Assembly (NCBI RefSeq): GCF_000835495.1
Contig: NW_015622545.1
Coordinates: 992,001 to 1,056,000 of the forward strand
DNA: 64,000 bases
Direction of reading: 5' to 3'
From: Cladophialophora immunda
Taxonomy: Eukaryota; Ascomycota; Eurotiomycetes; Chaetothyriales; Herpotrichiellaceae
How positions within the stretch are numbered: position 1 is the stretch's first letter; every line of letters begins with the position of its first letter. Made by a program: the position numbers and the translations under genes. The notes beneath the pieces are model-generated. The model was given only the letters and a program-made list of their open reading frames with translations. It did no database searches and was not told the origin of the DNA. Shown one piece after another: positions 1 through 64,000 of this stretch.

Positions 1-37
1 TGGGCAGGCGTTTCAACGGTCTTTGAACAGCACGAGC

Positions 38-691
38 ATGGACACAGAGTTCTACTGGGAAGGCCAGAGCGTGGATGTGGATGTGGGTGTGGAGGAAGAT
101 CCCGAGACGTTGCTCGCGTCCCTGAAGCCCTTTCCGACGCATCCGACGCGTCCGACGGAGAATGTCTATGACCCAGGCAAGTATCCCCACTGGCCCAAGC
201 CACCCAACTGGCCATGGGACTGGCCCGCGGACCCGACATCGTTGCCGGCTGGCCAGTCCCGGTGCGACCTCTGCCGCAGCCCGCCCTGCCGGTGCGCCGC
301 CGAACCTCAACGAGCCATGCCGCGCATCAAACACTTCGAGGGCCGTCGGGGCCTCCAGGCGGTGGCCAATGGCCTGGGCCAACTGGCGTACCGGGCGGAT
401 GGGGTGATCGGGGTCTTTGCCGCCGAGCTGATTCCTCTGGACACACGCCACCACGACGGATGGGCCCTCGAGCTGGTCCGGGACGACATCGGTGGAAGCG
501 TGTGTCAAGTCTACGCCCGGGACATGGGCAATTCCTTCCGGCTGCTGCTCAACACTGCTGCCCGCGAGTCCAACGCCAAATTTGCAAGCACGGTTGTCTC
601 GGGGAAGTGGCGGATCATGGTGGTCGCCACACGGGACATCTTGGACGGGGAGGAAATCACTGTTGCTGTCACTGATGGAACAGAGGGATAG
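38..691 (+). CDS. SET-domain-like protein, catalytic motif degenerate
   Basis: A 217-residue frame starting at the first ATG (38); an in-frame TTG lies at 23 and the gene could begin before the window. Residues 1-70 are acidic then Pro/Trp-rich. A small Cys cluster (CDLCRSPPCRC, residues 76-86) precedes a region matching SET domains: GVFAAELIP (125-133), CQVYARDMGN (156-165) and SGKWRIMVVATRDI (188-201) followed by GEEITV. SET proteins are usually lysine methyltransferases, but the NHxC motif expected near residue 172 reads NTAARESN, and the terminal Tyr after GEEITV is missing (AVTDG). I infer a SET fold without normal methyltransferase chemistry, or an early pseudogene. No intron is needed. 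A minisatellite starts 75 bases after the stop. Confidence 0.6.
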   Translation: MDTEFYWEGQSVDVDVGVEEDPETLLASLKPFPTHPTRPTENVYDPGKYPHWPKPPNWPWDWPADPTSLPAGQSRCDLCRSPPCRCAAEPQRAMPRIKHFEGRRGLQAVANGLGQLAYRADGVIGVFAAELIPLDTRHHDGWALELVRDDIGGSVCQVYARDMGNSFRLLLNTAARESNAKFASTVVSGKWRIMVVATRDILDGEEITVAVTDGTEG

Positions 692-765
692 GATCGGAGG
701 GGGATGCCTCGGCGTTAGCCATTGTTCTTCGTGAGGATGGAAGAGGGGCCGGCGTCACGCCCTCG

Positions 766-1415
766 CACATGTACATCGTTTTAGTTTGTCTTTATTGACC
801 GTATTTATCACGTTGGCCCACTCCGTCGCTCGCCCGCACATGTCCATTGTTTGAGTTTGCCTTTGTTGACCGTATTCATCACGCTCACTCACTGAGTCGC
901 TCGCCCGCACATGTCCATTGTTTGAGTTTGCCTTTATTGACCACGTTTATCACGTTGGCTCACTCAGTCGCGCGCCCGCACATGTCCATTGTTTGAGTTT
1001 GTCTTTATTGACAATATTTATCACGTTGGCCCGCTCCGTCGCTCGCCCGCCGCATGTACATTGTTTTAGTTTGCCTGTATTGATCACGTTGGCTCACTCA
1101 GTCGCGCGCCCGCACATGTACATTGTTTTTGTTTGTCTTTATTGACCGTATTTGTCACGTTGACTCACTCAGTCGCTCGCCCGCACATGTACATCGTTTT
1201 AGTTTGCCTTTATTGACCGTATTTATCACGTTGGCGCACTCAGTCGCTCGCCCGCACATGTACATTGTTTTAGTTTGCCTTCATTGACCATATTCATCAC
1301 GTTGGCCCACTCCGTCGCTCGCCCGCACATGTACATTGTTTGAGTTTGCCTTTATTGACTGTATTGACCGTATTTATCACGTTGGCTCACTCAGTCGCTC
1401 GCCCGCCGCATGTAT
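766..1415. repeat. 71-bp minisatellite, about nine units
   Basis: Units begin with CACATGTACATTG (or CGCATG) at 766, 837, 908, 979, 1051, 1113, 1184, 1255, 1326 and 1408. Most steps are exactly 71 bases; one unit is shortened to 62 and the last is lengthened by a small internal duplication. Each unit ends in GTCGCTCGCCCG. No convincing coding potential. Confidence 0.9.
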
Positions 1416-2330
1416 TGCACCGACTTGATTGAACAAGCATCTCTGGCGCATCACAAATCCCCCCGGCGTACCGGTTTCCCATAGAAGGCATGCCAGGACA
1501 CAACGATAGGCTGATGTCGGTATGTCTTGGCACGCAGCACCTGACCTGACCATCACCGCGGAGACACGTTTCGCCGACCACCGCCACAGAGACACACTCA
1601 CTCACCCATGTTAGCCGCGCTGCTGAGCCTTTGATGGGACAACTAACACAGTCAAGTAAAGATGACTGAACGTAGACTGATTCTAGAAACCCGAGTCCTA
1701 CTACACTAAAGATAATATTTATTATAAGTAACTCTGGCGCATCACAAATCCCCCCCGGCCTACAATAGTCGGACTATGCTCCAGAGGGCGCAAAAAGACA
1801 GCTGATGTCGGTATGTCTTGGCACGTAGTACCTGGCCCTTCCCGCCGAGTATCCTCCGGCCGGCGTTCTAGTGTATTAGTAGCCTAACCTTTTGACCTTT
1901 ATAACTTTTTCCCCAAAGGCCCAAAGGTTGCACACCCTCCCTGACCTGCCTTGCCTTGACACCCTCACTGCCTTACTGTAGCATCTGGTCCATCTGCACG
2001 TCGTCTGTGCTCGCGCATCGTGTATCGTGCATCGTGCCTCGGTCTCGCATATCGCCAACGTGATAGCGCCCTTGTGTGATGGCGTGCGGGCGTAGTTGTG
2101 TGTTTGGGTGCTGGCGTTATTATCGGAAATGAACTCCGTGGATTTAGATGTGAGCGTGCTTGTGGGTGTGGTTGCCGGCTAATTTCCATGAATTTGGGCA
2201 TCGGCGTGGTTGTTGGAGTTGATTTTCGGAGTTGATTGCCGTGGACTTGTTGTGGCGTCGGCGTGGTCGGCGGCGTGGTTGTCGGAGATGATTTCCGTGG
2301 CCGTGGCCGTGGCCTGTCCAGTGTGTTTTT
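1416..2330. repeat. Dispersed repeats, including a ~290-bp-spaced direct repeat
   Basis: The string CTGGCGCATCACAAATCC occurs at about 1442 and 1733, and GATGTCGGTATGTCTTGGC at about 1513 and 1804, giving a diverged direct repeat. From 1940 to 2310 there are minus-strand copies of elements seen elsewhere (45.7, 52.98 and, on plus, 6.8 and 19.75 kb): the GAGATGCTACAACAAGGC element and the GACGCCCACGGAAATCATC element. No gene recognised. Confidence 0.7.
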
Positions 2331-2394
2331 GCCTATGCTACCCTCTCTTCATGACCCCAAATCATGCTCAATGCACATAGAGCCCTCGTCGTCG

Positions 2395-2684
2395 TCGATA
2401 TGGCCCAGTAGTTCCTTGCGATCTGATCACTGCGATACCTCCAAGCACGCTGGCTCGTGTAGGAAGAGGGTGACGGTCTGCTCTTCGGAGTGTTTGGTTG
2501 CGGAGACCAGATGGGCGGCTTCTTCCAGGCGTCCAATGTCGACATTGTATCCTTGGATGTAGATGTAGATCAACTTGCAGACGGATTTCTTCTTCTGATA
2601 GCCATCCAGTTTCTCGCTCTTACAGTTCTGGCGGATGTTGGCGAGGTCTTTGTTGATTCTCTTCTCCTCCAGTTCTCTCGGCCG
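2395..2684 (-). pseudogene. AP-2 complex subunit alpha N-terminal fragment (copy a)
   Basis: Read on the minus strand this stretch gives RELEEKRINKDLANIR, then DGYQKKKSVCKLIYIYIQ, GYNVDIG, LVSATKHSEEQ and VTLFLHE. These match in order the conserved N-terminus of the alpha (large) subunit of the AP-2 clathrin adaptor, which links endocytic cargo to clathrin at the plasma membrane. Only about 90 residues of a roughly 900-residue protein are present and a stop follows the LFLHE motif, so this is a fragment. It lies in repetitive DNA; related copies are at 6.26, 10.7 and 15.4 kb. Confidence 0.65.
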
Positions 2685-2689
2685 GCCCT

Positions 2690-3110
2690 GTGGTTGCCAG
2701 CACCAAGCATATCAACTGCTGCGACTGGGCAGAGTCCGCCTGGGGTGCGATGCCATCGAGGAGTCGTCGTCAAGCCGCATGTATCGGCGGTGGCCAAGGA
2801 CCTATGCTTAACTCGGCCGTTTTCTCCGCGTCAAGCAAGAGATGGACAGGTTTGAAGTTTCTCTCCATCTTGCTGCGGCAGCTGGTGGGATCTTGCTCGG
2901 GCTTGGTTGGAAGCGTGATCATTCCAGTATCGAGGCCGTCCAGTCTGCAAGTTTGGAGATTTGCGAGCAAGGGTGTGTGCAAACGGCCCAAGGTTTTCCC
3001 TGGCAAAGCCCACATAGGCCAGCCACGTAGGTTGGTGCGAGACGTGCAGAGGGAGGGCGTTGGATAACCAACCATTCTCGATCATCTCGCATCGCGTCCC
3101 ATCTGTCAAT
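2690..3110. repeat. Dispersed repeat that travels beside AP-2 alpha fragments
   Basis: Contains GGTGGCCAAGGACCTATGC and a block reading ERNFKPVHLLLDAEK on the minus strand. Both recur at 15640-15960, and the first at 9400-9560. In two of three cases an AP-2 alpha fragment lies alongside. Function unknown. Confidence 0.65.
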
Positions 3111-3329
3111 GCTTCACCAAGGCGAGTGACAGGATCGAACAAAGAAAAGTCCAGTACAGCACAGCACAGCCCAGTCAATCAGTGAATGGGATCGACAATA
3201 AAACAAAGCAAAACAAAGCAAAACACTGCACTGACTGCGCTGGATTGACAATATTCACCCCGACATCATTCACACCATGTCCCGCGGGGTAGATAAAGGT
3301 GTCGGGGTATTGATTGTATGCCCCGTCTG

Positions 3330-4115
3330 TGAACTGGGGGTGGACTGCTTGACTTCGCTAGACTGCTTGACTGCTTGACTGCTTGACTGCGTTACGGTAC
3401 TGTGCGGGAGCCTTTGGGCTGAACAGCGGAGAGCAGCACAGAGCAGCGTAGCATAGAGCAGGCAGAGCAGAGCAGGGCATACCAGAGCAGGCATAGCAGA
3501 CCAGGCAGAGGAGCCCGCAAGGCCTGGACCATGGTCAAGACTATCGACGGCAGTGCGAGACCGCATGATTGTCGAGGCCAGGTGCCATGTGCCAGATGCC
3601 AGATGCCAGATGCCAGATGCAGGGCATTGATGTCTCGAGAGGACTTGGATCGAGAAGACACCATCTCGCCTCGTCGTCGATGTAATATCGTAGATCTGTC
3701 CATTCGTCTCCCACTTGATATCCTTCTCTTTTGCATTGCTCGAATCCTTCTCTTTTGCATTACTGGAATCCTTCTCTTTTGCAGTCCTTGCTTGGATCCT
3801 TCTCTTTTGCAGTGCTTGGATCCGGCTCGCCGCAGAGCAGGGCATAGCAGACCAGGGTAGAGGAGGCTGGGCAGCCAGAGGAGCCAGAGCAGAGCAGGGC
3901 GGACCAGGCTGAGCAGCCAGAGCAGGATATATCAGGGCAGACCAGGCTGCTGAGGAGGAAGAGCAGGGCATAGCATGGCAGAGCAGACCAGGCTGAGCCA
4001 GGGAGAGTAGGCAGAGAGTAGGGTATAGTAGAGCAACGCATGGTAGAGCAGGCCAGAGCAGCCAGAGCAGCCAGAGTAGGGCAGACTCAGCAGGTAGAGC
4101 AGAAGAGGGTGCCAA
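3330..4115. repeat. CAGAGCAGG-type satellite with internal ~24-bp array
   Basis: Low-complexity DNA built from GCAGAGCAGGGC-like words. At 3720-3830 a roughly 24-bp unit (CTTCTCTTTTGCATTACTGG...) repeats four to five times. A minus-strand frame is open across most of it, encoding Ala/Leu/Ser-rich and NAKEKDSS-like repeats; I read this as a compositional artefact. Similar satellites lie at 16.6-16.85, 48.9-49.3 and 55.2 kb. Confidence 0.75.
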
Positions 4116-4379
4116 TGAATGCTACCAGCTTCGGCTCAAGGGGCCCCAAGCAACAAGACGTTCGAGGCTGCTCCCAACTGGGCTAGGACCACCATTCCAG
4201 GCCACCCCAGGACAGTAGTCCCGAGAACAGTGCCAGAGTGGGTCTGCGCCAGGAAAAATGCTTGGAATGTGCGAGTGCCCTTCTCCCTCTACCATCTTGC
4301 CCTCTACCATCTTGCCTTCTTGCCTTCTGCCCTCTACCATCTACCCTCTGCCCTCTGCCCTCTACGTTCTACATCTCCA

Positions 4380-5455
4380 GGAGAAAGTCTTCCTCGTCTC
4401 GCTGACGCCGGAATTCTGCTCGATTGTGGAGTATACAAGGACAACAACTGCGGACGTGCCCAGCCCACTGTTACTTGCTCCTTGTGTGGTGAGGAGGGTC
4501 ATCGTGCTCGTGACTGTGGCCAAACGAAGACTAACACAATGCTGTAGGGCTGTCCAAACAAGGAGATTCGATTCGAGCCTGACGAAGGCCATCTGGCTTG
4601 AGATCGTGCTCAGCCTCAGCCTCGAAAGACGACTTGCAACATCCGCAACGAGGAAGCTCATCTGCAACGAGGAAGGCCATCTGGTTCGAAAGATGACTTG
4701 CAAGACCTGCCTCAGCATCGACTTGCAACACCTACCTCAGCCTTGAAAGAGAACTTGCAATACCTACAACGAGGAAGGCCATCTTCAACGAGGCAACATC
4801 TACAACAAAGCAACTTCTGCAACGCGGAAGGCCATCTGGGTCGAGATTGCCCTCAGCCTCGACTGCAACGGGACCATCTGGCTTGAGATTGTCCCCAGTC
4901 TCGAAAGATGACTTGCAACATCTGCACAGCCTCGACTTGCAACATCTATACGGCAACGAGGAAGGTCATCTACAACGAGGAAGGCCATCTACAACAAGGC
5001 AACATCTACAATAAGGTAACATCTGCAACAAGGAAGACCATCTGGCCCAACATTGCCCTCAGCCTCAGTGTCTTGTCCCCAGCCTCAGCCTCGAAAGACG
5101 ACTTGCAACACCTACCTCCGCCTTGAAAGGTCACTTGCAACTTGTGCAACAAGGAAGACCATCTGCAATGAGGCAACATCTGCAACGAGGAAGGCTATCA
5201 GCCTCGACTTACAGTACCTACCTCAGCCTCGAAAGATCGCTTGCGAATTCTGCAACGAGGAAGACCATCTGCAGGAGAAAGGCCATCTGGCTTGAAATTG
5301 TCCCCAGTCTCGAAAGATGACTTGCAACATCGGCACTGCAACGAGGATGGCCATCTGCACAGCAACGAGGAAGACCACCTACAACGAGGAAGACCATCTG
5401 GCTCGAGATTGTCCCCAGCCTCGACTGCAACGAGGAAGGCCATCTAGCTCGCGTG
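4380..5455 (+). pseudogene. Multi-CCHC zinc-knuckle gene, degenerate copy (1)
   Basis: The 5' part reads LPRLADAGI, then CSLCGEEGHRARDC, which fits fungal multi-zinc-knuckle nucleic-acid-binding proteins of the CNBP/Gis2/Byr3 kind. It then becomes a long array of diverged 40-60-bp units encoding pieces of C-x2-C-x4-H-x4-C knuckles (CNEEGHL, RDCPQPRK). The frame shifts repeatedly and many units lack a cysteine, so no continuous protein is possible. The array has far more knuckles than the usual seven or so, implying internal amplification. It ends in CTCGCGTGAGT, resembling a splice donor shared with other copies. Confidence 0.7.
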
Positions 5456-5574
5456 AGTCTCCATTCTCTCTTTGGACCTTAGCTGTCCGTTCTGCTGATG
5501 TGCCCCATAGCTGCAAACGATGCCCACCATTCAATAGGCCGATCGTCCCACGAACCATGGCAGAGATTGTTCAA

Positions 5575-5775
5575 ATATACAGCATGAACTGTGAAAGAGA
5601 TGGATACTTGATAGATACTTGACCCTGGGGCAAATATACACAACAAACTGTGAAAGAGATGGGTACTTGATGGATACTTGATGGATACTTGTCCCTGGGG
5701 CAAATATGCAGGACGAACTGTGAAAGAGATGGATACTTGATGGATACTTGATGGATACTTCTCCCTGAGGCAACG
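5575..5775. repeat. GATGGATACTTGA tandem repeat
   Basis: Several tandem units containing ACTGTGAAAGAGATGG and one to three copies of ATACTTGATGG, each ending near CCCTGGGGCAAATATAC. The same array follows other zinc-knuckle arrays at 12.76, 13.9 and 18.2-18.47 kb, and in reverse at 47.1-47.33 kb. Confidence 0.8.
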
Positions 5776-6254
5776 GCTACCACAGTTCATCCAGAGGCAT
5801 CCTTATACCCACCCCAGCACCGCCCAGACTGCCGATGCACCACCACCCCCGACAAATGGCTGTATATCGAACGAGATCGGACGAGGCTGGCCAGATCAGA
5901 TCTTGCTTCCTCCAAAGGCGACTACAGACTCAAGCACCTGGCGACTCCGTACCTCCACTTTGGACAGTATCAAGCGACGAACTCGAATACGGCGGTTTGG
6001 CGGCGGCTGGCCGACGTGGTTGACCCGCGAGAGGAGGGAGAATATCTGCCGCCGCCCACCACCGCAGTATGAATCGACCCAAGACACAGCCATACAAGAT
6101 CTGCCGCCTCACGATGGGAGTTCAGATGGTGAGAGAGGCGAACGCACCGCCGCCGGTTCCAGAGCTCCGCCATTGCAACGGCTGAAAGACCTCACCTCCA
6201 CCGCTAGTATATACAACTTGACGACGACGATAACTCCTCCTCCATGGTACCCTG

Positions 6255-6600
6255 AGCTTATTGCCGGCGGTCTTGTCCAGTTCATCCTCCCCAACCTTCG
6301 AAATACCCAGGCGAGAGAACTGAAGGAGAAGAGAATCAACAAAGACCTCGCCAACATCCGCCAGAAATCCAAGAGCGAGAAATTGGATGGCTACCAGAAG
6401 AAGAAATCGGACTGCAATGTCGACATTGGACACACCCGGAAATGATCTCCGCAACCAAACACTCCGAAAAGCAGACCGTCACCCTCTTCCTACACGAGCA
6501 GCGCCGCATGCTTGGACGTTCGCAGTGATGCGATCGCAAGGAGCTACTTGGCCACATCGACTGCGACAAGGGACGGGCTTCATGTCAGATTAGGCATGAT
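6255..6600 (+). pseudogene. AP-2 complex subunit alpha N-terminal fragment (copy b)
   Basis: Plus-strand reading GGLVQFILPNLRNTQAREL continues into KEKRINKDLANIRQKSKSEK and DGYQKKK, matching the start of AP-2 alpha (family consensus begins MRGLVQFI). The segment encoding VCKLLYIYIQGY has been deleted, and the remainder (NVDIG, then the TKHSEKQ and LFLHE region) follows out of frame. It sits inside composite repeat copy 1, after the GATGGATACTTGA array. This copy keeps the most 5' part of the gene. Confidence 0.65.
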
Positions 6601-6870
6601 GGGTCGTGAAGAGAGACAAACACACGCAAAAGGCCACGCCGACGGCCACGGAAATCATCTCCGACAGCCACGCCGACAGCCACGCCGATGCCCAAGTCTG
6701 CGGAGATCATTTCCGACAACGATACCATCACGCCATCACATTGGCGACACGACATGCGGGCTGCACGATATGCGAGACCAATGCGCGGGCATAGACGGCA
6801 TGCAGATCCACGAGATGCTACAACAAGGCGGTGAGGGTGTTATGTCAAGTCATGTCAAGTCAAGTCAGTG
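6600..6870. repeat. GACGCCGACGG array and CAACAAGGC element
   Basis: Short units such as ACGCCGACAGCCACG with GGAAATCATCTCCGAC, then GCATGCAGATCCACGAGATG and CTACAACAAGGCGGTGAGG followed by TCAAGTCATG repeats. Counterparts on the same strand at 19.5-19.8 kb and inverted at 1.95-2.3, 45.7-45.98 and 52.98-53.2 kb. Confidence 0.75.
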
Positions 6871-7840
6871 AGGGTGTGTGCAACTTTTTTCCCAAAGCCC
6901 ACGCCCAAGTCGCCCAAGTCAAAAAGTGGTCCAGGAGCCAAAGTTGGGCCATCAACACTCTCGAGCGCAGGCCAGCGCCGGCCAGGGGGCACCCGACAGG
7001 CACTCACCGGCACTCCCAGGATTTAGACTTTGCACTGCTCGCCGGCGCTCCTGGGAATTTAGGCTTTGTGCTCGAGAGGCACCCAGCACCCAGTACCCAG
7101 GCACGCCGGAAAACACTTCCAGAATTTGAACTTTGGCTCGACGCCCAGCACCCGGCACCCAGCAGCGCAGTCAGTCAGTGAGTGAGTGATCGAGCGAGTG
7201 GGCGAGTGAGCGGATAGGACGAAGGGCACTGTAGAGTTAGCTGGGGTCGGCACCAGAGAGGGTTCACTCATACCATTGCGGCTGGTTTCAAGACCGACAC
7301 GAATATCGGGATCCTGTTTGACATGTGCAACCCCGAGATTGCTTACCCCGACGTTGCTTGCCCCGTCTGTTCTGGCCCCGTGTGCCCCGACGTTGTGTGT
7401 GCCCCGTATGTAAACTCTGATTGTGCGAACTCCCAAAGACAAGGAAAGGGGTGGTGGTGTCAAATAGGTCGTATGGACAAAGAACATCGTGGTTTGGGTC
7501 GGACGCTGAATGAATGTCTTTGAGAGTATGCGTCATTGTCAGTCAATCATTGGACTGAGGGAGTTCAGTGTGCACCGTAGTCAGTGCCAGGGCAGTATAG
7601 GCCGTGAGTGAGTGTGTCTGCGTTAAGACAAAGTCAGGCCAAGGCGGCGAGGCTGTGAGTGCCCACCTAGCGCCAAGGACAAGTTCGAATTCCAGGAGTG
7701 CCTTTTCCTCTGCCTTCCCCCTCTGCCTTCTCACTCTTCCTTCTCCCTCTTCCTTCTCACTCTACCTTCTCACTCTCCTCTACCCTTTACCCTCTCCTCC
7801 ACCTTCTTCCAACCACTCTAGTACTTCCGTACTATATATA
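6870..7840. repeat. Mixed dispersed repeats
   Basis: 6950-7200 is rich in GGCACCCAGCACCC and AACTTTGGCTCG words also found at 12.0, 19.95 and 45.5 kb. 7250-7540 carries AAACCAGCCGCAATGG-type sequence and CGGGGCACACGGGGCC-type words shared with 13.1, 14.6-14.9 and 18.7 kb. 7690-7800 is a CT-rich CTCTTCCTTCTCACTC tract. No supported gene. Confidence 0.6.
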
Positions 7841-7844
7841 AAAA

Positions 7845-8345
7845 CAATTCGCCTCTCAGCAGGCCAAGCGTTCGTGTCTGTGGCCAGGAGCGTAAGCGTG
7901 GTGGCCGTGCTTGCAAGATTTGCGAGTCCGAGGAACACTTGGCAAAGGTGTGTCCTGTCTCTGTTGCATCTGCGGCCAAACCAAGACTGACATGATGTCG
8001 AAGGACTGTCCGAACAAGGAGATCTGAGCCTGTCGCAACGTGGCGGCCGTGCTTGCAAGATTTGCGAGTTCGAGGAACACTTGGCAAAGGTGTGTCCTGT
8101 CCCTGCTGCATCGGTGGCCAAACTCAGACTGACTTGATGCCGTAGGATTGACCGTCTCGTGAGAAGAGAACATGGCGGGTGGTGACGAGGACCACATGGC
8201 GAAGGATTGCCCTGCTCGTGAGAAGAGAACTTGCCGCAACTGTGGAGCCGAAGACCATCTGGCTCGAGATTGTCCTGAGCCTCGAAAGACGACTTGCCAT
8301 GTCCGCAACGAGGAAGGCCATATGGCTCGACATTGCCATACACTT
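7845..8345 (+). pseudogene. Multi-CCHC zinc-knuckle gene, degenerate copy (2)
   Basis: Starts with two diverged tandem units encoding CICGQTKTDMMSKDCPNKEI and its duplicate. It then gives GDEDHMAKDCP, CRNCGAEDHLARDCPEPRK and CHVRNEEGHMARHC, the best-preserved knuckles in the window. The spacing C-x2-C-x4-H-x4-C is intact in CRNCGAEDHLARDC. Frameshifts and stops upstream exclude a full-length protein, though the frame from about 8172 is open for some 100 codons. Same parental gene as the copies at 4.4, 17.2, 47.4 and 54.2 kb. Confidence 0.65.
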
Positions 8346-9400
8346 CAGAAGGGATTGCGGGAGGAGCAGGTGCTCGGCCATGGATGCCGTCGGTGTACCA
8401 CACACAACCAGCTTAGAGGCCGTTTACACCGGTTATGCATTGTACACTGGCAAATCTCCCAAAACTTGCACATCTAAGCACCTGCAAACCTACAGCCGTC
8501 TCTTGCTCTCTTCCTCTCTTGCTCTCTTACTCTCTTACCGACTTGAAACCCGTATTCCGGCACTGTTACTAGGATTACGGTCCTCGCCTAGTTGGCAGCC
8601 TCCAACGTCTTGTCTCTCGGGGCCCTTTGGCTGAAGCTATTTAGCGGCCCATTCTGTCCTCCTGCTAAATCCCAACATCTTGTCTCTTGGAGTCCTTCAG
8701 CTCAAGCTGGTAAGCATTGGCAGCCTCCTCTGTCCTGCTATGTTTCCAAGAGGGGGCAAAGGATGTTTTTGAGGCCGATAGTCCAGCGTCGGCCTCTGCA
8801 AGAGGACTCTGGGAAGCACGGGTAGGCTGATGGCGCTGGGAAAAAGTGCTTTTCGGCAGAAACAACTCGATTAGTGCTGATATGATGTTCCAGAACCCTT
8901 CACTCTCGTCGTCGACCCCAAGGCCCCAGCCGTACGAGCACGTCTATCGAAGCATCCACCAAACACCCTTTTCTGTTCAGTAAAAGCCACTTGTTTTGAC
9001 ATCGCCTCACCGGGTTACTTCACAATCATGACGGGAAAGAAGCTGGACATGCCGCACTGCTTTAGGAAATCGCTACGGCATTTGATCAATATAACCATCT
9101 CACACACGAGGCAGAAGACATGCGGAAACATCTCTTCCGCGCCGATGGAGCAAGTGACAAACAAAACTAATAGTAACTCGATGACAACCTCAGTCTACCG
9201 ATCCAGCCTGCAAGCTGAATGCTAGAGCCTCGCTTTGTGGCTGAATCATTCTTGACTCCGGTAAGCCCTTGAAGTTACCAGGCCGTGGGCAATGTTGACA
9301 CAATGCAGTTCGACTAGATTGGAAGTGTTTGACAACATCAAAAGTACAAGAGCCGCAGATCGGGCTCGAACGTCATGTTCGCTCGACGGAAGAAGTCACC
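8346..9400. other. Mostly unrecognised sequence with short repeat pieces
   Basis: 8590-8720 has two copies of the CAACGTCTTGTCTCTTGG element that recurs at 9.81, 16.88 (inverted) and 48.83 kb. 8860-9290 is less repetitive than its surroundings. It contains a 65-codon frame from ATG 9028 to 9225 with no recognisable motif; a different frame there reads FDQYNHLTHEAEDMRKHLF, hinting at another broken gene. Confidence 0.4.
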
Positions 9401-9560
9401 GCTCCAAGGACCTATGCTTGACTCGGCCCTTTTCTCCGCGTCGACACTCCCTACCGCGTTTGGAAGTCCTGCTATCGCTGGCGCCGGAAGGCACCGTGAG
9501 GCCTGGAAGCGGGATCATTCCAGTATCGAGACCGTGCCGTCTGCAAGCTGGGAGGTTTGC
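9395..9560. repeat. Dispersed GGACCTATGC segment, copy 2
   Basis: Shares AAGGACCTATGCTTGACTCG, GGCGCCGGAAGGCACC and GCGGGATCATTCCAGTATCG with 15655-15785 and, partly, 2795-2945. No AP-2 alpha piece is adjacent here; the nearest is at 10.7 kb. Confidence 0.65.
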
Positions 9561-9769
9561 AAGCACGGGCGTGTGCATAGAATCAATGGATGCCTGTACG
9601 GAATTGATACTGGTACATGCGAACGGCCTCATCGTGATCAATGCCCCGTCAAGACAGAAGGAGATCAAGCAGGAGGAGGAATACAACCTCGAAGGTATTA
9701 CCTTGGAAATGGTACGGTCGGACATTCCAGACCGGCCCATCCCTTTACCACCCTGCAGACTGACGTGTG

Positions 9770-10300
9770 AATGTCTGCTTGCTTCTCAAGCGCGACGAGT
9801 TTGGCCAACGTCTTGTCTCTTGGGGTCCTTCAACCGACGCTGGGAGCGTTGGCACCCCCTTCTGCACTGCCCTACTCTACCTACTCAGCCTGGTGTGCCT
9901 TGGTCTCCTCTGGTCTGCCCAAAGGTTCCGCACAGCACCGCAGCGCCGTCAACCAGTTCAGCGCAGTCAGTGCGCCACCATCTATCGTTCCAACATCTCT
10001 ACTCTTCTTTTTGCGAAGGTGTGTTTGTCCCGTTCAATATACTGCCTGATGACGACGACGAGCTAGCTGCCACCACCGCTTGTTTTGTCGTTCTCTTGAC
10101 ATTCGAGACCATATGGAAGAAATCTTGTGAAAGATGGGATCGACGGAAAGGCAAACCCCCCCCCCCCCAAAAGCCTCTCACGATCACAGGAGGAAAACGA
10201 TTCTGGAGCACATATCTAACCATTAACTCCTACTTAGACCGTCGATCCAGTGGACTGGCTCTCTTGCGTTCATCCTCCTCGAATACACCCTAGACATCAG
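9770..10300. other. Dispersed element then unrecognised sequence
   Basis: 9800-9930 holds the CCAACGTCTTGTCTCTTGGG element and CTGCTCTACC-type words. 10140-10300 contains a 13-base C run and then sequence resembling 14045-14090 (AAGCCTGTCACGGTCACAGG). A long plus frame (9292-10293) crosses all of this and appears to be mosaic. Confidence 0.4.
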
Positions 10301-10305
10301 CCAAA

Positions 10306-11139
10306 ATGGCCAGCATCGAAAGCATCGACAAAGGAGTTACCATCAATGGCGCTGCCACAAAGGTGCGAAGGACCAAAGCACAAATCCAGCCAGACCAGTT
10401 ACAAGCTGCACCTTTAGCCGCCGCTGAAGGCTCCCCTACCAAGCCGGCAACCGCTACCCAACTTGAAAGAGGGCGAACGCTTGCTCGTGCTGAAAATGTG
10501 CCCATCATACCCGGTCCTCCCCCTCCCATTCCACCCAGAGTGAAATCGGACTTATTCTGGACCGTGATGAACTCGAATTCTCCGCCATTACAACGTCTGA
10601 AAGACCTCACCTCCACTGCTGGTACATGCGGCTTGACGACAACTCCTGACGGCACCCCAAGCGGACTCTCCCCAGTCGCAGCAGTTGATGTGCATAATGA
10701 AATCACAAGTCTAGGCGAGAGAACTGGAGCAGAAGAGAGTCAACAAAGAGCTCGCCAACATCTACCAGAAATACCTGGGCGAGAAACTGGATGGCTACCA
10801 GGAGAAGAGATACGTCTGCAAGTTGCTCTACATCTATATCCAAGGATACAATGCCGGCATTGGACACCCGGAGCTGATCTCCGCAACCAAACACACCGAA
10901 AAGCAGACCGTCACGATCAGATTGCAAGGAACTGCTCGGTCATATCGACTGCGACAAGGGCTCCATGTCAGATTGAGCATGATTTGGGTCGTTTGAAGAG
11001 AGGCAGAACAGGCAAACACACTTTTCAAGTGCAAATGGAGTGGCCACGCCTACGCCCATGCCCACGCCCACGGAATCCAACTCCGACAAGTACGCAAGCA
11101 AGTTGGCTGCAAGGCATACGGCGGGCAGCGACTCAGTGA
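10306..11139 (+). CDS. Hypothetical chimeric reading frame
   Basis: A 277-codon frame from an ATG in a reasonable context (AAAATGGCC). Residues 1-100 are Ala/Pro/Arg-rich with a PPPPIPPR stretch and match nothing I know. From about residue 137 it runs out of frame through an AP-2 alpha fragment, and it ends in Pro/Arg/Thr-rich sequence from the GACGCC array. If translated, only the first ~130 residues would be distinct. The second half is clearly repeat-derived, so I doubt it is a functional gene. Confidence 0.25.
   Translation: MASIESIDKGVTINGAATKVRRTKAQIQPDQLQAAPLAAAEGSPTKPATATQLERGRTLARAENVPIIPGPPPPIPPRVKSDLFWTVMNSNSPPLQRLKDLTSTAGTCGLTTTPDGTPSGLSPVAAVDVHNEITSLGERTGAEESQQRARQHLPEIPGRETGWLPGEEIRLQVALHLYPRIQCRHWTPGADLRNQTHRKADRHDQIARNCSVISTATRAPCQIEHDLGRLKRGRTGKHTFQVQMEWPRLRPCPRPRNPTPTSTQASWLQGIRRAATQ
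10715..10985 (+). pseudogene. AP-2 complex subunit alpha N-terminal fragment (copy c)
   Basis: The frame beginning ARELEQKRVNKELANIYQKY continues without a stop through DGYQEKRYVCKLLYIYIQGY and HPELISATKHTEKQTVTI, about 65 residues that match AP-2 alpha in order. This is the longest uninterrupted stretch of the family here. It keeps the CKLLYIYIQGYN block that copy b lost, but lacks the first ~10 residues of the family. The LFLHEQ region seen in copies a and b is deleted. It overlaps the hypothetical frame 10306-11139 in another phase. Confidence 0.7.
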
Positions 11140-11189
11140 GTGAGCGTGATGGATATGGTCAATAAGTTACATGACAAGCCAAAGCAAAA

Positions 11190-11225
11190 CCAAACACAAC
11201 ACAACACAGCACAGCACAGCACAGT
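11190..11225. repeat. ACAAC/ACAGC microsatellite
   Basis: A run of AACACAACACAGCACAGCAC-like units; similar CACAGCACAG tracts occur near 3155 and 57540. Confidence 0.8.
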
Positions 11226-11239
11226 GAGCGAGTAGGTGG

Positions 11240-11545
11240 GTGTGTCTGTGTCGAGAACAAATTCAAGTTTGAGCGATTGCGCTACTGGTGCTGGTGCTGA
11301 GGCTGAGTGCCTTCTACCTTCATCCTCTCCCCTCTCCCCTCTGCCTTCTGCCTTCTCAATGCCCAAGTCGCTCGCTCGCTCGTTCTTTCTATCGACACGT
11401 TCTGTGAAGAGAGCAGAGTCCGCCTTTGAATCACGGGTGTCTTTACCGGGCAGATCCAGCAGCATCTTGCCCCAATCGGACTCTCGGTCGATGTAGCAAG
11501 TCATGAGGACAATCTCGAGCTAGAAGGTCTTCGTCTCCACCGTTT
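11240..11545. other. No supported gene
   Basis: CT-rich words (CCTCTCCCCTCTGCC) and short unrecognised sequence. A minus frame at 11133-11504 spans it but is low-complexity. Confidence 0.4.
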
Positions 11546-11559
11546 ACGATAGGCTCAAA

Positions 11560-11880
11560 TCTCCTTGTTTGGACAGTCAGTCCTACGGCATCATATCAGT
11601 ATTAGTTGGTCACAGATGCAGTACGGATAGGACACACCTTGGCCAAGTGCTCCTCAGACTCACTGGTTTTGGCTCTTGTAGCACGACCACCACGCTTACG
11701 CTTCTGGCCACAGTCACGAAGACGATGACCCTCCTCACCATGGGGCTGAGCACTTGGGATTCTTTCTTCGGGGCAACGCTTAGGAGTGTGGCCGAGCTTT
11801 CCGCAGTTGTTGCACTTGTCTACTGCACGATCGAGCGGAATTCAGGCATCAGCGGGACGTGTAAGATTTTGTTCTGGAGA
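11560..11880 (-). pseudogene. Zinc-knuckle gene, 5' fragment (copy 3)
   Basis: On the minus strand the stretch carries the equivalent of the LADAGIPLDRG segment and the first two knuckles, including the CGQTKTDMMP-like segment before GGCTTTCC/GGACTGTCC sequence. Stops break every frame. It lacks the long 3' array of copies 1, 6 and 7. AGAAGGCAGAGGG-type words flank it at 11885-11975, as they do upstream of other copies. Confidence 0.5.
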
Positions 11881-12359
11881 CGCAGAGGGTAGAGGATAGA
11901 GGGCAGAAGGCAAGAAGGCAAAGTGCAAGAAGGTAGAGGGAGAAGGCAGAGGAGAAGGTAGAGGAGAAGGGCACTCCTGAGGTTTAAACTTTTTCCTGGC
12001 ACTCAGTACTCAGCACCCAGCACCCAGCAGCGCCCTCCTGGACTTGACTTTGTTCTCGACTTGATTGTGTGGTGATTGGAATTCTGCAGCCACTTGAACT
12101 TTGCCATGGAAAACAAGACCCGGGCTCGTTTACACCCCGTTGTGCACACTTCCTGGAACCCCTTGCGAATGCCCAAACTTTATACACCTGCGTCGAAGAA
12201 GAGCTGGCGCCCCTGGCCCGAGATACTTGGTCAAGAAATACGACGATGCCACTGCGCCGACGCAAGCAGCCCATGGCGAGGCTGGAGACTATCACAGCAA
12301 TGGTGATGTTGGCCGCGCCGCCGAGCCTTTGATGCGATAACTAACACAGTCAAGCAAAG

Positions 12360-12640
12360 ATGGCTGAACGCAGACTCATTCTGCTTGACCAAAGACAACA
12401 ACAAGCAAAGGTGGCCGAATGCAGACTCATTCTGCTCCACTACAGACCACAACAAGCAAAGGTGGCTGAACGCAGACTCATTCTGCTCGAGTCCTACTAC
12501 ACCGACTCGTGAGAAGAGAACTTGCCGCAACTGCAGTGACGAAGACCATCTGGTTCGAGATCTGGCCCGAGATTGTCCTCAGCCTCGAGACGACTTGCAC
12601 TATCTGCAACGACGAAAGCCATATGGCTCGCGCAAGTGTC
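12360..12640 (+). pseudogene. GACTCATTCTGCTCGAG repeat followed by two zinc knuckles
   Basis: 12360-12510 holds tandem pieces of the AACGCAGACTCATTCTGCTC repeat. 12515-12640 then reads EKRTCRNCSDEDHLVRDL and ARDCPQPRDDLHYLQRRKP, remnants of zinc knuckles. It is followed at 12650-12810 by the TATTCCGCTGATGTGGCC segment and one GATGGATACTTGA array, the same order as the larger copies. Confidence 0.6.
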
Positions 12641-12999
12641 CATTCTCTGGGACCATAGCTATCTATTCCGCTGATGTGGCCCTGCAGCTGCGAACGATGT
12701 CCACCATTCTGCATTCAATCGGCCGGTCATCCAATGAACCACGGCAGAGATTGTCAATTATGCAGAACGAACTGTGAAAGAGATGGATACTTGATGGATA
12801 CTTGACCCTGAGGCATCCTGATATCCATTCAAGCATCGTCCAGACTGTCGATACACCACCACCTCTACAAACAGCAGGACATCGAACGAGATCGGACGGC
12901 GACGGAGGCGACTGATCCAGGCCAGTCAGTATCGCCGTCGAATCAGACGTCGGGCTCGCCTGATCAAGCAAATCACGTCACTGTCCAAGATACCCCGTC

Positions 13000-13300
13000 G
13001 ACGAGACTCAAAAAGAAGAAAGCTCCGCTCCGTGACCAGGACTCATTGGATCTCGACAGCTGCTACTATTCTTGTGGAGACCGAGGGCGCCATCTCGATC
13101 CCGATGTTCGTGTCAGTCTCGAAACCAGCCGCAATGGGATGAGTGAACCCTTCTGTCAGGTGCTGAACCCAGCTAACTCTCCATATCAGCAAGCCGTTAT
13201 TGGGTTTCTGAAGGAAGGCGACATCACCGACCCAACTATCGCCGTCGAAGAGCTATGCGTGTCACTCGTACTTCCCTCCCACTTCAGGCACAGCTCCTGA
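13000..13300 (+). pseudogene. Unidentified repeated gene fragment, copy A
   Basis: Reads KKKKAPLRDQDSLDLDSC, VRVSLETSRNGMSEP, then IGFLKEGDITDPTIAVEEL. The same peptide series occurs on the minus strand at 46.6-46.9 kb (KKKAPLR, TSGKGMSEP, FLKEGDITDPTLGVEEP). Conservation of the peptide across two diverged copies suggests a real parental protein, which I cannot name. Confidence 0.5.
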
Positions 13301-13309
13301 GCCAAGTCA

Positions 13310-14230
13310 CCAGATCCTAGACTCTAAGCCATTGCAGAAGAGATGGGAGTGTTCTGTGCAGGTGCCGAGCTGACTGACTGCGTCGACGCGTTACCCAGTC
13401 ACCGAGGAGTTGTTCTGGGATCGCCTTCAAGCAGGGGAAAATATCAACAGGCGAAGTGGCCCCGAACCCCTGTGTCCTGGCCCACTCTTGGAACAGCGCC
13501 TCAGTACTTGACTTCTTAAGCAGAACAGAGCACACCAAAGAAAGACAACAGCAAGAAACTCTGGCTGAACGCAGACTCATTCTACTCGAGTCCTACTACA
13601 CCGACTCGTGAGAACAGAACTTGCCGTAACTGCGGTGACGAAGACCATCTGGCCCGAGATTGTCCTCCCTAAGCCTCGAAAGATCACTTGCAACATCCGC
13701 ACAGCGACGGGAAGATCATCTGCAACGAGGAAAGTCATATGGCTCGCGTAAGTGTCAATTCTCTGGGACCATAGCTATCTATTCCGCTGATGTGGCTCTG
13801 CAGTGCGAATGATGTCGCCGTCCGTCCATACTGCATTCAATCGGCCGGTCATCCCACGAACTACGGCAGAGATTGTCAAATATACAGAACGAACTGTGAA
13901 AGAGATGGATACTTGATACATACTTGACCTGGAGGCATCCTGATATCCATCTAAGCATTGTCCAGACCGTCCATACACCGCCGCCACCTCGGCAAACGGC
14001 TGGACATCGAACGAGATCGGACGAGGTTGGCTAGATCAGATCTTGCTCCCCCCCCAGAAAGCCTGTCACGGTCACAGGATTAGCAACGTCGAATTACAGC
14101 GATGGCCGCCAGAAAATGCGCAGTCGTCGAGGACAGGCTCACCATGTCCTGTCTCTTGAGCGCCGCTACCTGTCTGCCGACGACAAGCCATATCGGCAAC
14201 ACTGTCACCGGCGTGGACGAGAGAAGCCAG
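13310..14230. other. Repeat remnants: short zinc-knuckle copy and GATGGATACTTGA array
   Basis: 13540-13620 has the GACTCATTCTACTCGAG repeat. 13610-13760 has a short zinc-knuckle remnant (NRTCRNCGDEDHLARDCP). 13770-13940 has the GCTGATGTGGC segment and one GATGGATACTTGATAC unit. 14040-14230 is unrecognised. Confidence 0.5.
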
Positions 14231-14235
14231 GACTA

Positions 14236-14440
14236 GTGATGGTCATTGATATCCTGGTTACGGCTGTCCAAGCTGGATACACTAGTGATGGTCATTGATA
14301 TCCTGGTTACGGCTGTCCAAGCTGGATACACTCAACAGCGTCCCCACGGAGCGAATCGGCCCATGTTTGATGATGATGGACGACGTCAAGAAAACGAATA
14401 CTATGCTGGCCAATACAACTCTGGAGTGGCTCCACGTTGG
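14236..14440 (+). pseudogene. Tyr/Gly/Gln-rich protein fragment with 48-bp duplication
   Basis: A 48-bp sequence (GTGATGGTCATTGATATCCT...) is present twice in tandem (14236-14330). Afterwards a frame reads YTQQRPHGANRPMFDDDGRR then QENEYYAGQYNSGVAPRWG. A related minus-strand copy at 20340-20560 reads YSQQYPQYGANYVGSMNHRY then GAFDDGRRQENEYYVN. The parental protein is not recognised; both copies are broken by frameshifts. Confidence 0.45.
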
Positions 14441-14449
14441 GGGACAAAG

Positions 14450-15360
14450 CACAACAAAAACAGAATACCACAGAACGTTGCACTGCACTGACTGCGCTGG
14501 ACTGACTGCGCTGGACTGAATGCGCTGAACTGACTACGGTGCACCCACTTACTGACAATGAAGCATACTCTCAAAGACATTCATTCAGCGTCTGATCCAA
14601 ACCACACTTTTCTTTATCCGTGCGACTGTTTGACAACGTTCACACAATCAGAACATACGGGGCATACGGGGTCAAAAAGACGGGGTGCACAACGTCGGGG
14701 CAAACAATGTCGGAACAAACAATGTCGGAGTAAGCAATCCCGGGGCTGAACATGTCAAACACGATCTTAATGTTCGTGTCGGTCTTGAAACCAGCCGCAA
14801 TGGTATGGGTGAACCCTCTCTGGACCCCAGCTAACTCTACAGTGCCCTTTGTCCTATCCACTCACTCGCCCAGTCACTCGACCACTCACCCACTGATTGA
14901 CTGTGCTAAAAGGAAGGATAAATACATATCTAATGGCGAACAGGCTCGGTCTTGTTAGCCTGGCAGAGAGGAGAGTTGGCTCTGCGCATGGTTCTGGCCT
15001 TGCATATCTTAAATATTCCCGAGACAGCAGCTTCAGAAGTGGGCCACGTAGCAGAGCAGTCAGTCACCAAGAGGGCGCTAAAGAGAGGGCCAGAGAGATA
15101 CTGGAGTTGCAGAATGCTCCTGGCTCAACACCTCCAGAAGGAGGCTAACTAGATGAGCAGTCATTACTTGAATCTATCTTCTTTGATATTGAAGATGCCA
15201 GACACGCCCGCCAACGGTGATCTGGGATGGGTGTACGACGCCACGTCAGCGACATGATGATCAACAGACAACGCAGCCGGCGGCAGGACACTTCAGCAAG
15301 CATTGAGATGATTGTGGTGGATGAAGAGGGAAAAAAAATGCTTGAAACATTCGACTTTTA
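14450..15360. repeat. Dispersed repeats, no supported gene
   Basis: 14560-14900 shares CTCAAAGACATTCATTCAGC, CGGGGCATACGGGG words and GTCTTGAAACCAGCCGC with 7.3, 13.1 and 18.6 kb. 14900-15360 has no recognisable coding sequence; 15195-15260 resembles the unit repeated at 23.16, 23.52 and 23.88 kb. Confidence 0.5.
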
Positions 15361-15369
15361 TACCCTCTA

Positions 15370-15562
15370 CTGTACCTCTAAGCACGCCGCTCTTGTAGGA
15401 AGAGGGTGACGGTCTACTTTCAGAGTGTTTAGGTGCGGAGACCAGATGGACGGCTTCCAGGTGTCCAATGTCGATCCAGTTTCTCGCTCTTGAATTTCCG
15501 GCGGGTGTTCGCGAGCTCTTTATTGATTCTCTTCTCCTTCAGTTCTCTCGCCCGGGGTATTT
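15370..15562 (-). pseudogene. AP-2 complex subunit alpha fragment (copy d)
   Basis: Minus-strand reading ELKEKRINKELANTRRKFKS followed by EKLD, then an internal deletion joining directly to DNA for the DIGHLEA region in another frame, then LFLQERR-like sequence. The KFKS variant is closer to the usual family KFK than copies a-c. It precedes, on the same strand, a RING/SNF2-like fragment and the GGACCTATGC segment. Confidence 0.6.
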
Positions 15563-15599
15563 CGGAGGTTGGGGGGGATGAACTGGACAAGACCGCTGG

Positions 15600-15980
15600 C
15601 CATAACCTTGGGGTGCCATCGAGGCGTCGTCGTCAAGCCGCATATATCGGCGGTGGCCAAGGACCTATGCTTAACTCGGCCTTTTCTCCTCGTCGACACC
15701 CCCCGCCGCGTTCGGAAGCCTTGCTATCGTTGGCGCCGGAAGGCACCATGAGGCCTGGAAGCGGGATCATTCCAGTATCGAGACCGCGTACGCTCTTTAA
15801 TGACGCGAGTGTCGAACAAGAGACGGACAAGTTTGAAGTTTCTCTCCATCTTGCTGCGGTAGCTGGTGGGATCTTGCATGGGCTTGTTTGGAAGCGTGAT
15901 CATCCCAGCATCGACTCTCGAGACCGCGCAGTCTGCAAGTTTGGAGATTTTCAAGCAAGGGTGTGTGCAAACGGCCCAAG
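15600..15980. repeat. Dispersed GGACCTATGC segment, copy 3
   Basis: Shares over 300 bases with 2750-3010 and about 150 with 9400-9560. The minus strand reads PMQDPTSYRSKMERNFKLVR, also present in copy 1 as EQDPTSCRSKMERNFKPVH. Confidence 0.65.
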
Positions 15981-15984
15981 TTTT

Positions 15985-16520
15985 CCCCCCTAACAAAGAG
16001 TTCCAGCCAGTCCTGGCCTTCTTCCTCATCGTCCTCGCTGTTTTCCTCGGAAACATTGCTGCCGCGATTGAGACTGGCACTTCTCATTCCTTTAGCCTTC
16101 TGCGTGAGCTTTGCCATCTTCTTTTTCTTCTTTCTAACTTTTGCCGCCATCTCCCGAGTGTTGAAGCCTAGCTCTTTCAGACCGGCATAAGGAGATGTCT
16201 CTTCGAGTAAAGTTTGGCATTCGAGATAGGTTGTCTTCTCTTCCCCACTAGCTTTTCGCTCCTCTTGCATAGCAATGATGCATTCTTGGCAATACACGTG
16301 AAAGTATGAGGTGTATACCGGTTCGTCAGGTGGAAGGCGGCATTTGGCACCGACTGAGCGAAGATGCACTTCAGTCTAAGTCTCGGATGTGGTCAGCGAG
16401 CGAAGGAACTTTCTGAGCTTGAAGGAAAGCCCATACGTGGAACCGGTTTCCATGTTCGCGTTATCTTCGATATCTGACGAAGACCACGCAAGTTGCTGCA
16501 AGACATGCAGAGGGAGGGTG
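15985..16520 (-). pseudogene. RING/SNF2-family helicase-like fragment
   Basis: The minus strand reads PDEPVYTSYFHVYCQECI, then ERKASGEEKTTYLECQTLLE and TSPYAGLKEL. A Lys-rich run and SEENSEDDEEEGQDWLEL follow. The order (RING-type Cys/His segment, basic and acidic linker, then DWxxL) resembles fungal SNF2-type ATPases with an embedded RING finger, which remodel chromatin or act in repair. Two positions expected to be Cys read Tyr (YTSYFH, KTTYLEC), and no helicase motifs follow. The frame then enters a dispersed repeat. Family assignment is from motif memory and only moderately sure. Confidence 0.4.
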
Positions 16521-16599
16521 TTGAATAACCAACATCTCGTCCCATCTGTCAATGCTTCACCAAGGCGAGTGGGCGAGCGTGTGAGCAAACACGGTGAAT

Positions 16600-16850
16600 A
16601 GGACAGGATCGAACAAAGCAAATTCCAGCATAGTACACCTGTGGCGCAGTCGGTCAGTGGTAGAGGAGGCTGAGCAGGCTGAGCAGGCAGAGCAGGGCGG
16701 CCCAGGCTGAGCAACGCAACGCAGCGCAGAGCAGGGCATAGTAGAGCAGGTATATCAGGGCAGACCAGGCTGCTGAGTAGGAAGAGCAGGGCATAGCAGG
16801 GCAGAGCAGACCAGGCTGAGCCAGGTAGAGGAGAAGAGGGTGCCAATGGA
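16600..16850. repeat. CAGAGCAGG-type satellite and start of composite unit, copy 2
   Basis: GAGCAGGCTGAGCAGGCAG words, then CCAGCTTCGGCTCAAGGACC. It begins a plus-strand composite unit continuing through the zinc-knuckle array (17.16-18.11), the GATGGATACTTGA array (18.2-18.47), the GACGCC array (19.5-19.66) and the CAACAAGGC element (19.75), ending near 20.0 kb. Confidence 0.65.
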
Positions 16851-17159
16851 TGCCCCCAGCTTCGGCTCAAGGACCCCAAGGAGGCTACAAACTAGGCCAG
16901 GACCACATTCCAGGCTTCCCCAGGACTGTATTCCTGCCAACAGTGCCGCGAATGCCAGGCTGCCACAGAGCCACAGTGCCAGAGTGGGTCTGCGTCAGGG
17001 AAAAATGCTTGGATTGTGCGAGTGCCCTTCTTGCCCTCTGCCTTTCTCCCTCTTTCTACATTCTCCCACAATACTCTTGCCTTCTTGTCTTCTGCCCTGT
17101 GCCCTCTGCCCTCTGCCTTCTGGCCTGCGTCTCCAGAAGAAAATCTTACTCTTCTCCAG

Positions 17160-18110
17160 AAGAAAACCTTACTCGACTCGCTGACGCCGGAATTCCACTC
17201 GATCGTGGAGCAAACAAGTGCAGCAACTGCGTGAGTGTCCAGCCCACTGTTCCTTACTACTTGTGTGGTGATGGTCATCGTGTTGGTGACTGTGGCCAGG
17301 AGCATACGCGTGGTGGTCGTTGCCTGGAAGAGCCAAAATCTGCGAGGCTGAGAGCACTTGGAGGAGCACTCGGCCAAGGTATGTCCCATCCTGTCCCTTC
17401 TGCATCTGTGGCCAAACCAGGACTGACATGATGCCCGTAGGACTGTCCAAACAAGGAGATTCGAGCCTGACGGAGACCATCTGGCTCGAGATTGTCCTTT
17501 TCCTCAGCCTCATCCTCTTGTCCTCAAGCCTCAGCCTCGAAAGACGAGTTGCAAGGCCTGCCTCAACCTCGAAAGATGATGACCTGCAACATCTACAACG
17601 AGGAAGGCCATCTGGCTTGAAAGAAGACTTGCAAGACCTGCCTGAGTCTCGAAAGATGACTTGCAGCATCGACCTCAGCCTCGAAAGGTCACTTGCAACT
17701 TCAGCAACGAGGAAGACCATCTGGCTGGAGATTGTACTCAGCCTTGAAAGAGAGCTTGCAATACCTACAACGAGGAAGTCCATCTGGCTCGAAAGATCAC
17801 TTACAACATCTGCAACGAAGAAGGCCATCTGGCTCGGGATTGTCCTGAGCCTCGAACGATGGCTTGCAGCATCTGCACAGCCTCGACTTGCAACATCTGC
17901 ACGGCAACGGGGAAGGTCATCTGCAATGAGGAAGGCAATCTGCAACGAGGCAACATCTGCAACAAGGAAGGCTATCTGGTTCGAGATTGTCCTCTCTCAG
18001 CCTCGAAAGATCACTTTCAACTTCTGCAACCAGGAAGACCACCTGGCTCGAAAGCCGACTTGCACTATATGCAACGAGGAACGCCATATGGCTCGTGTAT
18101 GTTTCCATTC
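17160..18110 (+). pseudogene. Multi-CCHC zinc-knuckle gene, degenerate copy (6)
   Basis: Begins with sequence for LADAGIPLDRGANKCSNC, then YLCGDGHRVGDCGQEHTRGG, then SFCICGQTRTDMMP. A long array of 40-60-bp knuckle units follows, many retaining CNICNEEGHLA or EDHLARKPTCTICNEER. One frame (17320-18126) is open for 268 codons across the array, but it is not the zinc-knuckle frame for most of its length. The last unit ends at GCTCGTGTATGT, like the apparent splice donor in copies 1 and 5. Confidence 0.7.
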
Positions 18111-18199
18111 TCTCTCAGGACCATAGCTGTCCGTTCTGCTGATGTGCCCTACATCTGCGAACGATGTCCTACGCCTATTGGCCGTCCATCCTACGTTCA

Positions 18200-18470
18200 A
18201 TCGGCCGGTTATCCCACGAACCATGGTAGAGATTGCCAAACATACAGTATCAACCGTGAAAGAGATGGATACTTGATGCATACTGAACTCTGAGGCAAAT
18301 ATACACAACGAACTGTGCAAGAGATGGATACTTGATGGATACTTGGCCTTGAGGCATACAGAACGAACTGTGAAAGAGATGGATACTTGACCCTGGGGCA
18401 AATACACACAACAAACTGTGAAAGAGATGGATACCTGATGGATACTTGACCCTGAGGGAATGGCTACCAC
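18200..18470. repeat. GATGGATACTTGA tandem repeat
   Basis: Four to five units of about 55-65 bp, each with ACTGTGAAAGAGATGGATAC followed by TTGATGGATACTTG and a CTGAGGCAAATA-like end. Confidence 0.8.
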
Positions 18471-18479
18471 GGTTCATCC

Positions 18480-19020
18480 AGAGGCCAGACACCTGCCCAC
18501 CCGCTCACTCACCGACTATGCTGCGCCCTCACTGACCACGGTGCACCCACATGCTGAAAACGACGCACACACTCTCAAAGACACCGCTCGTCCGACCCAA
18601 ACCACGCTTTCCTTTGTCCATACGACCTATTTGACACCACCACCACCCCTTTGTCCTTGTCTTTGGGAGTTCACACCATCAAAGTTCACATACGGGGCAC
18701 ACGGGGCCAAAAAAGACGGGGCAAGCATCGTCGGGGTACACAACGTCGGAGCAAACAATGTCAGCGTAAGTAATCTCGGGGCTTGACATGGCAAACACGA
18801 CCTTACAAGTGGCAGTGGACATTGACGGCTGATTCGATTTCTCTCTGAGGTTTCCGGGCCGCCGATGGTCTCTCTCTCTCCACATCCTTCGTCGAGCCTT
18901 TCCTCTCCAAGTTCTTTCAGCGTCTCCTCGAGTCCGGCAACTTTTGGGGAAAAAGAGGCTGCACCCAAGCCTGGCCGCCGAGGATCTGTCGACAGGAAAT
19001 GGTCAACAGACGAGGGCGAG
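18480..19020. repeat. Dispersed repeats
   Basis: 18550-18790 shares CTCAAAGACAC, TTTGTCCATACGACC and GGGGCACACGGGGCC with 7.3-7.5 and 14.6 kb. 18865-18930 (TTCCTCTCCAAGTTCTTTC, AGCGTCTCCTCGAG) is repeated at 20320-20400. Confidence 0.6.
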
Positions 19021-19345
19021 GACAGAACCGGCGGCCAACCAGGCCAGGATTGCCTCAGCAAGGACTCCAGAGACAACACGTTGTGTCTAGCAGGACGGCA
19101 GGCTGCCAACCAGGCGAGGATCCCTCGACAAGACGCCAGCCACTACCAACTAGGCCAGGAACCCAGAGACAAGACGTTGTATCTGGCAGGACGGCAGGCT
19201 GCCAACCAGGCGATGATCCCTCGACAAGAAATGGCCAACAGACGAGGGTGCCAACGCCCCCAGCATCGGCTAAAGGACCCCAAGAGACACGACGCTGGCG
19301 GCTGCCAACGAGGCCAGGACTGCAGGTCGCGGAGACTACAGTCAA
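19020..19345. repeat. ~120-bp tandem duplication
   Basis: The words CAGAGACAACACGTTGTGTC and GCAGGACGGCAGGCTGCCAAC followed by ATCCCTCGACAAGA occur twice (about 19070-19130 and 19168-19230). A third diverged start is at 19275. Related to the CCAACGTCTTGTCTCTTGG element found elsewhere in reverse. Confidence 0.65.
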
Positions 19346-19349
19346 GACC

Positions 19350-20340
19350 TCTCCAGGACGATGGCGAGATGCCGTTACGCAAGGCAGGCTTTCGGTCGCA
19401 ACTCAATGCGGCTCGCCGTGGCCATCATCAAGACGGCCACCCAGGAAGGGGTGTTCCTTGTTGCCACTCCAGGCAATGTGAGACGCGCCCAAGTGACAAA
19501 AGTTCAAGGGGAATGGCCACGCCGACGCCTCCGGAAATCATCTCCGACGTCCACAACGACGACGACGCCCACGCCCAAGTCTACGGAAATCATCTCCGAC
19601 AACTACGCCGCCAGCCACGCCGACGCCCACGTCCACGGAGTTCATTTCCGACAACGACGCAAGTTCGCCACCACGCCAGCACGCCATCACGTTGGCGACA
19701 TGCGAGACCGAGGCGCGAGCAAGACAGACGGGATGCAGATGCACGAGATGCTTCAACAAGGCAGTGAGGGTGTCATGTCAAGTCAAGCCAAGTCACGTCA
19801 AGGCATGTCACGTCAAGGCAGTGGTCCAAGTCCAATGTCGCCCAAGTCGCAAAGTTGCAAAAGTCAAACACACTCGAGGGGAGCGGGCAGCGCGGAGGGC
19901 AGAGGGCACTCGACACTCGACGCTCGATGGGCACCCCCAGGATTTAACCTTTGGACACCTCGCCGGCGCTCTGGGAATTTAGACTTTGGGCACTCAGGCA
20001 CTCGCAGAACTTCAACTTTGTCCCCGGCTCTCATTTCCGGGCACTCAGCACTCTGGACTCGGCTTTGTTCTCGACGACAAGGTCTCTGACCTTTATCTCA
20101 CCTTTCCCTTACGCTTGTTGCTGCAGAGTGGGTGGAAATGCAGTTTCTGCTTTCTTCTCATGGCGGTTGTTTGGTGAACCAAGACTTTGCCAATTAAAAC
20201 ACACTCAAGGAGCACAAAAAGTGGTGTTTGGGTCGACGGCTATGCCTTTCCTTGTCTTTGGGCGAAAGTTGCAACTGTTCTCTCCGAGGTTTCTGGGCCA
20301 CCGATGGCCTCTCTCGCCCTCTTTCGCTCTCTTTTCAAAT
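19350..20340. repeat. End of composite unit copy 2 and dispersed repeats
   Basis: 19361-19480 matches 55840-55945 (CTCGCCGTGGCCATCATCAA, GTTGCCACTCC). 19510-19660 is a GACGCCCACG array with GGAAATCATCTCCGAC. 19700-19800 is the GATGCAGATGCACGAGATGC and CAACAAGGCAGTGAGGGTG element. 19870-20070 is rich in GGCACTCGACACTCGACG words. 20100-20340 repeats the 18.85-kb segment. Confidence 0.65.
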
Positions 20341-20560
20341 CCTTCGTCAAGCCCTTCCTCTCCAAGTTCTTTCAGCGTCTCCTCGAGGACCGCTCTGCTC
20401 CATCGCTGTATTGACATAGTATTCGTTTTCTTGACGTCGTCCATCATCAAACGCTCCTCTGTAACGGTGATTCATCGAGCCCACATAATTGGCACCATAC
20501 TGAGGATACTGCTGGCTGTATGCGCTCGGGCAGCCGTAACCAGGATATCAATGACCTGCC
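20340..20560 (-). pseudogene. Tyr/Gly/Gln-rich protein fragment, second copy
   Basis: The minus strand reads YSQQYPQYGANYVGSMNHRY, then RGAFDDGRRQENEYYVNTAM. Upstream, a different frame gives YPGYGCPS, shared with 14.29 kb. This copy is longer and less damaged than the one at 14.3 kb. Protein family not recognised. Confidence 0.45.
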
Positions 20561-21780
20561 CTTGCTGCCCTCATCCACGCCGGCGACAGTGTTTCGAAGC
20601 TGGCTTATCGTTAGCTGGAATCAAGCACCTCAATAACGCATCCAACGTGCCTTGTTGAACCGCAGGATTTTGCGTCTGATGCCCGCCATCTGTAGCAGAT
20701 GAGAGAGGGCATGGCCGTGTACGCTGCCCCAGGGTCAAGTGGGAGGTATGGCGAATACCAGGAGGGCAAACGATGCAATCAACGCTGGTGCTCGCTGGGA
20801 CAGCAACCCCGAATCCTAGAGCTCCTTCTCTTGTATGACTGAAATGCTTTCGCTGTGTCTTCTCCGTGGCGGGATGGAGGAACGAGATAAACGCCTTGAA
20901 GAACGAGGCAAACGCCTTGATGGCGGAGAGACGGACCTGGATCGAGTCAATATGCATTGCTCACACTCAATCATGGCGTCCAAGTCTTACCTCGACACTG
21001 CTGTCCTTGAAACCCTTGAGGAAACCCTCCTGGAAGAAGTGGATCGCGTGGGTAGCCAGCCGTTGTCAAACACCATGTGAATCTGCCTGCGCCATGCCCA
21101 CCCCGAGTCCTGGGAACAAGGTCGTTTAGAACTATACCTTTTAGTCAGTAATGTTTCAAGTTCCAGGGAGCAAGACGAGATTCGTGTACCGTTGGAGCAT
21201 GCATAGCTCGAGGCATGGAGGCAATGACATACTCCGTCAGGATCCAGGATAGTACCTCCACCCCATACCTTGACATGCATTCCAGTAGCCAAAAGGAGGG
21301 AATGTCGTCCCCCTGGTGACGCCTCATGGACGTGGTCAATGGGCTAGCTTTGCAAGTCAATCGGTTGCCATCAGGCTTCGTGCAAAAGATCACTATGCTG
21401 TGCTCAAATGCTTCTCAAGAGGCTCTGGATGTACCGAATGATGCCACATAGTGGCTTTCGCTCTTTCCAATGGCTGGAAAACGATAGGCTGACATGGAAA
21501 TCCCCACTGCCTGGCCCAATGATCCCGTTTCTGGCAGGCAGGCTGCGGTTCCCTTGGCCTGGGGCACAACAAACTCATCCCTCGCAGGCTTGCAGCATTG
21601 TCTTCCCCCTTCACTACTCATAGATTTGAGCTCCATGCTATACTGAGCCTGGCAGAGCCTCTCATTGTCTTGCTGCAATGGTCTGCAGTGTGTCTACCTG
21701 GCTCGCAAGCCCGTTTGTTTACTCCTGCAGTGCGTCTGCTTCTGAACCACGAAAGAGTCCCACAGAGGCCCTTCCAACCT
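20560..21780. other. Non-repetitive stretch, no recognised gene
   Basis: Short frames occur on both strands (for example 20571-20957 minus and 20866-21129 plus), but none shows a motif I recognise. The words are not obviously shared with the rest of the window, so this may hold diverged host-gene remnants. Confidence 0.35.
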
Positions 21781-21784
21781 GCAC

Positions 21785-22500
21785 CACTACTCCCACGAGC
21801 GCTCTCTCTGCTTCAGCCTCGATAAAGACCTCTCTTCTTCAGCATCGACGAAGAAAACCTCGACGAAGACCTCTCTCCCTTCTTCTGCCTCGACGAAGAC
21901 AGCCTTGATGAAGACAACAGTGACGAGACAACCTTGATAAAGATCTTCAAAGTTCGACAAAGACCTCTCTCTCTTCTTCTGCTTCGACGAAGAAAGCCTT
22001 GTCAAACCTCGACGGAGACTTCTCTCTTCTTCTGCCTCGACGAAGACAGCCTTGACGAAGACCTTCCAACCTCGACGGAGACTTCTCTACCTTCTTCTGC
22101 CTCGATCAGACCTCTCTTCTTCAGCCTCGACAAAGACAACCTTGACGAGACAGCCTTGACGAAGACCTTGCCAGTACCTGGTTCAGCAAAGCTGGTATGG
22201 CCACTGTCCGCAAGATGCCCACAGCGACGCTTCTGACCTCCTTTTAGCTTGCAATAAGTGGCATGAGACCGAGCTCGAGCGCTGGCTCTCGGATCATGAT
22301 GTTCCCTACCTATTCCTGCGGACAGAAAAGACCTCGAGAACCTCGTCAAAGAGAATTGGCAGGCCAAGGTGGTCGACGAAGACTGCTCCCTCTTCTTCAG
22401 CCTCGACAAAGACAGCCTTGAAGACAGCCTCGAAGACAACATCGGCGAGACAATCCTGACGAAGACCACTCTCTCTTCTTCAACCCTTGACCAAAGACCT
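21785..22500. repeat. CTCGACGAAGAC minisatellite
   Basis: Imperfect tandem array of short units such as CTCTTCTTCTGCCTCGACG and AAGACAGCCTTGACGAAGAC with longer-period duplication. The plus strand would encode SLDKDNLDETALTKT-like repeats and the minus strand SRLSLSRLKKRE-like repeats. No start or stop context suggests a real gene. Confidence 0.75.
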
Positions 22501-22975
22501 CTCGGCAGCCTTCGACTGCCCATGCCCAAGCCGTTGTCTCTTTGCCGCCAACTCCAACCGCAGCCTTGGACTTCTCTTCATGGATCGGATCGTTGCATGG
22601 TGGGACACACCGGATACATCCACAAACGAAGCAAGCCTCAAGCTCGCAGGCTCCCAAGCCGAGTTGACGAGCGAAGCAGAAGATGCCAGGAGTCGAGAAG
22701 TCCACCCCCCAGGGTTTGCACCATACGTTCTACCACCCTACCACCTCTCTCTCTCTTCTTCAACCTCGACGAGGACCTCTCAGCGGCCTTTGACACTTCT
22801 CAGTCCGATTGTCCATGCCCAAGCCGTTGTCTCTTTGCCGCCAACTCCAACCGCAGCCTTGGACTTCTCTTCCTTGATCAGATAGTCTAGATGAGGGACT
22901 CCAGCGTTGCGTCGTTGCATACATGGCGGGACACACGAGATCCATCCAAAAAGGAAGCAAGCCTCAAGCAGAGGT
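22500..22975. repeat. Direct repeat, two copies about 300 bp apart
   Basis: CCATGCCCAAGCCGTTGTCT and the following ~60 bases, then CATACATCC/ATCCATCC-linked sequence and GAAGCAAGCCTCAAGC, occur at 22519-22645 and 22811-22975. The copies differ by small indels. Confidence 0.75.
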
Positions 22976-23985
22976 GGCTGAACGCAGACTCATCTGCTCG
23001 AGTCTTACTACACCAGTAAGCAAAGATGGCCGAACGCAGACTCATCTACTCGAGTCCCACTACACCAAAGACAATAACAACAACAATACCGCCAGGTCCT
23101 CATTGAAGACACGATTGACGAGGGGGCCGAGGATGGGGATGAGGGCGATGTTGATCAGGTCGCTGACGTGGTGTCAGACGCCCATCCCAGACCACTCTTG
23201 ACGGGCGTGTCTGGCGTCTTCAATGCCAGTCAAGGAAGATGGATTCAAGCAATGAACGCAGACTCATTCCGCTCGAGTCCTACTACACCAAAGACGACAA
23301 CAAGCAAAGATGGCCAAACGCAGACTCATCTGCTCGAGTCTTACTACACAAAAGACGACCACAAGCAACTCTGGCTGAACTCATTCTGCTCAAGTCGTGC
23401 TACACCAAAGACAACAACAAGCAACTCTGGCGAAACGCAGCACAAATCCCCCGGCCTGCCATTCTACGACAGCGTCAACGACTATGGATTTGTCCGGCCA
23501 GCCAGGCCACTGGGTCGCTAGCGTGGGACACTGTCGAACGCCCATCCCAGACCACTGTTGGCGGGCGTGCCTGGCATCTTCGATGTCAAGGTACCATCTG
23601 GATTCAAGCACTGAACGCAGATTCATTCTGCTCAAGTCCTACTACACCAAAGACAACAACAGGCAAAGATGGCAGAACGCAGACTCATCTGCTCGAGTCC
23701 TACTACACAAATGACGACAACAAGCAACTCTGGCTGAACGCAGACTCATTCTGCTCAAGTCGTACTACGCCAAAGACAACAACAAACAACTCTGGCACGT
23801 CACAAATTCCCCCCAGCCTGCCATTGTACGACAGTGTCAACGACTATGCATTTGCCCGGCCAGCGGCCTGCCCACTAGGTCGCTGACGTAGTGTCGTACG
23901 CCGATCCCACACCACCGGTGGCAGGCTTGTCTGGCCTCTTCAATGTCATGCATAGGAGATGGACTCAAGCAATGACTGCTCGTCT
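22975..23985. repeat. 61-bp tandem repeat in a ~361-bp higher-order repeat
   Basis: The basic unit of about 61 bp contains AACGCAGACTCATCTGCTCG, AGTCCTACTACAC and AAGACAACAACAAGCAA. A second element (ACGCCCATCCCAGACCAC and GGCGTGTCTGGCGTCTTCAA) recurs at about 23157, 23519 and 23880, a spacing of 362 and 361 bases, so the two elements alternate. Shorter pieces lie at 12.4, 13.55 and 15.2 kb. Confidence 0.8.
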
Positions 23986-24735
23986 GGTCGACCTCCTTCT
24001 GGATCTGTTGAGTCAGGAGCATTCCGTTCGCACACCAAGCGAAGGAGTGGCGTCTACTGAAGGTCATCTGCAGAGACACAGGGCGAGGAGTCTCCAGTCT
24101 CGTGGCAGAAGAGCGAGTGAAAGCAAATATTCGGACGACGAGTTGCACGACATCCCCCTGCTGTTGCGCAGCCTGAACAACCACCAGTTGAACCCAAGTC
24201 GGTCATCGATCGAAGCGGTGGATGATAACCAAGAAGGAACCAAAGGAGCTGCCATTGCCATTGCTATCCACGCCGCATTCGGACACAGTAAAAGATCCAA
24301 CACCACCGAAAGATGAACTCACAGAACAGGATCGGGAGAAGCTGCTCCCAGACACGTCCCACCCTGAATCTGCCACTGCAGCTGGCGCCGGCGTTCCCCG
24401 ACCCCCACCGTTGAGCCCAAACAGTTCGTCTGCACCATGGTGTCATCGACCGCATGTCCACGACGGAGCCCCGGCGCCAAACCCTCGCGGTCTCGATGTT
24501 GTTGCAGTCCATGAACCGGTTCCCGATCAAGGGGTGAGGCCACAAGTGGGCGAGACCGAGCCCCCTCATCAAGACCGACGTCCTGGACCCCGATTCTGCA
24601 CGTGCAGACGCCCGCCCAGCGCCAGAGTCGTGTTCCTGGGCAAGAAAGTGGTCACCGACTCACCGCCTTCGTCAACCCAGAGTCTCCGAGCCCCAAACAG
24701 CACAAAGGTCATAAAGCTTGGATGACTGGGTGGTA
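23985..24735. other. No recognised gene; outside the left inverted-repeat arm
   Basis: Moderate-complexity DNA with open plus frames at 23891-24316 and 24222-24725, the latter Pro/Ser/Thr-rich. No domain recognised. I could not match this stretch to the sequence beyond the outer end of the right arm. Confidence 0.4.
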
Positions 24736-26179
24736 AACTTGGCCTCCAGACCGCCCACCATGGCAGGAAGATCAAAACGGCGGCAATGCCACAAAGCTTG
24801 GATGATTGAGCGTTGAACCTGGCCTCCAGACCTCCCTCCATTGTAGGAAGATCAAGAGAAGGGAAGGTTCGGGGCAGTGAAGGCGCAGTCGTCGACGATG
24901 ACGGCGTCGTAGCCAGCCAGGCCGGCAGTAACACCATTCCAGCTAGCCGTTGCCAGATGCCGAGAGTACCCAAGCATTTCCTCGACTCGTTGATGTCTGA
25001 GGGGTCCAAAACGTCAAGCCAAGGTACCGGCATGAGAGATTCAGGATGAACGGCGTGGCAGCCGACACATGGCGAACCAAAATACCACGGACATCCCAAG
25101 AGCTGGTCACTGCGCACAAACTGGCAGAGCGTTGGTCGCCAGCACCCGGTTGTCGAAAACCTCCATCAGCCAGCCCCTGAGCCTCGAAACAGCAAACATC
25201 GCAAAGCTTGGGGTGATGGAGCGTCCTGGGCTGAAAGAACCCACACCACTGCTGGCAGAGAGCCCCAAGGGAGGGCCTGAGGTTCGGAAGTGGCACGGAG
25301 TCGATGACGACGTCGCAGCCAGCCAGCAGCAGACACTCCGGCTGGCAGCCGCTGGGGAACTTCTTGACTGGACATCAGCGGCAACGTTGCAGCTACGCGG
25401 CACCACCATTCCAGCTGGCTGTTGACGAGACGGACGCTCGAATGGAGATCAGCGAGCGGGATCCGTCGCAGTCGTCTGGTCAGTTGCAGAGACCACCCAG
25501 GTACTCTCGAGTCATTGTGGCCTGGCAGTCTCAAGGCGACGTCGAAGCCAGCGTACCGTCCGGAGTCCAACAGCGTGACGCCGTGGCAACCAGGCAACCA
25601 AGATACCAACGCGTCGCCCAGGGGTATCAACGGTCACCAAGCCCGACGCGCAGGGAGACCAAAGTCGCCTGCCGTGGCCCAGGTGGCATGCATGGCCTTC
25701 CCTCGAACTCCACGGCCTCCACCGGCCAAGCCCAGGGTGATGTTGCTGCTGCCGGCCGATCTCAGGAAGGAATTCAATATGGTCAATGTCAAGACTGCGG
25801 CAAGCATTCGGTTTCGGCAAGGGCAGCGGAACTTGGCAAGGCTGCTGCACAACAACATCATCTGGACAAGATCATGCACGGAGATGGACACAGAACTGGT
25901 TGTCTTCCGGGCTTGTGGCTTCAATGGCTGGCTGCTGCCACCAACGGCAGCCAAGCAGACGAAGGCGTCACAACTCGACTTGGATCGATGCGGATTGACC
26001 ATGTCGGAGGTGCACAGCAGCGAGCAGACATGGCGGGCACCGCTGTCACCACGGAGTCGTGGATATTCCTCATGCCAAGACATAACGACATGCGCATGGC
26101 ACGCAGCTCTGGCGCCCCCACTCGGCTTGGATCGATTTGGGGGGAGCCCGGAGCCCGGACCAAGTCCAAAATCCAAAGT

Positions 26180-26880
26180 CCAAAGCCGGGACCACGTCCA
26201 AAATGCAAAATTACATCCAAAACGCCAAAACGACATGCAAAACCACATGCAGAATGCCAAAAACAGATGCAAAATGGAAAATCTACATCCAAAATGCCAA
26301 AACGACATGCATAACCATATAGAGAATGCCAAAATGACATCCAAAGTGCAAAAACTATATGGAAAATGCCAAAACGACGTCCAAAATGCCAGAACGACAT
26401 GCAAAACCATATGCAGAATGCCAAAACGACGTCCCGAGTGCCAAAACCACATGCAAAATGCCAGGATGGCGTCCGGGGTGCGGGGACTACGTCCAGGGGG
26501 CCCAGGGAGCATGCAAGGCTACATCTGGGGTGCCGAGGTTGCGTCCAAACTGCAAAAACCATATGTAAAATGCCAAAACGACGTCTGGAGTGCCAAACCA
26601 CATCCAAAACCACATCCAAAACGCCAAAATGATATGCAAAACCATATGCAAAGTGCTAAAACGACGTCCGGAGTGCCAACGCAATATCCAAAATGCAAAA
26701 CCCACATCCAAAACCACATCCAAAACGCCAAATGATATGCCAAACCACATCCAAAATACCAAAACGACATGCAAAACCATATGCAAAATGCCAAATCTAC
26801 ATCTAAAATGCCAAAACAACGTCCGGAGTGCTAAAACCACATCCAAAACCACGTCCAGGATGCCCCAACACACATCCAAA
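26180..26880. repeat. CAAAACGACATG 12-bp array
   Basis: Units alternate between CAAAACGACATG, CAAAACCACATC, CAGAATGC and CAAAATGC. The plus strand would read QNDMQNHMQNAK repeats and the minus strand WHFGCRFGILH-like repeats. It lies in the left arm between blocks that adjoin closely in the right arm, so it was inserted or expanded after the arms formed, or lost from the right arm. Confidence 0.8.
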
Positions 26881-28448
26881 TTCCAAACCAGGCGGCTCAG
26901 CAGCGGAGGAACCCATGCCGGCAGCCCAGCAGGCCAGAGAACGTCGTCGAGCACGGGGGACATGCAGGCTGGCCCACTGCGGACGCCCAAGCCCAAGTCT
27001 TGAGTCGACGAGGGCCGGGAGCCGGGGAGCGGGAGCGGCAGCGGCAGAGAATGACTTGGCTGGCTGGCTGGCGGGCTGGCAGGCCTATTCTCTCGTCCAG
27101 AAGGCCACTGTCGTGGAGGGCATCGTAGCACAGGCGTCGGAGTGGTGGTGGTGGGCGCAGGAGGTGAGGTCTGGCAGAATTTCCACCCCCCTCCTCCTTG
27201 GCCAACCCAACGACACGCCAGCGACCTCTTCGGTTGATATTCGGATCTTCGGATCGGCGCGGATTAACGTAACGGCGAGGCGCTAAGCGACTTTGGACAA
27301 GGCGTGGTCTTTGTTTCCACCACCATCAAACGACTTCATCCTTCACCATCACCACCACCCATTTTCTTTGTTGCAGCGGCGTTTGCATCGTCCACAGGTG
27401 ACAAACAGCAAGGTACGTGCATCTCCTGTCTCTCTCATGTCTGCATGCATCGCTAGGCAGGCTGTGCGTGTGTCTGTGTCGGTCGTTCGGCCGGTCCAGG
27501 GGGGTGGTCTCCTGCCTGCTCACCACACCGCCTTTGCACCTCAACAACATCTTTCTGAGGATGGCAATGGCTCTCCTGTCCTTTCTCTCTCTCCAGATGG
27601 CCGTCTTGTCGTCCTGCTTCGGCGTTGTGGGCTGCACGGCGGCTCAGGGGGAGGGTTTTCTGCCTGCTCACCTCACCACCTTTGCCCAGACGCCCACGGC
27701 ACCTTCAGATGTGCTCTCTCGACCTCCGAGGGTGGCTCTCGACGCCGGTCTTTTTGTTATGCATCTGTGGTGGCCGGTGAGGGGTGCTCTTCTGTTCTGG
27801 CCGCCTGTCTTCCGGTTTTCTGACCACCGCAGTTGATCTCCGGCCCTTCCACACCTCCTCCGCCGTCCGCTTCGTGTCCCAGATGGCGCTCGACTCCCCG
27901 ATGGAGCCCTGGTCCGCTCAGCAGGAGCGTATCGCCGCGAGGCCTCGACTGCAGGCGATCCCACCGCCGGGGGATGAGAAAGAGCAAGGGAGACACAGAA
28001 TGTACGTGCGTGGGAATCACACTTACCAGGCCCAGCCAGCACGCACACACGTCGAACCCAAGGCTGATGGCGGTGCATGCAAGGCGTTGGACCGCGTCTC
28101 GCACCGAAAGCCTTCCGCCCGCCCGCCCACGACACCGATGCAGATGACGCCGCAAGAGAGGAAAGCGATGCAAATGACGCCGCAATAGAGGAAATCGATG
28201 CAGCAAGACATGGAACTCGATACATATATACATTATCGATGCAAGAGATGGGAATTGGATGTACGTGGTCGGTGCGCTGATATGGGATCTGCGCGGTGGG
28301 CTTTGGGTGCCAGAGACCGCCCACACGGTTTGGCGCCCACGCCTGGAGTCTGTCGCCGCGGCATGCCCAGCAGCCACGTGTTGCCACCAGATGTCGTTGT
28401 GGTGCATGGTGGACGCAAGATGGTGCATGCTGCAGGCAAGATGTCGTT

Positions 28449-28548
28449 GACGCTGCATGGTGGTTGACGCTGCATGGTGGTTGACGCTGCATGGTGGTTG
28501 ACGCTGCATGGTGGTTGACGCTGCATGGTGGTTGACGCTGCATGGTGC
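28449..28548. repeat. 17-bp tandem repeat, about six copies
   Basis: GACGCTGCATGGTGGTT repeats without a mismatch at 28449, 28466, 28483, 28500 and 28517, with a partial sixth unit. Such purity suggests recent expansion. The right arm has only scattered pieces at the equivalent place (39230-39300). Confidence 0.95.
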
Positions 28549-29035
28549 AAGATGATGCTGCTGCATGGTGGACTCTGGTGCGTGCCGGAAAAGACATGCA
28601 GCCGGCGACCAGCAACGCCCATCAGCCACCGTGGCCCTTGTTCGCCCTCGTCACCACCGGGCGCGTCTCCCGGAAACGACAGCCGCTCGACGCCCACGCC
28701 GGGCCACGAACACACTCGTCCACTCGCCATCGACCCCTTCTCGTCGCCCAAACTCGACCAACTTTGCATTTTCCGGAAAAGTCACCCGCTCCACGCCCAT
28801 CTGCCAGCGAGAAATTCGACACTTGGCCGCCGCGACGACCAAAACTTTGCGTTTTCCGGAGTCCTTTTCCGTTTTGCCCGCAAATTCCACCCACAACGCC
28901 CAAACACACTCGCAATCCTGCAAAATCGGCACAATCGGCCGGAAAAATCACCCGCTCGACGCCACCCTTGCTCGCCTGCACTCCTGCAAACTCAATCCGC
29001 ACTCCAAACCTGCCAACTCAATCCTTCGCGATAAA

Positions 29036-29448
29036 CGAACGCACAATTCGACCTTCCTCGAGCACAACGACGACAACAAACCCGTTCAGGCTGAGAAGGG
29101 CCGTGGGAGCAAAGAGACAAGAGTGATGAAGAGGAAGGAGAGAGGAAAGACCTCTGTCGTGGGCATCGAGCTCATATTTATACCCAGGAGGCCCAAACGC
29201 CATAGATGCTATCATCATGACACCAGCCAATGCTATCACCAACGCCACCAAGTCCCCCGCCATCAGATACGAGGCCCCTGACGCCTGCATAATGCTCAAC
29301 ACCATGCCGCCGCCCATCACACCAGACCGCCAGCATCATGCCAGAACGCCAGGACCCCCAATTCCCCCAAAGACCAAAGACCAAAGTGCCAATTCCACGA
29401 GGACCAACGACAAGACCACCAAGTCCACAAAGACCAAAGACAAGAGCG
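29036..29448. other. Spacer between left arm and coiled-coil gene
   Basis: Contains CCAAAGACCAAAGACCAAAG and ACGAGGACCAACGACAAG low-complexity words. Probably the 3' flank of the minus-strand gene ending at 29449. Confidence 0.5.
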
Positions 29449-31467
29449 CTATTCCTCCTCCGACACCTCCGACTCGTCCTCCTCCTGCTCCCCCTCCTCC
29501 TCCACGCCCACGCCGGAAGGGCCAGGCCCGGTCTGCTCAACATCCCCCATCTCATCATCACTGCTGTCCGAGAGGATGATGGGATCCTCGACAGCGTTGT
29601 GGACCTTGTTGCCGCCGAGGATGGGAGGATCGACCGGGTTGAACTCCTTGCAGTCGCCCCGCCGCACCGCCGCCAACTCCTCGGCCGTCACGAGCGGCCC
29701 GGATCTCAGACAGAGATATTGCACCTGGGCGATGTGCACCTTTTGCTCGGCGAAGTCCAGTCCCAGGACCACGGGCGTCCACGGCGCCGTGGGCAGGGAG
29801 ACGAAGGTCTTGGGCTTCGACAACCGTGGCCGCGGGCCCGGGCCGGGGGGCCGGAAAAGAAGGCGAGCCTGGTCGGCGTGGTCGCCGTCGGGGCCGGAGA
29901 ACCGGAATTGCAGCTCTTCGTGTTGCAGGAGGACCGTGAATGCTTGCCGTGGGCGAACGGCCAGGGGAGGGTGGTCCGCCGCGGGGGCAAAGGCGTGGGG
30001 ATCGTCGACGACCTCGAAGACGTCCGTGAAGGTCTTCAGACGCCGGCCGAGGGTGTCGTGGGCCTGGCGGAGCCGGGGGATCCCCAGGTTGTCGGCGCGG
30101 AGGCGGTGGTTCTCCTTTTCGGTATTGTCGAGGCGCTGTTGGCGGTCGGCGTTGCCGGCGTGGATGTTCCGCGTGGCCGTGCGGAGGGCGTCAAAGACCA
30201 GTTGAAGGTGCGCGTTCTCGGCCCGCAAGCGCTCATTGTCGCCGCGAAGGATCCCATTGTCGGTTTCCAGGCCGTCGTTGTCCGCCTCCAGGCCCATGTT
30301 GTTGGCCAGCGCGTCGCCATGGGATTCCTGCAGCCGCGCATGCTCAATACGGAGGGCGAGATAGTCCGCCGTCACCGTGGTGTTCCTCCGTCTCAAGACC
30401 TGGATGTCCGCCGTCAGAGTGGTGTTCGTCTGTGTCAGCTCCTCCACGTTTTCGGTCTGAACGGTGTCCCGGACTGTCAGGCGTATATTTTGGCACCGCT
30501 CGCGGCGAAGCTCAAGTTGGAGATCTTCATGTTCGCCTCGGAGGATCCGGTTCTGCTCGGTCACAGTGTCGTGCTCCTGTGTCAAGTTTTGCACGTCCGC
30601 CGTCAGAGTGTCGTTCCTCTGTCTCAAGACCTGGATGTCCGCCGTCAGCGTGGTGTTCGTCTGTCTCAGGGTGTCCACCTGCTCTCCCAGATCCTCCACG
30701 TCGTGTTCCAGCACGGTTTCCCGGCCTCTCAGCTGTGTATTTTCCTCATGCAGCCTTTCCACCTCCTTTCTTAGGCCCTTCACCTCATCGACCAGCAATT
30801 TTTCCCTCTCTTCTATACCCTGTTTCATCGCGGAGAGCATCTTCCACAAGGGAATGGGCGCCGGGAGGGCGGTGGAGGAGGAGGAGGCGGGCTCGGGGGT
30901 TGCAGGACTCGCGGGGGTCGGTGGTTCGCCGTCTGGCATGCTCTTGCCGAGCTCGGGGGAGTCCATGACGAGGGTGGGGGACGTGCCAGGCTCGGGGGAG
31001 TCGGGAATCTCGACAATGTCGCCCGTGGGCGTGGCATTCGGCCGCTCGGAGCGGCGAACGCGAACTTGCCGAGGTCTTAGCATTCGCAAACGGAGAGTTG
31101 GGGGGGGGGGGGAGTGCGTACCTTTTGGGGGGGGAACATCATCGTCGTCCCCTCCCTCACGCGGACGAGTGTGCCGCCCGGAGCAGCCAACTGCCAAGGT
31201 CTGAGTATCCGCAAACGAAGAGTGGGTATAGGCGACCGGGGGGGGGGATTGCGTACCTTTTCCTTTTGGGGTGGGAACATCGTCGTCGTCGTCTCGATAC
31301 GGGCGAGTTTGGCGCGCGGCGGAGGGGCGCCCTGCCAAAGGTGTCAGCATTCGCAAACGGAGAGTGGGTATGGGCAAAATGGGGGGGGGGGGAAATTGCG
31401 TACACGGCGTCACGATGATGGTGTCGCCGTCTGGGGAAGCAGGTCGGTGCAAAGGCGAGGAGGCCAT
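29449..31467 (-). CDS. Coiled-coil protein with triplicated intron-exon module
   Basis: The frame is open for 672 codons. I predict three phase-1 introns near the 5' end (31403-31332, 31256-31191, 31121-31065; 72, 66 and 57 nt); splicing gives 607 residues. Because all three lengths are multiples of three and lack stops, retention would keep the frame. Exons 2 and 3 encode related peptides (RQTRPYRDDDDDVPTPK and RHTRPREGGDDDDVPPPK). Spliced residues ~145-410 form a long coiled coil with repeated TNTTLTADIQVLR; the C-terminal ~190 residues contain an unrecognised conserved-looking region and a very acidic tail. DIVEIPDSPE (~85) and DPIILSDSSDDE near the C-terminus resemble SUMO-interacting motifs (inference). 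Family unknown. It shares the segment between the inverted-repeat arms with MAT1-2-1. Confidence 0.7.
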   Translation of the reverse strand: MASSPLHRPASPDGDTIIVTPCTQFPPPPILPIPTLRLRMLTPLAGRPSAARQTRPYRDDDDDVPTPKGKGTQSPPPVAYTHSSFADTQTLAVGCSGRHTRPREGGDDDDVPPPKGTHSPPPPTLRLRMLRPRQVRVRRSERPNATPTGDIVEIPDSPEPGTSPTLVMDSPELGKSMPDGEPPTPASPATPEPASSSSTALPAPIPLWKMLSAMKQGIEEREKLLVDEVKGLRKEVERLHEENTQLRGRETVLEHDVEDLGEQVDTLRQTNTTLTADIQVLRQRNDTLTADVQNLTQEHDTVTEQNRILRGEHEDLQLELRRERCQNIRLTVRDTVQTENVEELTQTNTTLTADIQVLRRRNTTVTADYLALRIEHARLQESHGDALANNMGLEADNDGLETDNGILRGDNERLRAENAHLQLVFDALRTATRNIHAGNADRQQRLDNTEKENHRLRADNLGIPRLRQAHDTLGRRLKTFTDVFEVVDDPHAFAPAADHPPLAVRPRQAFTVLLQHEELQFRFSGPDGDHADQARLLFRPPGPGPRPRLSKPKTFVSLPTAPWTPVVLGLDFAEQKVHIAQVQYLCLRSGPLVTAEELAAVRRGDCKEFNPVDPPILGGNKVHNAVEDPIILSDSSDDEMGDVEQTGPGPSGVGVEEEGEQEEDESEVSEEE
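31065..31403 (-). other. Three near-identical short introns with interleaved exons
   Basis: Each intron starts GTACGCA, runs into 8-14 C residues, contains ACTCTCCGTTTGCGAATGCT or a close variant, and ends near ACCTTGGCAG. Intron 1 has a CTGAC branch-like site; introns 2 and 3 have weaker CTCAG and CTAAG. The 75-nt and 69-nt exons between them also resemble each other, so an intron+exon module was duplicated in tandem. The C runs appear as G runs on the plus strand. Confidence 0.75.
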
Positions 31468-32520
31468 TGTGGGCAGGCAATGACCAAGAAAGGTACCTCG
31501 GTGGTGGTACTAAAATGGCTTTGTCGACTAAAAAGAGGTAGACTTCGCCGGGGCCGAAGTCAGCAGGTAAGCGAAAATGGTGCAATGGAGCCAAGATTGG
31601 AGCGGATGATGGAGGCGAAGGATGATTGTGAAAGATCTTGAGATCGAGGGGGAAATCTCGAGTTTAAATGCTTTGCGGGGCCCCTCTCTGGACGGTGATA
31701 TCAAAAAGGTATGTTCTGTCTCTCCCCCTCTCTCCCAGCCCATCACGGCCGATCCCAGTCCATCACATTGTCCCAACCCTCAACAAATTCCTGTTTTTCT
31801 CGTATCCAAAACGCCCCCAACAGGGATCGAAGTGTGGTGTTGCATTTGAACCGTGGGTGGTTGTCATGTGCACCGCCCTCGACCGGCGGCGCTACGGGCT
31901 TGGCCCTCAGCCCGGGGGTGGGGGCGCGGAGGATCCGAGCAGCGCCCACCGAGCCAATGGGTCGACGAGGAGCGACGTCGGCGGTCTCGGCCACCCCCAG
32001 CTTGGAAGGTCGCTGGATGGTCAGCTCCATTGTCCGCGCGATCATTGGCTTCATGGTCGCCTGGAGAGTTTGCCGGATTGTTTGCTTGATCGCATGCTTG
32101 ATTCGCTGCCTGATGGGACGCTCGCGGGCAACGCCCGACTACTGGCTCGACGGTCTCCGCCAGGGGACCCCGATGGCCCCGCGGGTGGATCCCGATGGTG
32201 GGTGTGATTGTGTGCTTGATTGGCTGCCTCATTGTCTCCTTTTGTTCAGCTGGTTTCAGCTTCGTTTGCTAGTCTGGCCACTAGTTTCAGAGCCACTCCG
32301 CCCCCTTTCCAGCCAGCCAACCACACGGCCCCATCACACCACAGGTTATCCCCGCCCGCCCAGCCGTGCTCTCAAATATTTGGAAGGGTGGGCCCGTCAC
32401 CAAGTCAACCAGCCAATCACCGCGTCAACCAGCCTGATTCCATCGGATTCCATCTGATTTCGTGTCGTCATGACTTTTTGCCACCCCACACCGCCAGACG
32501 CCACCAATTTCCCTTCCCGC
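31468..32520. other. Intergenic region between coiled-coil gene and MAT1-2-1
   Basis: Upstream of the minus-strand coiled-coil gene. Contains CT-rich tracts (31710-31760 on plus) and short repeats such as TTGCTTGATCGCATGCTTGA and GATTGGCTGCCTCATTG (32075-32235). No gene recognised. Confidence 0.5.
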
Positions 32521-32753
32521 CCCCCCCCAATTTCCCCCTTTCTCCCAGCCCCCTTCCCCCTTCGCCCTCGCCCTCGCCCTCCCCCCTTCCCCCCTCGCCC
32601 TCTCTCTCTTTTTTTCTTTCTCTTTTTTTTTCTCTCTCTGTGTGTGTGGGTGTGTGTGTGTGTCCCCCCCCTTCTCTCTCTCTGTGTGTGTGTCTCCCCC
32701 CCTCTCTCTTTCTGTGTGTGTGTGTGTCTTTCTCTTGCCCTGCCCCTCCCCTT
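32520..32753. repeat. Pyrimidine-rich and GTGTGT low-complexity tract
   Basis: C/T runs and TGTGTGTGTG blocks with CTCTCTCTCTGTGTGTG immediately 3' of the MAT1-2-1 stop codon. It may hold the 3' UTR, but no polyadenylation signal is evident. Confidence 0.85.
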
Positions 32754-34154
32754 TCACTCCAACATCCACAGGACCCGGTCCAACTCGGCCTGGAACTTGG
32801 CCCGCTCGGCGCTGCTGTCGAACTGCAAGGTCTCGAGGGGCTGGTGCTGGTGGTGGTTGTTCGTAGCAGTGGTAGTCGTAGTCGTAGTCGTAGCAGCCGC
32901 CGGCTTGAGCGACTCGTGCACCAGCAGGGCGTCGGCCTTGATGGCGTCCCAGTCGACCAGCGAGCTCATGAAGTCGTCGGCCGCGACGGAGGACCAGGTC
33001 GCCCGCGCAAAGGGGCCCGAGTGGTACCGCGTCGTCGCCTCGTCGTCGACCCCGATGACCATCTCGTCCGCGGCCGTCACGTGCTGGAAGCGCGCCATCT
33101 TCGTGGCGTAGTCGTGCTCGACGTGGCTGTGCCCGGCCGGCAAGATCACCGACATCTCGCCTTGGTGGCCGTGTCGGATGTGGCTGGGGAGGTGCGCACG
33201 CTCGCTGCCCATCAGCCACGTGGCGGAAATCTCTTGGCCCTCGCCGAAGAAGTGCGGTGCGGCGCTGACTCCGCGCGCAGCCTCGTCCATCGCCTTGCTG
33301 CGGTGACGCTCAGCTTCGTCAATCTCAGTGACATCCGTCATCTCAAGATCAGAACCAGATTGAGATTCGGTTTCTGCCTTGGCAGCGCGAGAAGCAGCGA
33401 GTTTCCGTGCCGTCATACGACGCTTCTTCTCGGATGGTTTGCGTGGAGCATACTGATAACCTGGATTCTCTGCTGCGTGCTGAGCTTTGATGTTGTCTGC
33501 CAACTCTTTGAACTGTGCTCGAACTTGTTCAGACTCCTCCCTCCATCTTTTCCCAAGGATGACTGAGATCTCATTGTTTGACAGTGCAGGCTTTACATCC
33601 TTGAGCGTGGGATGATGTTTGGCTCGGTAGAGAATGAATGCATTGGGCGGACGAGGAACTTTTGATTTTTTGCCAGGCAAGCGAATGGACTTGACCGGCG
33701 ACCCCTTGTTCAAACGTGCACGCTTGGGGGCTGGAGTGGGACTTGAGGTAGACATCATGGACTGATCTGAAGCCGATCGTGGCGGAGAGCTGCTCATGTC
33801 GGGCAGACCATTTCCGGTCGCGGGGAGTTCATGAGCCAGGCGAATGCGACAGACTTCAGCTGAGTGATCAACAAGTATAACAGCAGGAGCATTGTTGAAG
33901 TAGGCGCTACAAGAAGTTAGCAGAGAGCAATTGTTGTCTGGAGATTCTTACCTGAAGCGCGAACGAAGATCCGTAATGTTGGCTTCGCTGAGATTGATCG
34001 CCATGAAGTATGGAATCACCAACTCATTCTTGTTAGCGGTGAATGAGGCAACACCCATCTGCCACATGATGTCCATTTGGGCTTTGCTCAATCCAACTGG
34101 CACCGAGTTTGCTTGGCCTTTGGCATCAAGCACAGGGTTGGAAATGTCCTCCAT
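32754..34154 (-). CDS. MAT1-2-1: Mating-type protein MAT1-2-1 (MATA_HMG box transcription factor)
   Basis: Two coding exons, 34154-33952 and 33906-32754, joined across a 45-nt intron (33951-33907: GTAAGAATC, branch GCTAAC, TTGTAG), give 451 residues. The first ATG after a 5'-UTR intron is 34154. Residues ~151-220 are an HMG box: VPRPPNAFILYR, LSNNEISVILGKRWREE, AQFKELADNIK, NPGYQYAPRKPSEKKRR. This is the MATA_HMG subfamily that specifies the MAT1-2 idiomorph and acts in the nucleus with the alpha-box MAT1-1-1 protein to control mating genes. The N-terminal 100 residues (ELVIPYFMAINLSEANITDL...) resemble MAT1-2-1 N-termini. The C-terminal ~220 residues are variable, with an NHHQHQ-containing Thr-rich stretch. 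The intron usually found at a Ser codon inside the box is absent. No APN2 or SLA2 was seen nearby. Confidence 0.92.
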
Positions 34155-34167
34155 CCTGGAAGAGCTT

Positions 34168-34212
34168 CTGGCCAATTTCAGTATTGATCAAGCAGTCCTG
34201 GTCCAAACTTAC
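34168..34212 (-). other. Predicted 5'-UTR intron of MAT1-2-1
   Basis: On the minus strand: GTAAGTTTGG at 34212, branch-like ACTGAAAT, CCAG at 34168; 45 nt, the same length as the coding intron. No ATG lies in the ~90 bases upstream, so the exon before it is probably untranslated. Confidence 0.6.
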
Positions 34213-34224
34213 GGTGCGATCTGA

Positions 34225-34350
34225 GGTGTTTCGTTCAGGGGACTTTGATGCTGACGGCTTGAATTGAGACAATGGAGTGAGTGAGAGAGATGAGAGGGAG
34301 TAAGATTGCTGAGAGGAGAGATTTATGTGAAAAGCCGTTGAAGTCGAAAG
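34225..34350 (-). promoter_or_regulatory. CT-rich 5' region of MAT1-2-1
   Basis: Minus-strand tract with TCTCTCCTCTCAGC and CTCTCATCTCTCTCACTCAC, typical of fungal core promoters and transcript starts. CACATAAATC just upstream could act as a weak TATA-like element. Confidence 0.4.
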
Positions 34351-35333
34351 TGACTTGAGGGTGAATTCTGCCGCACCAGGACAGAATTTTCACTTCTCAA
34401 TAGCGATGCTATTATTCCTGCCACCCAGATGAATAACAGCTCACTTCACTGTGCCTCTAACCGTCTGCTTGGCGTGAGGCTGAAGCTCTCACGAGCCATA
34501 GCCATACACAACAGAAGTCGGGGCGTGTTGTTTTGTCAGCCTTGCGGGCTCGTAGTTTGATCCAGCACTGTCGAGCAGCCACATCAATCCTTTTTGGTTT
34601 TCAACCCACTCAACATTGTCTTCTGATCTCTGAAATCAAATTTTCCGGAGAGAAGATACTGAGGTGCACACAGCTGGGGAAACGAGCAGTTATGGGCGTC
34701 CGCAATGTCTTCAAACTCCAGGAAATACTCAATCGGAGATCAAGATCTTCTGCCAACGTGCTCAAAGTCCGCATGCATCTGAGCATAACAGAGGAAGCTA
34801 CCGAGAAGTCAGTCGGGGTCGGTATGGTACCGGCGCACCTCCTAGTGATTTCCTACCACGATGTGGCCACTTCGAACAAGCGGCTCCTGGCTTCTCACAA
34901 TCCTGGGCCTCATTCGCACTTTCGAGCCCAACAATATTACACTCGCAAAGAAAATTGAAGAAGGAGATACGCAAAGTGGGTATAGCAAAGGGGCGGCTGC
35001 CAAATTAAGGGTGGACTGTGCGCTTTTGAACAAAGAATGCTGAACCGTTTCCGGAACCAACGTGTCCTCATTCCTTCGGCTGTTTGAGTCAAGATAGGCC
35101 TGCGCTGCCACCCGAAATGATTGCTATGGATACACCCCTGGCCCCTGCGGTACCATTTGCTAAAAACATTGCCGTCAATGTGTATCTCGAGGAGGTGAGC
35201 CAGACACTCGACGACACTCACAAATTCTTTACACGAAGCTCTGCTCCGGGTCAACACGTCCATCAACACCGCTGCTGAGATGAAGGTGGCAATGCTGCTC
35301 CTCCCAACTTACCACCCAGTTGTGGTGCTCTGA
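34351..35333. other. Upstream region of MAT1-2-1, no complete gene model
   Basis: Non-repetitive. Several plus frames (34533-34958, 34664-35008, 34861-35043, and 35117 onward starting MIAMDTPLAPAVPF) look protein-like, but I could not join them with consistent GT-AG introns. Candidate splice sites include GTGAGCC at 35195 and CTGACTCTTGCAG ending at 35342. It may be a decayed gene. Confidence 0.35.
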
Positions 35334-35789
35334 CTCTTGCAGTTGTCCCTCAAACGGTATGTCATCAACCCCGATGGACCGATTCATTCTCCATCATTCT
35401 ATATTGCAGTGCACTCAAGGCTGACCGGCTTGCCAAATCAGGTTACTTCTCCTTCCGCCGCCCAGTGGATGATCAGCGCCCAGGCCGCCTACGCCCCAGA
35501 GGAGCAGCAGTCGCCCACATCGGCCGGCAGTCCCGCATCCACTCCCAGCCTGATCCTCGACACCGCCCATGACCATGAGAGCCCTCGCTTCACCGACTAT
35601 CTCACCATTGACGCCGTCAATGCCGACCAGCAGGCCGCATATGCGCGCACCAACGGTCCTTCCCAGGCTGCGCTGCATTTCCACCCCCAAATCTGCCCCC
35701 CGATCTTGGGATTTGATCCCCGGGTCATCCAAGACGACTTCGATCCGTTCAACCTGGATCTGTTCGCGTTCCAACCAAACCGCAAGTGA
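35334..35789 (+). CDS. Hypothetical C-terminal exon or remnant, head-to-head with MAT1-2-1
   Basis: Open for about 150 codons with no ATG start. GTATGTCATC at 35356 looks like a splice donor, and GATGATCAG ending near 35477 is an acceptor that keeps the downstream frame. From AQAAYAPEEQQSP onward the protein is Ser/Thr/Pro-rich, then ends with PILGFDPRVIQDDFDPFNLD and LFAFQPNRK before a stop. The terminal motif reminds me of C-termini of MAT1-1-1 proteins in some Pezizomycotina, but that is a weak recollection and no alpha box was found upstream. It could be an idiomorph remnant or an unrelated MAT1-2-specific gene. Confidence 0.3.
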   Translation, partial: LLQLSLKRYVINPDGPIHSPSFYIAVHSRLTGLPNQVTSPSAAQWMISAQAAYAPEEQQSPTSAGSPASTPSLILDTAHDHESPRFTDYLTIDAVNADQQAAYARTNGPSQAALHFHPQICPPILGFDPRVIQDDFDPFNLDLFAFQPNRK

Positions 35790-36279
35790 AGAGCATGGCA
35801 CGGCACACAGGGGCATGGCGGTGCACAAGACGCAAGGGAGGTTCCGGTGGCGGGCGGTCCTGATCTTGGACTGGTGAGCAAACACACACATGGGGGGGAC
35901 GCACACACAACATAGGCGCTGAGAGTGCAGCTGCGGGGGGCATTGCATGGAGGCAAGCTTGGGCGGGGAAGCCTGGAGGATGGGCCACAGCTTTGGGCAT
36001 GGGAGCAGCCTGGAGCATGGGGGGGCAAGCCTAGAGCATGGGCAGCAGAAATAAGCATGAGCGTAGGCCTGTGCTTAGGGATGAAGTAAATAATTGGAAG
36101 TATGCCTGGGCATGGGAAGCAGCCTGGAGTTTGGGGGGCGGCATTAGGCATGGGAGTAGCCTAGAGCTTGGGGCGGGGAAGCCTGGAGTTTGGGGGCGTG
36201 GGAAGGGAATAATTTTCGTTAGCACCCTTGTGGAATCTTTGCCGACTCACCATCGTCATTTGATTGTCATTTGGTGAGA
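35790..36279. repeat. GCCTGGAGCATGGG repeats
   Basis: 35960-36200 repeats GAAGCCTGGAGTTTGGGGG, GCAGCCTGGAGCATGGG and related words six or so times. No gene. Confidence 0.6.
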
Positions 36280-36339
36280 TGCCAAGACATAACGACATGC
36301 CAAGACATAACAACATGCTCATGTCGTTATGTCTTGGCA
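36280..36339. repeat. Perfect 20-bp inverted repeat with 20-base loop
   Basis: TGCCAAGACATAACGACATG at 36280-36299 is exactly complementary to 36320-36339. The stem word also occurs singly in the left arm (about 26081), as a mutated form in the right arm (about 40500), and as variants near 1515 and 1806. Confidence 0.9.
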
Positions 36340-37657
36340 CGCAGCTCTGGAATCTTGGGGGGGGGGTGAGGGAGAGAGAGGGGAATGCCCGTGACGCCTG
36401 TGGCATCTGCCTCTGCCTCTGCCTCTGCCTCCAAGCCCAGAGCCCAGAGAAAAAGGGGGAATCTCGGGGGTGCAGAATCTCGTCCGAGTTTCAAGCGCAG
36501 AGAGGAACGGGAAGGTTGTCTCCTTCTCAGAACATTGGCGGGGCGTTGTTGACTCACCTCCATAGGCCATGGCCCCTCTGTCCAGGACCCGTACACACGC
36601 GTGACTCCAGAGGTTCCATCCCACCATCCGACCAGAAGCCTATTCCATCCACCACATGTCGGGTGTATTGGTGATGAGCGTCCCTGGCAAAAGGTGCAAA
36701 GGAGGGTGGTTCCACAGGTGCAAAAGGGGGGGTGGTTCCACAGCTGGAGCAGAAGGTCAAAAAGCAAGTCAGCAGCGAAGTTCTTGCTCAGACCGCCCCC
36801 TCTTTCTGAGCGCCAGGTCTCAGCTTGTTTGTGGGTGTGTGGATTTTCCCCCTCCGCACGTCGACGCCAGAGGGCAGAGAAGTGTCCCGAAGGAGCCTGA
36901 TGACGCGAGGTGCAGGGGGAGAATTGGAAAAAGAACCAGAAAAATTCAAAGCGGGGTGGGAGAATTGGAAAAAGAACCAGCAAAATCAAGGCGGGGAGCC
37001 GCCCGTCAACGCCACCGACTCCCGTGCAACTCCCGGCGGCCAATCCCATCACCGCGAGGACATGCATTGACTGCACAGGTGAAACACAGGTGCAGCCAGC
37101 TGAGCAGAAATACGAGGTCCCTGCAGCCAAAAAGCAATATCGAGACATACCTATGCACCGGACTTGGACAAGTTCCATGCATCATCGGAGCAGAATACGA
37201 GTTCCCTGCAGCCAAAAGCAATCAGAACATATCTGTGCACCGGACTTGGAAAAGGTCCATGCATGAAGTTGCAAAAGGTCCCTGCAGCCAAAAAGCAATA
37301 TCAGAAACATACCTATGCATCAAGGTGCAATAGTTCCATGCATCATGCACCCCGAAAGGGTAATTGAAGAGGAGGAGTTTTGCCAGTTCCGTGCATCATC
37401 ATCTGAGCAGAAGACGAGTATGAAGCAGCCCCAAGTCCAAGGCCCTGTCATCTTAAAGGCTGTGTCATCTGCCCCGTGTTGCAATCAGATCTGTGAGAAA
37501 CCAGGAAGAAAGAAGTCCAAGGCCTCTCATCTCAAAGGCCCTATCTCAAAGGCCCTGTCTCAAAAGACCCTGTCTCAAAGGCCCTGTCATCTGCCCGGTG
37601 TTGCAATCCGATCTTTGAGCATACCTCTTCCGGGAAACACTTACGAGAGAGACAGCC
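36340..37657. repeat. Tandem duplications upstream of the C2H2 gene
   Basis: 36915-37000: GAGAATTGGAAAAAGAACCA twice, about 51 bp apart. 37112-37360: about three units of 80-87 bp with TCCCTGCAGCCAAAAAGC and GTTCCATGCATCAT. 37440-37600: AAGGCCCTGTCTCAAA units. 36400-36430 is a CTGCCTCTGCCTCTGCCTC tract. No gene supported. Confidence 0.7.
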
Positions 37658-38923
37658 ATGGACGGTCCATATCCTTGCTCGAGGTGTCCACGGAGATTTG
37701 CCCGCAAAGCATATCTCGCTAACCACATGAGAGCACACCGGGCTGGACCACCATACGTATGCCCAACCTGCACCAAACCGCTCAACAACAAGCTCGACTA
37801 CCAGAGTCACCTCAAGTGCCACGATAGCAAGCGCCCGTGGCAGCCGTGTCCGAAAGAGGGCTGCGATCGGGCATTTCGACGCGTGGACGTCTTGCAACGG
37901 CACATTGAAGACCACGACAACCCGGCCCGCCGGCGGATCCAGTGTCCTCAAGAGGGGTGCGACAAGTCATATGTCCACAAGGCCGACTTGAAACGGCACA
38001 TGGTGTACCACGACCAGAATAGCCGGGGCATCCCTTGTCCTCACGAGGGCTGCCACAAGGCATTTATCCGCACGGACCACTGGAGAGAGCACCTCAAACA
38101 CCATGACAACAGCCGGCTGAAAGCGTGTCCAAAAGAGGGCTGCCGTCGGGCATATATCCGCCCGCAGAACTTGAAACGGCACATCGAATCCCACGACAAG
38201 ACCCGCCGGCGGCTCAAGTGTCCTGCAGCGGGCTGCGATATGTCGTATACCCTCCCGGGCAACTTGACACGGCACATCGAATCCCACGACGAGAACCGCC
38301 CGAGGAAAACGTGTCCGGAAGTGGGCTGCGACAAGTCATATACCCGCGCGGACCACTTGACCACGCACATCAGGTCGGCCCATCACCGCATTGCCAGCTT
38401 TCGGTGTAGCGACTGTCAGCAAGGGGGGTTCAGTCGGGCCGCGACGAGAGACCGGCACCAAAGGTACCACTGCCGTAAAGCACGGGCGCGCCGAGCAGCC
38501 CAGAATCTTCCACCCGAGACGGCTCCCCAACCCATGACATTTTTGCGACCTTCAGGTTCACATCTGGAGCTGCCGTGGGACTCGCATCGGGTGGAGGAGC
38601 TGCTGAACGGATATCGTCAGGTGGAGGAGCTGCCGTGGGAGTCGCATCAGGTGGACGAGCTCTTCCAGGAGTCGCATCTGGTGGAGGAGCTCTTCCAGGA
38701 GTCACATCTGGTGGAGGAGCTGGTGCCCGAGTGTCGTCAGGTAGAAGAGATGCTTTGGGAGTATCATCAGGTAGAAGAGATGCTGCCTGAGTGTCGCCAG
38801 GTAGAGATGCTTTGGGAGTATCACCAGCTCGACATGCCGTTCTATATACCTTTACACGCGGATGGTATTGGCGCCGGCCCATCTGTGGAGTTTGCGGCGT
38901 TTGCCCCGGAGCCGGGAAGTTGA
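37658..38923 (+). CDS. Nine-finger C2H2 zinc-finger protein with C-terminal decapeptide repeat
   Basis: A single exon of 421 residues from ATG 37658. Residues 7-271 form nine C2H2 fingers. Fingers 3-8 have the TFIIIA-like spacing C-x4-C-x12-H (for example CPKEGCDRAFRRVDVLQRH) and are joined by short basic linkers; finger 9 (CSDCQQGGFSR...) is shorter. Residues 301-390 are nine tandem 10-residue units (QVEELPWESH, LVEELFQESH, QVEEMLPECR), matching 30-bp DNA repeats; their acidic, amphipathic pattern could serve as an activation or interaction surface (inference). Likely a nuclear DNA- or RNA-binding protein; the target is unknown. Its stop lies at the inner edge of the right inverted-repeat arm, 3.5 kb from the MAT1-2-1 start codon. 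Confidence 0.75.
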   Translation: MDGPYPCSRCPRRFARKAYLANHMRAHRAGPPYVCPTCTKPLNNKLDYQSHLKCHDSKRPWQPCPKEGCDRAFRRVDVLQRHIEDHDNPARRRIQCPQEGCDKSYVHKADLKRHMVYHDQNSRGIPCPHEGCHKAFIRTDHWREHLKHHDNSRLKACPKEGCRRAYIRPQNLKRHIESHDKTRRRLKCPAAGCDMSYTLPGNLTRHIESHDENRPRKTCPEVGCDKSYTRADHLTTHIRSAHHRIASFRCSDCQQGGFSRAATRDRHQRYHCRKARARRAAQNLPPETAPQPMTFLRPSGSHLELPWDSHRVEELLNGYRQVEELPWESHQVDELFQESHLVEELFQESHLVEELVPECRQVEEMLWEYHQVEEMLPECRQVEMLWEYHQLDMPFYIPLHADGIGAGPSVEFAAFAPEPGS

Positions 38924-41900
38924 CGGGGCCGCCACGTTGGCTGCTGGGTGCAGGTTTGGCGTCGAGCGGGTGATTTTTCCGGAAAATGCAAACTTTGTTC
39001 GAGTTTGGCGAGGAAAAGGCGGCGGTGCGAGTCGATGGGCGTCGGTGGGCGGGCGTAGCGCGAGGCGACGGCGTGGTCGAGCGGGTGTCTTTTCCGGGAG
39101 ACGCGCCCGGTGGTCGGTCGAGGGTGTTGGACCAAGGCCCACGGTGGGCGATGGCGAGTTGCTGGGTGCCCTGCGCGCCGCCGATGGGTGTCGCCCGCAT
39201 GTCTTTTCCGGCACATCTTGCTTGCAGCATCACCATCAACCACCATGGATCCACCACCATCTTGCTTGCAGCATCCACCATCTTGCATCGACAATGTGTA
39301 TATGCATCGCGTTCCATCTCTTGCGGCATCGGTTTCCTCTCTGGCGGCGTCATCTGCATCGGGTTCGTGGGCGGGCGGTTGGTCAGAAAAACCGGAAGAC
39401 GGGCGGCCAGAACAGAAGAGCACCCCTCACCGGCCACCACAGATGCATCACGCGATGACCGGCGTCGAGAGCCACCCTCGGAGGTCGGGAGAGCCATCGC
39501 CATCCTCGAAAGGTGCTGTTGGGGTGCAAAGGCGGTGAGGTGAGCAGCCAGGAGACCACCCCCCCTGGACCGGCCGAACGACCGACACAGACACACGCAC
39601 AGCCTGCCCAGCGATGCATGGCGACATGGAAGAGACGGGAGATGCATGGACCTTGCCGTTGGTGCACGTCGGGACGGTGCAAACGCCTCTGCAACAAAGA
39701 AAATGCCGGTGGTGGGTGGTGATGGTGAAGGATGAAGTCGTTGACGGTCGTGGGAACAAAGACCGCGCCTTGTGCCAAAGTCGCCTAGCGGATCGCCTTC
39801 ACGTTGATCCGATCCGAATGTCCGACTGTCCGAAGAGCCGAATATCGACCGAAGAGTCGCTGGCGTGTCGTTGGGGGGGAATTCTGCCAGACCATACCTC
39901 CAGCGCGCACCACCACCACTCCGGCGCCTGTACGGCGATGCCCACCACCACGGTGGCCTTCTGGGCGAGAGGGCAAGCTAGCCTAGCCGCCCATGGCCGC
40001 CAAAACTCGATGGTGGAAGTGTGTGTGCCCGTTGGTGCTGGGGGGGGAGCGGCGGGACGGGGCCCTCCAACTCTGGGCTGACTTCCATGCATCTGGCATG
40101 CAGACGTCACTGGCCGGCGAGAAGGGCTTGGACGCAAAGATGGCCGACTGGTCCATGCCGCTTTAGCGTGCGGGAAAGCCAGAGGGCTCGCCGTCGTGGT
40201 TGGCAAAGGCCGTCCCGGGTGCTGCGGGTGGTCGGGGCTCTGCAGCAACGAGGAAAACCACCACCGGCATTCGTTCCTCCGCTGCTGGGCCCGCCTGGTT
40301 GGGATTTGGATGGGATTTGGATGGGATGTGGATCCGCTGCGGCTGTTGGTGCTGCTGCTGGAGCGGGATGGGGAGGTGGTGGGTGCATGTTGGCCCGGCT
40401 GCTCGCAAGATGCTCATGGGATGTGGCACCCGAAGCCTCCGACTTCTCCTCGACGACTCCAGATCGATCCAAGCCGAGTGGTGGCGCCAGAGCTGCGTGC
40501 CAAGGCAGAACGACATGCCGATGTCGTTGTCGTGGTGTCTGCTTGCTGCTGTGCATCTCCGACACGGCCGACATGATGAATCCGCATCGATCCAAGTCCA
40601 GTGGTGACGACATGGCCTGCTCGGACGGCGTGGCCAGCGAGACGGACTTGGCTGCCGCAGGAAATGATGCCGACGGGGCAGGCAGGGTGCTTGCTTGGCC
40701 GAGAGGCGTCGAAAGGTCAAAGTCTCCATGTATGGCCAGCGTCCTGCGTGCGTAGGAACCATACGATGCTGCGGCATCAACGAAGGGTTGTCGTGGAAAG
40801 AAGTCGACGGCGAGCACCCGGGCACGAGCTTGCCTCAGCGTACGGCTTTCGAAGGAGACCATCCATTCCCATCCTGGTTGACAGAGCAGCTGTGACGAAC
40901 GCTCGCCGGCGTGAAGAGATTGTGCCTGGCCTGGTAGATTCTGCACCTCGATGATCAATGAGAGGCAGTGATCTCTGCTCAGAGGCGCCGAGAATCGGAC
41001 ACCTTGGTACCGAGAACGAGAAGCTTGCTGGCAATGGCGTCACCAGTCAACATCTTGACGCTGAGACCGAGGTTTGGGGCTCCAAGATGGTAAGTGGGTT
41101 GGCTGTCATGACCGGCCTGGTCTGCACGGCAGTGGTCGTTGGTGGCAGCAGCCAGCCATTGAAGCCACAGGCCCGGAAGACAGCCAGTTGTGTATCCATC
41201 TCCGTGCATGCTCTTTTCCAGATGATGTTGTTGTTGTTGTGCAGCAAGCAGCCTTGCCAAGTTCCGCTGCCCTTGCCGAAACGGAATGCTTACCTCAGTC
41301 TTGACATTGGCCATGTTGAATTCCTTCCTGAGATCGGCCGACAGCAGCAACGTCACCCTGGGCTCGGCCGGTGGAGGTCGTGGAGGTCGAGCGAGGGTAC
41401 ATGCCCGCCGGGCCACGAGAAGCAAAGGCAGACGGTCTGTCCTTGTGGCAGAGGCGTCGTGTCCTCTCCACGAGTGGGCGATCCGGGGGTGATGTTGCCA
41501 TCCCTGCAGGGTCAGTGCATTTGTCACGGGCGGAGGGGACTGCAGTATACTTACCATGGGGGTCGACCATTGTGAAGAACCTCGATCTTTGCTGCATCGT
41601 TCAACGAAGGACACTGTCGGTGCTTGGTGAGGTAGGAGGAGGAACCGCTGGAACAAGGAAAGAGGCCGCAATGGCCTGAGAGTCGTATTGACTCCATTGC
41701 CTTGATGGCGTGTGTGTGGTGTTGGGGCTGGCAGTCATGGCGGCAAGGGGGTAAGCCCTTCGTCCCGCCCCACGGCCATCAGCGAAGTGTCGACCACTAG
41801 CAAGATTGTCTGGACGTCGAGGCCGTTGAGCATGACGAGCACCAGTGAGAAAGTCAAGAGATGCTGAGCTTGCCGTCCTTCCACCAAGATCCAAGTATGG

Positions 41901-42054
41901 TATGGTATGGAGCCCACCTCTTGAGAGTCGTCTTGACACGAATGCCTTGATGGCATGTGTGTGTGCTATGTTGGGCTGTCCCTGAGGACTCTGAGAAGGA
42001 GAGAGGGGAGGGAGCTGCGTCGAGTGCAGGAGAAGTCGGTGGGCAGCCCATCCT

Positions 42055-42660
42055 GACAGTGGAAGAGATGCTGGTGGTCATCTCAACAGCAAAAGACGTG
42101 CTGGAGGTCATCCTGACAAGGGAAGTGGTGCTGGAAATCGTCGTGGCAGGGGAACAGGTGCTGAAAGTCATCGTGGCAGAAGAAGAGATGCTGAAGGTCA
42201 ACCTGACAGAAGAAGAGGTGTTGGAAGAGGTGCTGGAGGTCATGTCAACAGCAAAGGTGGTGCTGAAGGTCATCCAACAGCAAAAGTGGTGCTGGAGGTC
42301 ATCCTGCCAGGGGAACAGGTGCAGGAAGAGGTGCTGGAGGTCGTCTCGACAGCAAAAGTGGTGCAAGGGGTCATCCTGACAGTGGAAGAGAGGTGCTGGA
42401 AGTCATCGAGGCAGAAGAAGAGGTGCTCAAGGCCATGGAAGAGGTGCTGGAGACCTATCTTAACAGCAAAGGTGGTGCTGGAGGTCATCCCAATAGGAGA
42501 ACAGGTGCTGGAAGAGGTGCTGGAGGTCATCCCAACAGTGGAAGAGAGATGCTGAAGGTCATCGTGGCAGAAGAAGAGGTGCTGGAGGTCATCTCAACAG
42601 CAAAAGTGGTGCAGGATGTCATCCTGACAGGGGAACAGGGGATGGAAGAGGTGCTGGAGG
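42055..42660. repeat. 30-bp minisatellite, about 20 units
   Basis: Units like GTGCTGGAGGTCATCCTGAC plus AGCAAAAGTG or AGGGGAACAG. Thirty bases keep the frame, so the plus strand would encode VLEVIL(T/S)A(K/E)-type decapeptides, interrupted by a few frameshifts. It is present only in the right arm. Confidence 0.85.
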
Positions 42661-42899
42661 TCATATCACCCCGATCTCTTGCAGCCATGCAGTCAACTTG
42701 ATGGGAGAGGGTGACGCTTGATGGGAGAGGGTGAGGCTGCGTCGAGGATGGGGGCGCAGAGGACAGGAGAAAGGGAAGGAGGCTGTGCCTGGCGTCCACG
42801 TGCATACTGGGCACGTGTCCACGTGTATGCTATGCAGACTGCGCTGGCAAACTGCGCAGGGAGGCAGACTGCGCTGCTTGGTGGCTGCGGTGCTTGCTG

Positions 42900-43190
42900 T
42901 CCAGCTGTTCCTGTGCAGGCGGTGTTCGCTGTGTATCCATTGTTACTGTCCAGCTTTGTTTGCTATTGATGCTGTTGATCCTGTCCAGCTGTTGATCCTG
43001 TGCAGCTTTGTTTGCTACGCAGCCTTGTCTGCTACGCCGTTCATTCCTGGGCTCGCCGTGCGGCCATTGTTCCTGTCCAGCGTTGTTTGCTGTCCAGATG
43101 TCCGTTCCTGCGCAGCAACTGTCCCTGTGCAGCTTTTTTGCTGTCCAGCTGACCGTTCCTGTGCGGCAACTGTCCCTATGCATCTATGTA
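42900..43190. repeat. CTGTCCAGCTTTGTTTGC repeats
   Basis: Imperfect units with GTTCCTGTCCAGC, TTTGTTTGCTGTCCAG and GATCCTGTGCAGC. Right arm only. Confidence 0.7.
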
Positions 43191-43199
43191 GTTCGATTC

Positions 43200-43955
43200 T
43201 CTCTCTGCGGCCATACCGAGTCGATCGAGAAAAGAGGTCTGAGCACCATCTTCCATAAGACACTCGGTACAGTAGCCCTCTCGATGCCCACCCACTCTTC
43301 CAACCCTCCTCCGTACCTCTGACCCGCAGCTGGTCGAACAGGATCGACTTCAGCATGCCATGGATCCAGAAGCCTTCGAAAGGAAACCCGAGCATCACCA
43401 AAGGGTTTGTGGGTGGACAGTCCCGTCAAATTCTCGGGGATGGCGTCCAAGAAGACCAGAACGTCGCTCGTCTACGAGAAATGCACCGTGGTGCTTCATT
43501 CCGGTTTCATGGCCGGTCAAAGGGCAAGAGGAAGTCAATATAGTGGTAACTGGAAAACACGCTCAGGTTTGCATTTTCCTACACGCATGTTCGCCATCTC
43601 GAACTTGGACTGACATGAGCATCACAGACGGCACCAGAAGACGAAAATTCCCTTGCTGTTTCCTGCCCTAACGCCATTCTGTCAGCATTCAAAGACACAA
43701 AACGTTACATGTTGGGTTGCGGAGGCGGACATACCCAGAAGAAGAGGGCGAGCCCGAAATGCCGAGGAAATGGACGTCTCCAGAGCCTTCGCTGGGTGTT
43801 GGACATCGTCTGACATCCTCTTGTTCCCTTGGAGGGTCTCGACGGCGCTGCCAGCCTTGCAGAGGACGACGTCGATCGTGGTCCAGCGAGCCATTGCTTC
43901 AAAACAGCGATGACCAACTCGTGACACCCCCAAACCGAACGACGGTGAGAACGCC
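43200..43955. other. Unrecognised sequence in right arm insertion
   Basis: Non-repetitive. A minus frame around 43184-43450 reads MDAIPENLTGLSTHKPFGDA, and another reads MLGFPFEGFWIHGML. They look protein-like but are short and unassigned. Confidence 0.35.
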
Positions 43956-44345
43956 AGCCCCAGCCGTCGGCTGCCACGCCGTTCACCCTGAATCTCTCAT
44001 GCCGGTACCTTGGGCTTGACGTTTTGGATCCCTCAGACATCCACGGGTCGAGGGAATGCTTTGGTGCTCTCGGCATCTGGCAATTGATAGCCGGAATGGC
44101 GTTGCTGACCATAACGACGGGTCGAGTGACTGCTGCAGCTTCGCAACAAGCTGTAATGGTGTTGCTGCCGGGCTGGCTGGCTACGACGCCGTCAGCGTCG
44201 ACGGCTGCGCCTTCACAGCCCCGAACCCTCCCTTCTCTTGATCTTCCTGCAATGTTGGGCGGTCTGGAGGCCATGTTCAACGCTCAATCGTCCAAACTTT
44301 GTGACATTGCTGCTATTTGATCTTCCTGCGATGGAGGGCGGTCTT

Positions 44346-45019
44346 GGAGGCTTTGGGCAGGGCCGTCGTGGTTTGAGTCCGCTGTGCATGGTGTCGGCGG
44401 CCGTCGAGAGATGAGTCCATGTGCCGCTTGGGTGCCGCGGCGGTGGCAGCAGAAGACAGACTCGTGGCTTGGGACGGAAAACCAGGCAGGATCCATTGAT
44501 GCCGCTGCGGCGACGCCGTGGTGGCAGCAGAAGACTTGCGGCTTGGGGCTGCAGAAGACACTCGTGGGTTAGGAAAGAACATCAGGCAGGATGCATTGAT
44601 GCCGCATGGGCACCCCAATTCTGTGTCTCCCGGGAGCCAGGATCATCCGTGATATGTTCCATGCATCGGTGACACCACAAAAAGTGGTCCAAGCTAAAAA
44701 GGTTTGGCCATCAAGCACTCGACAGTGGGAAAAAGGTTGCAAAAGTCAAAAAGTTTGGCCATCAAACACACTTTGGGTCGACAGGTGGGCAAAAGTTGGA
44801 CCAAATTTAGTGTTTGGGCACTCAGTCTCAGCACCCAGCAGCGCACCCGTTGAACTTGTCGAAATATCCTCAGCCTGCTTCCGCCCGAGGCTCCTCCAGA
44901 CGTCCCTCCGCTCCATTTGTCCGTTCAGCCTTGTCTGTGGTCGCATTGGTCGGCCCAGTGGCAAGCAGTCTCGGAGCAGTGGCTGCTGGCTGGCTGGCGG
45001 CGCCGTTCCTGGAGGTCCT
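44346..45019. repeat. Short dispersed repeats
   Basis: 44400-44600 has TGGCAGCAGAAGAC duplicated at about 44443 and 44521. 44680-44790 repeats AAAAAGGTTTGGCCATCAAG twice. 44810-44850 has CAGCACCCAGCAGCGCAC words shared with 7.15 and 12.0 kb. Confidence 0.55.
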
Positions 45020-45406
45020 TTATCCCAAGTGCAGTAAATCGCGCAAGTGGGAAGCTGGTTTCAGGTGATAGATAACAGGCCCATCGAAATTCCTGGACAC
45101 AGCGGCATATGCTTTGCTGATCAACTCTTTTGAGAGGGATGCCGGTCGCCCGGCTAACGGATGAAGCGATGATGGCAGCATGACGTCTCCCAGAAAACGT
45201 AGAAAGCTTTTCTCGACACGTTTCAGCAGTAGCGGTTGTAGAATCCGAGGAGTTGCATGAGGGAGATCGTTCTCCGGCATTTTATCCTGACCCAAGAACA
45301 CTGTCTCTTGAACATTGAAGTATTCGTGGCTAGAATAGGCCCCATACCTGGATGCTGGGTGCAATACTGTTTGAGAAGTGTGAAGAGGGCGGAAAGAGGC
45401 GGGCAT
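45020..45406 (-). CDS. Hypothetical protein, 128 residues
   Basis: Starts at ATG 45406 (MPASFRPLHTSQ). The middle reads LLLKRVEKSFLRFLGDVMLP and the end AAVSRNFDGPVIYHLKP. It is non-repetitive and protein-like. Another frame immediately upstream (GMGPILATNTSMFKRQCS) also looks coding, so the locus may be a frameshifted fragment of a longer gene. No domain recognised. Confidence 0.3.
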   Translation of the reverse strand: MPASFRPLHTSQTVLHPASRYGAYSSHEYFNVQETVFLGQDKMPENDLPHATPRILQPLLLKRVEKSFLRFLGDVMLPSSLHPLAGRPASLSKELISKAYAAVSRNFDGPVIYHLKPASHLRDLLHLG

Positions 45407-45689
45407 TGTGTCAAATTGTCAACAAACGGACAACCGTCGTGCGCGATGATGCGGTCCTTGTTCTCCGGGTGAAAAAGTTGGAATTCTGGAAGTCTTCTCC
45501 GGCCTGCGCAGTGCTGGGTGCTGGGTGTCGAGCGCAAAGTTTAAATTGCCAGGAGTGGTACTCAGAGTGGTGGTGAGTTGTCCAAAGTTGAAATCCTGGG
45601 GATGCCCTTCTCCCTCTGCCTCTGCTTCTGCCTCTGCCTCTGCCCTCTGGCCTGCGCTGACCTGCGCTCACTGATTTGACATGACTTGA

Positions 45690-45985
45690 CTTGACTCGAC
45701 ATCCTCACTGCCTTGTTGCAGCATCTCGTGTATCTGCATCTCGTCCGTCTGTGCTCGCGCATCAGTCTCGCATGTCTTGCAGCTCGCATGTCGTGTAGCC
45801 AACGTGATTGCGTGCTGGCGTGATGGCGTGGTTGTGTCGTTGTCGGAAATCAACTCCGTGGACTTGAGTGTGAGCGTGGGTGTGGGCGTCGTCGGAGTTG
45901 GTTTTGGAGTTGATTTCCGTGGACTTGGGCGTCGGCGTGGTTATTGTCGTGGTTGCCGGAGTTGATTTCCGTGGCCGTCAGCGTG
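45690..45985 (-). repeat. GACGCC array and CAACAAGGC element, inverted copy
   Basis: Minus-strand equivalents of 6600-6850 and 19510-19800: GGAAATCAACTCCGGC, CCAAGTCCACGGAAATC, GATGCAGATACACGAGATGC and CTGCAACAAGGCAGTGAGG. Confidence 0.75.
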
Positions 45986-46249
45986 GCCACTCCGCCTGCC
46001 CTCGAGTGCTGTTGACCTCTCTTCACAGCCCATCATGCTCAATCGGACATGAAGCCCTCGTCGTCGATGTAGCCGAGTAGTTCCTTGCGATCTGATCACT
46101 GCTGACCCCCAAGCACATCGTTCGTGTAGGAAGAGGGTGATGGCCAGCCGCCAGAGAGCTAATCTGCTTGCCGGAGTTCATTTCCGGATGGGCGTCGCTC
46201 GCGCTTCTATCCACAACATTCTGCGAGGTAGGACCAAGGGCCACGGGCG

Positions 46250-46890
46250 GCATTAGGGTGCTGTGAGCGTCCGCTTAGGGTGCCATCGAGAAGGAGTCGT
46301 CGTCGTCGTCAAGTCGCATGGACCGGCGGGGGAGGCGAGGTCTTCCAGGCCGGCTGTCCCTGGTGCAACAGCGGGCGCAAGGTATGCAAACAACTCCGGC
46401 ATGCCATCGATCAGGCTCTCCCGAACGGTTCGATAGACAGCATAGGCGAGAGGTCGACACGATCGGACTGGAGATCTTCCAGATAGAAGCGGACCCAGGT
46501 GACACAATTTCCGGCGTCAGGATGTTGATAAGCGGTAGGTAACTAACAACGCGACCTTGACATATCGGCTCGAATGGGGGGATAACGAGGGCAATGATGT
46601 CGGAATTCGAGTAACACGCATGGCTGGCTCTTCGACGCCAAGGGTTGGGTCGGTGATGTCGCCTTCCTTCAGAAACCCAAGAACGGTGAGCTAGCGTCAG
46701 CACCAGAGAGGAGGGTTCACTCATACCTTTGCCGCTGGTTTCAAGAGTCAAGACCGACAGGACCACCGGGGTCGAGACGGTGTTCTCGGTCTCCGCAGCT
46801 GTCGAGATCCAATGAGTCGGGGTCACGGAGCGGAGCGGAGCTTTCTTCTTTTGGGGCCTCGTCGACGCCGGCGGGGTGTATTGGACAGCG
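46250..46890 (-). pseudogene. Unidentified repeated gene fragment, copy B
   Basis: Minus strand: KKKAPLRSVTPT, a frame change, TSGKGMSEPS, FLGFLKEGDITDPTLGVEEP, RIPTSLPSLSPHSS, then CVTWVRFYLEDLQSDRVDLS. It extends further than copy A (13000-13300) and gives more of the parental protein, which remains unidentified. At least two frameshifts. Confidence 0.45.
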
Positions 46891-47430
46891 ACGTGTTTTC
46901 CTTGATGAGGCGAGCCCGGTGCCCGACGTCTGGTCTGACGGCAATACTGACTGGCCTGGCATGGATCAAGTCGCCTCTGTCGCCGTTGGAGGCAGCAAGA
47001 TCTGATCTAGCCAGCCTTGTCCGGTCTCGTTCGGTGTCCAGCCGTCTGTCGAGGTGGTGGTGGCGGTGTGTCGACGGTCTGGACGATGCTTAGACGGGTA
47101 TCGGGATGCCTCAGGGTCAAGTATGTATCAAGCATCCATTTCTTGCACAGTTCATGCTGTGTATTTGCCGCAGGGTCAAGTATGTATCAAGGTTCCATCT
47201 CTTTCACAGTTTGTTGTGTATATTTGCCTTAGGGTCATGTATCCATCAAGTATCCATCTCTTGCACAGTTCGTTCTGTATCCTTGACAATCTCTACCGTG
47301 GTTCGTGTGACGACCGGCCGATTGAATGTAGGATGTACGGCGTAGGATCGTGGAAATCGTTCGTAGCTATAGGGCCACATCAGCAGAAAGGACAGTAAAG
47401 GTCCTGAGAGAGAATGGTTGGAGACTTACG
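46890..47430. repeat. GATGGATACTTGA array, inverted copy, with flanks
   Basis: 47110-47330 holds four units with CAAGTATGTATCAAG and CATCTCTTTCACAGTT, the reverse complement of the arrays at 5.6 and 18.3 kb. 47340-47400 has the GGCCACATCAGCAGAA segment that separates it from the zinc-knuckle array. Confidence 0.75.
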
Positions 47431-48560
47431 CGGGTCAGATGGCTTTCCTTGTTGTCGTCGAGGCTGAGGACAATCTCGAGCCAGATGATCTGCCTCGTTG
47501 CATAGTCGTCTTTCGAAGCTGAGGTTGAGGCCGAGGGTAATCTTGGGCTAGATAGCGTTCCCTACTGCTGTCGAGGCCGGGGACAATCTCGAGCCAGATG
47601 GTCTTCCTCGCTGTAGATGTTGTAAGTCGTCTTTTGAGGCTGCGGACAATCTCGAGGCTGAGGCAGGACAATCTTGTTGTAGATGGCCTTCCTCGTTGCT
47701 GTGCAGATGGCCTTGCTTGTTGCTGTGCAGATATTGCTAGTTAAGGCTGGGGTAGATGTTGCAAGTCGTCTTTCGATGCTGAGGACAATCTCGAGCTAGA
47801 TGGCCTTCTTCGTTGCAGATGCTGCAAGTCATTGATGTTTCGAGGCTGCGGAAAATCTCAGGCCAGATGGTCTTCCTTGTTGTAGATGTTGCCTTATTGT
47901 AGATGTTACAAGTCGTCTTTCGAGGCCAAGGCTAAGGGCAATCTTGAGCCAGATGGTCTTCGTCCGCAGTTACGGCAAGTTCTGTTTCGAGGCAGGATAA
48001 TCTCGAACCAGATAGCCTTCCTGGTTGCTGTGCAGATGTTGCACGTCGTTGCCGTGTACATATTGCAAGTCGAGGCCGGGGTAGATGTTGTAAGTCGTCT
48101 TTCAGTGCTGAGGACAATCTCGGCCAAGATGGTCTTCCTCGTTGCAGATGTTGCAAGTCGTCTTTCGAGGCTGCGGATAATCTCGAGGCTGAGGCAGGAC
48201 AATCTCGTTGCAGATGCTGTCTCGTTGCAGATGACCTTCCTCGTTGCTGTGCAGATGGCCTTCCTCGTTGTAGATGTTGCAAGTCTCAAGCCAGATGGTG
48301 TTTCTCGGTGCAGGCGTTGCAAGTGATCTTTCGAGGCTGAGGACAATCTCGAGCCAGATGGTCTTCGTCGCCGTAGTTGCGACAGGCTCGAATCTTCTGA
48401 TTTCGACCATGTCAGTCTTGATTTGGCCATAGATGTCAGTAGGGACAGGACAGGACAGGACACACCTTGCCTCAGACTCGTAGACTTTGCTGGCACGACC
48501 ACCACGCTCCTGGGCACAGTCACGAACACGATGACTCTCCTCACTGCATAAGTAGCAAGT
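47430..48560 (-). pseudogene. Multi-CCHC zinc-knuckle gene, degenerate copy (7)
   Basis: The minus strand carries the longest knuckle array of the window, with units such as CNICNEEDHLGRDCP, CNEEGHLHSNEEGHLQ and RTCRNCGRRPSGSRLP. Shifts of frame occur every one to three units. The 5' end keeps CYLCSEESHRVRDCAQE (48.54 kb) and a tract corresponding to the TDM...KDCP segment, but the initial LADAGIPLDRG segment is missing. No continuous frame can encode a functional protein. Confidence 0.7.
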
Positions 48561-49610
48561 AACAATGCAGAGGGTGTAGCCAGTGTGGCGAGAGCAGGAA
48601 ACTTGGGGACTCAGTCGACACTCACAGTCAAAGAATGTAGAGGGAGAAGGGAGGGCGAAGGCAAAGGGCAAGGGCACTCGCACAAACCAAGCATTTTCCT
48701 GACGCAGACCCACTCTGGCACGGTGGTACGGTGGCAGCTGGTACGGTGGCCATTCCCGGCAACTGTTGTCAGGAGTACAGTCCTGGGAAGGCCTGGAATG
48801 GTGGTCCTAGCCCAGTTGGCAGCCTCCAACGTCTTGTCGCCTGGGGGCCTGGAGCCGAAGAGCTGGTAGCATTCATTGGCACGTACCCTCTTCTGCTCTA
48901 CCTGCTGACTCTGCCCTGCTCTACCTGGCTCAGCCTGGTCTGCCCTGATCTACCTGCTCTGGCTGCTCTGGCTGCTCTACTCTACTATGCCCTGCGCTGC
49001 TCAGCCTGCCCAACCTACTCTACCCTGGTCTGCTATGCCCTACTCTACGGCCAGCCGGATTCGAGCAATGTAAAGGAGAAGGATCCGAGCGCTACAAAAG
49101 AGAAGGATATCAAGAGGAGGCGAAGGGATAGATATACCATATTACATTAACGACGAGGCGAGATGGTGGCACCCGGCCTCCACAATCCTGCGCTCTCGCA
49201 CCACCGTCCGTCGATGGTCTTGACCATGGCCCTGGCCTTGCACGCCCCTCTGCCTGGTCTGCTATGCCTGCTTTGCGCTGCTATGCCTGCTCAGCCTGAT
49301 CTGCCCTGGTCTGCTCTGGTCGACGTCTACAGCCTAGGTTGAGGCTGGGGCAGATGCAGCGCCGACATGAGCGTCAGAGGCCTCAGACCGGGTGAGTGGC
49401 AACGAGTCTGCTTGCCAGTAACGAGATGCCTCGTACTTTTCATCGTCGAGGCTACGGGGCAGATGGCAGGCTAGACAAGGGATCATCGGTACCAAAACTC
49501 AACAGGGTCGGGGGCCCCAAGGGACAACATTGGTGAGCAATAAGCGCTGTAGCGCCCCGAGGCTTGCATACATGTGGTTGAGGGTTGTGTCGCAAGTCCA
49601 TGAAGAGCGA
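48561..49610. repeat. CTGCTCTGG satellite and flanks
   Basis: 48600-48880 matches the upstream flank of other zinc-knuckle copies (GCATTTTCCTGACGCAGACC, CAACGTCTTGTCGCC). 48885-49030 and 49240-49320 are CTGCTCTACC and CTGGTCTGC satellite; 49070-49110 has GGAGAAGGATCCGAGCG words like 3.75 kb. 49320-49610 is unrecognised. Confidence 0.6.
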
Positions 49611-49619
49611 GCTACGAGG

Positions 49620-49740
49620 AGTCGATATCAGCAGCACAGTTTGCCGCATCGTTGGCGTTGGACGCATCGATGTTGACCAGATGTCCTTCCACACGGACTT
49701 AGAGAAAGCCTTCGTGCGACATCTCACCCGCAGGTGCCAG
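49620..49740. repeat. Dispersed GTTGGCGTTGGACGCATCG segment
   Basis: About 75 bases (CATCGTTGGCGTTGGACGC ... CTTGGAGAAAGCCTT-like) repeat at 55628-55705 in the same orientation, beside sequence also found near 19.4 kb. Translates as VGVGRIDVDQMSFHTDLEKA in both copies; origin unknown. Confidence 0.7.
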
Positions 49741-50618
49741 GACTACGTTCCCTCCTTCCAGGATTTGGATGTCTCTCTCGGCGCCTTGATGTCACGCAAA
49801 CAGTATGCTAAAATCAATCCGCTGGTCTCTCCGGGCCTCAAGATATGCTATTACCATCAGTCCCAACCACATCCTACACAGTGAATCCGGCCGAGGTTCG
49901 AGAAGAGCAAATGTGTCTCATTCGAGTGTATGATATGTTTGATAATTCACCGGGGGTCTTCAACTACCGGGTACTATTGAACTCCGAACTTTACATTCAG
50001 GCGAGCGCTATGGTCAATTTGGACTCGTTTATCAGGAACTTCTGCGCCCTTTGATGATATGCGAGCGACCGGGAAGGTGGAACCGGATCCAAGAACCAGA
50101 ATATCTGTCTTCTCCGCCGCCCCTGAAGCCTCGAGCCTCGAACTTTGATGACCACCATGGCACCACCCCTACCCCCCCGGCTTCCAGAGATAGGGAGACA
50201 AGGGTGACACCCGCCGATGTGGACCCTGCGGAAGCGCAACTACTTCTCACTGCTCACGCGACTTGATCGATGCCTAGTAGAAACAACCTGTTGATTCGAC
50301 AAGAGTCGCCCACATTCGTTGGTCTGGTCCCCCAACATGACTTGGTTGCCAAAGTGCCTCCGGTCCCGCTTGCTCCAGGTTTCCACTTACCATTCAAAAG
50401 TCAGAACAATGGATTGTTGAGTCGAGGCTGGTTGATGGTGTTCTGACTCTTCCGCGTTCTTGAATCCCGAGTTCAATCTGCATTTCACGCCCAGACAGGC
50501 CAGATTGGGATCCTCTTTATCTCTACTTACTCGTACGGGCATTCTGGACCGGTCACATCTTCTCTTCGTAACATATCCATCCCTTTCCTGAAGAAACCGT
50601 TATTTCAAAGCCACCAAC
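49741..50618. other. No recognised gene
   Basis: Lower repeat content. Short plus frames at 49845-50054 and 50051-50266 lack known motifs. 50500-50618 is CT-rich with ACTTACTCG and CATATCC words and could be a 5' UTR for the next frame. Confidence 0.35.
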
Positions 50619-50942
50619 ATGAAGCAATGGGTGCAGAAGCTGAAGGGCGCCTCGATATCGGGGTACAGCTCGCTCACGCCCAGAGGGCTGGGGATGAAGG
50701 TGCCAGGGGCCCTGCCCAAGCTGTCGATCGTCGGTCTGGACGTAGAGGTGAGCACGATCATCAGAGGCGACAGCATCGATGTCAGGTACCCGCACGACAC
50801 GTACTCCACGGAGCTGGAGTGCATCGAGCCGATGTCCATAACTACGCACACCACCAGCGTCAACGTGGTGTCGGGCAGGCACATGGGTATCATCAAGTAC
50901 CTCGTCGAGGTCATGCAGATACTACATCTACTGCGAACATAG
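50619..50942 (+). CDS. Hypothetical protein, 107 residues
   Basis: ATG in good fungal context (CACCAACATGAAG) after a CT-rich leader. Protein MKQWVQKLKGASISGYSSLT ... GVLECIEP-like region ... SGRHMGIIKYLVEV, with no transmembrane segment or family I recognise. Non-repetitive, so possibly a real small gene or the first exon of a broken one. Confidence 0.35.
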   Translation: MKQWVQKLKGASISGYSSLTPRGLGMKVPGALPKLSIVGLDVEVSTIIRGDSIDVRYPHDTYSTELECIEPMSITTHTTSVNVVSGRHMGIIKYLVEVMQILHLLRT

Positions 50943-51833
50943 CCTCGTGGTGTCAAATGGAGTCGCCCACGGCGTCGCAGGAGTTGTCGGACGTGGCGGG
51001 CATTAACGGCCGGTCAACCTACTCAACTTGGTCAATCATGCCCTTGCTGGAGACCACAGGACGATATCCTCGTCCCAGCGGACCTTGTTCAGTCTCTCTG
51101 AAGCCGCTGCCGCTGACACCATGACTGCTATCCGACAACTCGGTTCCCGCCTCAGCCTAGTGTCACCTTCCAGGCTAGCTCTTGTTTTTCGCAACTGGAG
51201 ATATCAGTCGTCCAGGCCTAGGGGAAAGTATTCGTGGAGTTGATCTGCACTCTCGCCCTCAGCATTGAATGGAAGGCCTGACCTGGTCGCCAGCAGCTCT
51301 TGACTCTGAGACCTTGGCGGCATCGGTCCTTGCCCGTTCAATAGAAACAGCCATGCGGTCAATGAATTCGCCCGCAACTGCGAGAGGACAGTAGCAGACT
51401 GGACCTGACGGTGCCAGTACAGATCCAGGCTTCATTGCCGCTTTCAGGGCTCTCGATGACGCCGTCTCAGGCAAGCAGACCACATATCTGCTACGAAGGC
51501 TAGCCTTTGTCGAGCTGATACGGCTTTCCGACGCGAAAATGAAGACCATGTATAGACCTCGACGACCCAGAGCAGGTCGACTTTTGCCACCGCTCGAGGC
51601 CCTGGTTCGCGCATTTGACGTTCATTATCCCACCATTCGCTGCTCAGCCATCCAGGTTTCTGCCTATCCCCCCTTTTGGCCTGATTTTTCTTTTACGCTT
51701 GGTATCTTTCTTGGCTACCTTCAGAAAAGGGAGAAGTGAGTCCTTCGTGCCTGTAACTCGACCTCTTCCGCTACCGCTGCCTCAGCCTCAATTCTCCCTG
51801 CGACACCCACCCTTTTCTCTCTTGCACCTTTGA
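50943..51833. other. No confidently recognised gene
   Basis: Sequence of ordinary complexity. A minus frame (51549-51259) and plus frames around 51540-51730 are short. It might hold further decayed parts of the CoA-transferase fragment that follows. Confidence 0.3.
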
Positions 51834-52092
51834 GGATCACTTTCCACCAGACCTCAGACGGCTATGTGCGCGTGCACGACTCACTCCCCAATCACCGCGC
51901 CGGGGCGATCAAGCTACTGGGGTATCCCGAGGACGTGGGTCGAAGTGCCGTCGCCGCGAAGGTTGCGAAGTGGAGGAGCGTGGATCTGGAGAATGCGGCG
52001 GTCGACGCGGGCGCGTTGATTGCTACGCTGAGGGGTTACGAGCAATGGGACGTGCTTCCTCACACGAGAGCGATCAAGGACTTCCCTATCTA
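51834..52092 (+). pseudogene. CaiB/BaiF family CoA-transferase fragment
   Basis: Open for 86 residues: RITFHQTSDGYVRVHDSLPN, HRAGAIKLLGYPEDVGRSAV, then KWRSVDLENAA and GYEQWDVLPHTRAIKDFPI before a stop. The DGYVR-HDS-HRxGAxKLLG pattern and the xYxQWDVLPxxxAIxDFPI ending fit fungal members of the CaiB/BaiF (class III CoA-transferase) superfamily, which move CoA between carboxylic acids. Only about one fifth of a typical protein is present, without the catalytic Asp region. Confidence 0.5.
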
Positions 52093-52860
52093 GAGAGTAA
52101 GACGAGAACTACGCGGAGGAGGACGAAGGCGAAGGTCGCAGCATCAGCGAGGACGAACGATGGTGGCTGAGTACGACCTCGAGCCGTTTGAGCCCGGCGC
52201 CCAACAAGAGCGACAAGCACCGCATCATGCTGGTGGTCGTCGACTACTTTGCGCAGCGGCACCAGGACAACGAATTGCAGTCACGAGTATGATGCCGTGG
52301 TTGTCAGTGCAGGTGGCGCAGGTCTACGAGCGGCCTTCGGTACACTACGTTCTGTGCCTCGTAGGAAGAATATTCTCTTATTAATGGCGAGATCTTCCGA
52401 TGATCTACTTTGAAAACACTTCCGATGACCGGTTCTATTCGACACATATCCTATCCCCCTCCATTCCGTCTCTTACGCTCCACTCCCTTATTCGCCTTCG
52501 CTGTGGTGGTATGCATCTCTTCCATCAAACCGCCTCTCCACATCCCATCATCACCATCATGCAGCAATCAAGCATAGGCAGCCCAGCCGCAGTACAACAC
52601 AGCCAAGATGCACCCAAAACTTCCGAAACTTCCATCCCTACCAGGCAGCTTGTCGATGGGTGCCATTCTAAGTAGTGGACAAGGCTGGGAAATCGGATAA
52701 CCACCTTTTGAGTCCTGGAGACCTATCACTCACATAGTTCCATCTGCATTGATGGTGGGCAATAGCAAACGATGCCGGTATTGCGGTGTAGGCGGTCAGC
52801 TCCCCATATTAATTGAGAAACGTCTTTGGGTGTTAGACAAAGCATGAGTAAACGTCCAGA
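52093..52860. other. No recognised gene
   Basis: Short frames only. 52430-52560 is CT-rich. Nothing assigned. Confidence 0.3.
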
Positions 52861-53219
52861 AGCCCTCCTTCAGATATCCAGTGCCCGGCCTGCACCGACT
52901 GCGCTGGACGGCGCAGGACTGCCCTCGAGTGTGTTTGATCGCCCAACTTTTTGACTTTGGCGACTTTGGACTTGGATACTGCCTTGACTTGACTTGACTT
53001 GACACCCTCGCTGCCTTGTTGTGCCCGTCGGAGTTGAATCCCGTAGCTTTGGACGCCGTCTGTCTTGCTCGCGCATCGTGCATCTCGCGCATCGACCTCG
53101 TGAATCTTGTAGCCCGCATATCTTGCAGCCAACGTGATGGCGTGATGGCGTGGGCGTCGTTGTCAGCGGGTTGTCGGAGGTGAATTCCGGGCGTGGCGAC
53201 TCCCCTGGAACTTTCACCC

Positions 53220-53990
53220 TGGGGCTCGTTTGCACTCACCCACGGCGCATGCTTGCAATCCCGCTCACTTACTCTCTCGCTCACTCACCGACTGTATTGT
53301 ACTGTGCTGGGCATTGCCTTGTTTTATTTTGTGGACCATATGTGACGGCAACCGTTATTTCTCACGGGCTGCGGACTGACGAAAGCCAAGTGCCTGCTGA
53401 GTGCCCAAAGTTCAATTTCTGTGAGTGAGTGCCTGAGCGCTGAGACTGAGTGCCCTCGACCAAGATCAGGAGGCGCGCCACGGCAGTGTGGCTGAAGCCT
53501 GAGGCCGTTAGCGGATCAGGGTGCGTGGTCATGGAGTCTGGCGGAAGAAGGGGTTGGAAGAGGACTACAAGGAGAGAGATTTGCGTTTCTCGGTGGTGGC
53601 TCCAGGTTGTCGGCATGAGTCGTAGGCTTGAGGCTGTTCGCCAATATCGTTGGCATGGGGATTGTGACCACGGTCGGACGACGAGTCCTCGGCATGACAT
53701 CGTTGATCGGCAGCACAGCCCTCTGCCACGGGATGGGGATCGCTGAGTGCTTTGATGGTGGTATTGTTGTGATATGGTATGAATTCTCTCTTGTTGGGCA
53801 GCAGCATCTTGTCCACCACCCCAGGCGGACTCACTCCCAGGAGGACTCTCGCCAGTCTCTGCAGTTGATGCAGCTGATGCAGTTGATGCAATCACAAATC
53901 TGGAGTAGGATCCGCCTCTGAAGCAGACTCCGAGTCTCTGAATCACGGACGTCTTTATTAGGCAGAAGCAGTATCTTGCCCGCCACCCCA
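53220..53990. other. Insertion within composite unit, no recognised gene
   Basis: Contains GATGCAGCTGATGCAGTTG repeats (53870-53895) and otherwise unassigned DNA. GGCAGCAGCATCTTGTCCAC (53.80) recurs in diverged form at 53.96. Confidence 0.4.
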
Positions 53991-54179
53991 AGCGGACACT
54001 CGCCATCTCTTTCACAGTTTGTGCTGTATACTTGACAATCTCTGCTGTAGTTCGTGGGATAACTCGGTCGATTGAATGTAGGATGGACGGCTAATAAGCA
54101 TAGAATAGTTAACATCGTTCGCAGCTCAGCTGTAGGGCACATCAGTGGAACGGACAGCTAGGGTCCTGGGATAGAATGG

Positions 54180-54910
54180 AGACTTACACGAGCCAGGTGA
54201 CCTTCTTCGTTGCAGTGTAGATGTTGCCAGTCATTTCGAGGTAGGACAATCTCGAGCCAGATGGTCTTCCTCGTTGCAGATGTTGCAAGTATCGAGCCAG
54301 ATGGTCTTCCTCGTTGCAGATGTTGCAAGTATCGAGCCAGGTGGTCTTCCTCGTTACTGTGTAGATGTTGTCTATGGCAGGTGTAGCGTCCTCGTCGAAG
54401 AACATGGGCTCTAGTGCATCGAGATCCTCTTGGCCGACCTCTTGCTACACAGGAGTCTCGGTAAGCATCGGTGTTTCAACAATGGAACCATATACACCGG
54501 GTGGTATGTCGAAACAATCCTCTGGTTCACCCTTAGCGTCTTCGTCTTCTTCCAGTTCGGTACTGTATCCCTGTTCGTTGCGGATGCCGCAAGTCATCTT
54601 TCGAACCAGATGGCCTTCTTCGTTGTAGATGTTGCAAGTCATCATCTTTCGAGGCTGAGGACGATCTCGAGCCGGATGGTCTTCGTCACCACTATTACAA
54701 CAGGCTTCAATCTCCTTGTTTGGAAAGCCCTACGGCGTCGTGTCAGTCTTGGTTTGGCCACAGTCACGAACACGATGGCCCTCCTCACCACACATGTAGC
54801 AAGTAACAGTGGGCTGGGCACTTACGACCCTCAGGGGCAACGCTTGGTAGTGTGACCGAGCTTTCCGCAGTTGTTGCACTTGTCTGCTCCACGATCGAGC
54901 GGAATTCCGG
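54180..54910 (-). pseudogene. Multi-CCHC zinc-knuckle gene, degenerate copy (8)
   Basis: On the minus strand the 5' end is the best preserved in the window: EENLTRLLADAGIPLDRGAD, then KCNNCGKLGHTTKRCPEGRK, an intact CCHC knuckle. The next knuckles are damaged (CYLLHVW instead of CYLCGEEG). The 3' half has a few CNICNEEDHLAR units plus an insertion reading YSTELEEDEDAKGEPEDCFD, not seen in other copies. Frameshifts separate the blocks. This copy best supports the parental gene being a fungal multi-zinc-knuckle protein. Confidence 0.7.
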
Positions 54911-55310
54911 CATCAGCGAGAAGACGAGTGAGATTTTCTTCTGGAGACGCAGGCCAGAAGCCAGAGGGCAGAGGGCAGAGGGCAGAGGGTAGAAGGCACA
55001 AGGCAAGAAGGTAAGAAGGCAGAGGGGAAGAAGGCAGAGGGCAAGAAGGGTACGCGCACAAACCAAGCCTTTTTTCCTGACGCAGACCCACTCTGACACT
55101 CTGGCATTCCGGCATTGTTGTCAGGGCTACTATCCTGGGGGGTTCTGGACTGTGGTCCTGGCCCAGTTGGCAGCATTCATTGGCACCCTCTCCTGCTCTG
55201 GCCTGCTCTGCTCTGGCTGCTCCGCCTGCTCTGCATTGCTCTGCGCTCCTCTCCGCTGCTCGCATTAGCAACGAAGGTCTTGCTACTTCCTTCTACAATG
55301 AGGGCGACGA

Positions 55311-56100
55311 AGCTTTAGGTCCATTCCTTACCAAACATCCTACTCGAAACCAACCAGGATCTTCCTGATTTCCTTACACGTTTCAAGCCAGAAGGTGATC
55401 TGAACTTTGACGAAGAGGAGGAGCCAGACTTCGAGAACAATGATGGTGCTACGTCGGGCGACGCTGGAGGTGATGCGTGGGGTGCAGGTCGTGCCAACGC
55501 TGCCAGCGATGCCTGGTGCTCGGCTGCCGGAACTGATGCAACTGCCAATGGCAATTGGACTGCCTCTGCTCTACCTGCTCAGCCTGGTCTGCCCTGGTCT
55601 GCCCTGGTCTGCTCTGGTCGACATCTGCGATGTCGTTGGCGTTGGACGCATCGATGTTGACCAGATGTCCTTCCACACGGACTTGGAGAAAGCCTTCCAT
55701 GCAGTCCGACCTCGCCAGGCCCCTGAGGTCGCGCAGAGTTCAAGTTGGTTGACTGGAATGACGTCTCCAGCCGCCTGGAACGCACAGCACTCCTTCGAGA
55801 GGCATAGTTTGCACAGGAAGTGGTCCGCATTGAGTTGCGACCGAAAGCCTTGCCTTGTGTACAGGCATCTCGCCGTGGCCATGATCAAGACGGGCTACCA
55901 AGGAAGGGGGGTTGTTTGTTGCCACTCCAAGCAACGTGAGACACGACATACCAAGATGGAATCCATCCTTCAGAGCCTGGCTCTCTTTGTTATGGTGCTA
56001 CAGCCACCGAGGTGTCTCAGGAACGAAGAAAAGCTCGATGCCCAGAAGGACCGGCACGATATAAAGACTCCCGAGCGTGATCTGATGAGAGACTTTGTCT
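55311..56100. repeat. Dispersed segments shared with 19.4 and 49.65 kb
   Basis: 55560-55620 is CTGGTCTGCC satellite. 55628-55705 matches 49660-49715. 55830-55945 matches 19365-19475. The plus frame 55407-56114 crosses all of these and is probably mosaic. Confidence 0.55.
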
Positions 56101-56614
56101 GTCTCCGGCATTGAAAGCTGCAAGCTGTGGGAAGAAATAGCCCCGGAGGATGAATGGTCTATCGTTGGGTACTACGATACGAACTTGCACGAGCCAATGC
56201 GGATGATGGATGGCTCGCTCGAGCCAGTCACGGGTATCATGCTCGTATCTGTTGCTCCTGGGCTGAGTCGACCTGTGATAACAAGAACCAAGTTTCTGAA
56301 TATTGTGCTCGGACTCGTGAGCTTGACTGCGATGGTGTTTGGAGATTGCTGCTCGGATCTGCAGTTTGCTGAGATCGAGCTTCGTATCCACCTGCCAGGA
56401 TAACGACTCCAACTGAGCCCAGAGACCGTACAATGTCTGTCGGGGATGAGTTCAGGGCAGGCACGCAGCATCTCATGGAGGAGGGATCGAACAAGGCCAG
56501 TCAACGACTTTTGTTGTGTTGACCAGTGAATCATCGAAGAGAACGTCCGCAGTGTCAAAATTTCTTCACCCGACTATATTGGATGGTCCGAAGCTGACGC
56601 GGTCAAACATATGC
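56101..56614. other. No recognised gene
   Basis: Non-repetitive; overlapping frames on both strands (56095-56403 plus, 56172-56558 minus) without known motifs. Confidence 0.3.
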
Positions 56615-56790
56615 TCGCCAGGAACAGACATTCAGGTACAGCGTCTGGTTCAGTGCCAACGGCATCGCAAAACATTGCCGGAGGCATCTCAGCGTACGGA
56701 CTTGGGTACATCCACGTCGGGGGTCTCGCTCCTTGGAAATGGATGTTCCTGGTCACCGGGGCGGTGACCGTGGCCCGCAGCTACCAGGCT
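56615..56790 (+). pseudogene. Allantoate-permease-type MFS transporter fragment
   Basis: One frame reads EQTFRYSVWFSANGIA, then a +1 shift in an A run leads to NIAGGISAYGLGYIHVGGLA and PWKWMFLVTGAVTV. The joined pattern WFSANGIA...GGxxAYGLGxI...PWKWxFLxTGAVTV is typical of the middle of allantoate/nicotinate-type major facilitator permeases, plasma-membrane solute carriers. Only two partial membrane segments remain of about twelve, and the frameshift confirms a pseudogene. Confidence 0.65.
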
Positions 56791-57170
56791 TCTGAGGCTC
56801 GAGCAGAGAAAAATCACTATTTTCTTGTGTCTTGCCATTTTGGATACTGCGGTACGATGGAAGACGGGAGGGTGATGAAAGCAAGTTGGAGCAGCAACCA
56901 TCAGCGTGGTCATCGGTTAGGGTCTGGCTGCTGCAAATCCTCAATCCAGTCCCCCCTCGATCACAAAGCAGGACATCGCGGCTATCTGCAGCTCCAGATC
57001 CTAGTCCACAAGGACCGATGCTCATCTTAGAGAGGCCCATCCCATGACGCCACTCCAGGTGCCACGGTGAAATCCTTTTTCTCACACCAAAAAGCATGAT
57101 ACAGCTCGCTTAACACATCTGGATATCGATCAGGGCATTCGAGGGCGCAATGACAGCGTACCGAGAGACA
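56791..57170. other. No recognised gene
   Basis: Short frames only; may include further decayed permease sequence. Confidence 0.25.
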
Positions 57171-57179
57171 CGACCAAGC

Positions 57180-57302
57180 TCTTAGCAAAGAAGAGGAGGA
57201 CTTCGACGAAGCCGTGGCGTTAAGCGAAGAAGAGGCGCGAAGGCAAGCCGTGAAGAAACGAGAAAGCCGCAATGACAATGATGACCAGGATCCATCGTGA
57301 GA
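57180..57302 (+). pseudogene. Acidic fragment with a possible ubiquitin-interacting motif
   Basis: Reads LSKEEEDFDEAVALSEEEAR then RQAVKKRESRNDNDDQDPS and a stop. EEDFDEAVALSEEE fits the ubiquitin-interacting motif pattern (acidic cluster, Ala, x3, Ser). Too short to assign a family; the upstream frame contains a stop. Confidence 0.25.
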
Positions 57303-57539
57303 GATTTGATGTACCCTGCATCCTCAGCCGATGTTGCAGCTGGAAGCGGACTGCGACTGCCGACGGAAGGAAAATGGATCACTACGGTATCATAGCCAAC
57401 AAGGGGCTGTCGTTGCCCCTCTGGACTATTCGTTCCGGGCGTATGAAAGCACGCAATCAAGTTGGTGTAAGACATGCGGCGGGGCGAGCGAGTAAACATG
57501 ATGAATCCGGTCAACAAGACGAACAAAACAAGACAAGGT

Positions 57540-57592
57540 ACAGCACAGCACAGCACAGCACAGTCAGTCAGTCAGTCAGTCAGTCAGTCAGT
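57540..57592. repeat. CACAG and CAGT microsatellite
   Basis: CAGCACAGCACAGCACAG followed by seven or more CAGT units. Confidence 0.9.
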
Positions 57593-58948
57593 GGCGTCGA
57601 GAATAAAACAAAGCAACACGAAGCAAAACACCGCGCTGCACCAACTACGCTGCACATTGAGCGAGTGAGTGAATCGGTCTGCGTCGAGAACAAAGCCCAA
57701 GTCCAGGAGTGCCCTACTGAGAGCTGCTGAGACTGAGTGCTCTTCTCCATCTACACTGCCTACGAGCGTCGACTGAGTGTCCGGAAATGAGTGCTAGGAA
57801 AAAAGTCAACATTCTGCGAGCGCCCTTCTTGTCTGCGCTGGACTGCCCTCGAGTGTGTTTAATCACCCAACTTTTGGGCTTTTTGCTACAACACCACTTT
57901 TTGGCAAATGCAACTCTCCTTCACCGTTCTCCAACCGGGCAACCTCCTCCATCTCGGTCTCCTCCACCATCTTCGGCGCTCTGCCGAGCGCCGCCCGCGC
58001 CAGTATCTACCAGCCTGAAGATAAGCGTGGCCGACTTAGTCCTACTTGCTGGCAAGGTCAAGGAGCAGTATATGAAGGGGATTGGTTTGGGGGGGTTTTG
58101 AGAAGGGGTGAACGCCGTTACGAACACACTGAAATGGGTTGTCGAGCGTTTGGAAGCTTTGGATTAGGTCCCTATGCACATACCATATTGCTTATGTACT
58201 TGAGAGGAAAAGGAGGGTTCTTGACGATATGCAATCCTCTACAAATATGACTTTTGGTCCAGCAACTGCTGTGGAAGCTTTGGATATGATGGACTGCGTC
58301 AATGGAGAGATACCCCAGGTGAATGGGGTCGAAAAAGTCAGCGGGATGATTGAGGACGGGGACGCGAGCATGATGAGCCCTGAAAGCTTACGAGTTACAT
58401 GACGGGGTCCGGGTCAGATTGGTCATGAAGCGAACTAGAAAAGGGGATGTTGGGTGCCGTGCAGTGCCTATCATCCAAGAAGATGCGGAAGAATTAGTTG
58501 GTAGTCTTCGAGGCTATCTCGAGATGTAGAGACCACGAGCTCACCGCGATCTACCCAGCACCTACCTTGACCGTTGACTACCAATGGGGCTATTGACTTA
58601 GTCCTAGATGCAGAGCAGCAATCAGAAACAAAATCAAGCAATAGTGCTGGCTCGTACCATCCAGATCTGGTGATATTCCTCGCCATGAGGTTGTATGATT
58701 CGTGGAGCATGCTGGTCTCGGCGTACGTACAAGGCTGGCTACCCCACACGAGGCCGAGCGCACACTTATCTTTGTGTTGTCGCAGTCACACTTCTTCCGT
58801 CTCAGAATTCATGTCTCAATTGCACCCTTAACGGCGATCTCTCCTGTTCTAGGTCACGCCGTGATACAGAGCAGAGATTGGTGTCGCCAAACAGCGTTTA
58901 GCCCAACTGGAGCCGAATATCGCCAATTGTTCGCGGGGTCCTTTCATC
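57593..58948. other. No recognised gene
   Basis: 57600-57880 has words shared with 3.2 and 53.3 kb repeats. 57880-58948 has plus frames such as 58139-58402 without known motifs. Confidence 0.3.
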
Positions 58949-59760
58949 ATGCCGACTGCCCTGGTCACCGGTGCTACCGGTATTTATGCCCTCTGTCTTG
59001 AGCACGCTCATCCTCTTGCTTTTGACTTCATATCTACCGACACCGAGCTGACCGACCACTACAAGACGAAGCATCGCCAGCCATGCAATTGTCCAGCACC
59101 TCTTGACCCCTCCCCGAATGGACGCACATCATCACTCTGTCGCGGTCAAAGCAACTCCAACCCCACGATAAAATCATCCATTCCACCATCGACGTACAGT
59201 TGGGGGCGCACCCCATGTCCGACGCGTTGAAGAAACTGCCCGTGGCGGTCGACTACGTCTTCTTTTGTGCTTATGTCGCTCACACACACCCGGCCGAGAC
59301 GCCCACGATCAATGTCGCGATGCTGCAGAACTTCCTCGACGCACTCGGCTCCAGTGGGGTGGCCAAGACGCTGAAGCGCATCATCCTGGTGAACCCAGTG
59401 CCCAAACAGTACGGCGTGCACCTGGGCCAGCCCAAGAATCTCATGCACAAGAGGGATCCGCGGTTGGAAGGCGAACCGTGGCCGCGCAACTTCTACTACG
59501 AGTAACAGGACTTCCTGATCCTGGGTCGTCACCCATCCGCAGGACGTCATCGGCGTCGCGAAGAACAATACAGCCTTAACAAAGACACGTGGGACAAGGC
59601 GACGTGGAGACTCATTCCTCACCTTGTTGCTCGGTCGGCAGTTCTTGTGCGTGGTTAGCATGAGCAAGACCCGGAAGATTGGATGGACAGGTTACGTGGA
59701 CACGTGGGAGGCATTCGAGGAAACCTTTGCCTTCGAGGAGACAACCTTCAACGCTCTGTG
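58949..59760 (+). pseudogene. PRISE-like NAD(P)-dependent short-chain reductase, broken
   Basis: ATG 58949 starts MPTALVTGATGI, a Rossmann nucleotide-binding start. After a damaged stretch another frame gives EWTHIITLSRSKQLQPHDKI, then ALKKLPVAVDYVFFCAYVAH, LQNFLDALGSSGVAKTLKRI, KQYGVHLGQPKNLMHKRDPR and PWPRNFYYE, with a stop (59503-59505) where family members continue QQD. Further on, VTHPQDVIGVAKNN and KIGWTGYVDTWEAFEETF appear in other frames. The order matches fungal progesterone 5-beta-reductase/iridoid-synthase-like (PRISE) proteins, including the YGVHLG and NFYY motifs. At least two frameshifts and one stop. Confidence 0.7.
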
Positions 59761-60975
59761 TGGTGTTGGCCGCAGGCGCCGAGGCGTGCTGCGGAGGCTG
59801 CAGAGGCAGCGCCAAACCAGCCAAATTGCGATAAAGGCGCTCTAGAGGGAACGGCCTGGGAGATTCCTCTACCCCTCTATCCAGTTGACCTTTTGTTCAT
59901 CAAGAACAACACCAATCGCCTTGGCTCCGCGACTGGATCAAGCGCAAATCGGCCGAACGGAACATTCTTGCCTATCTTCAACCTCAGGCCCTACCTAGCC
60001 TGTCCCACCACGAATTCCTGAGCAAGTCACCACAGAAAAGATGGAACACTAGTCAACATGGGGGGTTTACCCAATCGAACGAAGAATGGCCAGACTTAAG
60101 ATGTCAAATCCAATTACGCAGTCTGATTGCCAGCCTGTTAGATGGAAGTGCGTGCCCGGGAGTGCTACAACGCAGTATCCAGCCCTGTTATAATCGATCC
60201 AATCAGTCTTGGCCCAATCAAGTTGGTTCTACACGTCCTCCGGATCTTGAATCTTTCCCTCCAATTTCGTCTTCAAGATGGCATTCGTCGTCTGCTCAAG
60301 CAGCTCTCTCTGCTCCGCAACCTTGTTCTGCATATCCTCGATCAGGATAACTGACAAGTTCAGAATGATATTACCACCAACATCAATCTTGATGGTCCGA
60401 GATGAGCTTCCACCGCAGTGCTGATTGACAAAGCCAAGTTTTGACTAGAACCACTCTAAAGCTGTCTTGCAAGGGTCAGGCGCATTGGGCTCACATGTCA
60501 GCGGGACAACTGGTACAGCAACATCCACCGAGAGCTCCAATGTGGGGACCGCCTCTGGTTTCGACAAAGCGGACGCCCAGCCCGAAGGCACCGCACCCAA
60601 CGAGCCCAAGTTGACACAAGGTGGTGCCGAAGTTCAGATTCTTATACGCCATGTGGCGGACTATATTGTCCGCTCACACGGGGAGTATGGAGATGCACAG
60701 TCGTTTGTCGAGGTCTCATCCAAGACCTTCCAGCAGCAATGAGGTCCATGCACTGGAACCCCAAATCCGTACCCTCGAGGACGGGAAGGACTTGACAGCA
60801 CACCGCATGGGGTTATCGGCAGGAGATATATCTCGTCGTGGCCTCCAGTGGCTATTTTCCGGCATGAAGGGTCCGTGCTGGGGATGGCTGTCCGGTGGGC
60901 AAGGCTACATCTTCACATAAGCCAGCGGCGGCTGAGTGCCGGTTCGAGCTTTGGCACTGAGTGCGGTGCCGGCAC
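59761..60975. other. No assigned gene; short coiled-coil-like minus frame
   Basis: At about 60230-60400 the minus strand reads IKIDVGGNIILNLSVILIED, then MQNKVAEQRELLEQTTNAIL, amphipathic and protein-like but with no family recognised. The remainder has short frames only. Confidence 0.3.
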
Positions 60976-60979
60976 GACT

Positions 60980-61120
60980 CCCGTTCGGTCTTCCACAGCT
61001 GTCGCGAGACCCATTCGCCTTTCTCGACCAGCTTGTCTCGATTCACTCCAGTGTTCACGCCCATCTGATCAAATAGGTACGCCACGTCTTCGATGGCGAG
61101 GTTACCTCTGGCTACCACGG
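60980..61120 (-). pseudogene. Hydroxymethylglutaryl-CoA lyase C-terminal fragment
   Basis: The minus strand reads RGNLAIEDVAYLFDQMGVNT then GVNRDKLVEKGEWVSRQL. This matches the GNxxTEDVxYxLxxMGxxTGVxxxKL segment near the C-terminus of HMG-CoA lyase (leucine degradation and ketone-body formation, mitochondrial or peroxisomal). The glycine-rich active-site loop that should precede it (CPYAxGA) is not present. Confidence 0.55.
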
Positions 61121-62220
61121 CGTCCCAAGCATCTAAAGCCGAGGATGGTGGATTTCAGCGCGTGGCAGCGCTTTCTCTGACTCTGGGCCATTGGAGACTA
61201 CGACGGCACAGGTTCGTGCGCCGAGTCTGGGCCCGTTCGTGTCCAGATCGTCACCAGCATCGGCTTCAGCACGGACATGACGCTCTCCAATAGCGGTTCC
61301 GACGACTGGCAGCCCTTCCCTGAGACAAGATCCCTAGACGTGGCCCTTCACCGCCTCTCCCCCACCAAATTTCCGTCTTCCACCCTGGGAAAAGATAGGA
61401 GAGCAAAAAGAGAAGGCTAACAGAATGGACACAATACAGGGCGAGGCATGGGCCGTGAGACCCGGTGCGATGGCAATGCATCATCTTCTCGCAAATCACA
61501 GCATGCAGATATAAAAACTTGTCCAGATCCTCTTTTGCACGCACGTGGACCGGCGGTGTTATGCTTGATCCCGCTGCTCATTTCAGATTGGCGATACCCA
61601 ATGTTCTAGGACATCATGGTATCAATCCAGGTTCGAATGTCCAGGCGAGCCACGGACGACAGCACGGAGTTCTTCCGGGATTCGGGTAGCCGCCGCTCCC
61701 TTTCAACCGCGCCACAGCGACAGGCAGTCCAATGCCATTGATGAGAGCCAGACCACCAGCAAGGTCTCCCGGAGGGTCACGTATTGTTTGGCGATCCGAG
61801 GGGGTACCGTGCCGGCCTCTTCCGCCAGAATCGAATGCCATTGGAGACGATGAGAAGGACGCCGAAGAGGACCAAAAGCGATGATGCGGCTATCAATGCT
61901 CTTCGCGCATATCGGCCACAATAGGCTTGCTTTTCCTTTTTCCACTTCTGTCAGGAAGTGCTTCCGCCTCAGTATGCTCCCTGCGAAAGTCCTGTGCATG
62001 AACTCTGTTATTCTTACCGAGCGATTTGACATCTTCGAAAACGCCACAAAACGCCTGATACTCCAGAGCTGTCAGTCATCCGCGTCCTCGAGTAGTCGCT
62101 CCGGTATTCTTCGATGCGGCGAACGGCCTCTGGTTTCGAATACCCAAATATCCGTGGCCATCGTACGATATCCCGCTCTGAGATCGTGTCTTCTTGTATA
62201 ACTGAGACGCTGAGAGCCAT
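61121..62220. other. No assigned gene
   Basis: 61740-61900 on the minus strand has a hydrophobic stretch (LLVLFGVLLIVSNGIRFW) followed by RKRPARYPLGSP, faintly like a cytochrome P450 membrane anchor, but no later P450 motif was found. The rest is unassigned. Confidence 0.25.
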
Positions 62221-62224
62221 GCTC

Positions 62225-62391
62225 TCTATGTTGATGATCTGGGAGACGTCCGACACGTTGGCTTGGACGGCGATCAAGTCTCAGCCGAGGGCCTTGATCT
62301 CAGCCACCAGCTCATCGGCGGCCTTGGAGGAGTTGGCATAGTTGACCATAACTTCGGCGCCACGGCGCGCGAGTTCGAGAGTGGTCGCCCT
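62225..62391 (-). pseudogene. Short-chain dehydrogenase/reductase fragment
   Basis: Minus strand: ATTLELARRGAEVMVNYANS then SKAADELVAEIKALG, an in-frame TGA, then DLIAVQANVSDVSQIINI. This corresponds to the region after the glycine-rich loop of classical SDRs (ketoacyl-reductase/naphthol-reductase type), including the NYANSSKAA segment that binds NADP and the A(D/N)VS motif. The TGxxxGxG loop and the YxxxK active site are missing. Confidence 0.6.
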
Positions 62392-62399
62392 GAGACAAC

Positions 62400-63650
62400 C
62401 AGATCTTCGCTTGGATACAAGTAAGTGTCCAGGTTCAAAGTCCTGACCATCAGCGGTTACTGTTCTCGGCGTCTTTATCTCCAACGATCAGGTCTCCGAC
62501 GACTCATACTATTGTATAGACCAAACAGTGTCAAGCTGGACTTTTTCGCCGTTGAGAGCCATCACATGGACGTAACCCTGTCGATGCAACTGTCAGCCGC
62601 CTCTTGAAATAAGAGAAGGGGTGAGAAGCCTTCTCTCACCTTTGGCCGGATGTACGACGTGGTCGCCGTCGTTCATGCTTTGGATATGTAGCCCCTGCCA
62701 TATCAACAGGTGTTAGCTTCGCTCCTCCCAAATCCGGAGCTTCGTCTGGTTTGTGGGTGGACTCCGCCATCGGTCTTCGCATCAGGGACCTGGAGCATAC
62801 GTACGTGGAAACAGATGCAGCTTCCTCTGGATCCGACCACATTCAACAGCGCCATTGGCATGTACATGCATGGTCCTCTTGACCTCAGAGACTGCATGGC
62901 GAGACGGAGCTGTCCAGACCAACCGGCTGACAACCCCCGTGCGCTCGCCGGTCTCTATGCCGATCCGGTAGAGAGGTTGGCGAGTTGGGATTTCCAGAGG
63001 GAGAGGATCAAATACCGACGGTGTTATAGGGATATCTGTTTCCATTTTCGAAAGGCCGACCTTGCTTTCCGTCTCTTCGAGTGAGGCTTTCCGTCCTTCT
63101 CATTTGCCTAAAGTGCACGGCGAAGAGTGGCAGTGGCCCAAACGGTCCGGATTCGATGGGCATTAGGGGGACATTTCAACTTGGGCATCTTTAAGTGGAC
63201 GAATTGCATCTATCCCCTTCTCCCGGGTTATCGACATTACATATATAGAGGTTTTCTCGATCTCGTCATCGGTGTTAAGAGAGCACTCTACTTAGATGCT
63301 CAGTATTCCTGGAGAGCATTGTGCCGAAGCGAGGCTGAACCCCGTCCAGCGAATATCTCCCCTTGAAATCCGTTTCTGTCGCTGGTTACCTCCCAGGTGC
63401 CTCTGGTGAAACTGTGACCTGCTAATTGACTTGCCCACATCTGCGCTTTGCAAACTCTGCTGTGTTCTGGCTGAAGATGACGCTCGTCAAGCCGTACCAG
63501 GACTCGTTGACGATGTCGACGGCCTTCGAGGCCCCCGTTGGCGGAGGGTTTTTACTCTTCTGGATCGTCATCCCATGGAGGTTGCTACCCAACACCATTT
63601 GTGCTGTCTTCAGCTATGTCTTTAAAGCCTAGGTATTTCACCACCTCCGC
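62400..63650. other. No assigned gene
   Basis: Plus frames at 62710-63084 and 63127-63366 are open but lack recognisable motifs. Ordinary complexity. Confidence 0.3.
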
Positions 63651-63659
63651 TCGAAAATT

Positions 63660-63930
63660 CTTGGACACGCCGTGGGTATCGAACACGCAATCACCAGGAA
63701 CGACGCAGTCATCACCGCCTACCGATGCCACGGCTTCGCGCTCATCCGTGGTGGCACCGTCTAATCCATCATTGGGGAACTCTTTGGCCGACGAGAGGGC
63801 ATTGGCTACGGGAATGGAGGCTGGATGCACGTGTTCGCTCGAAACTTCTACGGCGGTAATGACATTATTGGGGTCCAGGTGCCGGTCGGCGCTTGCATTG
63901 CCTTCGCGCACCAATACACTGGCAGCAAAA
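63660..63930 (+). pseudogene. Pyruvate dehydrogenase E1 alpha fragment with stop codon
   Basis: Reads VGIEHAITRNDAVITAYRCH then GFALIRGGTV, a TAA, then SIIGELFGRREGIGYGNGGW, MHVFARNFYGGNDIIGVQVP and VGACIAFAHQYTGSKTATVT. This follows the E1 alpha subunit of mitochondrial pyruvate dehydrogenase almost residue for residue (YRCHGFA, SIIGELLGRREG, MHMF, PVGAG). The stop replaces a conserved Arg codon. The GDG motif that binds thiamine diphosphate should follow TVTL but is lost. Sequence upstream of 63655 does not match the family. Confidence 0.8.
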
Positions 63931-64000
63931 CTGCGACGGTCACTCTTCTATCATTCCAACTGCGCCATTCCTGGCATTGCAAGTGTCATGCGGATCGTCG
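63931..64000 (+). other. Window end, unassigned
   Basis: Sequence after the E1 alpha similarity ends; no continuation of that gene is visible before the window ends. Confidence 0.3.

Follow-up and report, generated by a model that had tools for sequence, protein, structure and literature searches.

In the black fungus Cladophialophora immunda, the mating-type gene MAT1-2-1 is flanked by two inverted arms of about 4-5 kb, at 24694-28797 (left) and 38958-44351 (right) of the 64,000-nucleotide stretch of DNA that we analyzed (hereafter, the window). The arms probably belong to a set of at least three decayed copies (L, the left arm; R, the right arm; T, a third copy) of one ancestral multi-kilobase segment, in the neighborhood of MAT on the contig C5, which holds a local swarm of old segmental duplications. 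They need no present function, and it is unlikely that they form a working mating-type switch, because they have the look of old, decayed repeat copies, and the repeat occurs at other places on this chromosome too. Their location is still of interest: the MAT gene is surrounded by old duplications, and one family of these is largely confined to a single contig.

The mirrored arms and the enclosed segment

The mirrored arrangement around MAT1-2-1 had been proposed by eye, and a blastn comparison of the window with itself confirms it, giving seven mirrored, collinear blocks (Table 1; the weaker blocks come from further alignments). Together these blocks comprise 1,715 aligned bases at 86.6% identity; 28 gaps are opened in the alignment, and they add up to 269 bases. 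The chained score of the pair is 1,684 bits and that of its best block 500 bits; in 100 dinucleotide shuffles of both arms, the highest single score was 31.9 bits. The figures of the original prediction hold as well, namely seven or more blocks, identity down to about 75%, and about 90% in the block at 25.7-25.9 kb. So does the enclosed segment with MAT1-2-1, a coiled-coil gene, and a C2H2 gene, which had been put at about 9.9 kb and measures about 10.2 kb. Overlooked by eye were copy T, relatives of the right arm at C5:1401-1404k and 1422k, and the many old duplications in both orientations around MAT.

MAT1-2-1 matches C. immunda CLAIMM_14216 over its full length (438 of 472 alignment columns identical, 21 columns being gaps), and among seven HMG loci compared it ranks first for nine of nine MAT1-2-type query proteins. 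It is the one MAT gene, and the one MAT-type HMG gene, that we found; the PF04769 (alpha-box family) profile gave no match here, and likewise none in the control genomes. A protein search with the coiled-coil ORF scored 7,991 candidates and found no relative at E ≤ 0.001, and the C2H2 ORF has a 73% DNA match over 282 bases at C1:2738194.

Table 1. Features in and around the inverted arms (window positions)
Feature	Position	Strand	Right-arm partner	Strand	Identity or remark
Module outside left arm, mirror-placed	16700-19900	-			Related to 45.6-49.4 kb, mostly not its closest relative
Block A	24694-25066	+	43966-44351	-	82-90% (blastn)
Block B	25673-25946	+	41137-41417	-	87.7% with gaps, 91.1% of aligned bases
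Two short blocks	25951-26140	+	40459-40624	-	
Left-arm minisatellite	26139-26921	+			In copy T at 96159-97012 (window numbering)
Block C	27090-27582	+	39482-39971	-	82% with gaps, 87% of aligned bases
Block D	27645-27830	+	39375-39567	-	
Block E	28119-28246	+	39281-39378	-	
Block F, innermost	28609-28797	+	38958-39165	-	76% with gaps, 78% of aligned bases
Coiled-coil ORF, 672 aa	29449-31467	-			
MAT1-2-1 (HMG box)	32754-34154	-			Intron ~33909-33953, inferred from CLAIMM_14216
C2H2 zinc-finger ORF, 421 aa	37658-38923	+			
Right-arm minisatellite	42042-42734	-			In copy T at 95118-95608 (window numbering)
Repeat module outside right arm	45600-49400	+			

Runs of N occur in the flanks of the window, which might suggest an assembly artefact. 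The window itself is free of N, however, and the arms differ at 13% of their aligned bases, which neither mis-joining nor collapse would produce; an artefact is thus extremely improbable.

Copies of the arms elsewhere

Copy T, a partial copy at C5:1086.9-1089.5k that adjoins a RIP-mutated AT-rich repeat, has its blocks in an order compatible with that of the arms and includes the start of block C. The right arm has further relatives at about C5:1401.1-1403.8k (68-88% identity, largely in the same order) and at C5:1422k. In other words, copies with blocks in the same order exist outside the pair, as expected of a decayed duplication. Each copy has diverged and lost sequence independently. The left-arm minisatellite matches the right arm in its last ~57 bases only, the right-arm minisatellite has no match in the left arm in the arm alignment, and minisatellites have been lost in different copies. 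Private changes in the segment shared by all three number 22 in R, 15 in T, and 12 in L.

In this three-way comparison, which covers only about 300 shared bases, the identity of aligned bases is 88.3% for L-T (35 of 299 differ), 85.7% for L-R (37 of 259), and 83.7% for R-T (49 of 301). Gapped blastn, which compares stretches of unequal length, reverses the order (L-R 82.1%, L-T 78.8%, R-T 76.1%). The aligned-base values for L-T and L-R do not differ significantly, and therefore indicate no special likeness of L to R, nor the reverse. The arms are not clearly closer to each other than to the outside copy, and neither value is near identity, so the testable segment bears no sign of homogenisation. 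The blocks differ in identity (78-91%; chi-square P = 0.0006), a spread that would allow for an old event of local conversion. Of the readings offered with the original prediction, that of simply an old duplication is the one supported, by the third copy, the many indels, the moderate identity, and this lack of homogenisation.

The same prediction would have failed if the arms belonged to a family equally common across the genome. For the left arm, three stretches were searched genome-wide (24690-25070, 25640-25960, and 27050-28800), and the listed matches are the two arms, copy T, and one weak place of 96 bp on C7; the lists hold the best candidates only, and all counts are lower bounds. Left block A matches just its two arm places among the matches listed, and the C7 place belongs to left block B. 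A genome-wide repeat family is thus ruled out for these three stretches; it holds in part for the right arm, where 13 of 56 listed matches are on other contigs and part of block B also weakly matches C2 (71%).

The divergence does not bear the mark of repeat-induced point mutation (RIP). The arms differ by 115 transitions and 115 transversions at a GC content of 58%, with neither a transition excess nor AT enrichment, and decay by RIP is thereby ruled out. A nearby AT-rich pair of 5.6 kb, by comparison, is of the RIP type, with 549 transitions against 5 transversions and a GC content of 31-34%. Duplications without a RIP mark beside heavily RIP-mutated repeats are a further notable feature of this MAT locus. 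They bear also on the idea that a transposable element inserted twice, in opposite orientations, and left the arms as its remnants. The several partial copies on C5 would fit such an element, as would the RIP-mutated neighbor of T; but few copies were found, the one frame scanned in block B gave no Pfam match, and the arms have escaped RIP although the genome has RIP-type repeats. We regard a transposon origin as distinctly improbable.

A repeat-rich neighborhood

The part of the right-hand module at 47000-49320 has 102 listed genome matches (itself included), 96 of them on C5 and 90 at C5:850-1200k. Most bins of the whole module (45.6-49.4 kb) are closest to other copies, for example at C5:936.5-937.0k (90.4% over 481 bp). 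A larger palindrome of 16.7-49.4 kb was accordingly rejected: its outer mirror consists of family members that are mostly not mutual closest relatives.

Among all chains in 264 kb, the MAT arm pair ranks sixth, and the top three are AT-rich repeats; chains about as strong as the arm pair occur close by. With the MAT pair counted, compact inverted chains (those with a gap of at most 15 kb) enclose 34% of the 120 kb from -60 to +60 kb when the cutoff is 600 bits, and 24% when it is 700 bits with 80% identity. Raising the score cutoff to 1,000 bits, still with 80% identity, leaves the MAT pair as the sole compact inverted pair in the 264 kb; it encloses 8.5% of the 120 kb. In so dense a local swarm of duplications, no cause specific to MAT is needed to explain why it is bracketed; on the other hand, no other compact inverted pair in the 264 kb is as strong, and placement around MAT by chance is therefore not certain.

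That strength, the seven mirrored blocks in one order, and the higher L-R identity in gapped blastn would all suit a single inverted duplication that made a palindrome around MAT, whose arms then decayed in place, with T as an independent older copy. This history is quite unlikely, since by aligned bases L is no farther from T than from R and the modules outside the arms are not a specific pair. On the preferred reading, that of a swarm of old duplications, the copies would have arisen by repeated local duplication in both orientations and then diverged through point mutation and deletion. MAT, lying where such pairs are dense, would thereby have come to be flanked by two copies that face each other. 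One physical consequence is likely, namely occasional local instability, since what homology is left comes in short pieces.

The arms could also belong to a non-recombining MAT region, in which inversions and duplications would accumulate because crossing-over is suppressed. Several observations are consistent with this: the confinement of the module family largely to C5:850-1200k around MAT; the distance of 699 kb between MAT1-2-1 and SLA2 on the same contig; the outcome of a Pfam search with a selection of 10 among 46 long flanking ORFs, nine without a match and one with a match below threshold; and the orientation of the C5 matches of at least 100 bits to the left of MAT, all 26 of which, among those listed, are opposite to the right-hand module. 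However, the orientation of that module is shared by six weaker left-hand matches (47-88 bits), and to the right of MAT the matches of at least 100 bits are mixed (6 same, 4 opposite). Moreover, the data represent one mating type, other gene-poor regions may look alike, and C5:850-1200k may be ordinary for a gene-poor region of this genome. We hold this explanation to be about as unlikely as the single inverted duplication. Both it and the transposon origin are compatible with the old-duplication reading, and the probabilities given here need not sum to one. APN2, sought as a landmark, was not located: the single zinc-ribbon GRF match lies on C7, in a frame that we take to encode an AlkB-like protein.

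Comparison with known mating-type systems

That the arms recombine and so invert the MAT segment, now or in the recent past, is an option raised with the original prediction; it is suggested by geometry alone, that is, by facing arms on either side of the MAT gene. The 86.6% identity, the longest exact inverted match of 49 bp, the 28 gap openings, the lack of homogenisation, and the single MAT gene found all argue against it, as does the fact that L is no closer to R than to the distant T over the ~300 comparable bases. The known systems compared below carry identical or nearly identical repeats. We consider such a flip-flop very improbable.

In Ogataea/Hansenula polymorpha, the repeats IR1 and IR2 are 2,049 bp long, identical, and situated at two MAT loci (PMC4238957). 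The arms described here are likewise kilobase inverted repeats at MAT, but they are decayed, far from the near-identity of the methylotrophic-yeast repeats, and one MAT gene was found. Sclerotinia sclerotiorum offers a case of inverted repeats flanking MAT sequence within the Pezizomycotina; there, identical 250-bp inverted repeats from MAT1-1-1 overlap the MAT genes, and 3.6 kb is inverted (PMC3574095). Unlike these, the present arms are 4-5 kb long, similar in blocks, and outside MAT1-2-1, with no exact run beyond 49 bp. The flip/flop region of Saccharomyces chromosome XIV has inverted repeats of ~4 kb that are 97.6% identical and continually homogenised (PMC9731477). The likeness lies in ~4 kb inverted repeats tens of kb apart; here, unlike there, the segment compared puts a copy outside the pair about as close to an arm as its partner is. 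A MAT region of unusual make-up also recalls the suppression of recombination reported around ascomycete MAT loci (PMC9949647), although one mating type is represented here. A working inversion device of this sort, which the arms very probably are not, would amount to a novel type of mating-type switch for filamentous fungi.

Teixeira et al. 2017 is reportedly the key genome paper for the Chaetothyriales. In this order, the location of MAT is extremely variable and SLA2 does not adjoin it, as in C. immunda; the available parts of the accounts describe flanking genes, without inverted arms or a repeat swarm (PMC8900376, PMC7263672). Our literature search, which included the accessible parts of the C. 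immunda genome paper and a further article (PMC5595782, PMC10569646), returned no report on Cladophialophora or related fungi that describes inverted arms at MAT, and a published account may exist. How mating-type regions expand is a question that those of black fungi make testable.

Rows of short pieces

A side observation, stranger than the arms, is that pieces of 34-201 bp matching different chromosomes stand end to end in rows; such rows are another notable feature of MAT here. A coding origin found no Pfam match in the eight frames tried, and our literature search for such patchwork rows in fungi returned none. The MAT region might be a sink for copied DNA, with modules in both orientations and rows of pieces that are not RIP-marked, the arms being one product and a non-recombining mating-type region possibly in the making; we think this rather unlikely. 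Among 11 joins between pieces, six overlap by 1-4 bases, one is blunt, and four are gapped (1, 2, 2, and 12 bases); the short overlaps are as expected of replication-based template switching.

The mating-type gene and its inverted arms

Two arms, L on the left and R on the right, are inverted around the mating-type gene as the original prediction had proposed, and a blastn comparison of arm with arm recovered the mirrored chain of blocks; the arms are a real structure. Seven block alignments give an identity of 86.6% across 1,715 aligned bases and contain 28 gap openings that amount to 269 gap bases, and dinucleotide shuffles of both arms (n = 100) reached a top score of 31.9 bits. Identity ranges from 78% to 91% among blocks, a heterogeneity beyond chance (P = 0.0006), and the K2P distance between the arms is 0.148. 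Their cause is most likely ordinary, namely decayed segmental duplications that face each other across MAT by happenstance.

The window spans C5:992001-1056000 (C5 being the contig that carries MAT) in a genome of 42.2 Mb and 39 contigs. The HMG gene between the arms shares 438 identical residues with CLAIMM_14216 over 472 alignment columns, 21 of which are gaps, and among the seven HMG loci compared it is the top match for 9/9 MAT1-2-type queries, including three named Aspergillus MAT1-2 entries. These two results led us to take it as MAT1-2-1, in which the alignment gap points to a single intron of about 45 bases, and to place the organism in or near C. immunda (Chaetothyriales). A search lacking a working control found no alpha-box gene, and the neighboring coiled-coil frame has no relative at E ≤ 0.001 among 7,991 candidates scored.

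It was also suggested that the arms might permit active inversion of the MAT segment, which we now regard as very unlikely. In known MAT systems, inversion uses identical repeats, those of Sclerotinia being 250 bp long (PMC3574095) and those of Ogataea 2,049 bp (PMC4238957), whereas the longest exact run shared by the arms is 49 bp; the flip/flop repeats of Saccharomyces are 97.6% identical (PMC9731477), well above the overall identity of the arms. Moreover, only a single MAT gene was identified between the arms; an exchange of mating-type information by inversion is accordingly not expected.

Features of the MAT region (window numbering unless a contig is named)
Feature	Position	Strand	Remarks
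HMG gene, taken as MAT1-2-1	32754-34154	minus	full-length match to C. immunda CLAIMM_14216
Coiled-coil ORF	29449-31467		672 aa, beside MAT
Arms L; R	24694-28797; 38958-44351
Block B (L/R)	25673-25946/41137-41417
Block C (L/R)	27090-27582/39482-39971
Third, partial arm copy T	C5:1086.9-1089.5k
Tandem array	28426-28561		17-bp unit, inside left arm
Tandem array	683-1436		period mostly 71 bp
Repeat module	47000-49320		directly outside right arm
Degenerate minisatellites	4500-5500, 8187-8330, 12500-14000, 17400-18100, 47400-48400, 54000-54700
AT-rich repeat pair	C5:928951-934518; C5:1089477-1095045		5.57 kb, 90% identical
Open frame	-3109 to 691		1,266 aa; in-window part has SET match just below Pfam cut-off
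Row outside the arms	57926-58726		C1, C3, C3 (186 bases further on), C6, C3 (other place), C1, C2 with C5
Row in right arm	43189-43728		C3, C5, C5, C7, C7 at 84-90%
Piece pair in right arm	40867-41098		C2, C7; overlap 1

Further copies and age of the arms

The arm pair is not exclusive to MAT. Genome searches with the left arm covered three stretches: 24690-25070 matched the two arms alone, 25640-25960 matched both arms and, weakly, 96 bp of contig C7, and 27050-28800 matched both arms and C5:1089162-1089477. The whole right arm (39280-44360) has at least 56 matches, of which 43 of those listed fall on C5 and the other 13 elsewhere in the genome, among them a 71% match on C2 inside block B, a series at C5:1401.1-1403.8k with order largely kept (68-88%), and C5:1422.1-1422.8k. 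In the partial copy T, at 95.1-97.5 kb in window numbering, a right-arm minisatellite is followed by a left-arm minisatellite and the start of block C, an order compatible with that of the arms. From this order and content, L, R, and T are copies of one ancestral segment, and each has lost different parts of it.

In the segment of about 300 bases common to all three, L-T identity is 88.3% (35 differences in 299 aligned bases), L-R 85.7% (37 in 259), and R-T 83.7% (49 in 301); L carries 12 private changes, R 22, and T 15. When gaps are counted by blastn over unequal stretches, L-R comes first instead: L-R 82.1%, L-T 78.8%, and R-T 76.1%. Neither difference is large, and the comparison shows that L and R were not maintained near-identical.

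The match to T stops at the exact base where the second AT-rich repeat starts. Between the two members of this AT-rich pair, 549 transitions stand beside 5 transversions, with concordant RIP indices, indicating that RIP has acted in this lineage; the pair looks like textbook RIP and, by its transversions (0.09%), is young. The arms bear no RIP mark and no excess of transitions (115 transitions, 115 transversions), and with 6.7% transversions they are by this measure far older. An old multi-kilobase duplication is free of RIP in a genome that otherwise has it. Possibly the arms were never both long and identical while a sexual cycle took place, or their origin may lie in an asexual phase.

The repeat setting around MAT

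The setting around MAT merits greater attention than the arms themselves. Self-match coverage, averaged over four-kilobase bins in 264 kb (the window plus flanks), has a mean of 54% in the 29 bins from -60 to +56 kb versus 18% in the 27 bins from +56 to +164 kb. Of all match chains in the 264 kb, five rank above the MAT pair, the first three being AT-rich repeats. There are six compact inverted chains (at least 600 bits, inner gap at most 15 kb), the MAT pair counted; five fall within -60 to +60 kb and enclose 34% of that stretch. Raising the thresholds to 700 bits and 80% identity leaves three chains, which enclose 24%, so that enclosure of MAT by such a pair is unremarkable in this region. 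The MAT pair is nonetheless the strongest: at 1,000 bits it is the sole compact inverted chain, with 8.5% enclosed.

The right-hand repeat module has at least 102 genome matches (self counted); 96/102 of those listed are on C5 and 90/102 at C5:850-1200k. A related copy (8187-8330) encodes a zf-CCHC zinc knuckle. Left of MAT, all 26 listed C5 matches of at least 100 bits are opposite to the module in orientation, and six weaker ones (47-88 bits) share it; on the right, six listed matches of at least 100 bits, self left out, have the same orientation and four the opposite. The best flip point falls in a broad range, 20-45 kb, for which 78-80% of the matched length is consistent, and is driven largely by this one module, matched many times. 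Because its closest relatives are scattered, an outer mirror as part of a single palindrome was rejected. Strong minisatellite matches left of MAT are likewise reversed relative to the copies at 47-55 kb.

Among ten flanking ORFs, picked out of 46 of at least 250 aa in the 264 kb, nine had no Pfam match and one a sub-threshold F-box. APN2 was not located; an SLA2-type domain (I_LWEQ) lies on the same contig at C5:1724970, 699 kb from MAT, as in some other Chaetothyriales, where SLA2 is also away from MAT (PMC8900376, PMC7263672). The distant SLA2 and few ORF matches fit a gene-poor, expanded region.

Rows of short pieces

More unusual than the arms are rows of short pieces, whose joins, set by BLAST ends, are approximate. 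The row outside the arms consists of abutting pieces of 34-201 bp that match other places at 86-97%, and it has six joins: four with overlaps of 2-4 bases, one blunt, and one with a gap of 2 bases. The remaining parts of this query also matched dispersed repeats. The row in the right arm has one overlap of 3 and three gaps of 1, 2, and 12 bases; arm against arm, neither it nor the piece pair has a left-arm match. For eight other loci (25.6 kb in total; two on C5), chosen for gene matches, the 264 kb contained no match. A 3-kb stretch of C7, a biased choice made for its block B match, gave two outside matches, which both fall on C5. A 75-bp piece in the MAT spacer (36461-36535) is 97% identical to C8:562245-562317.
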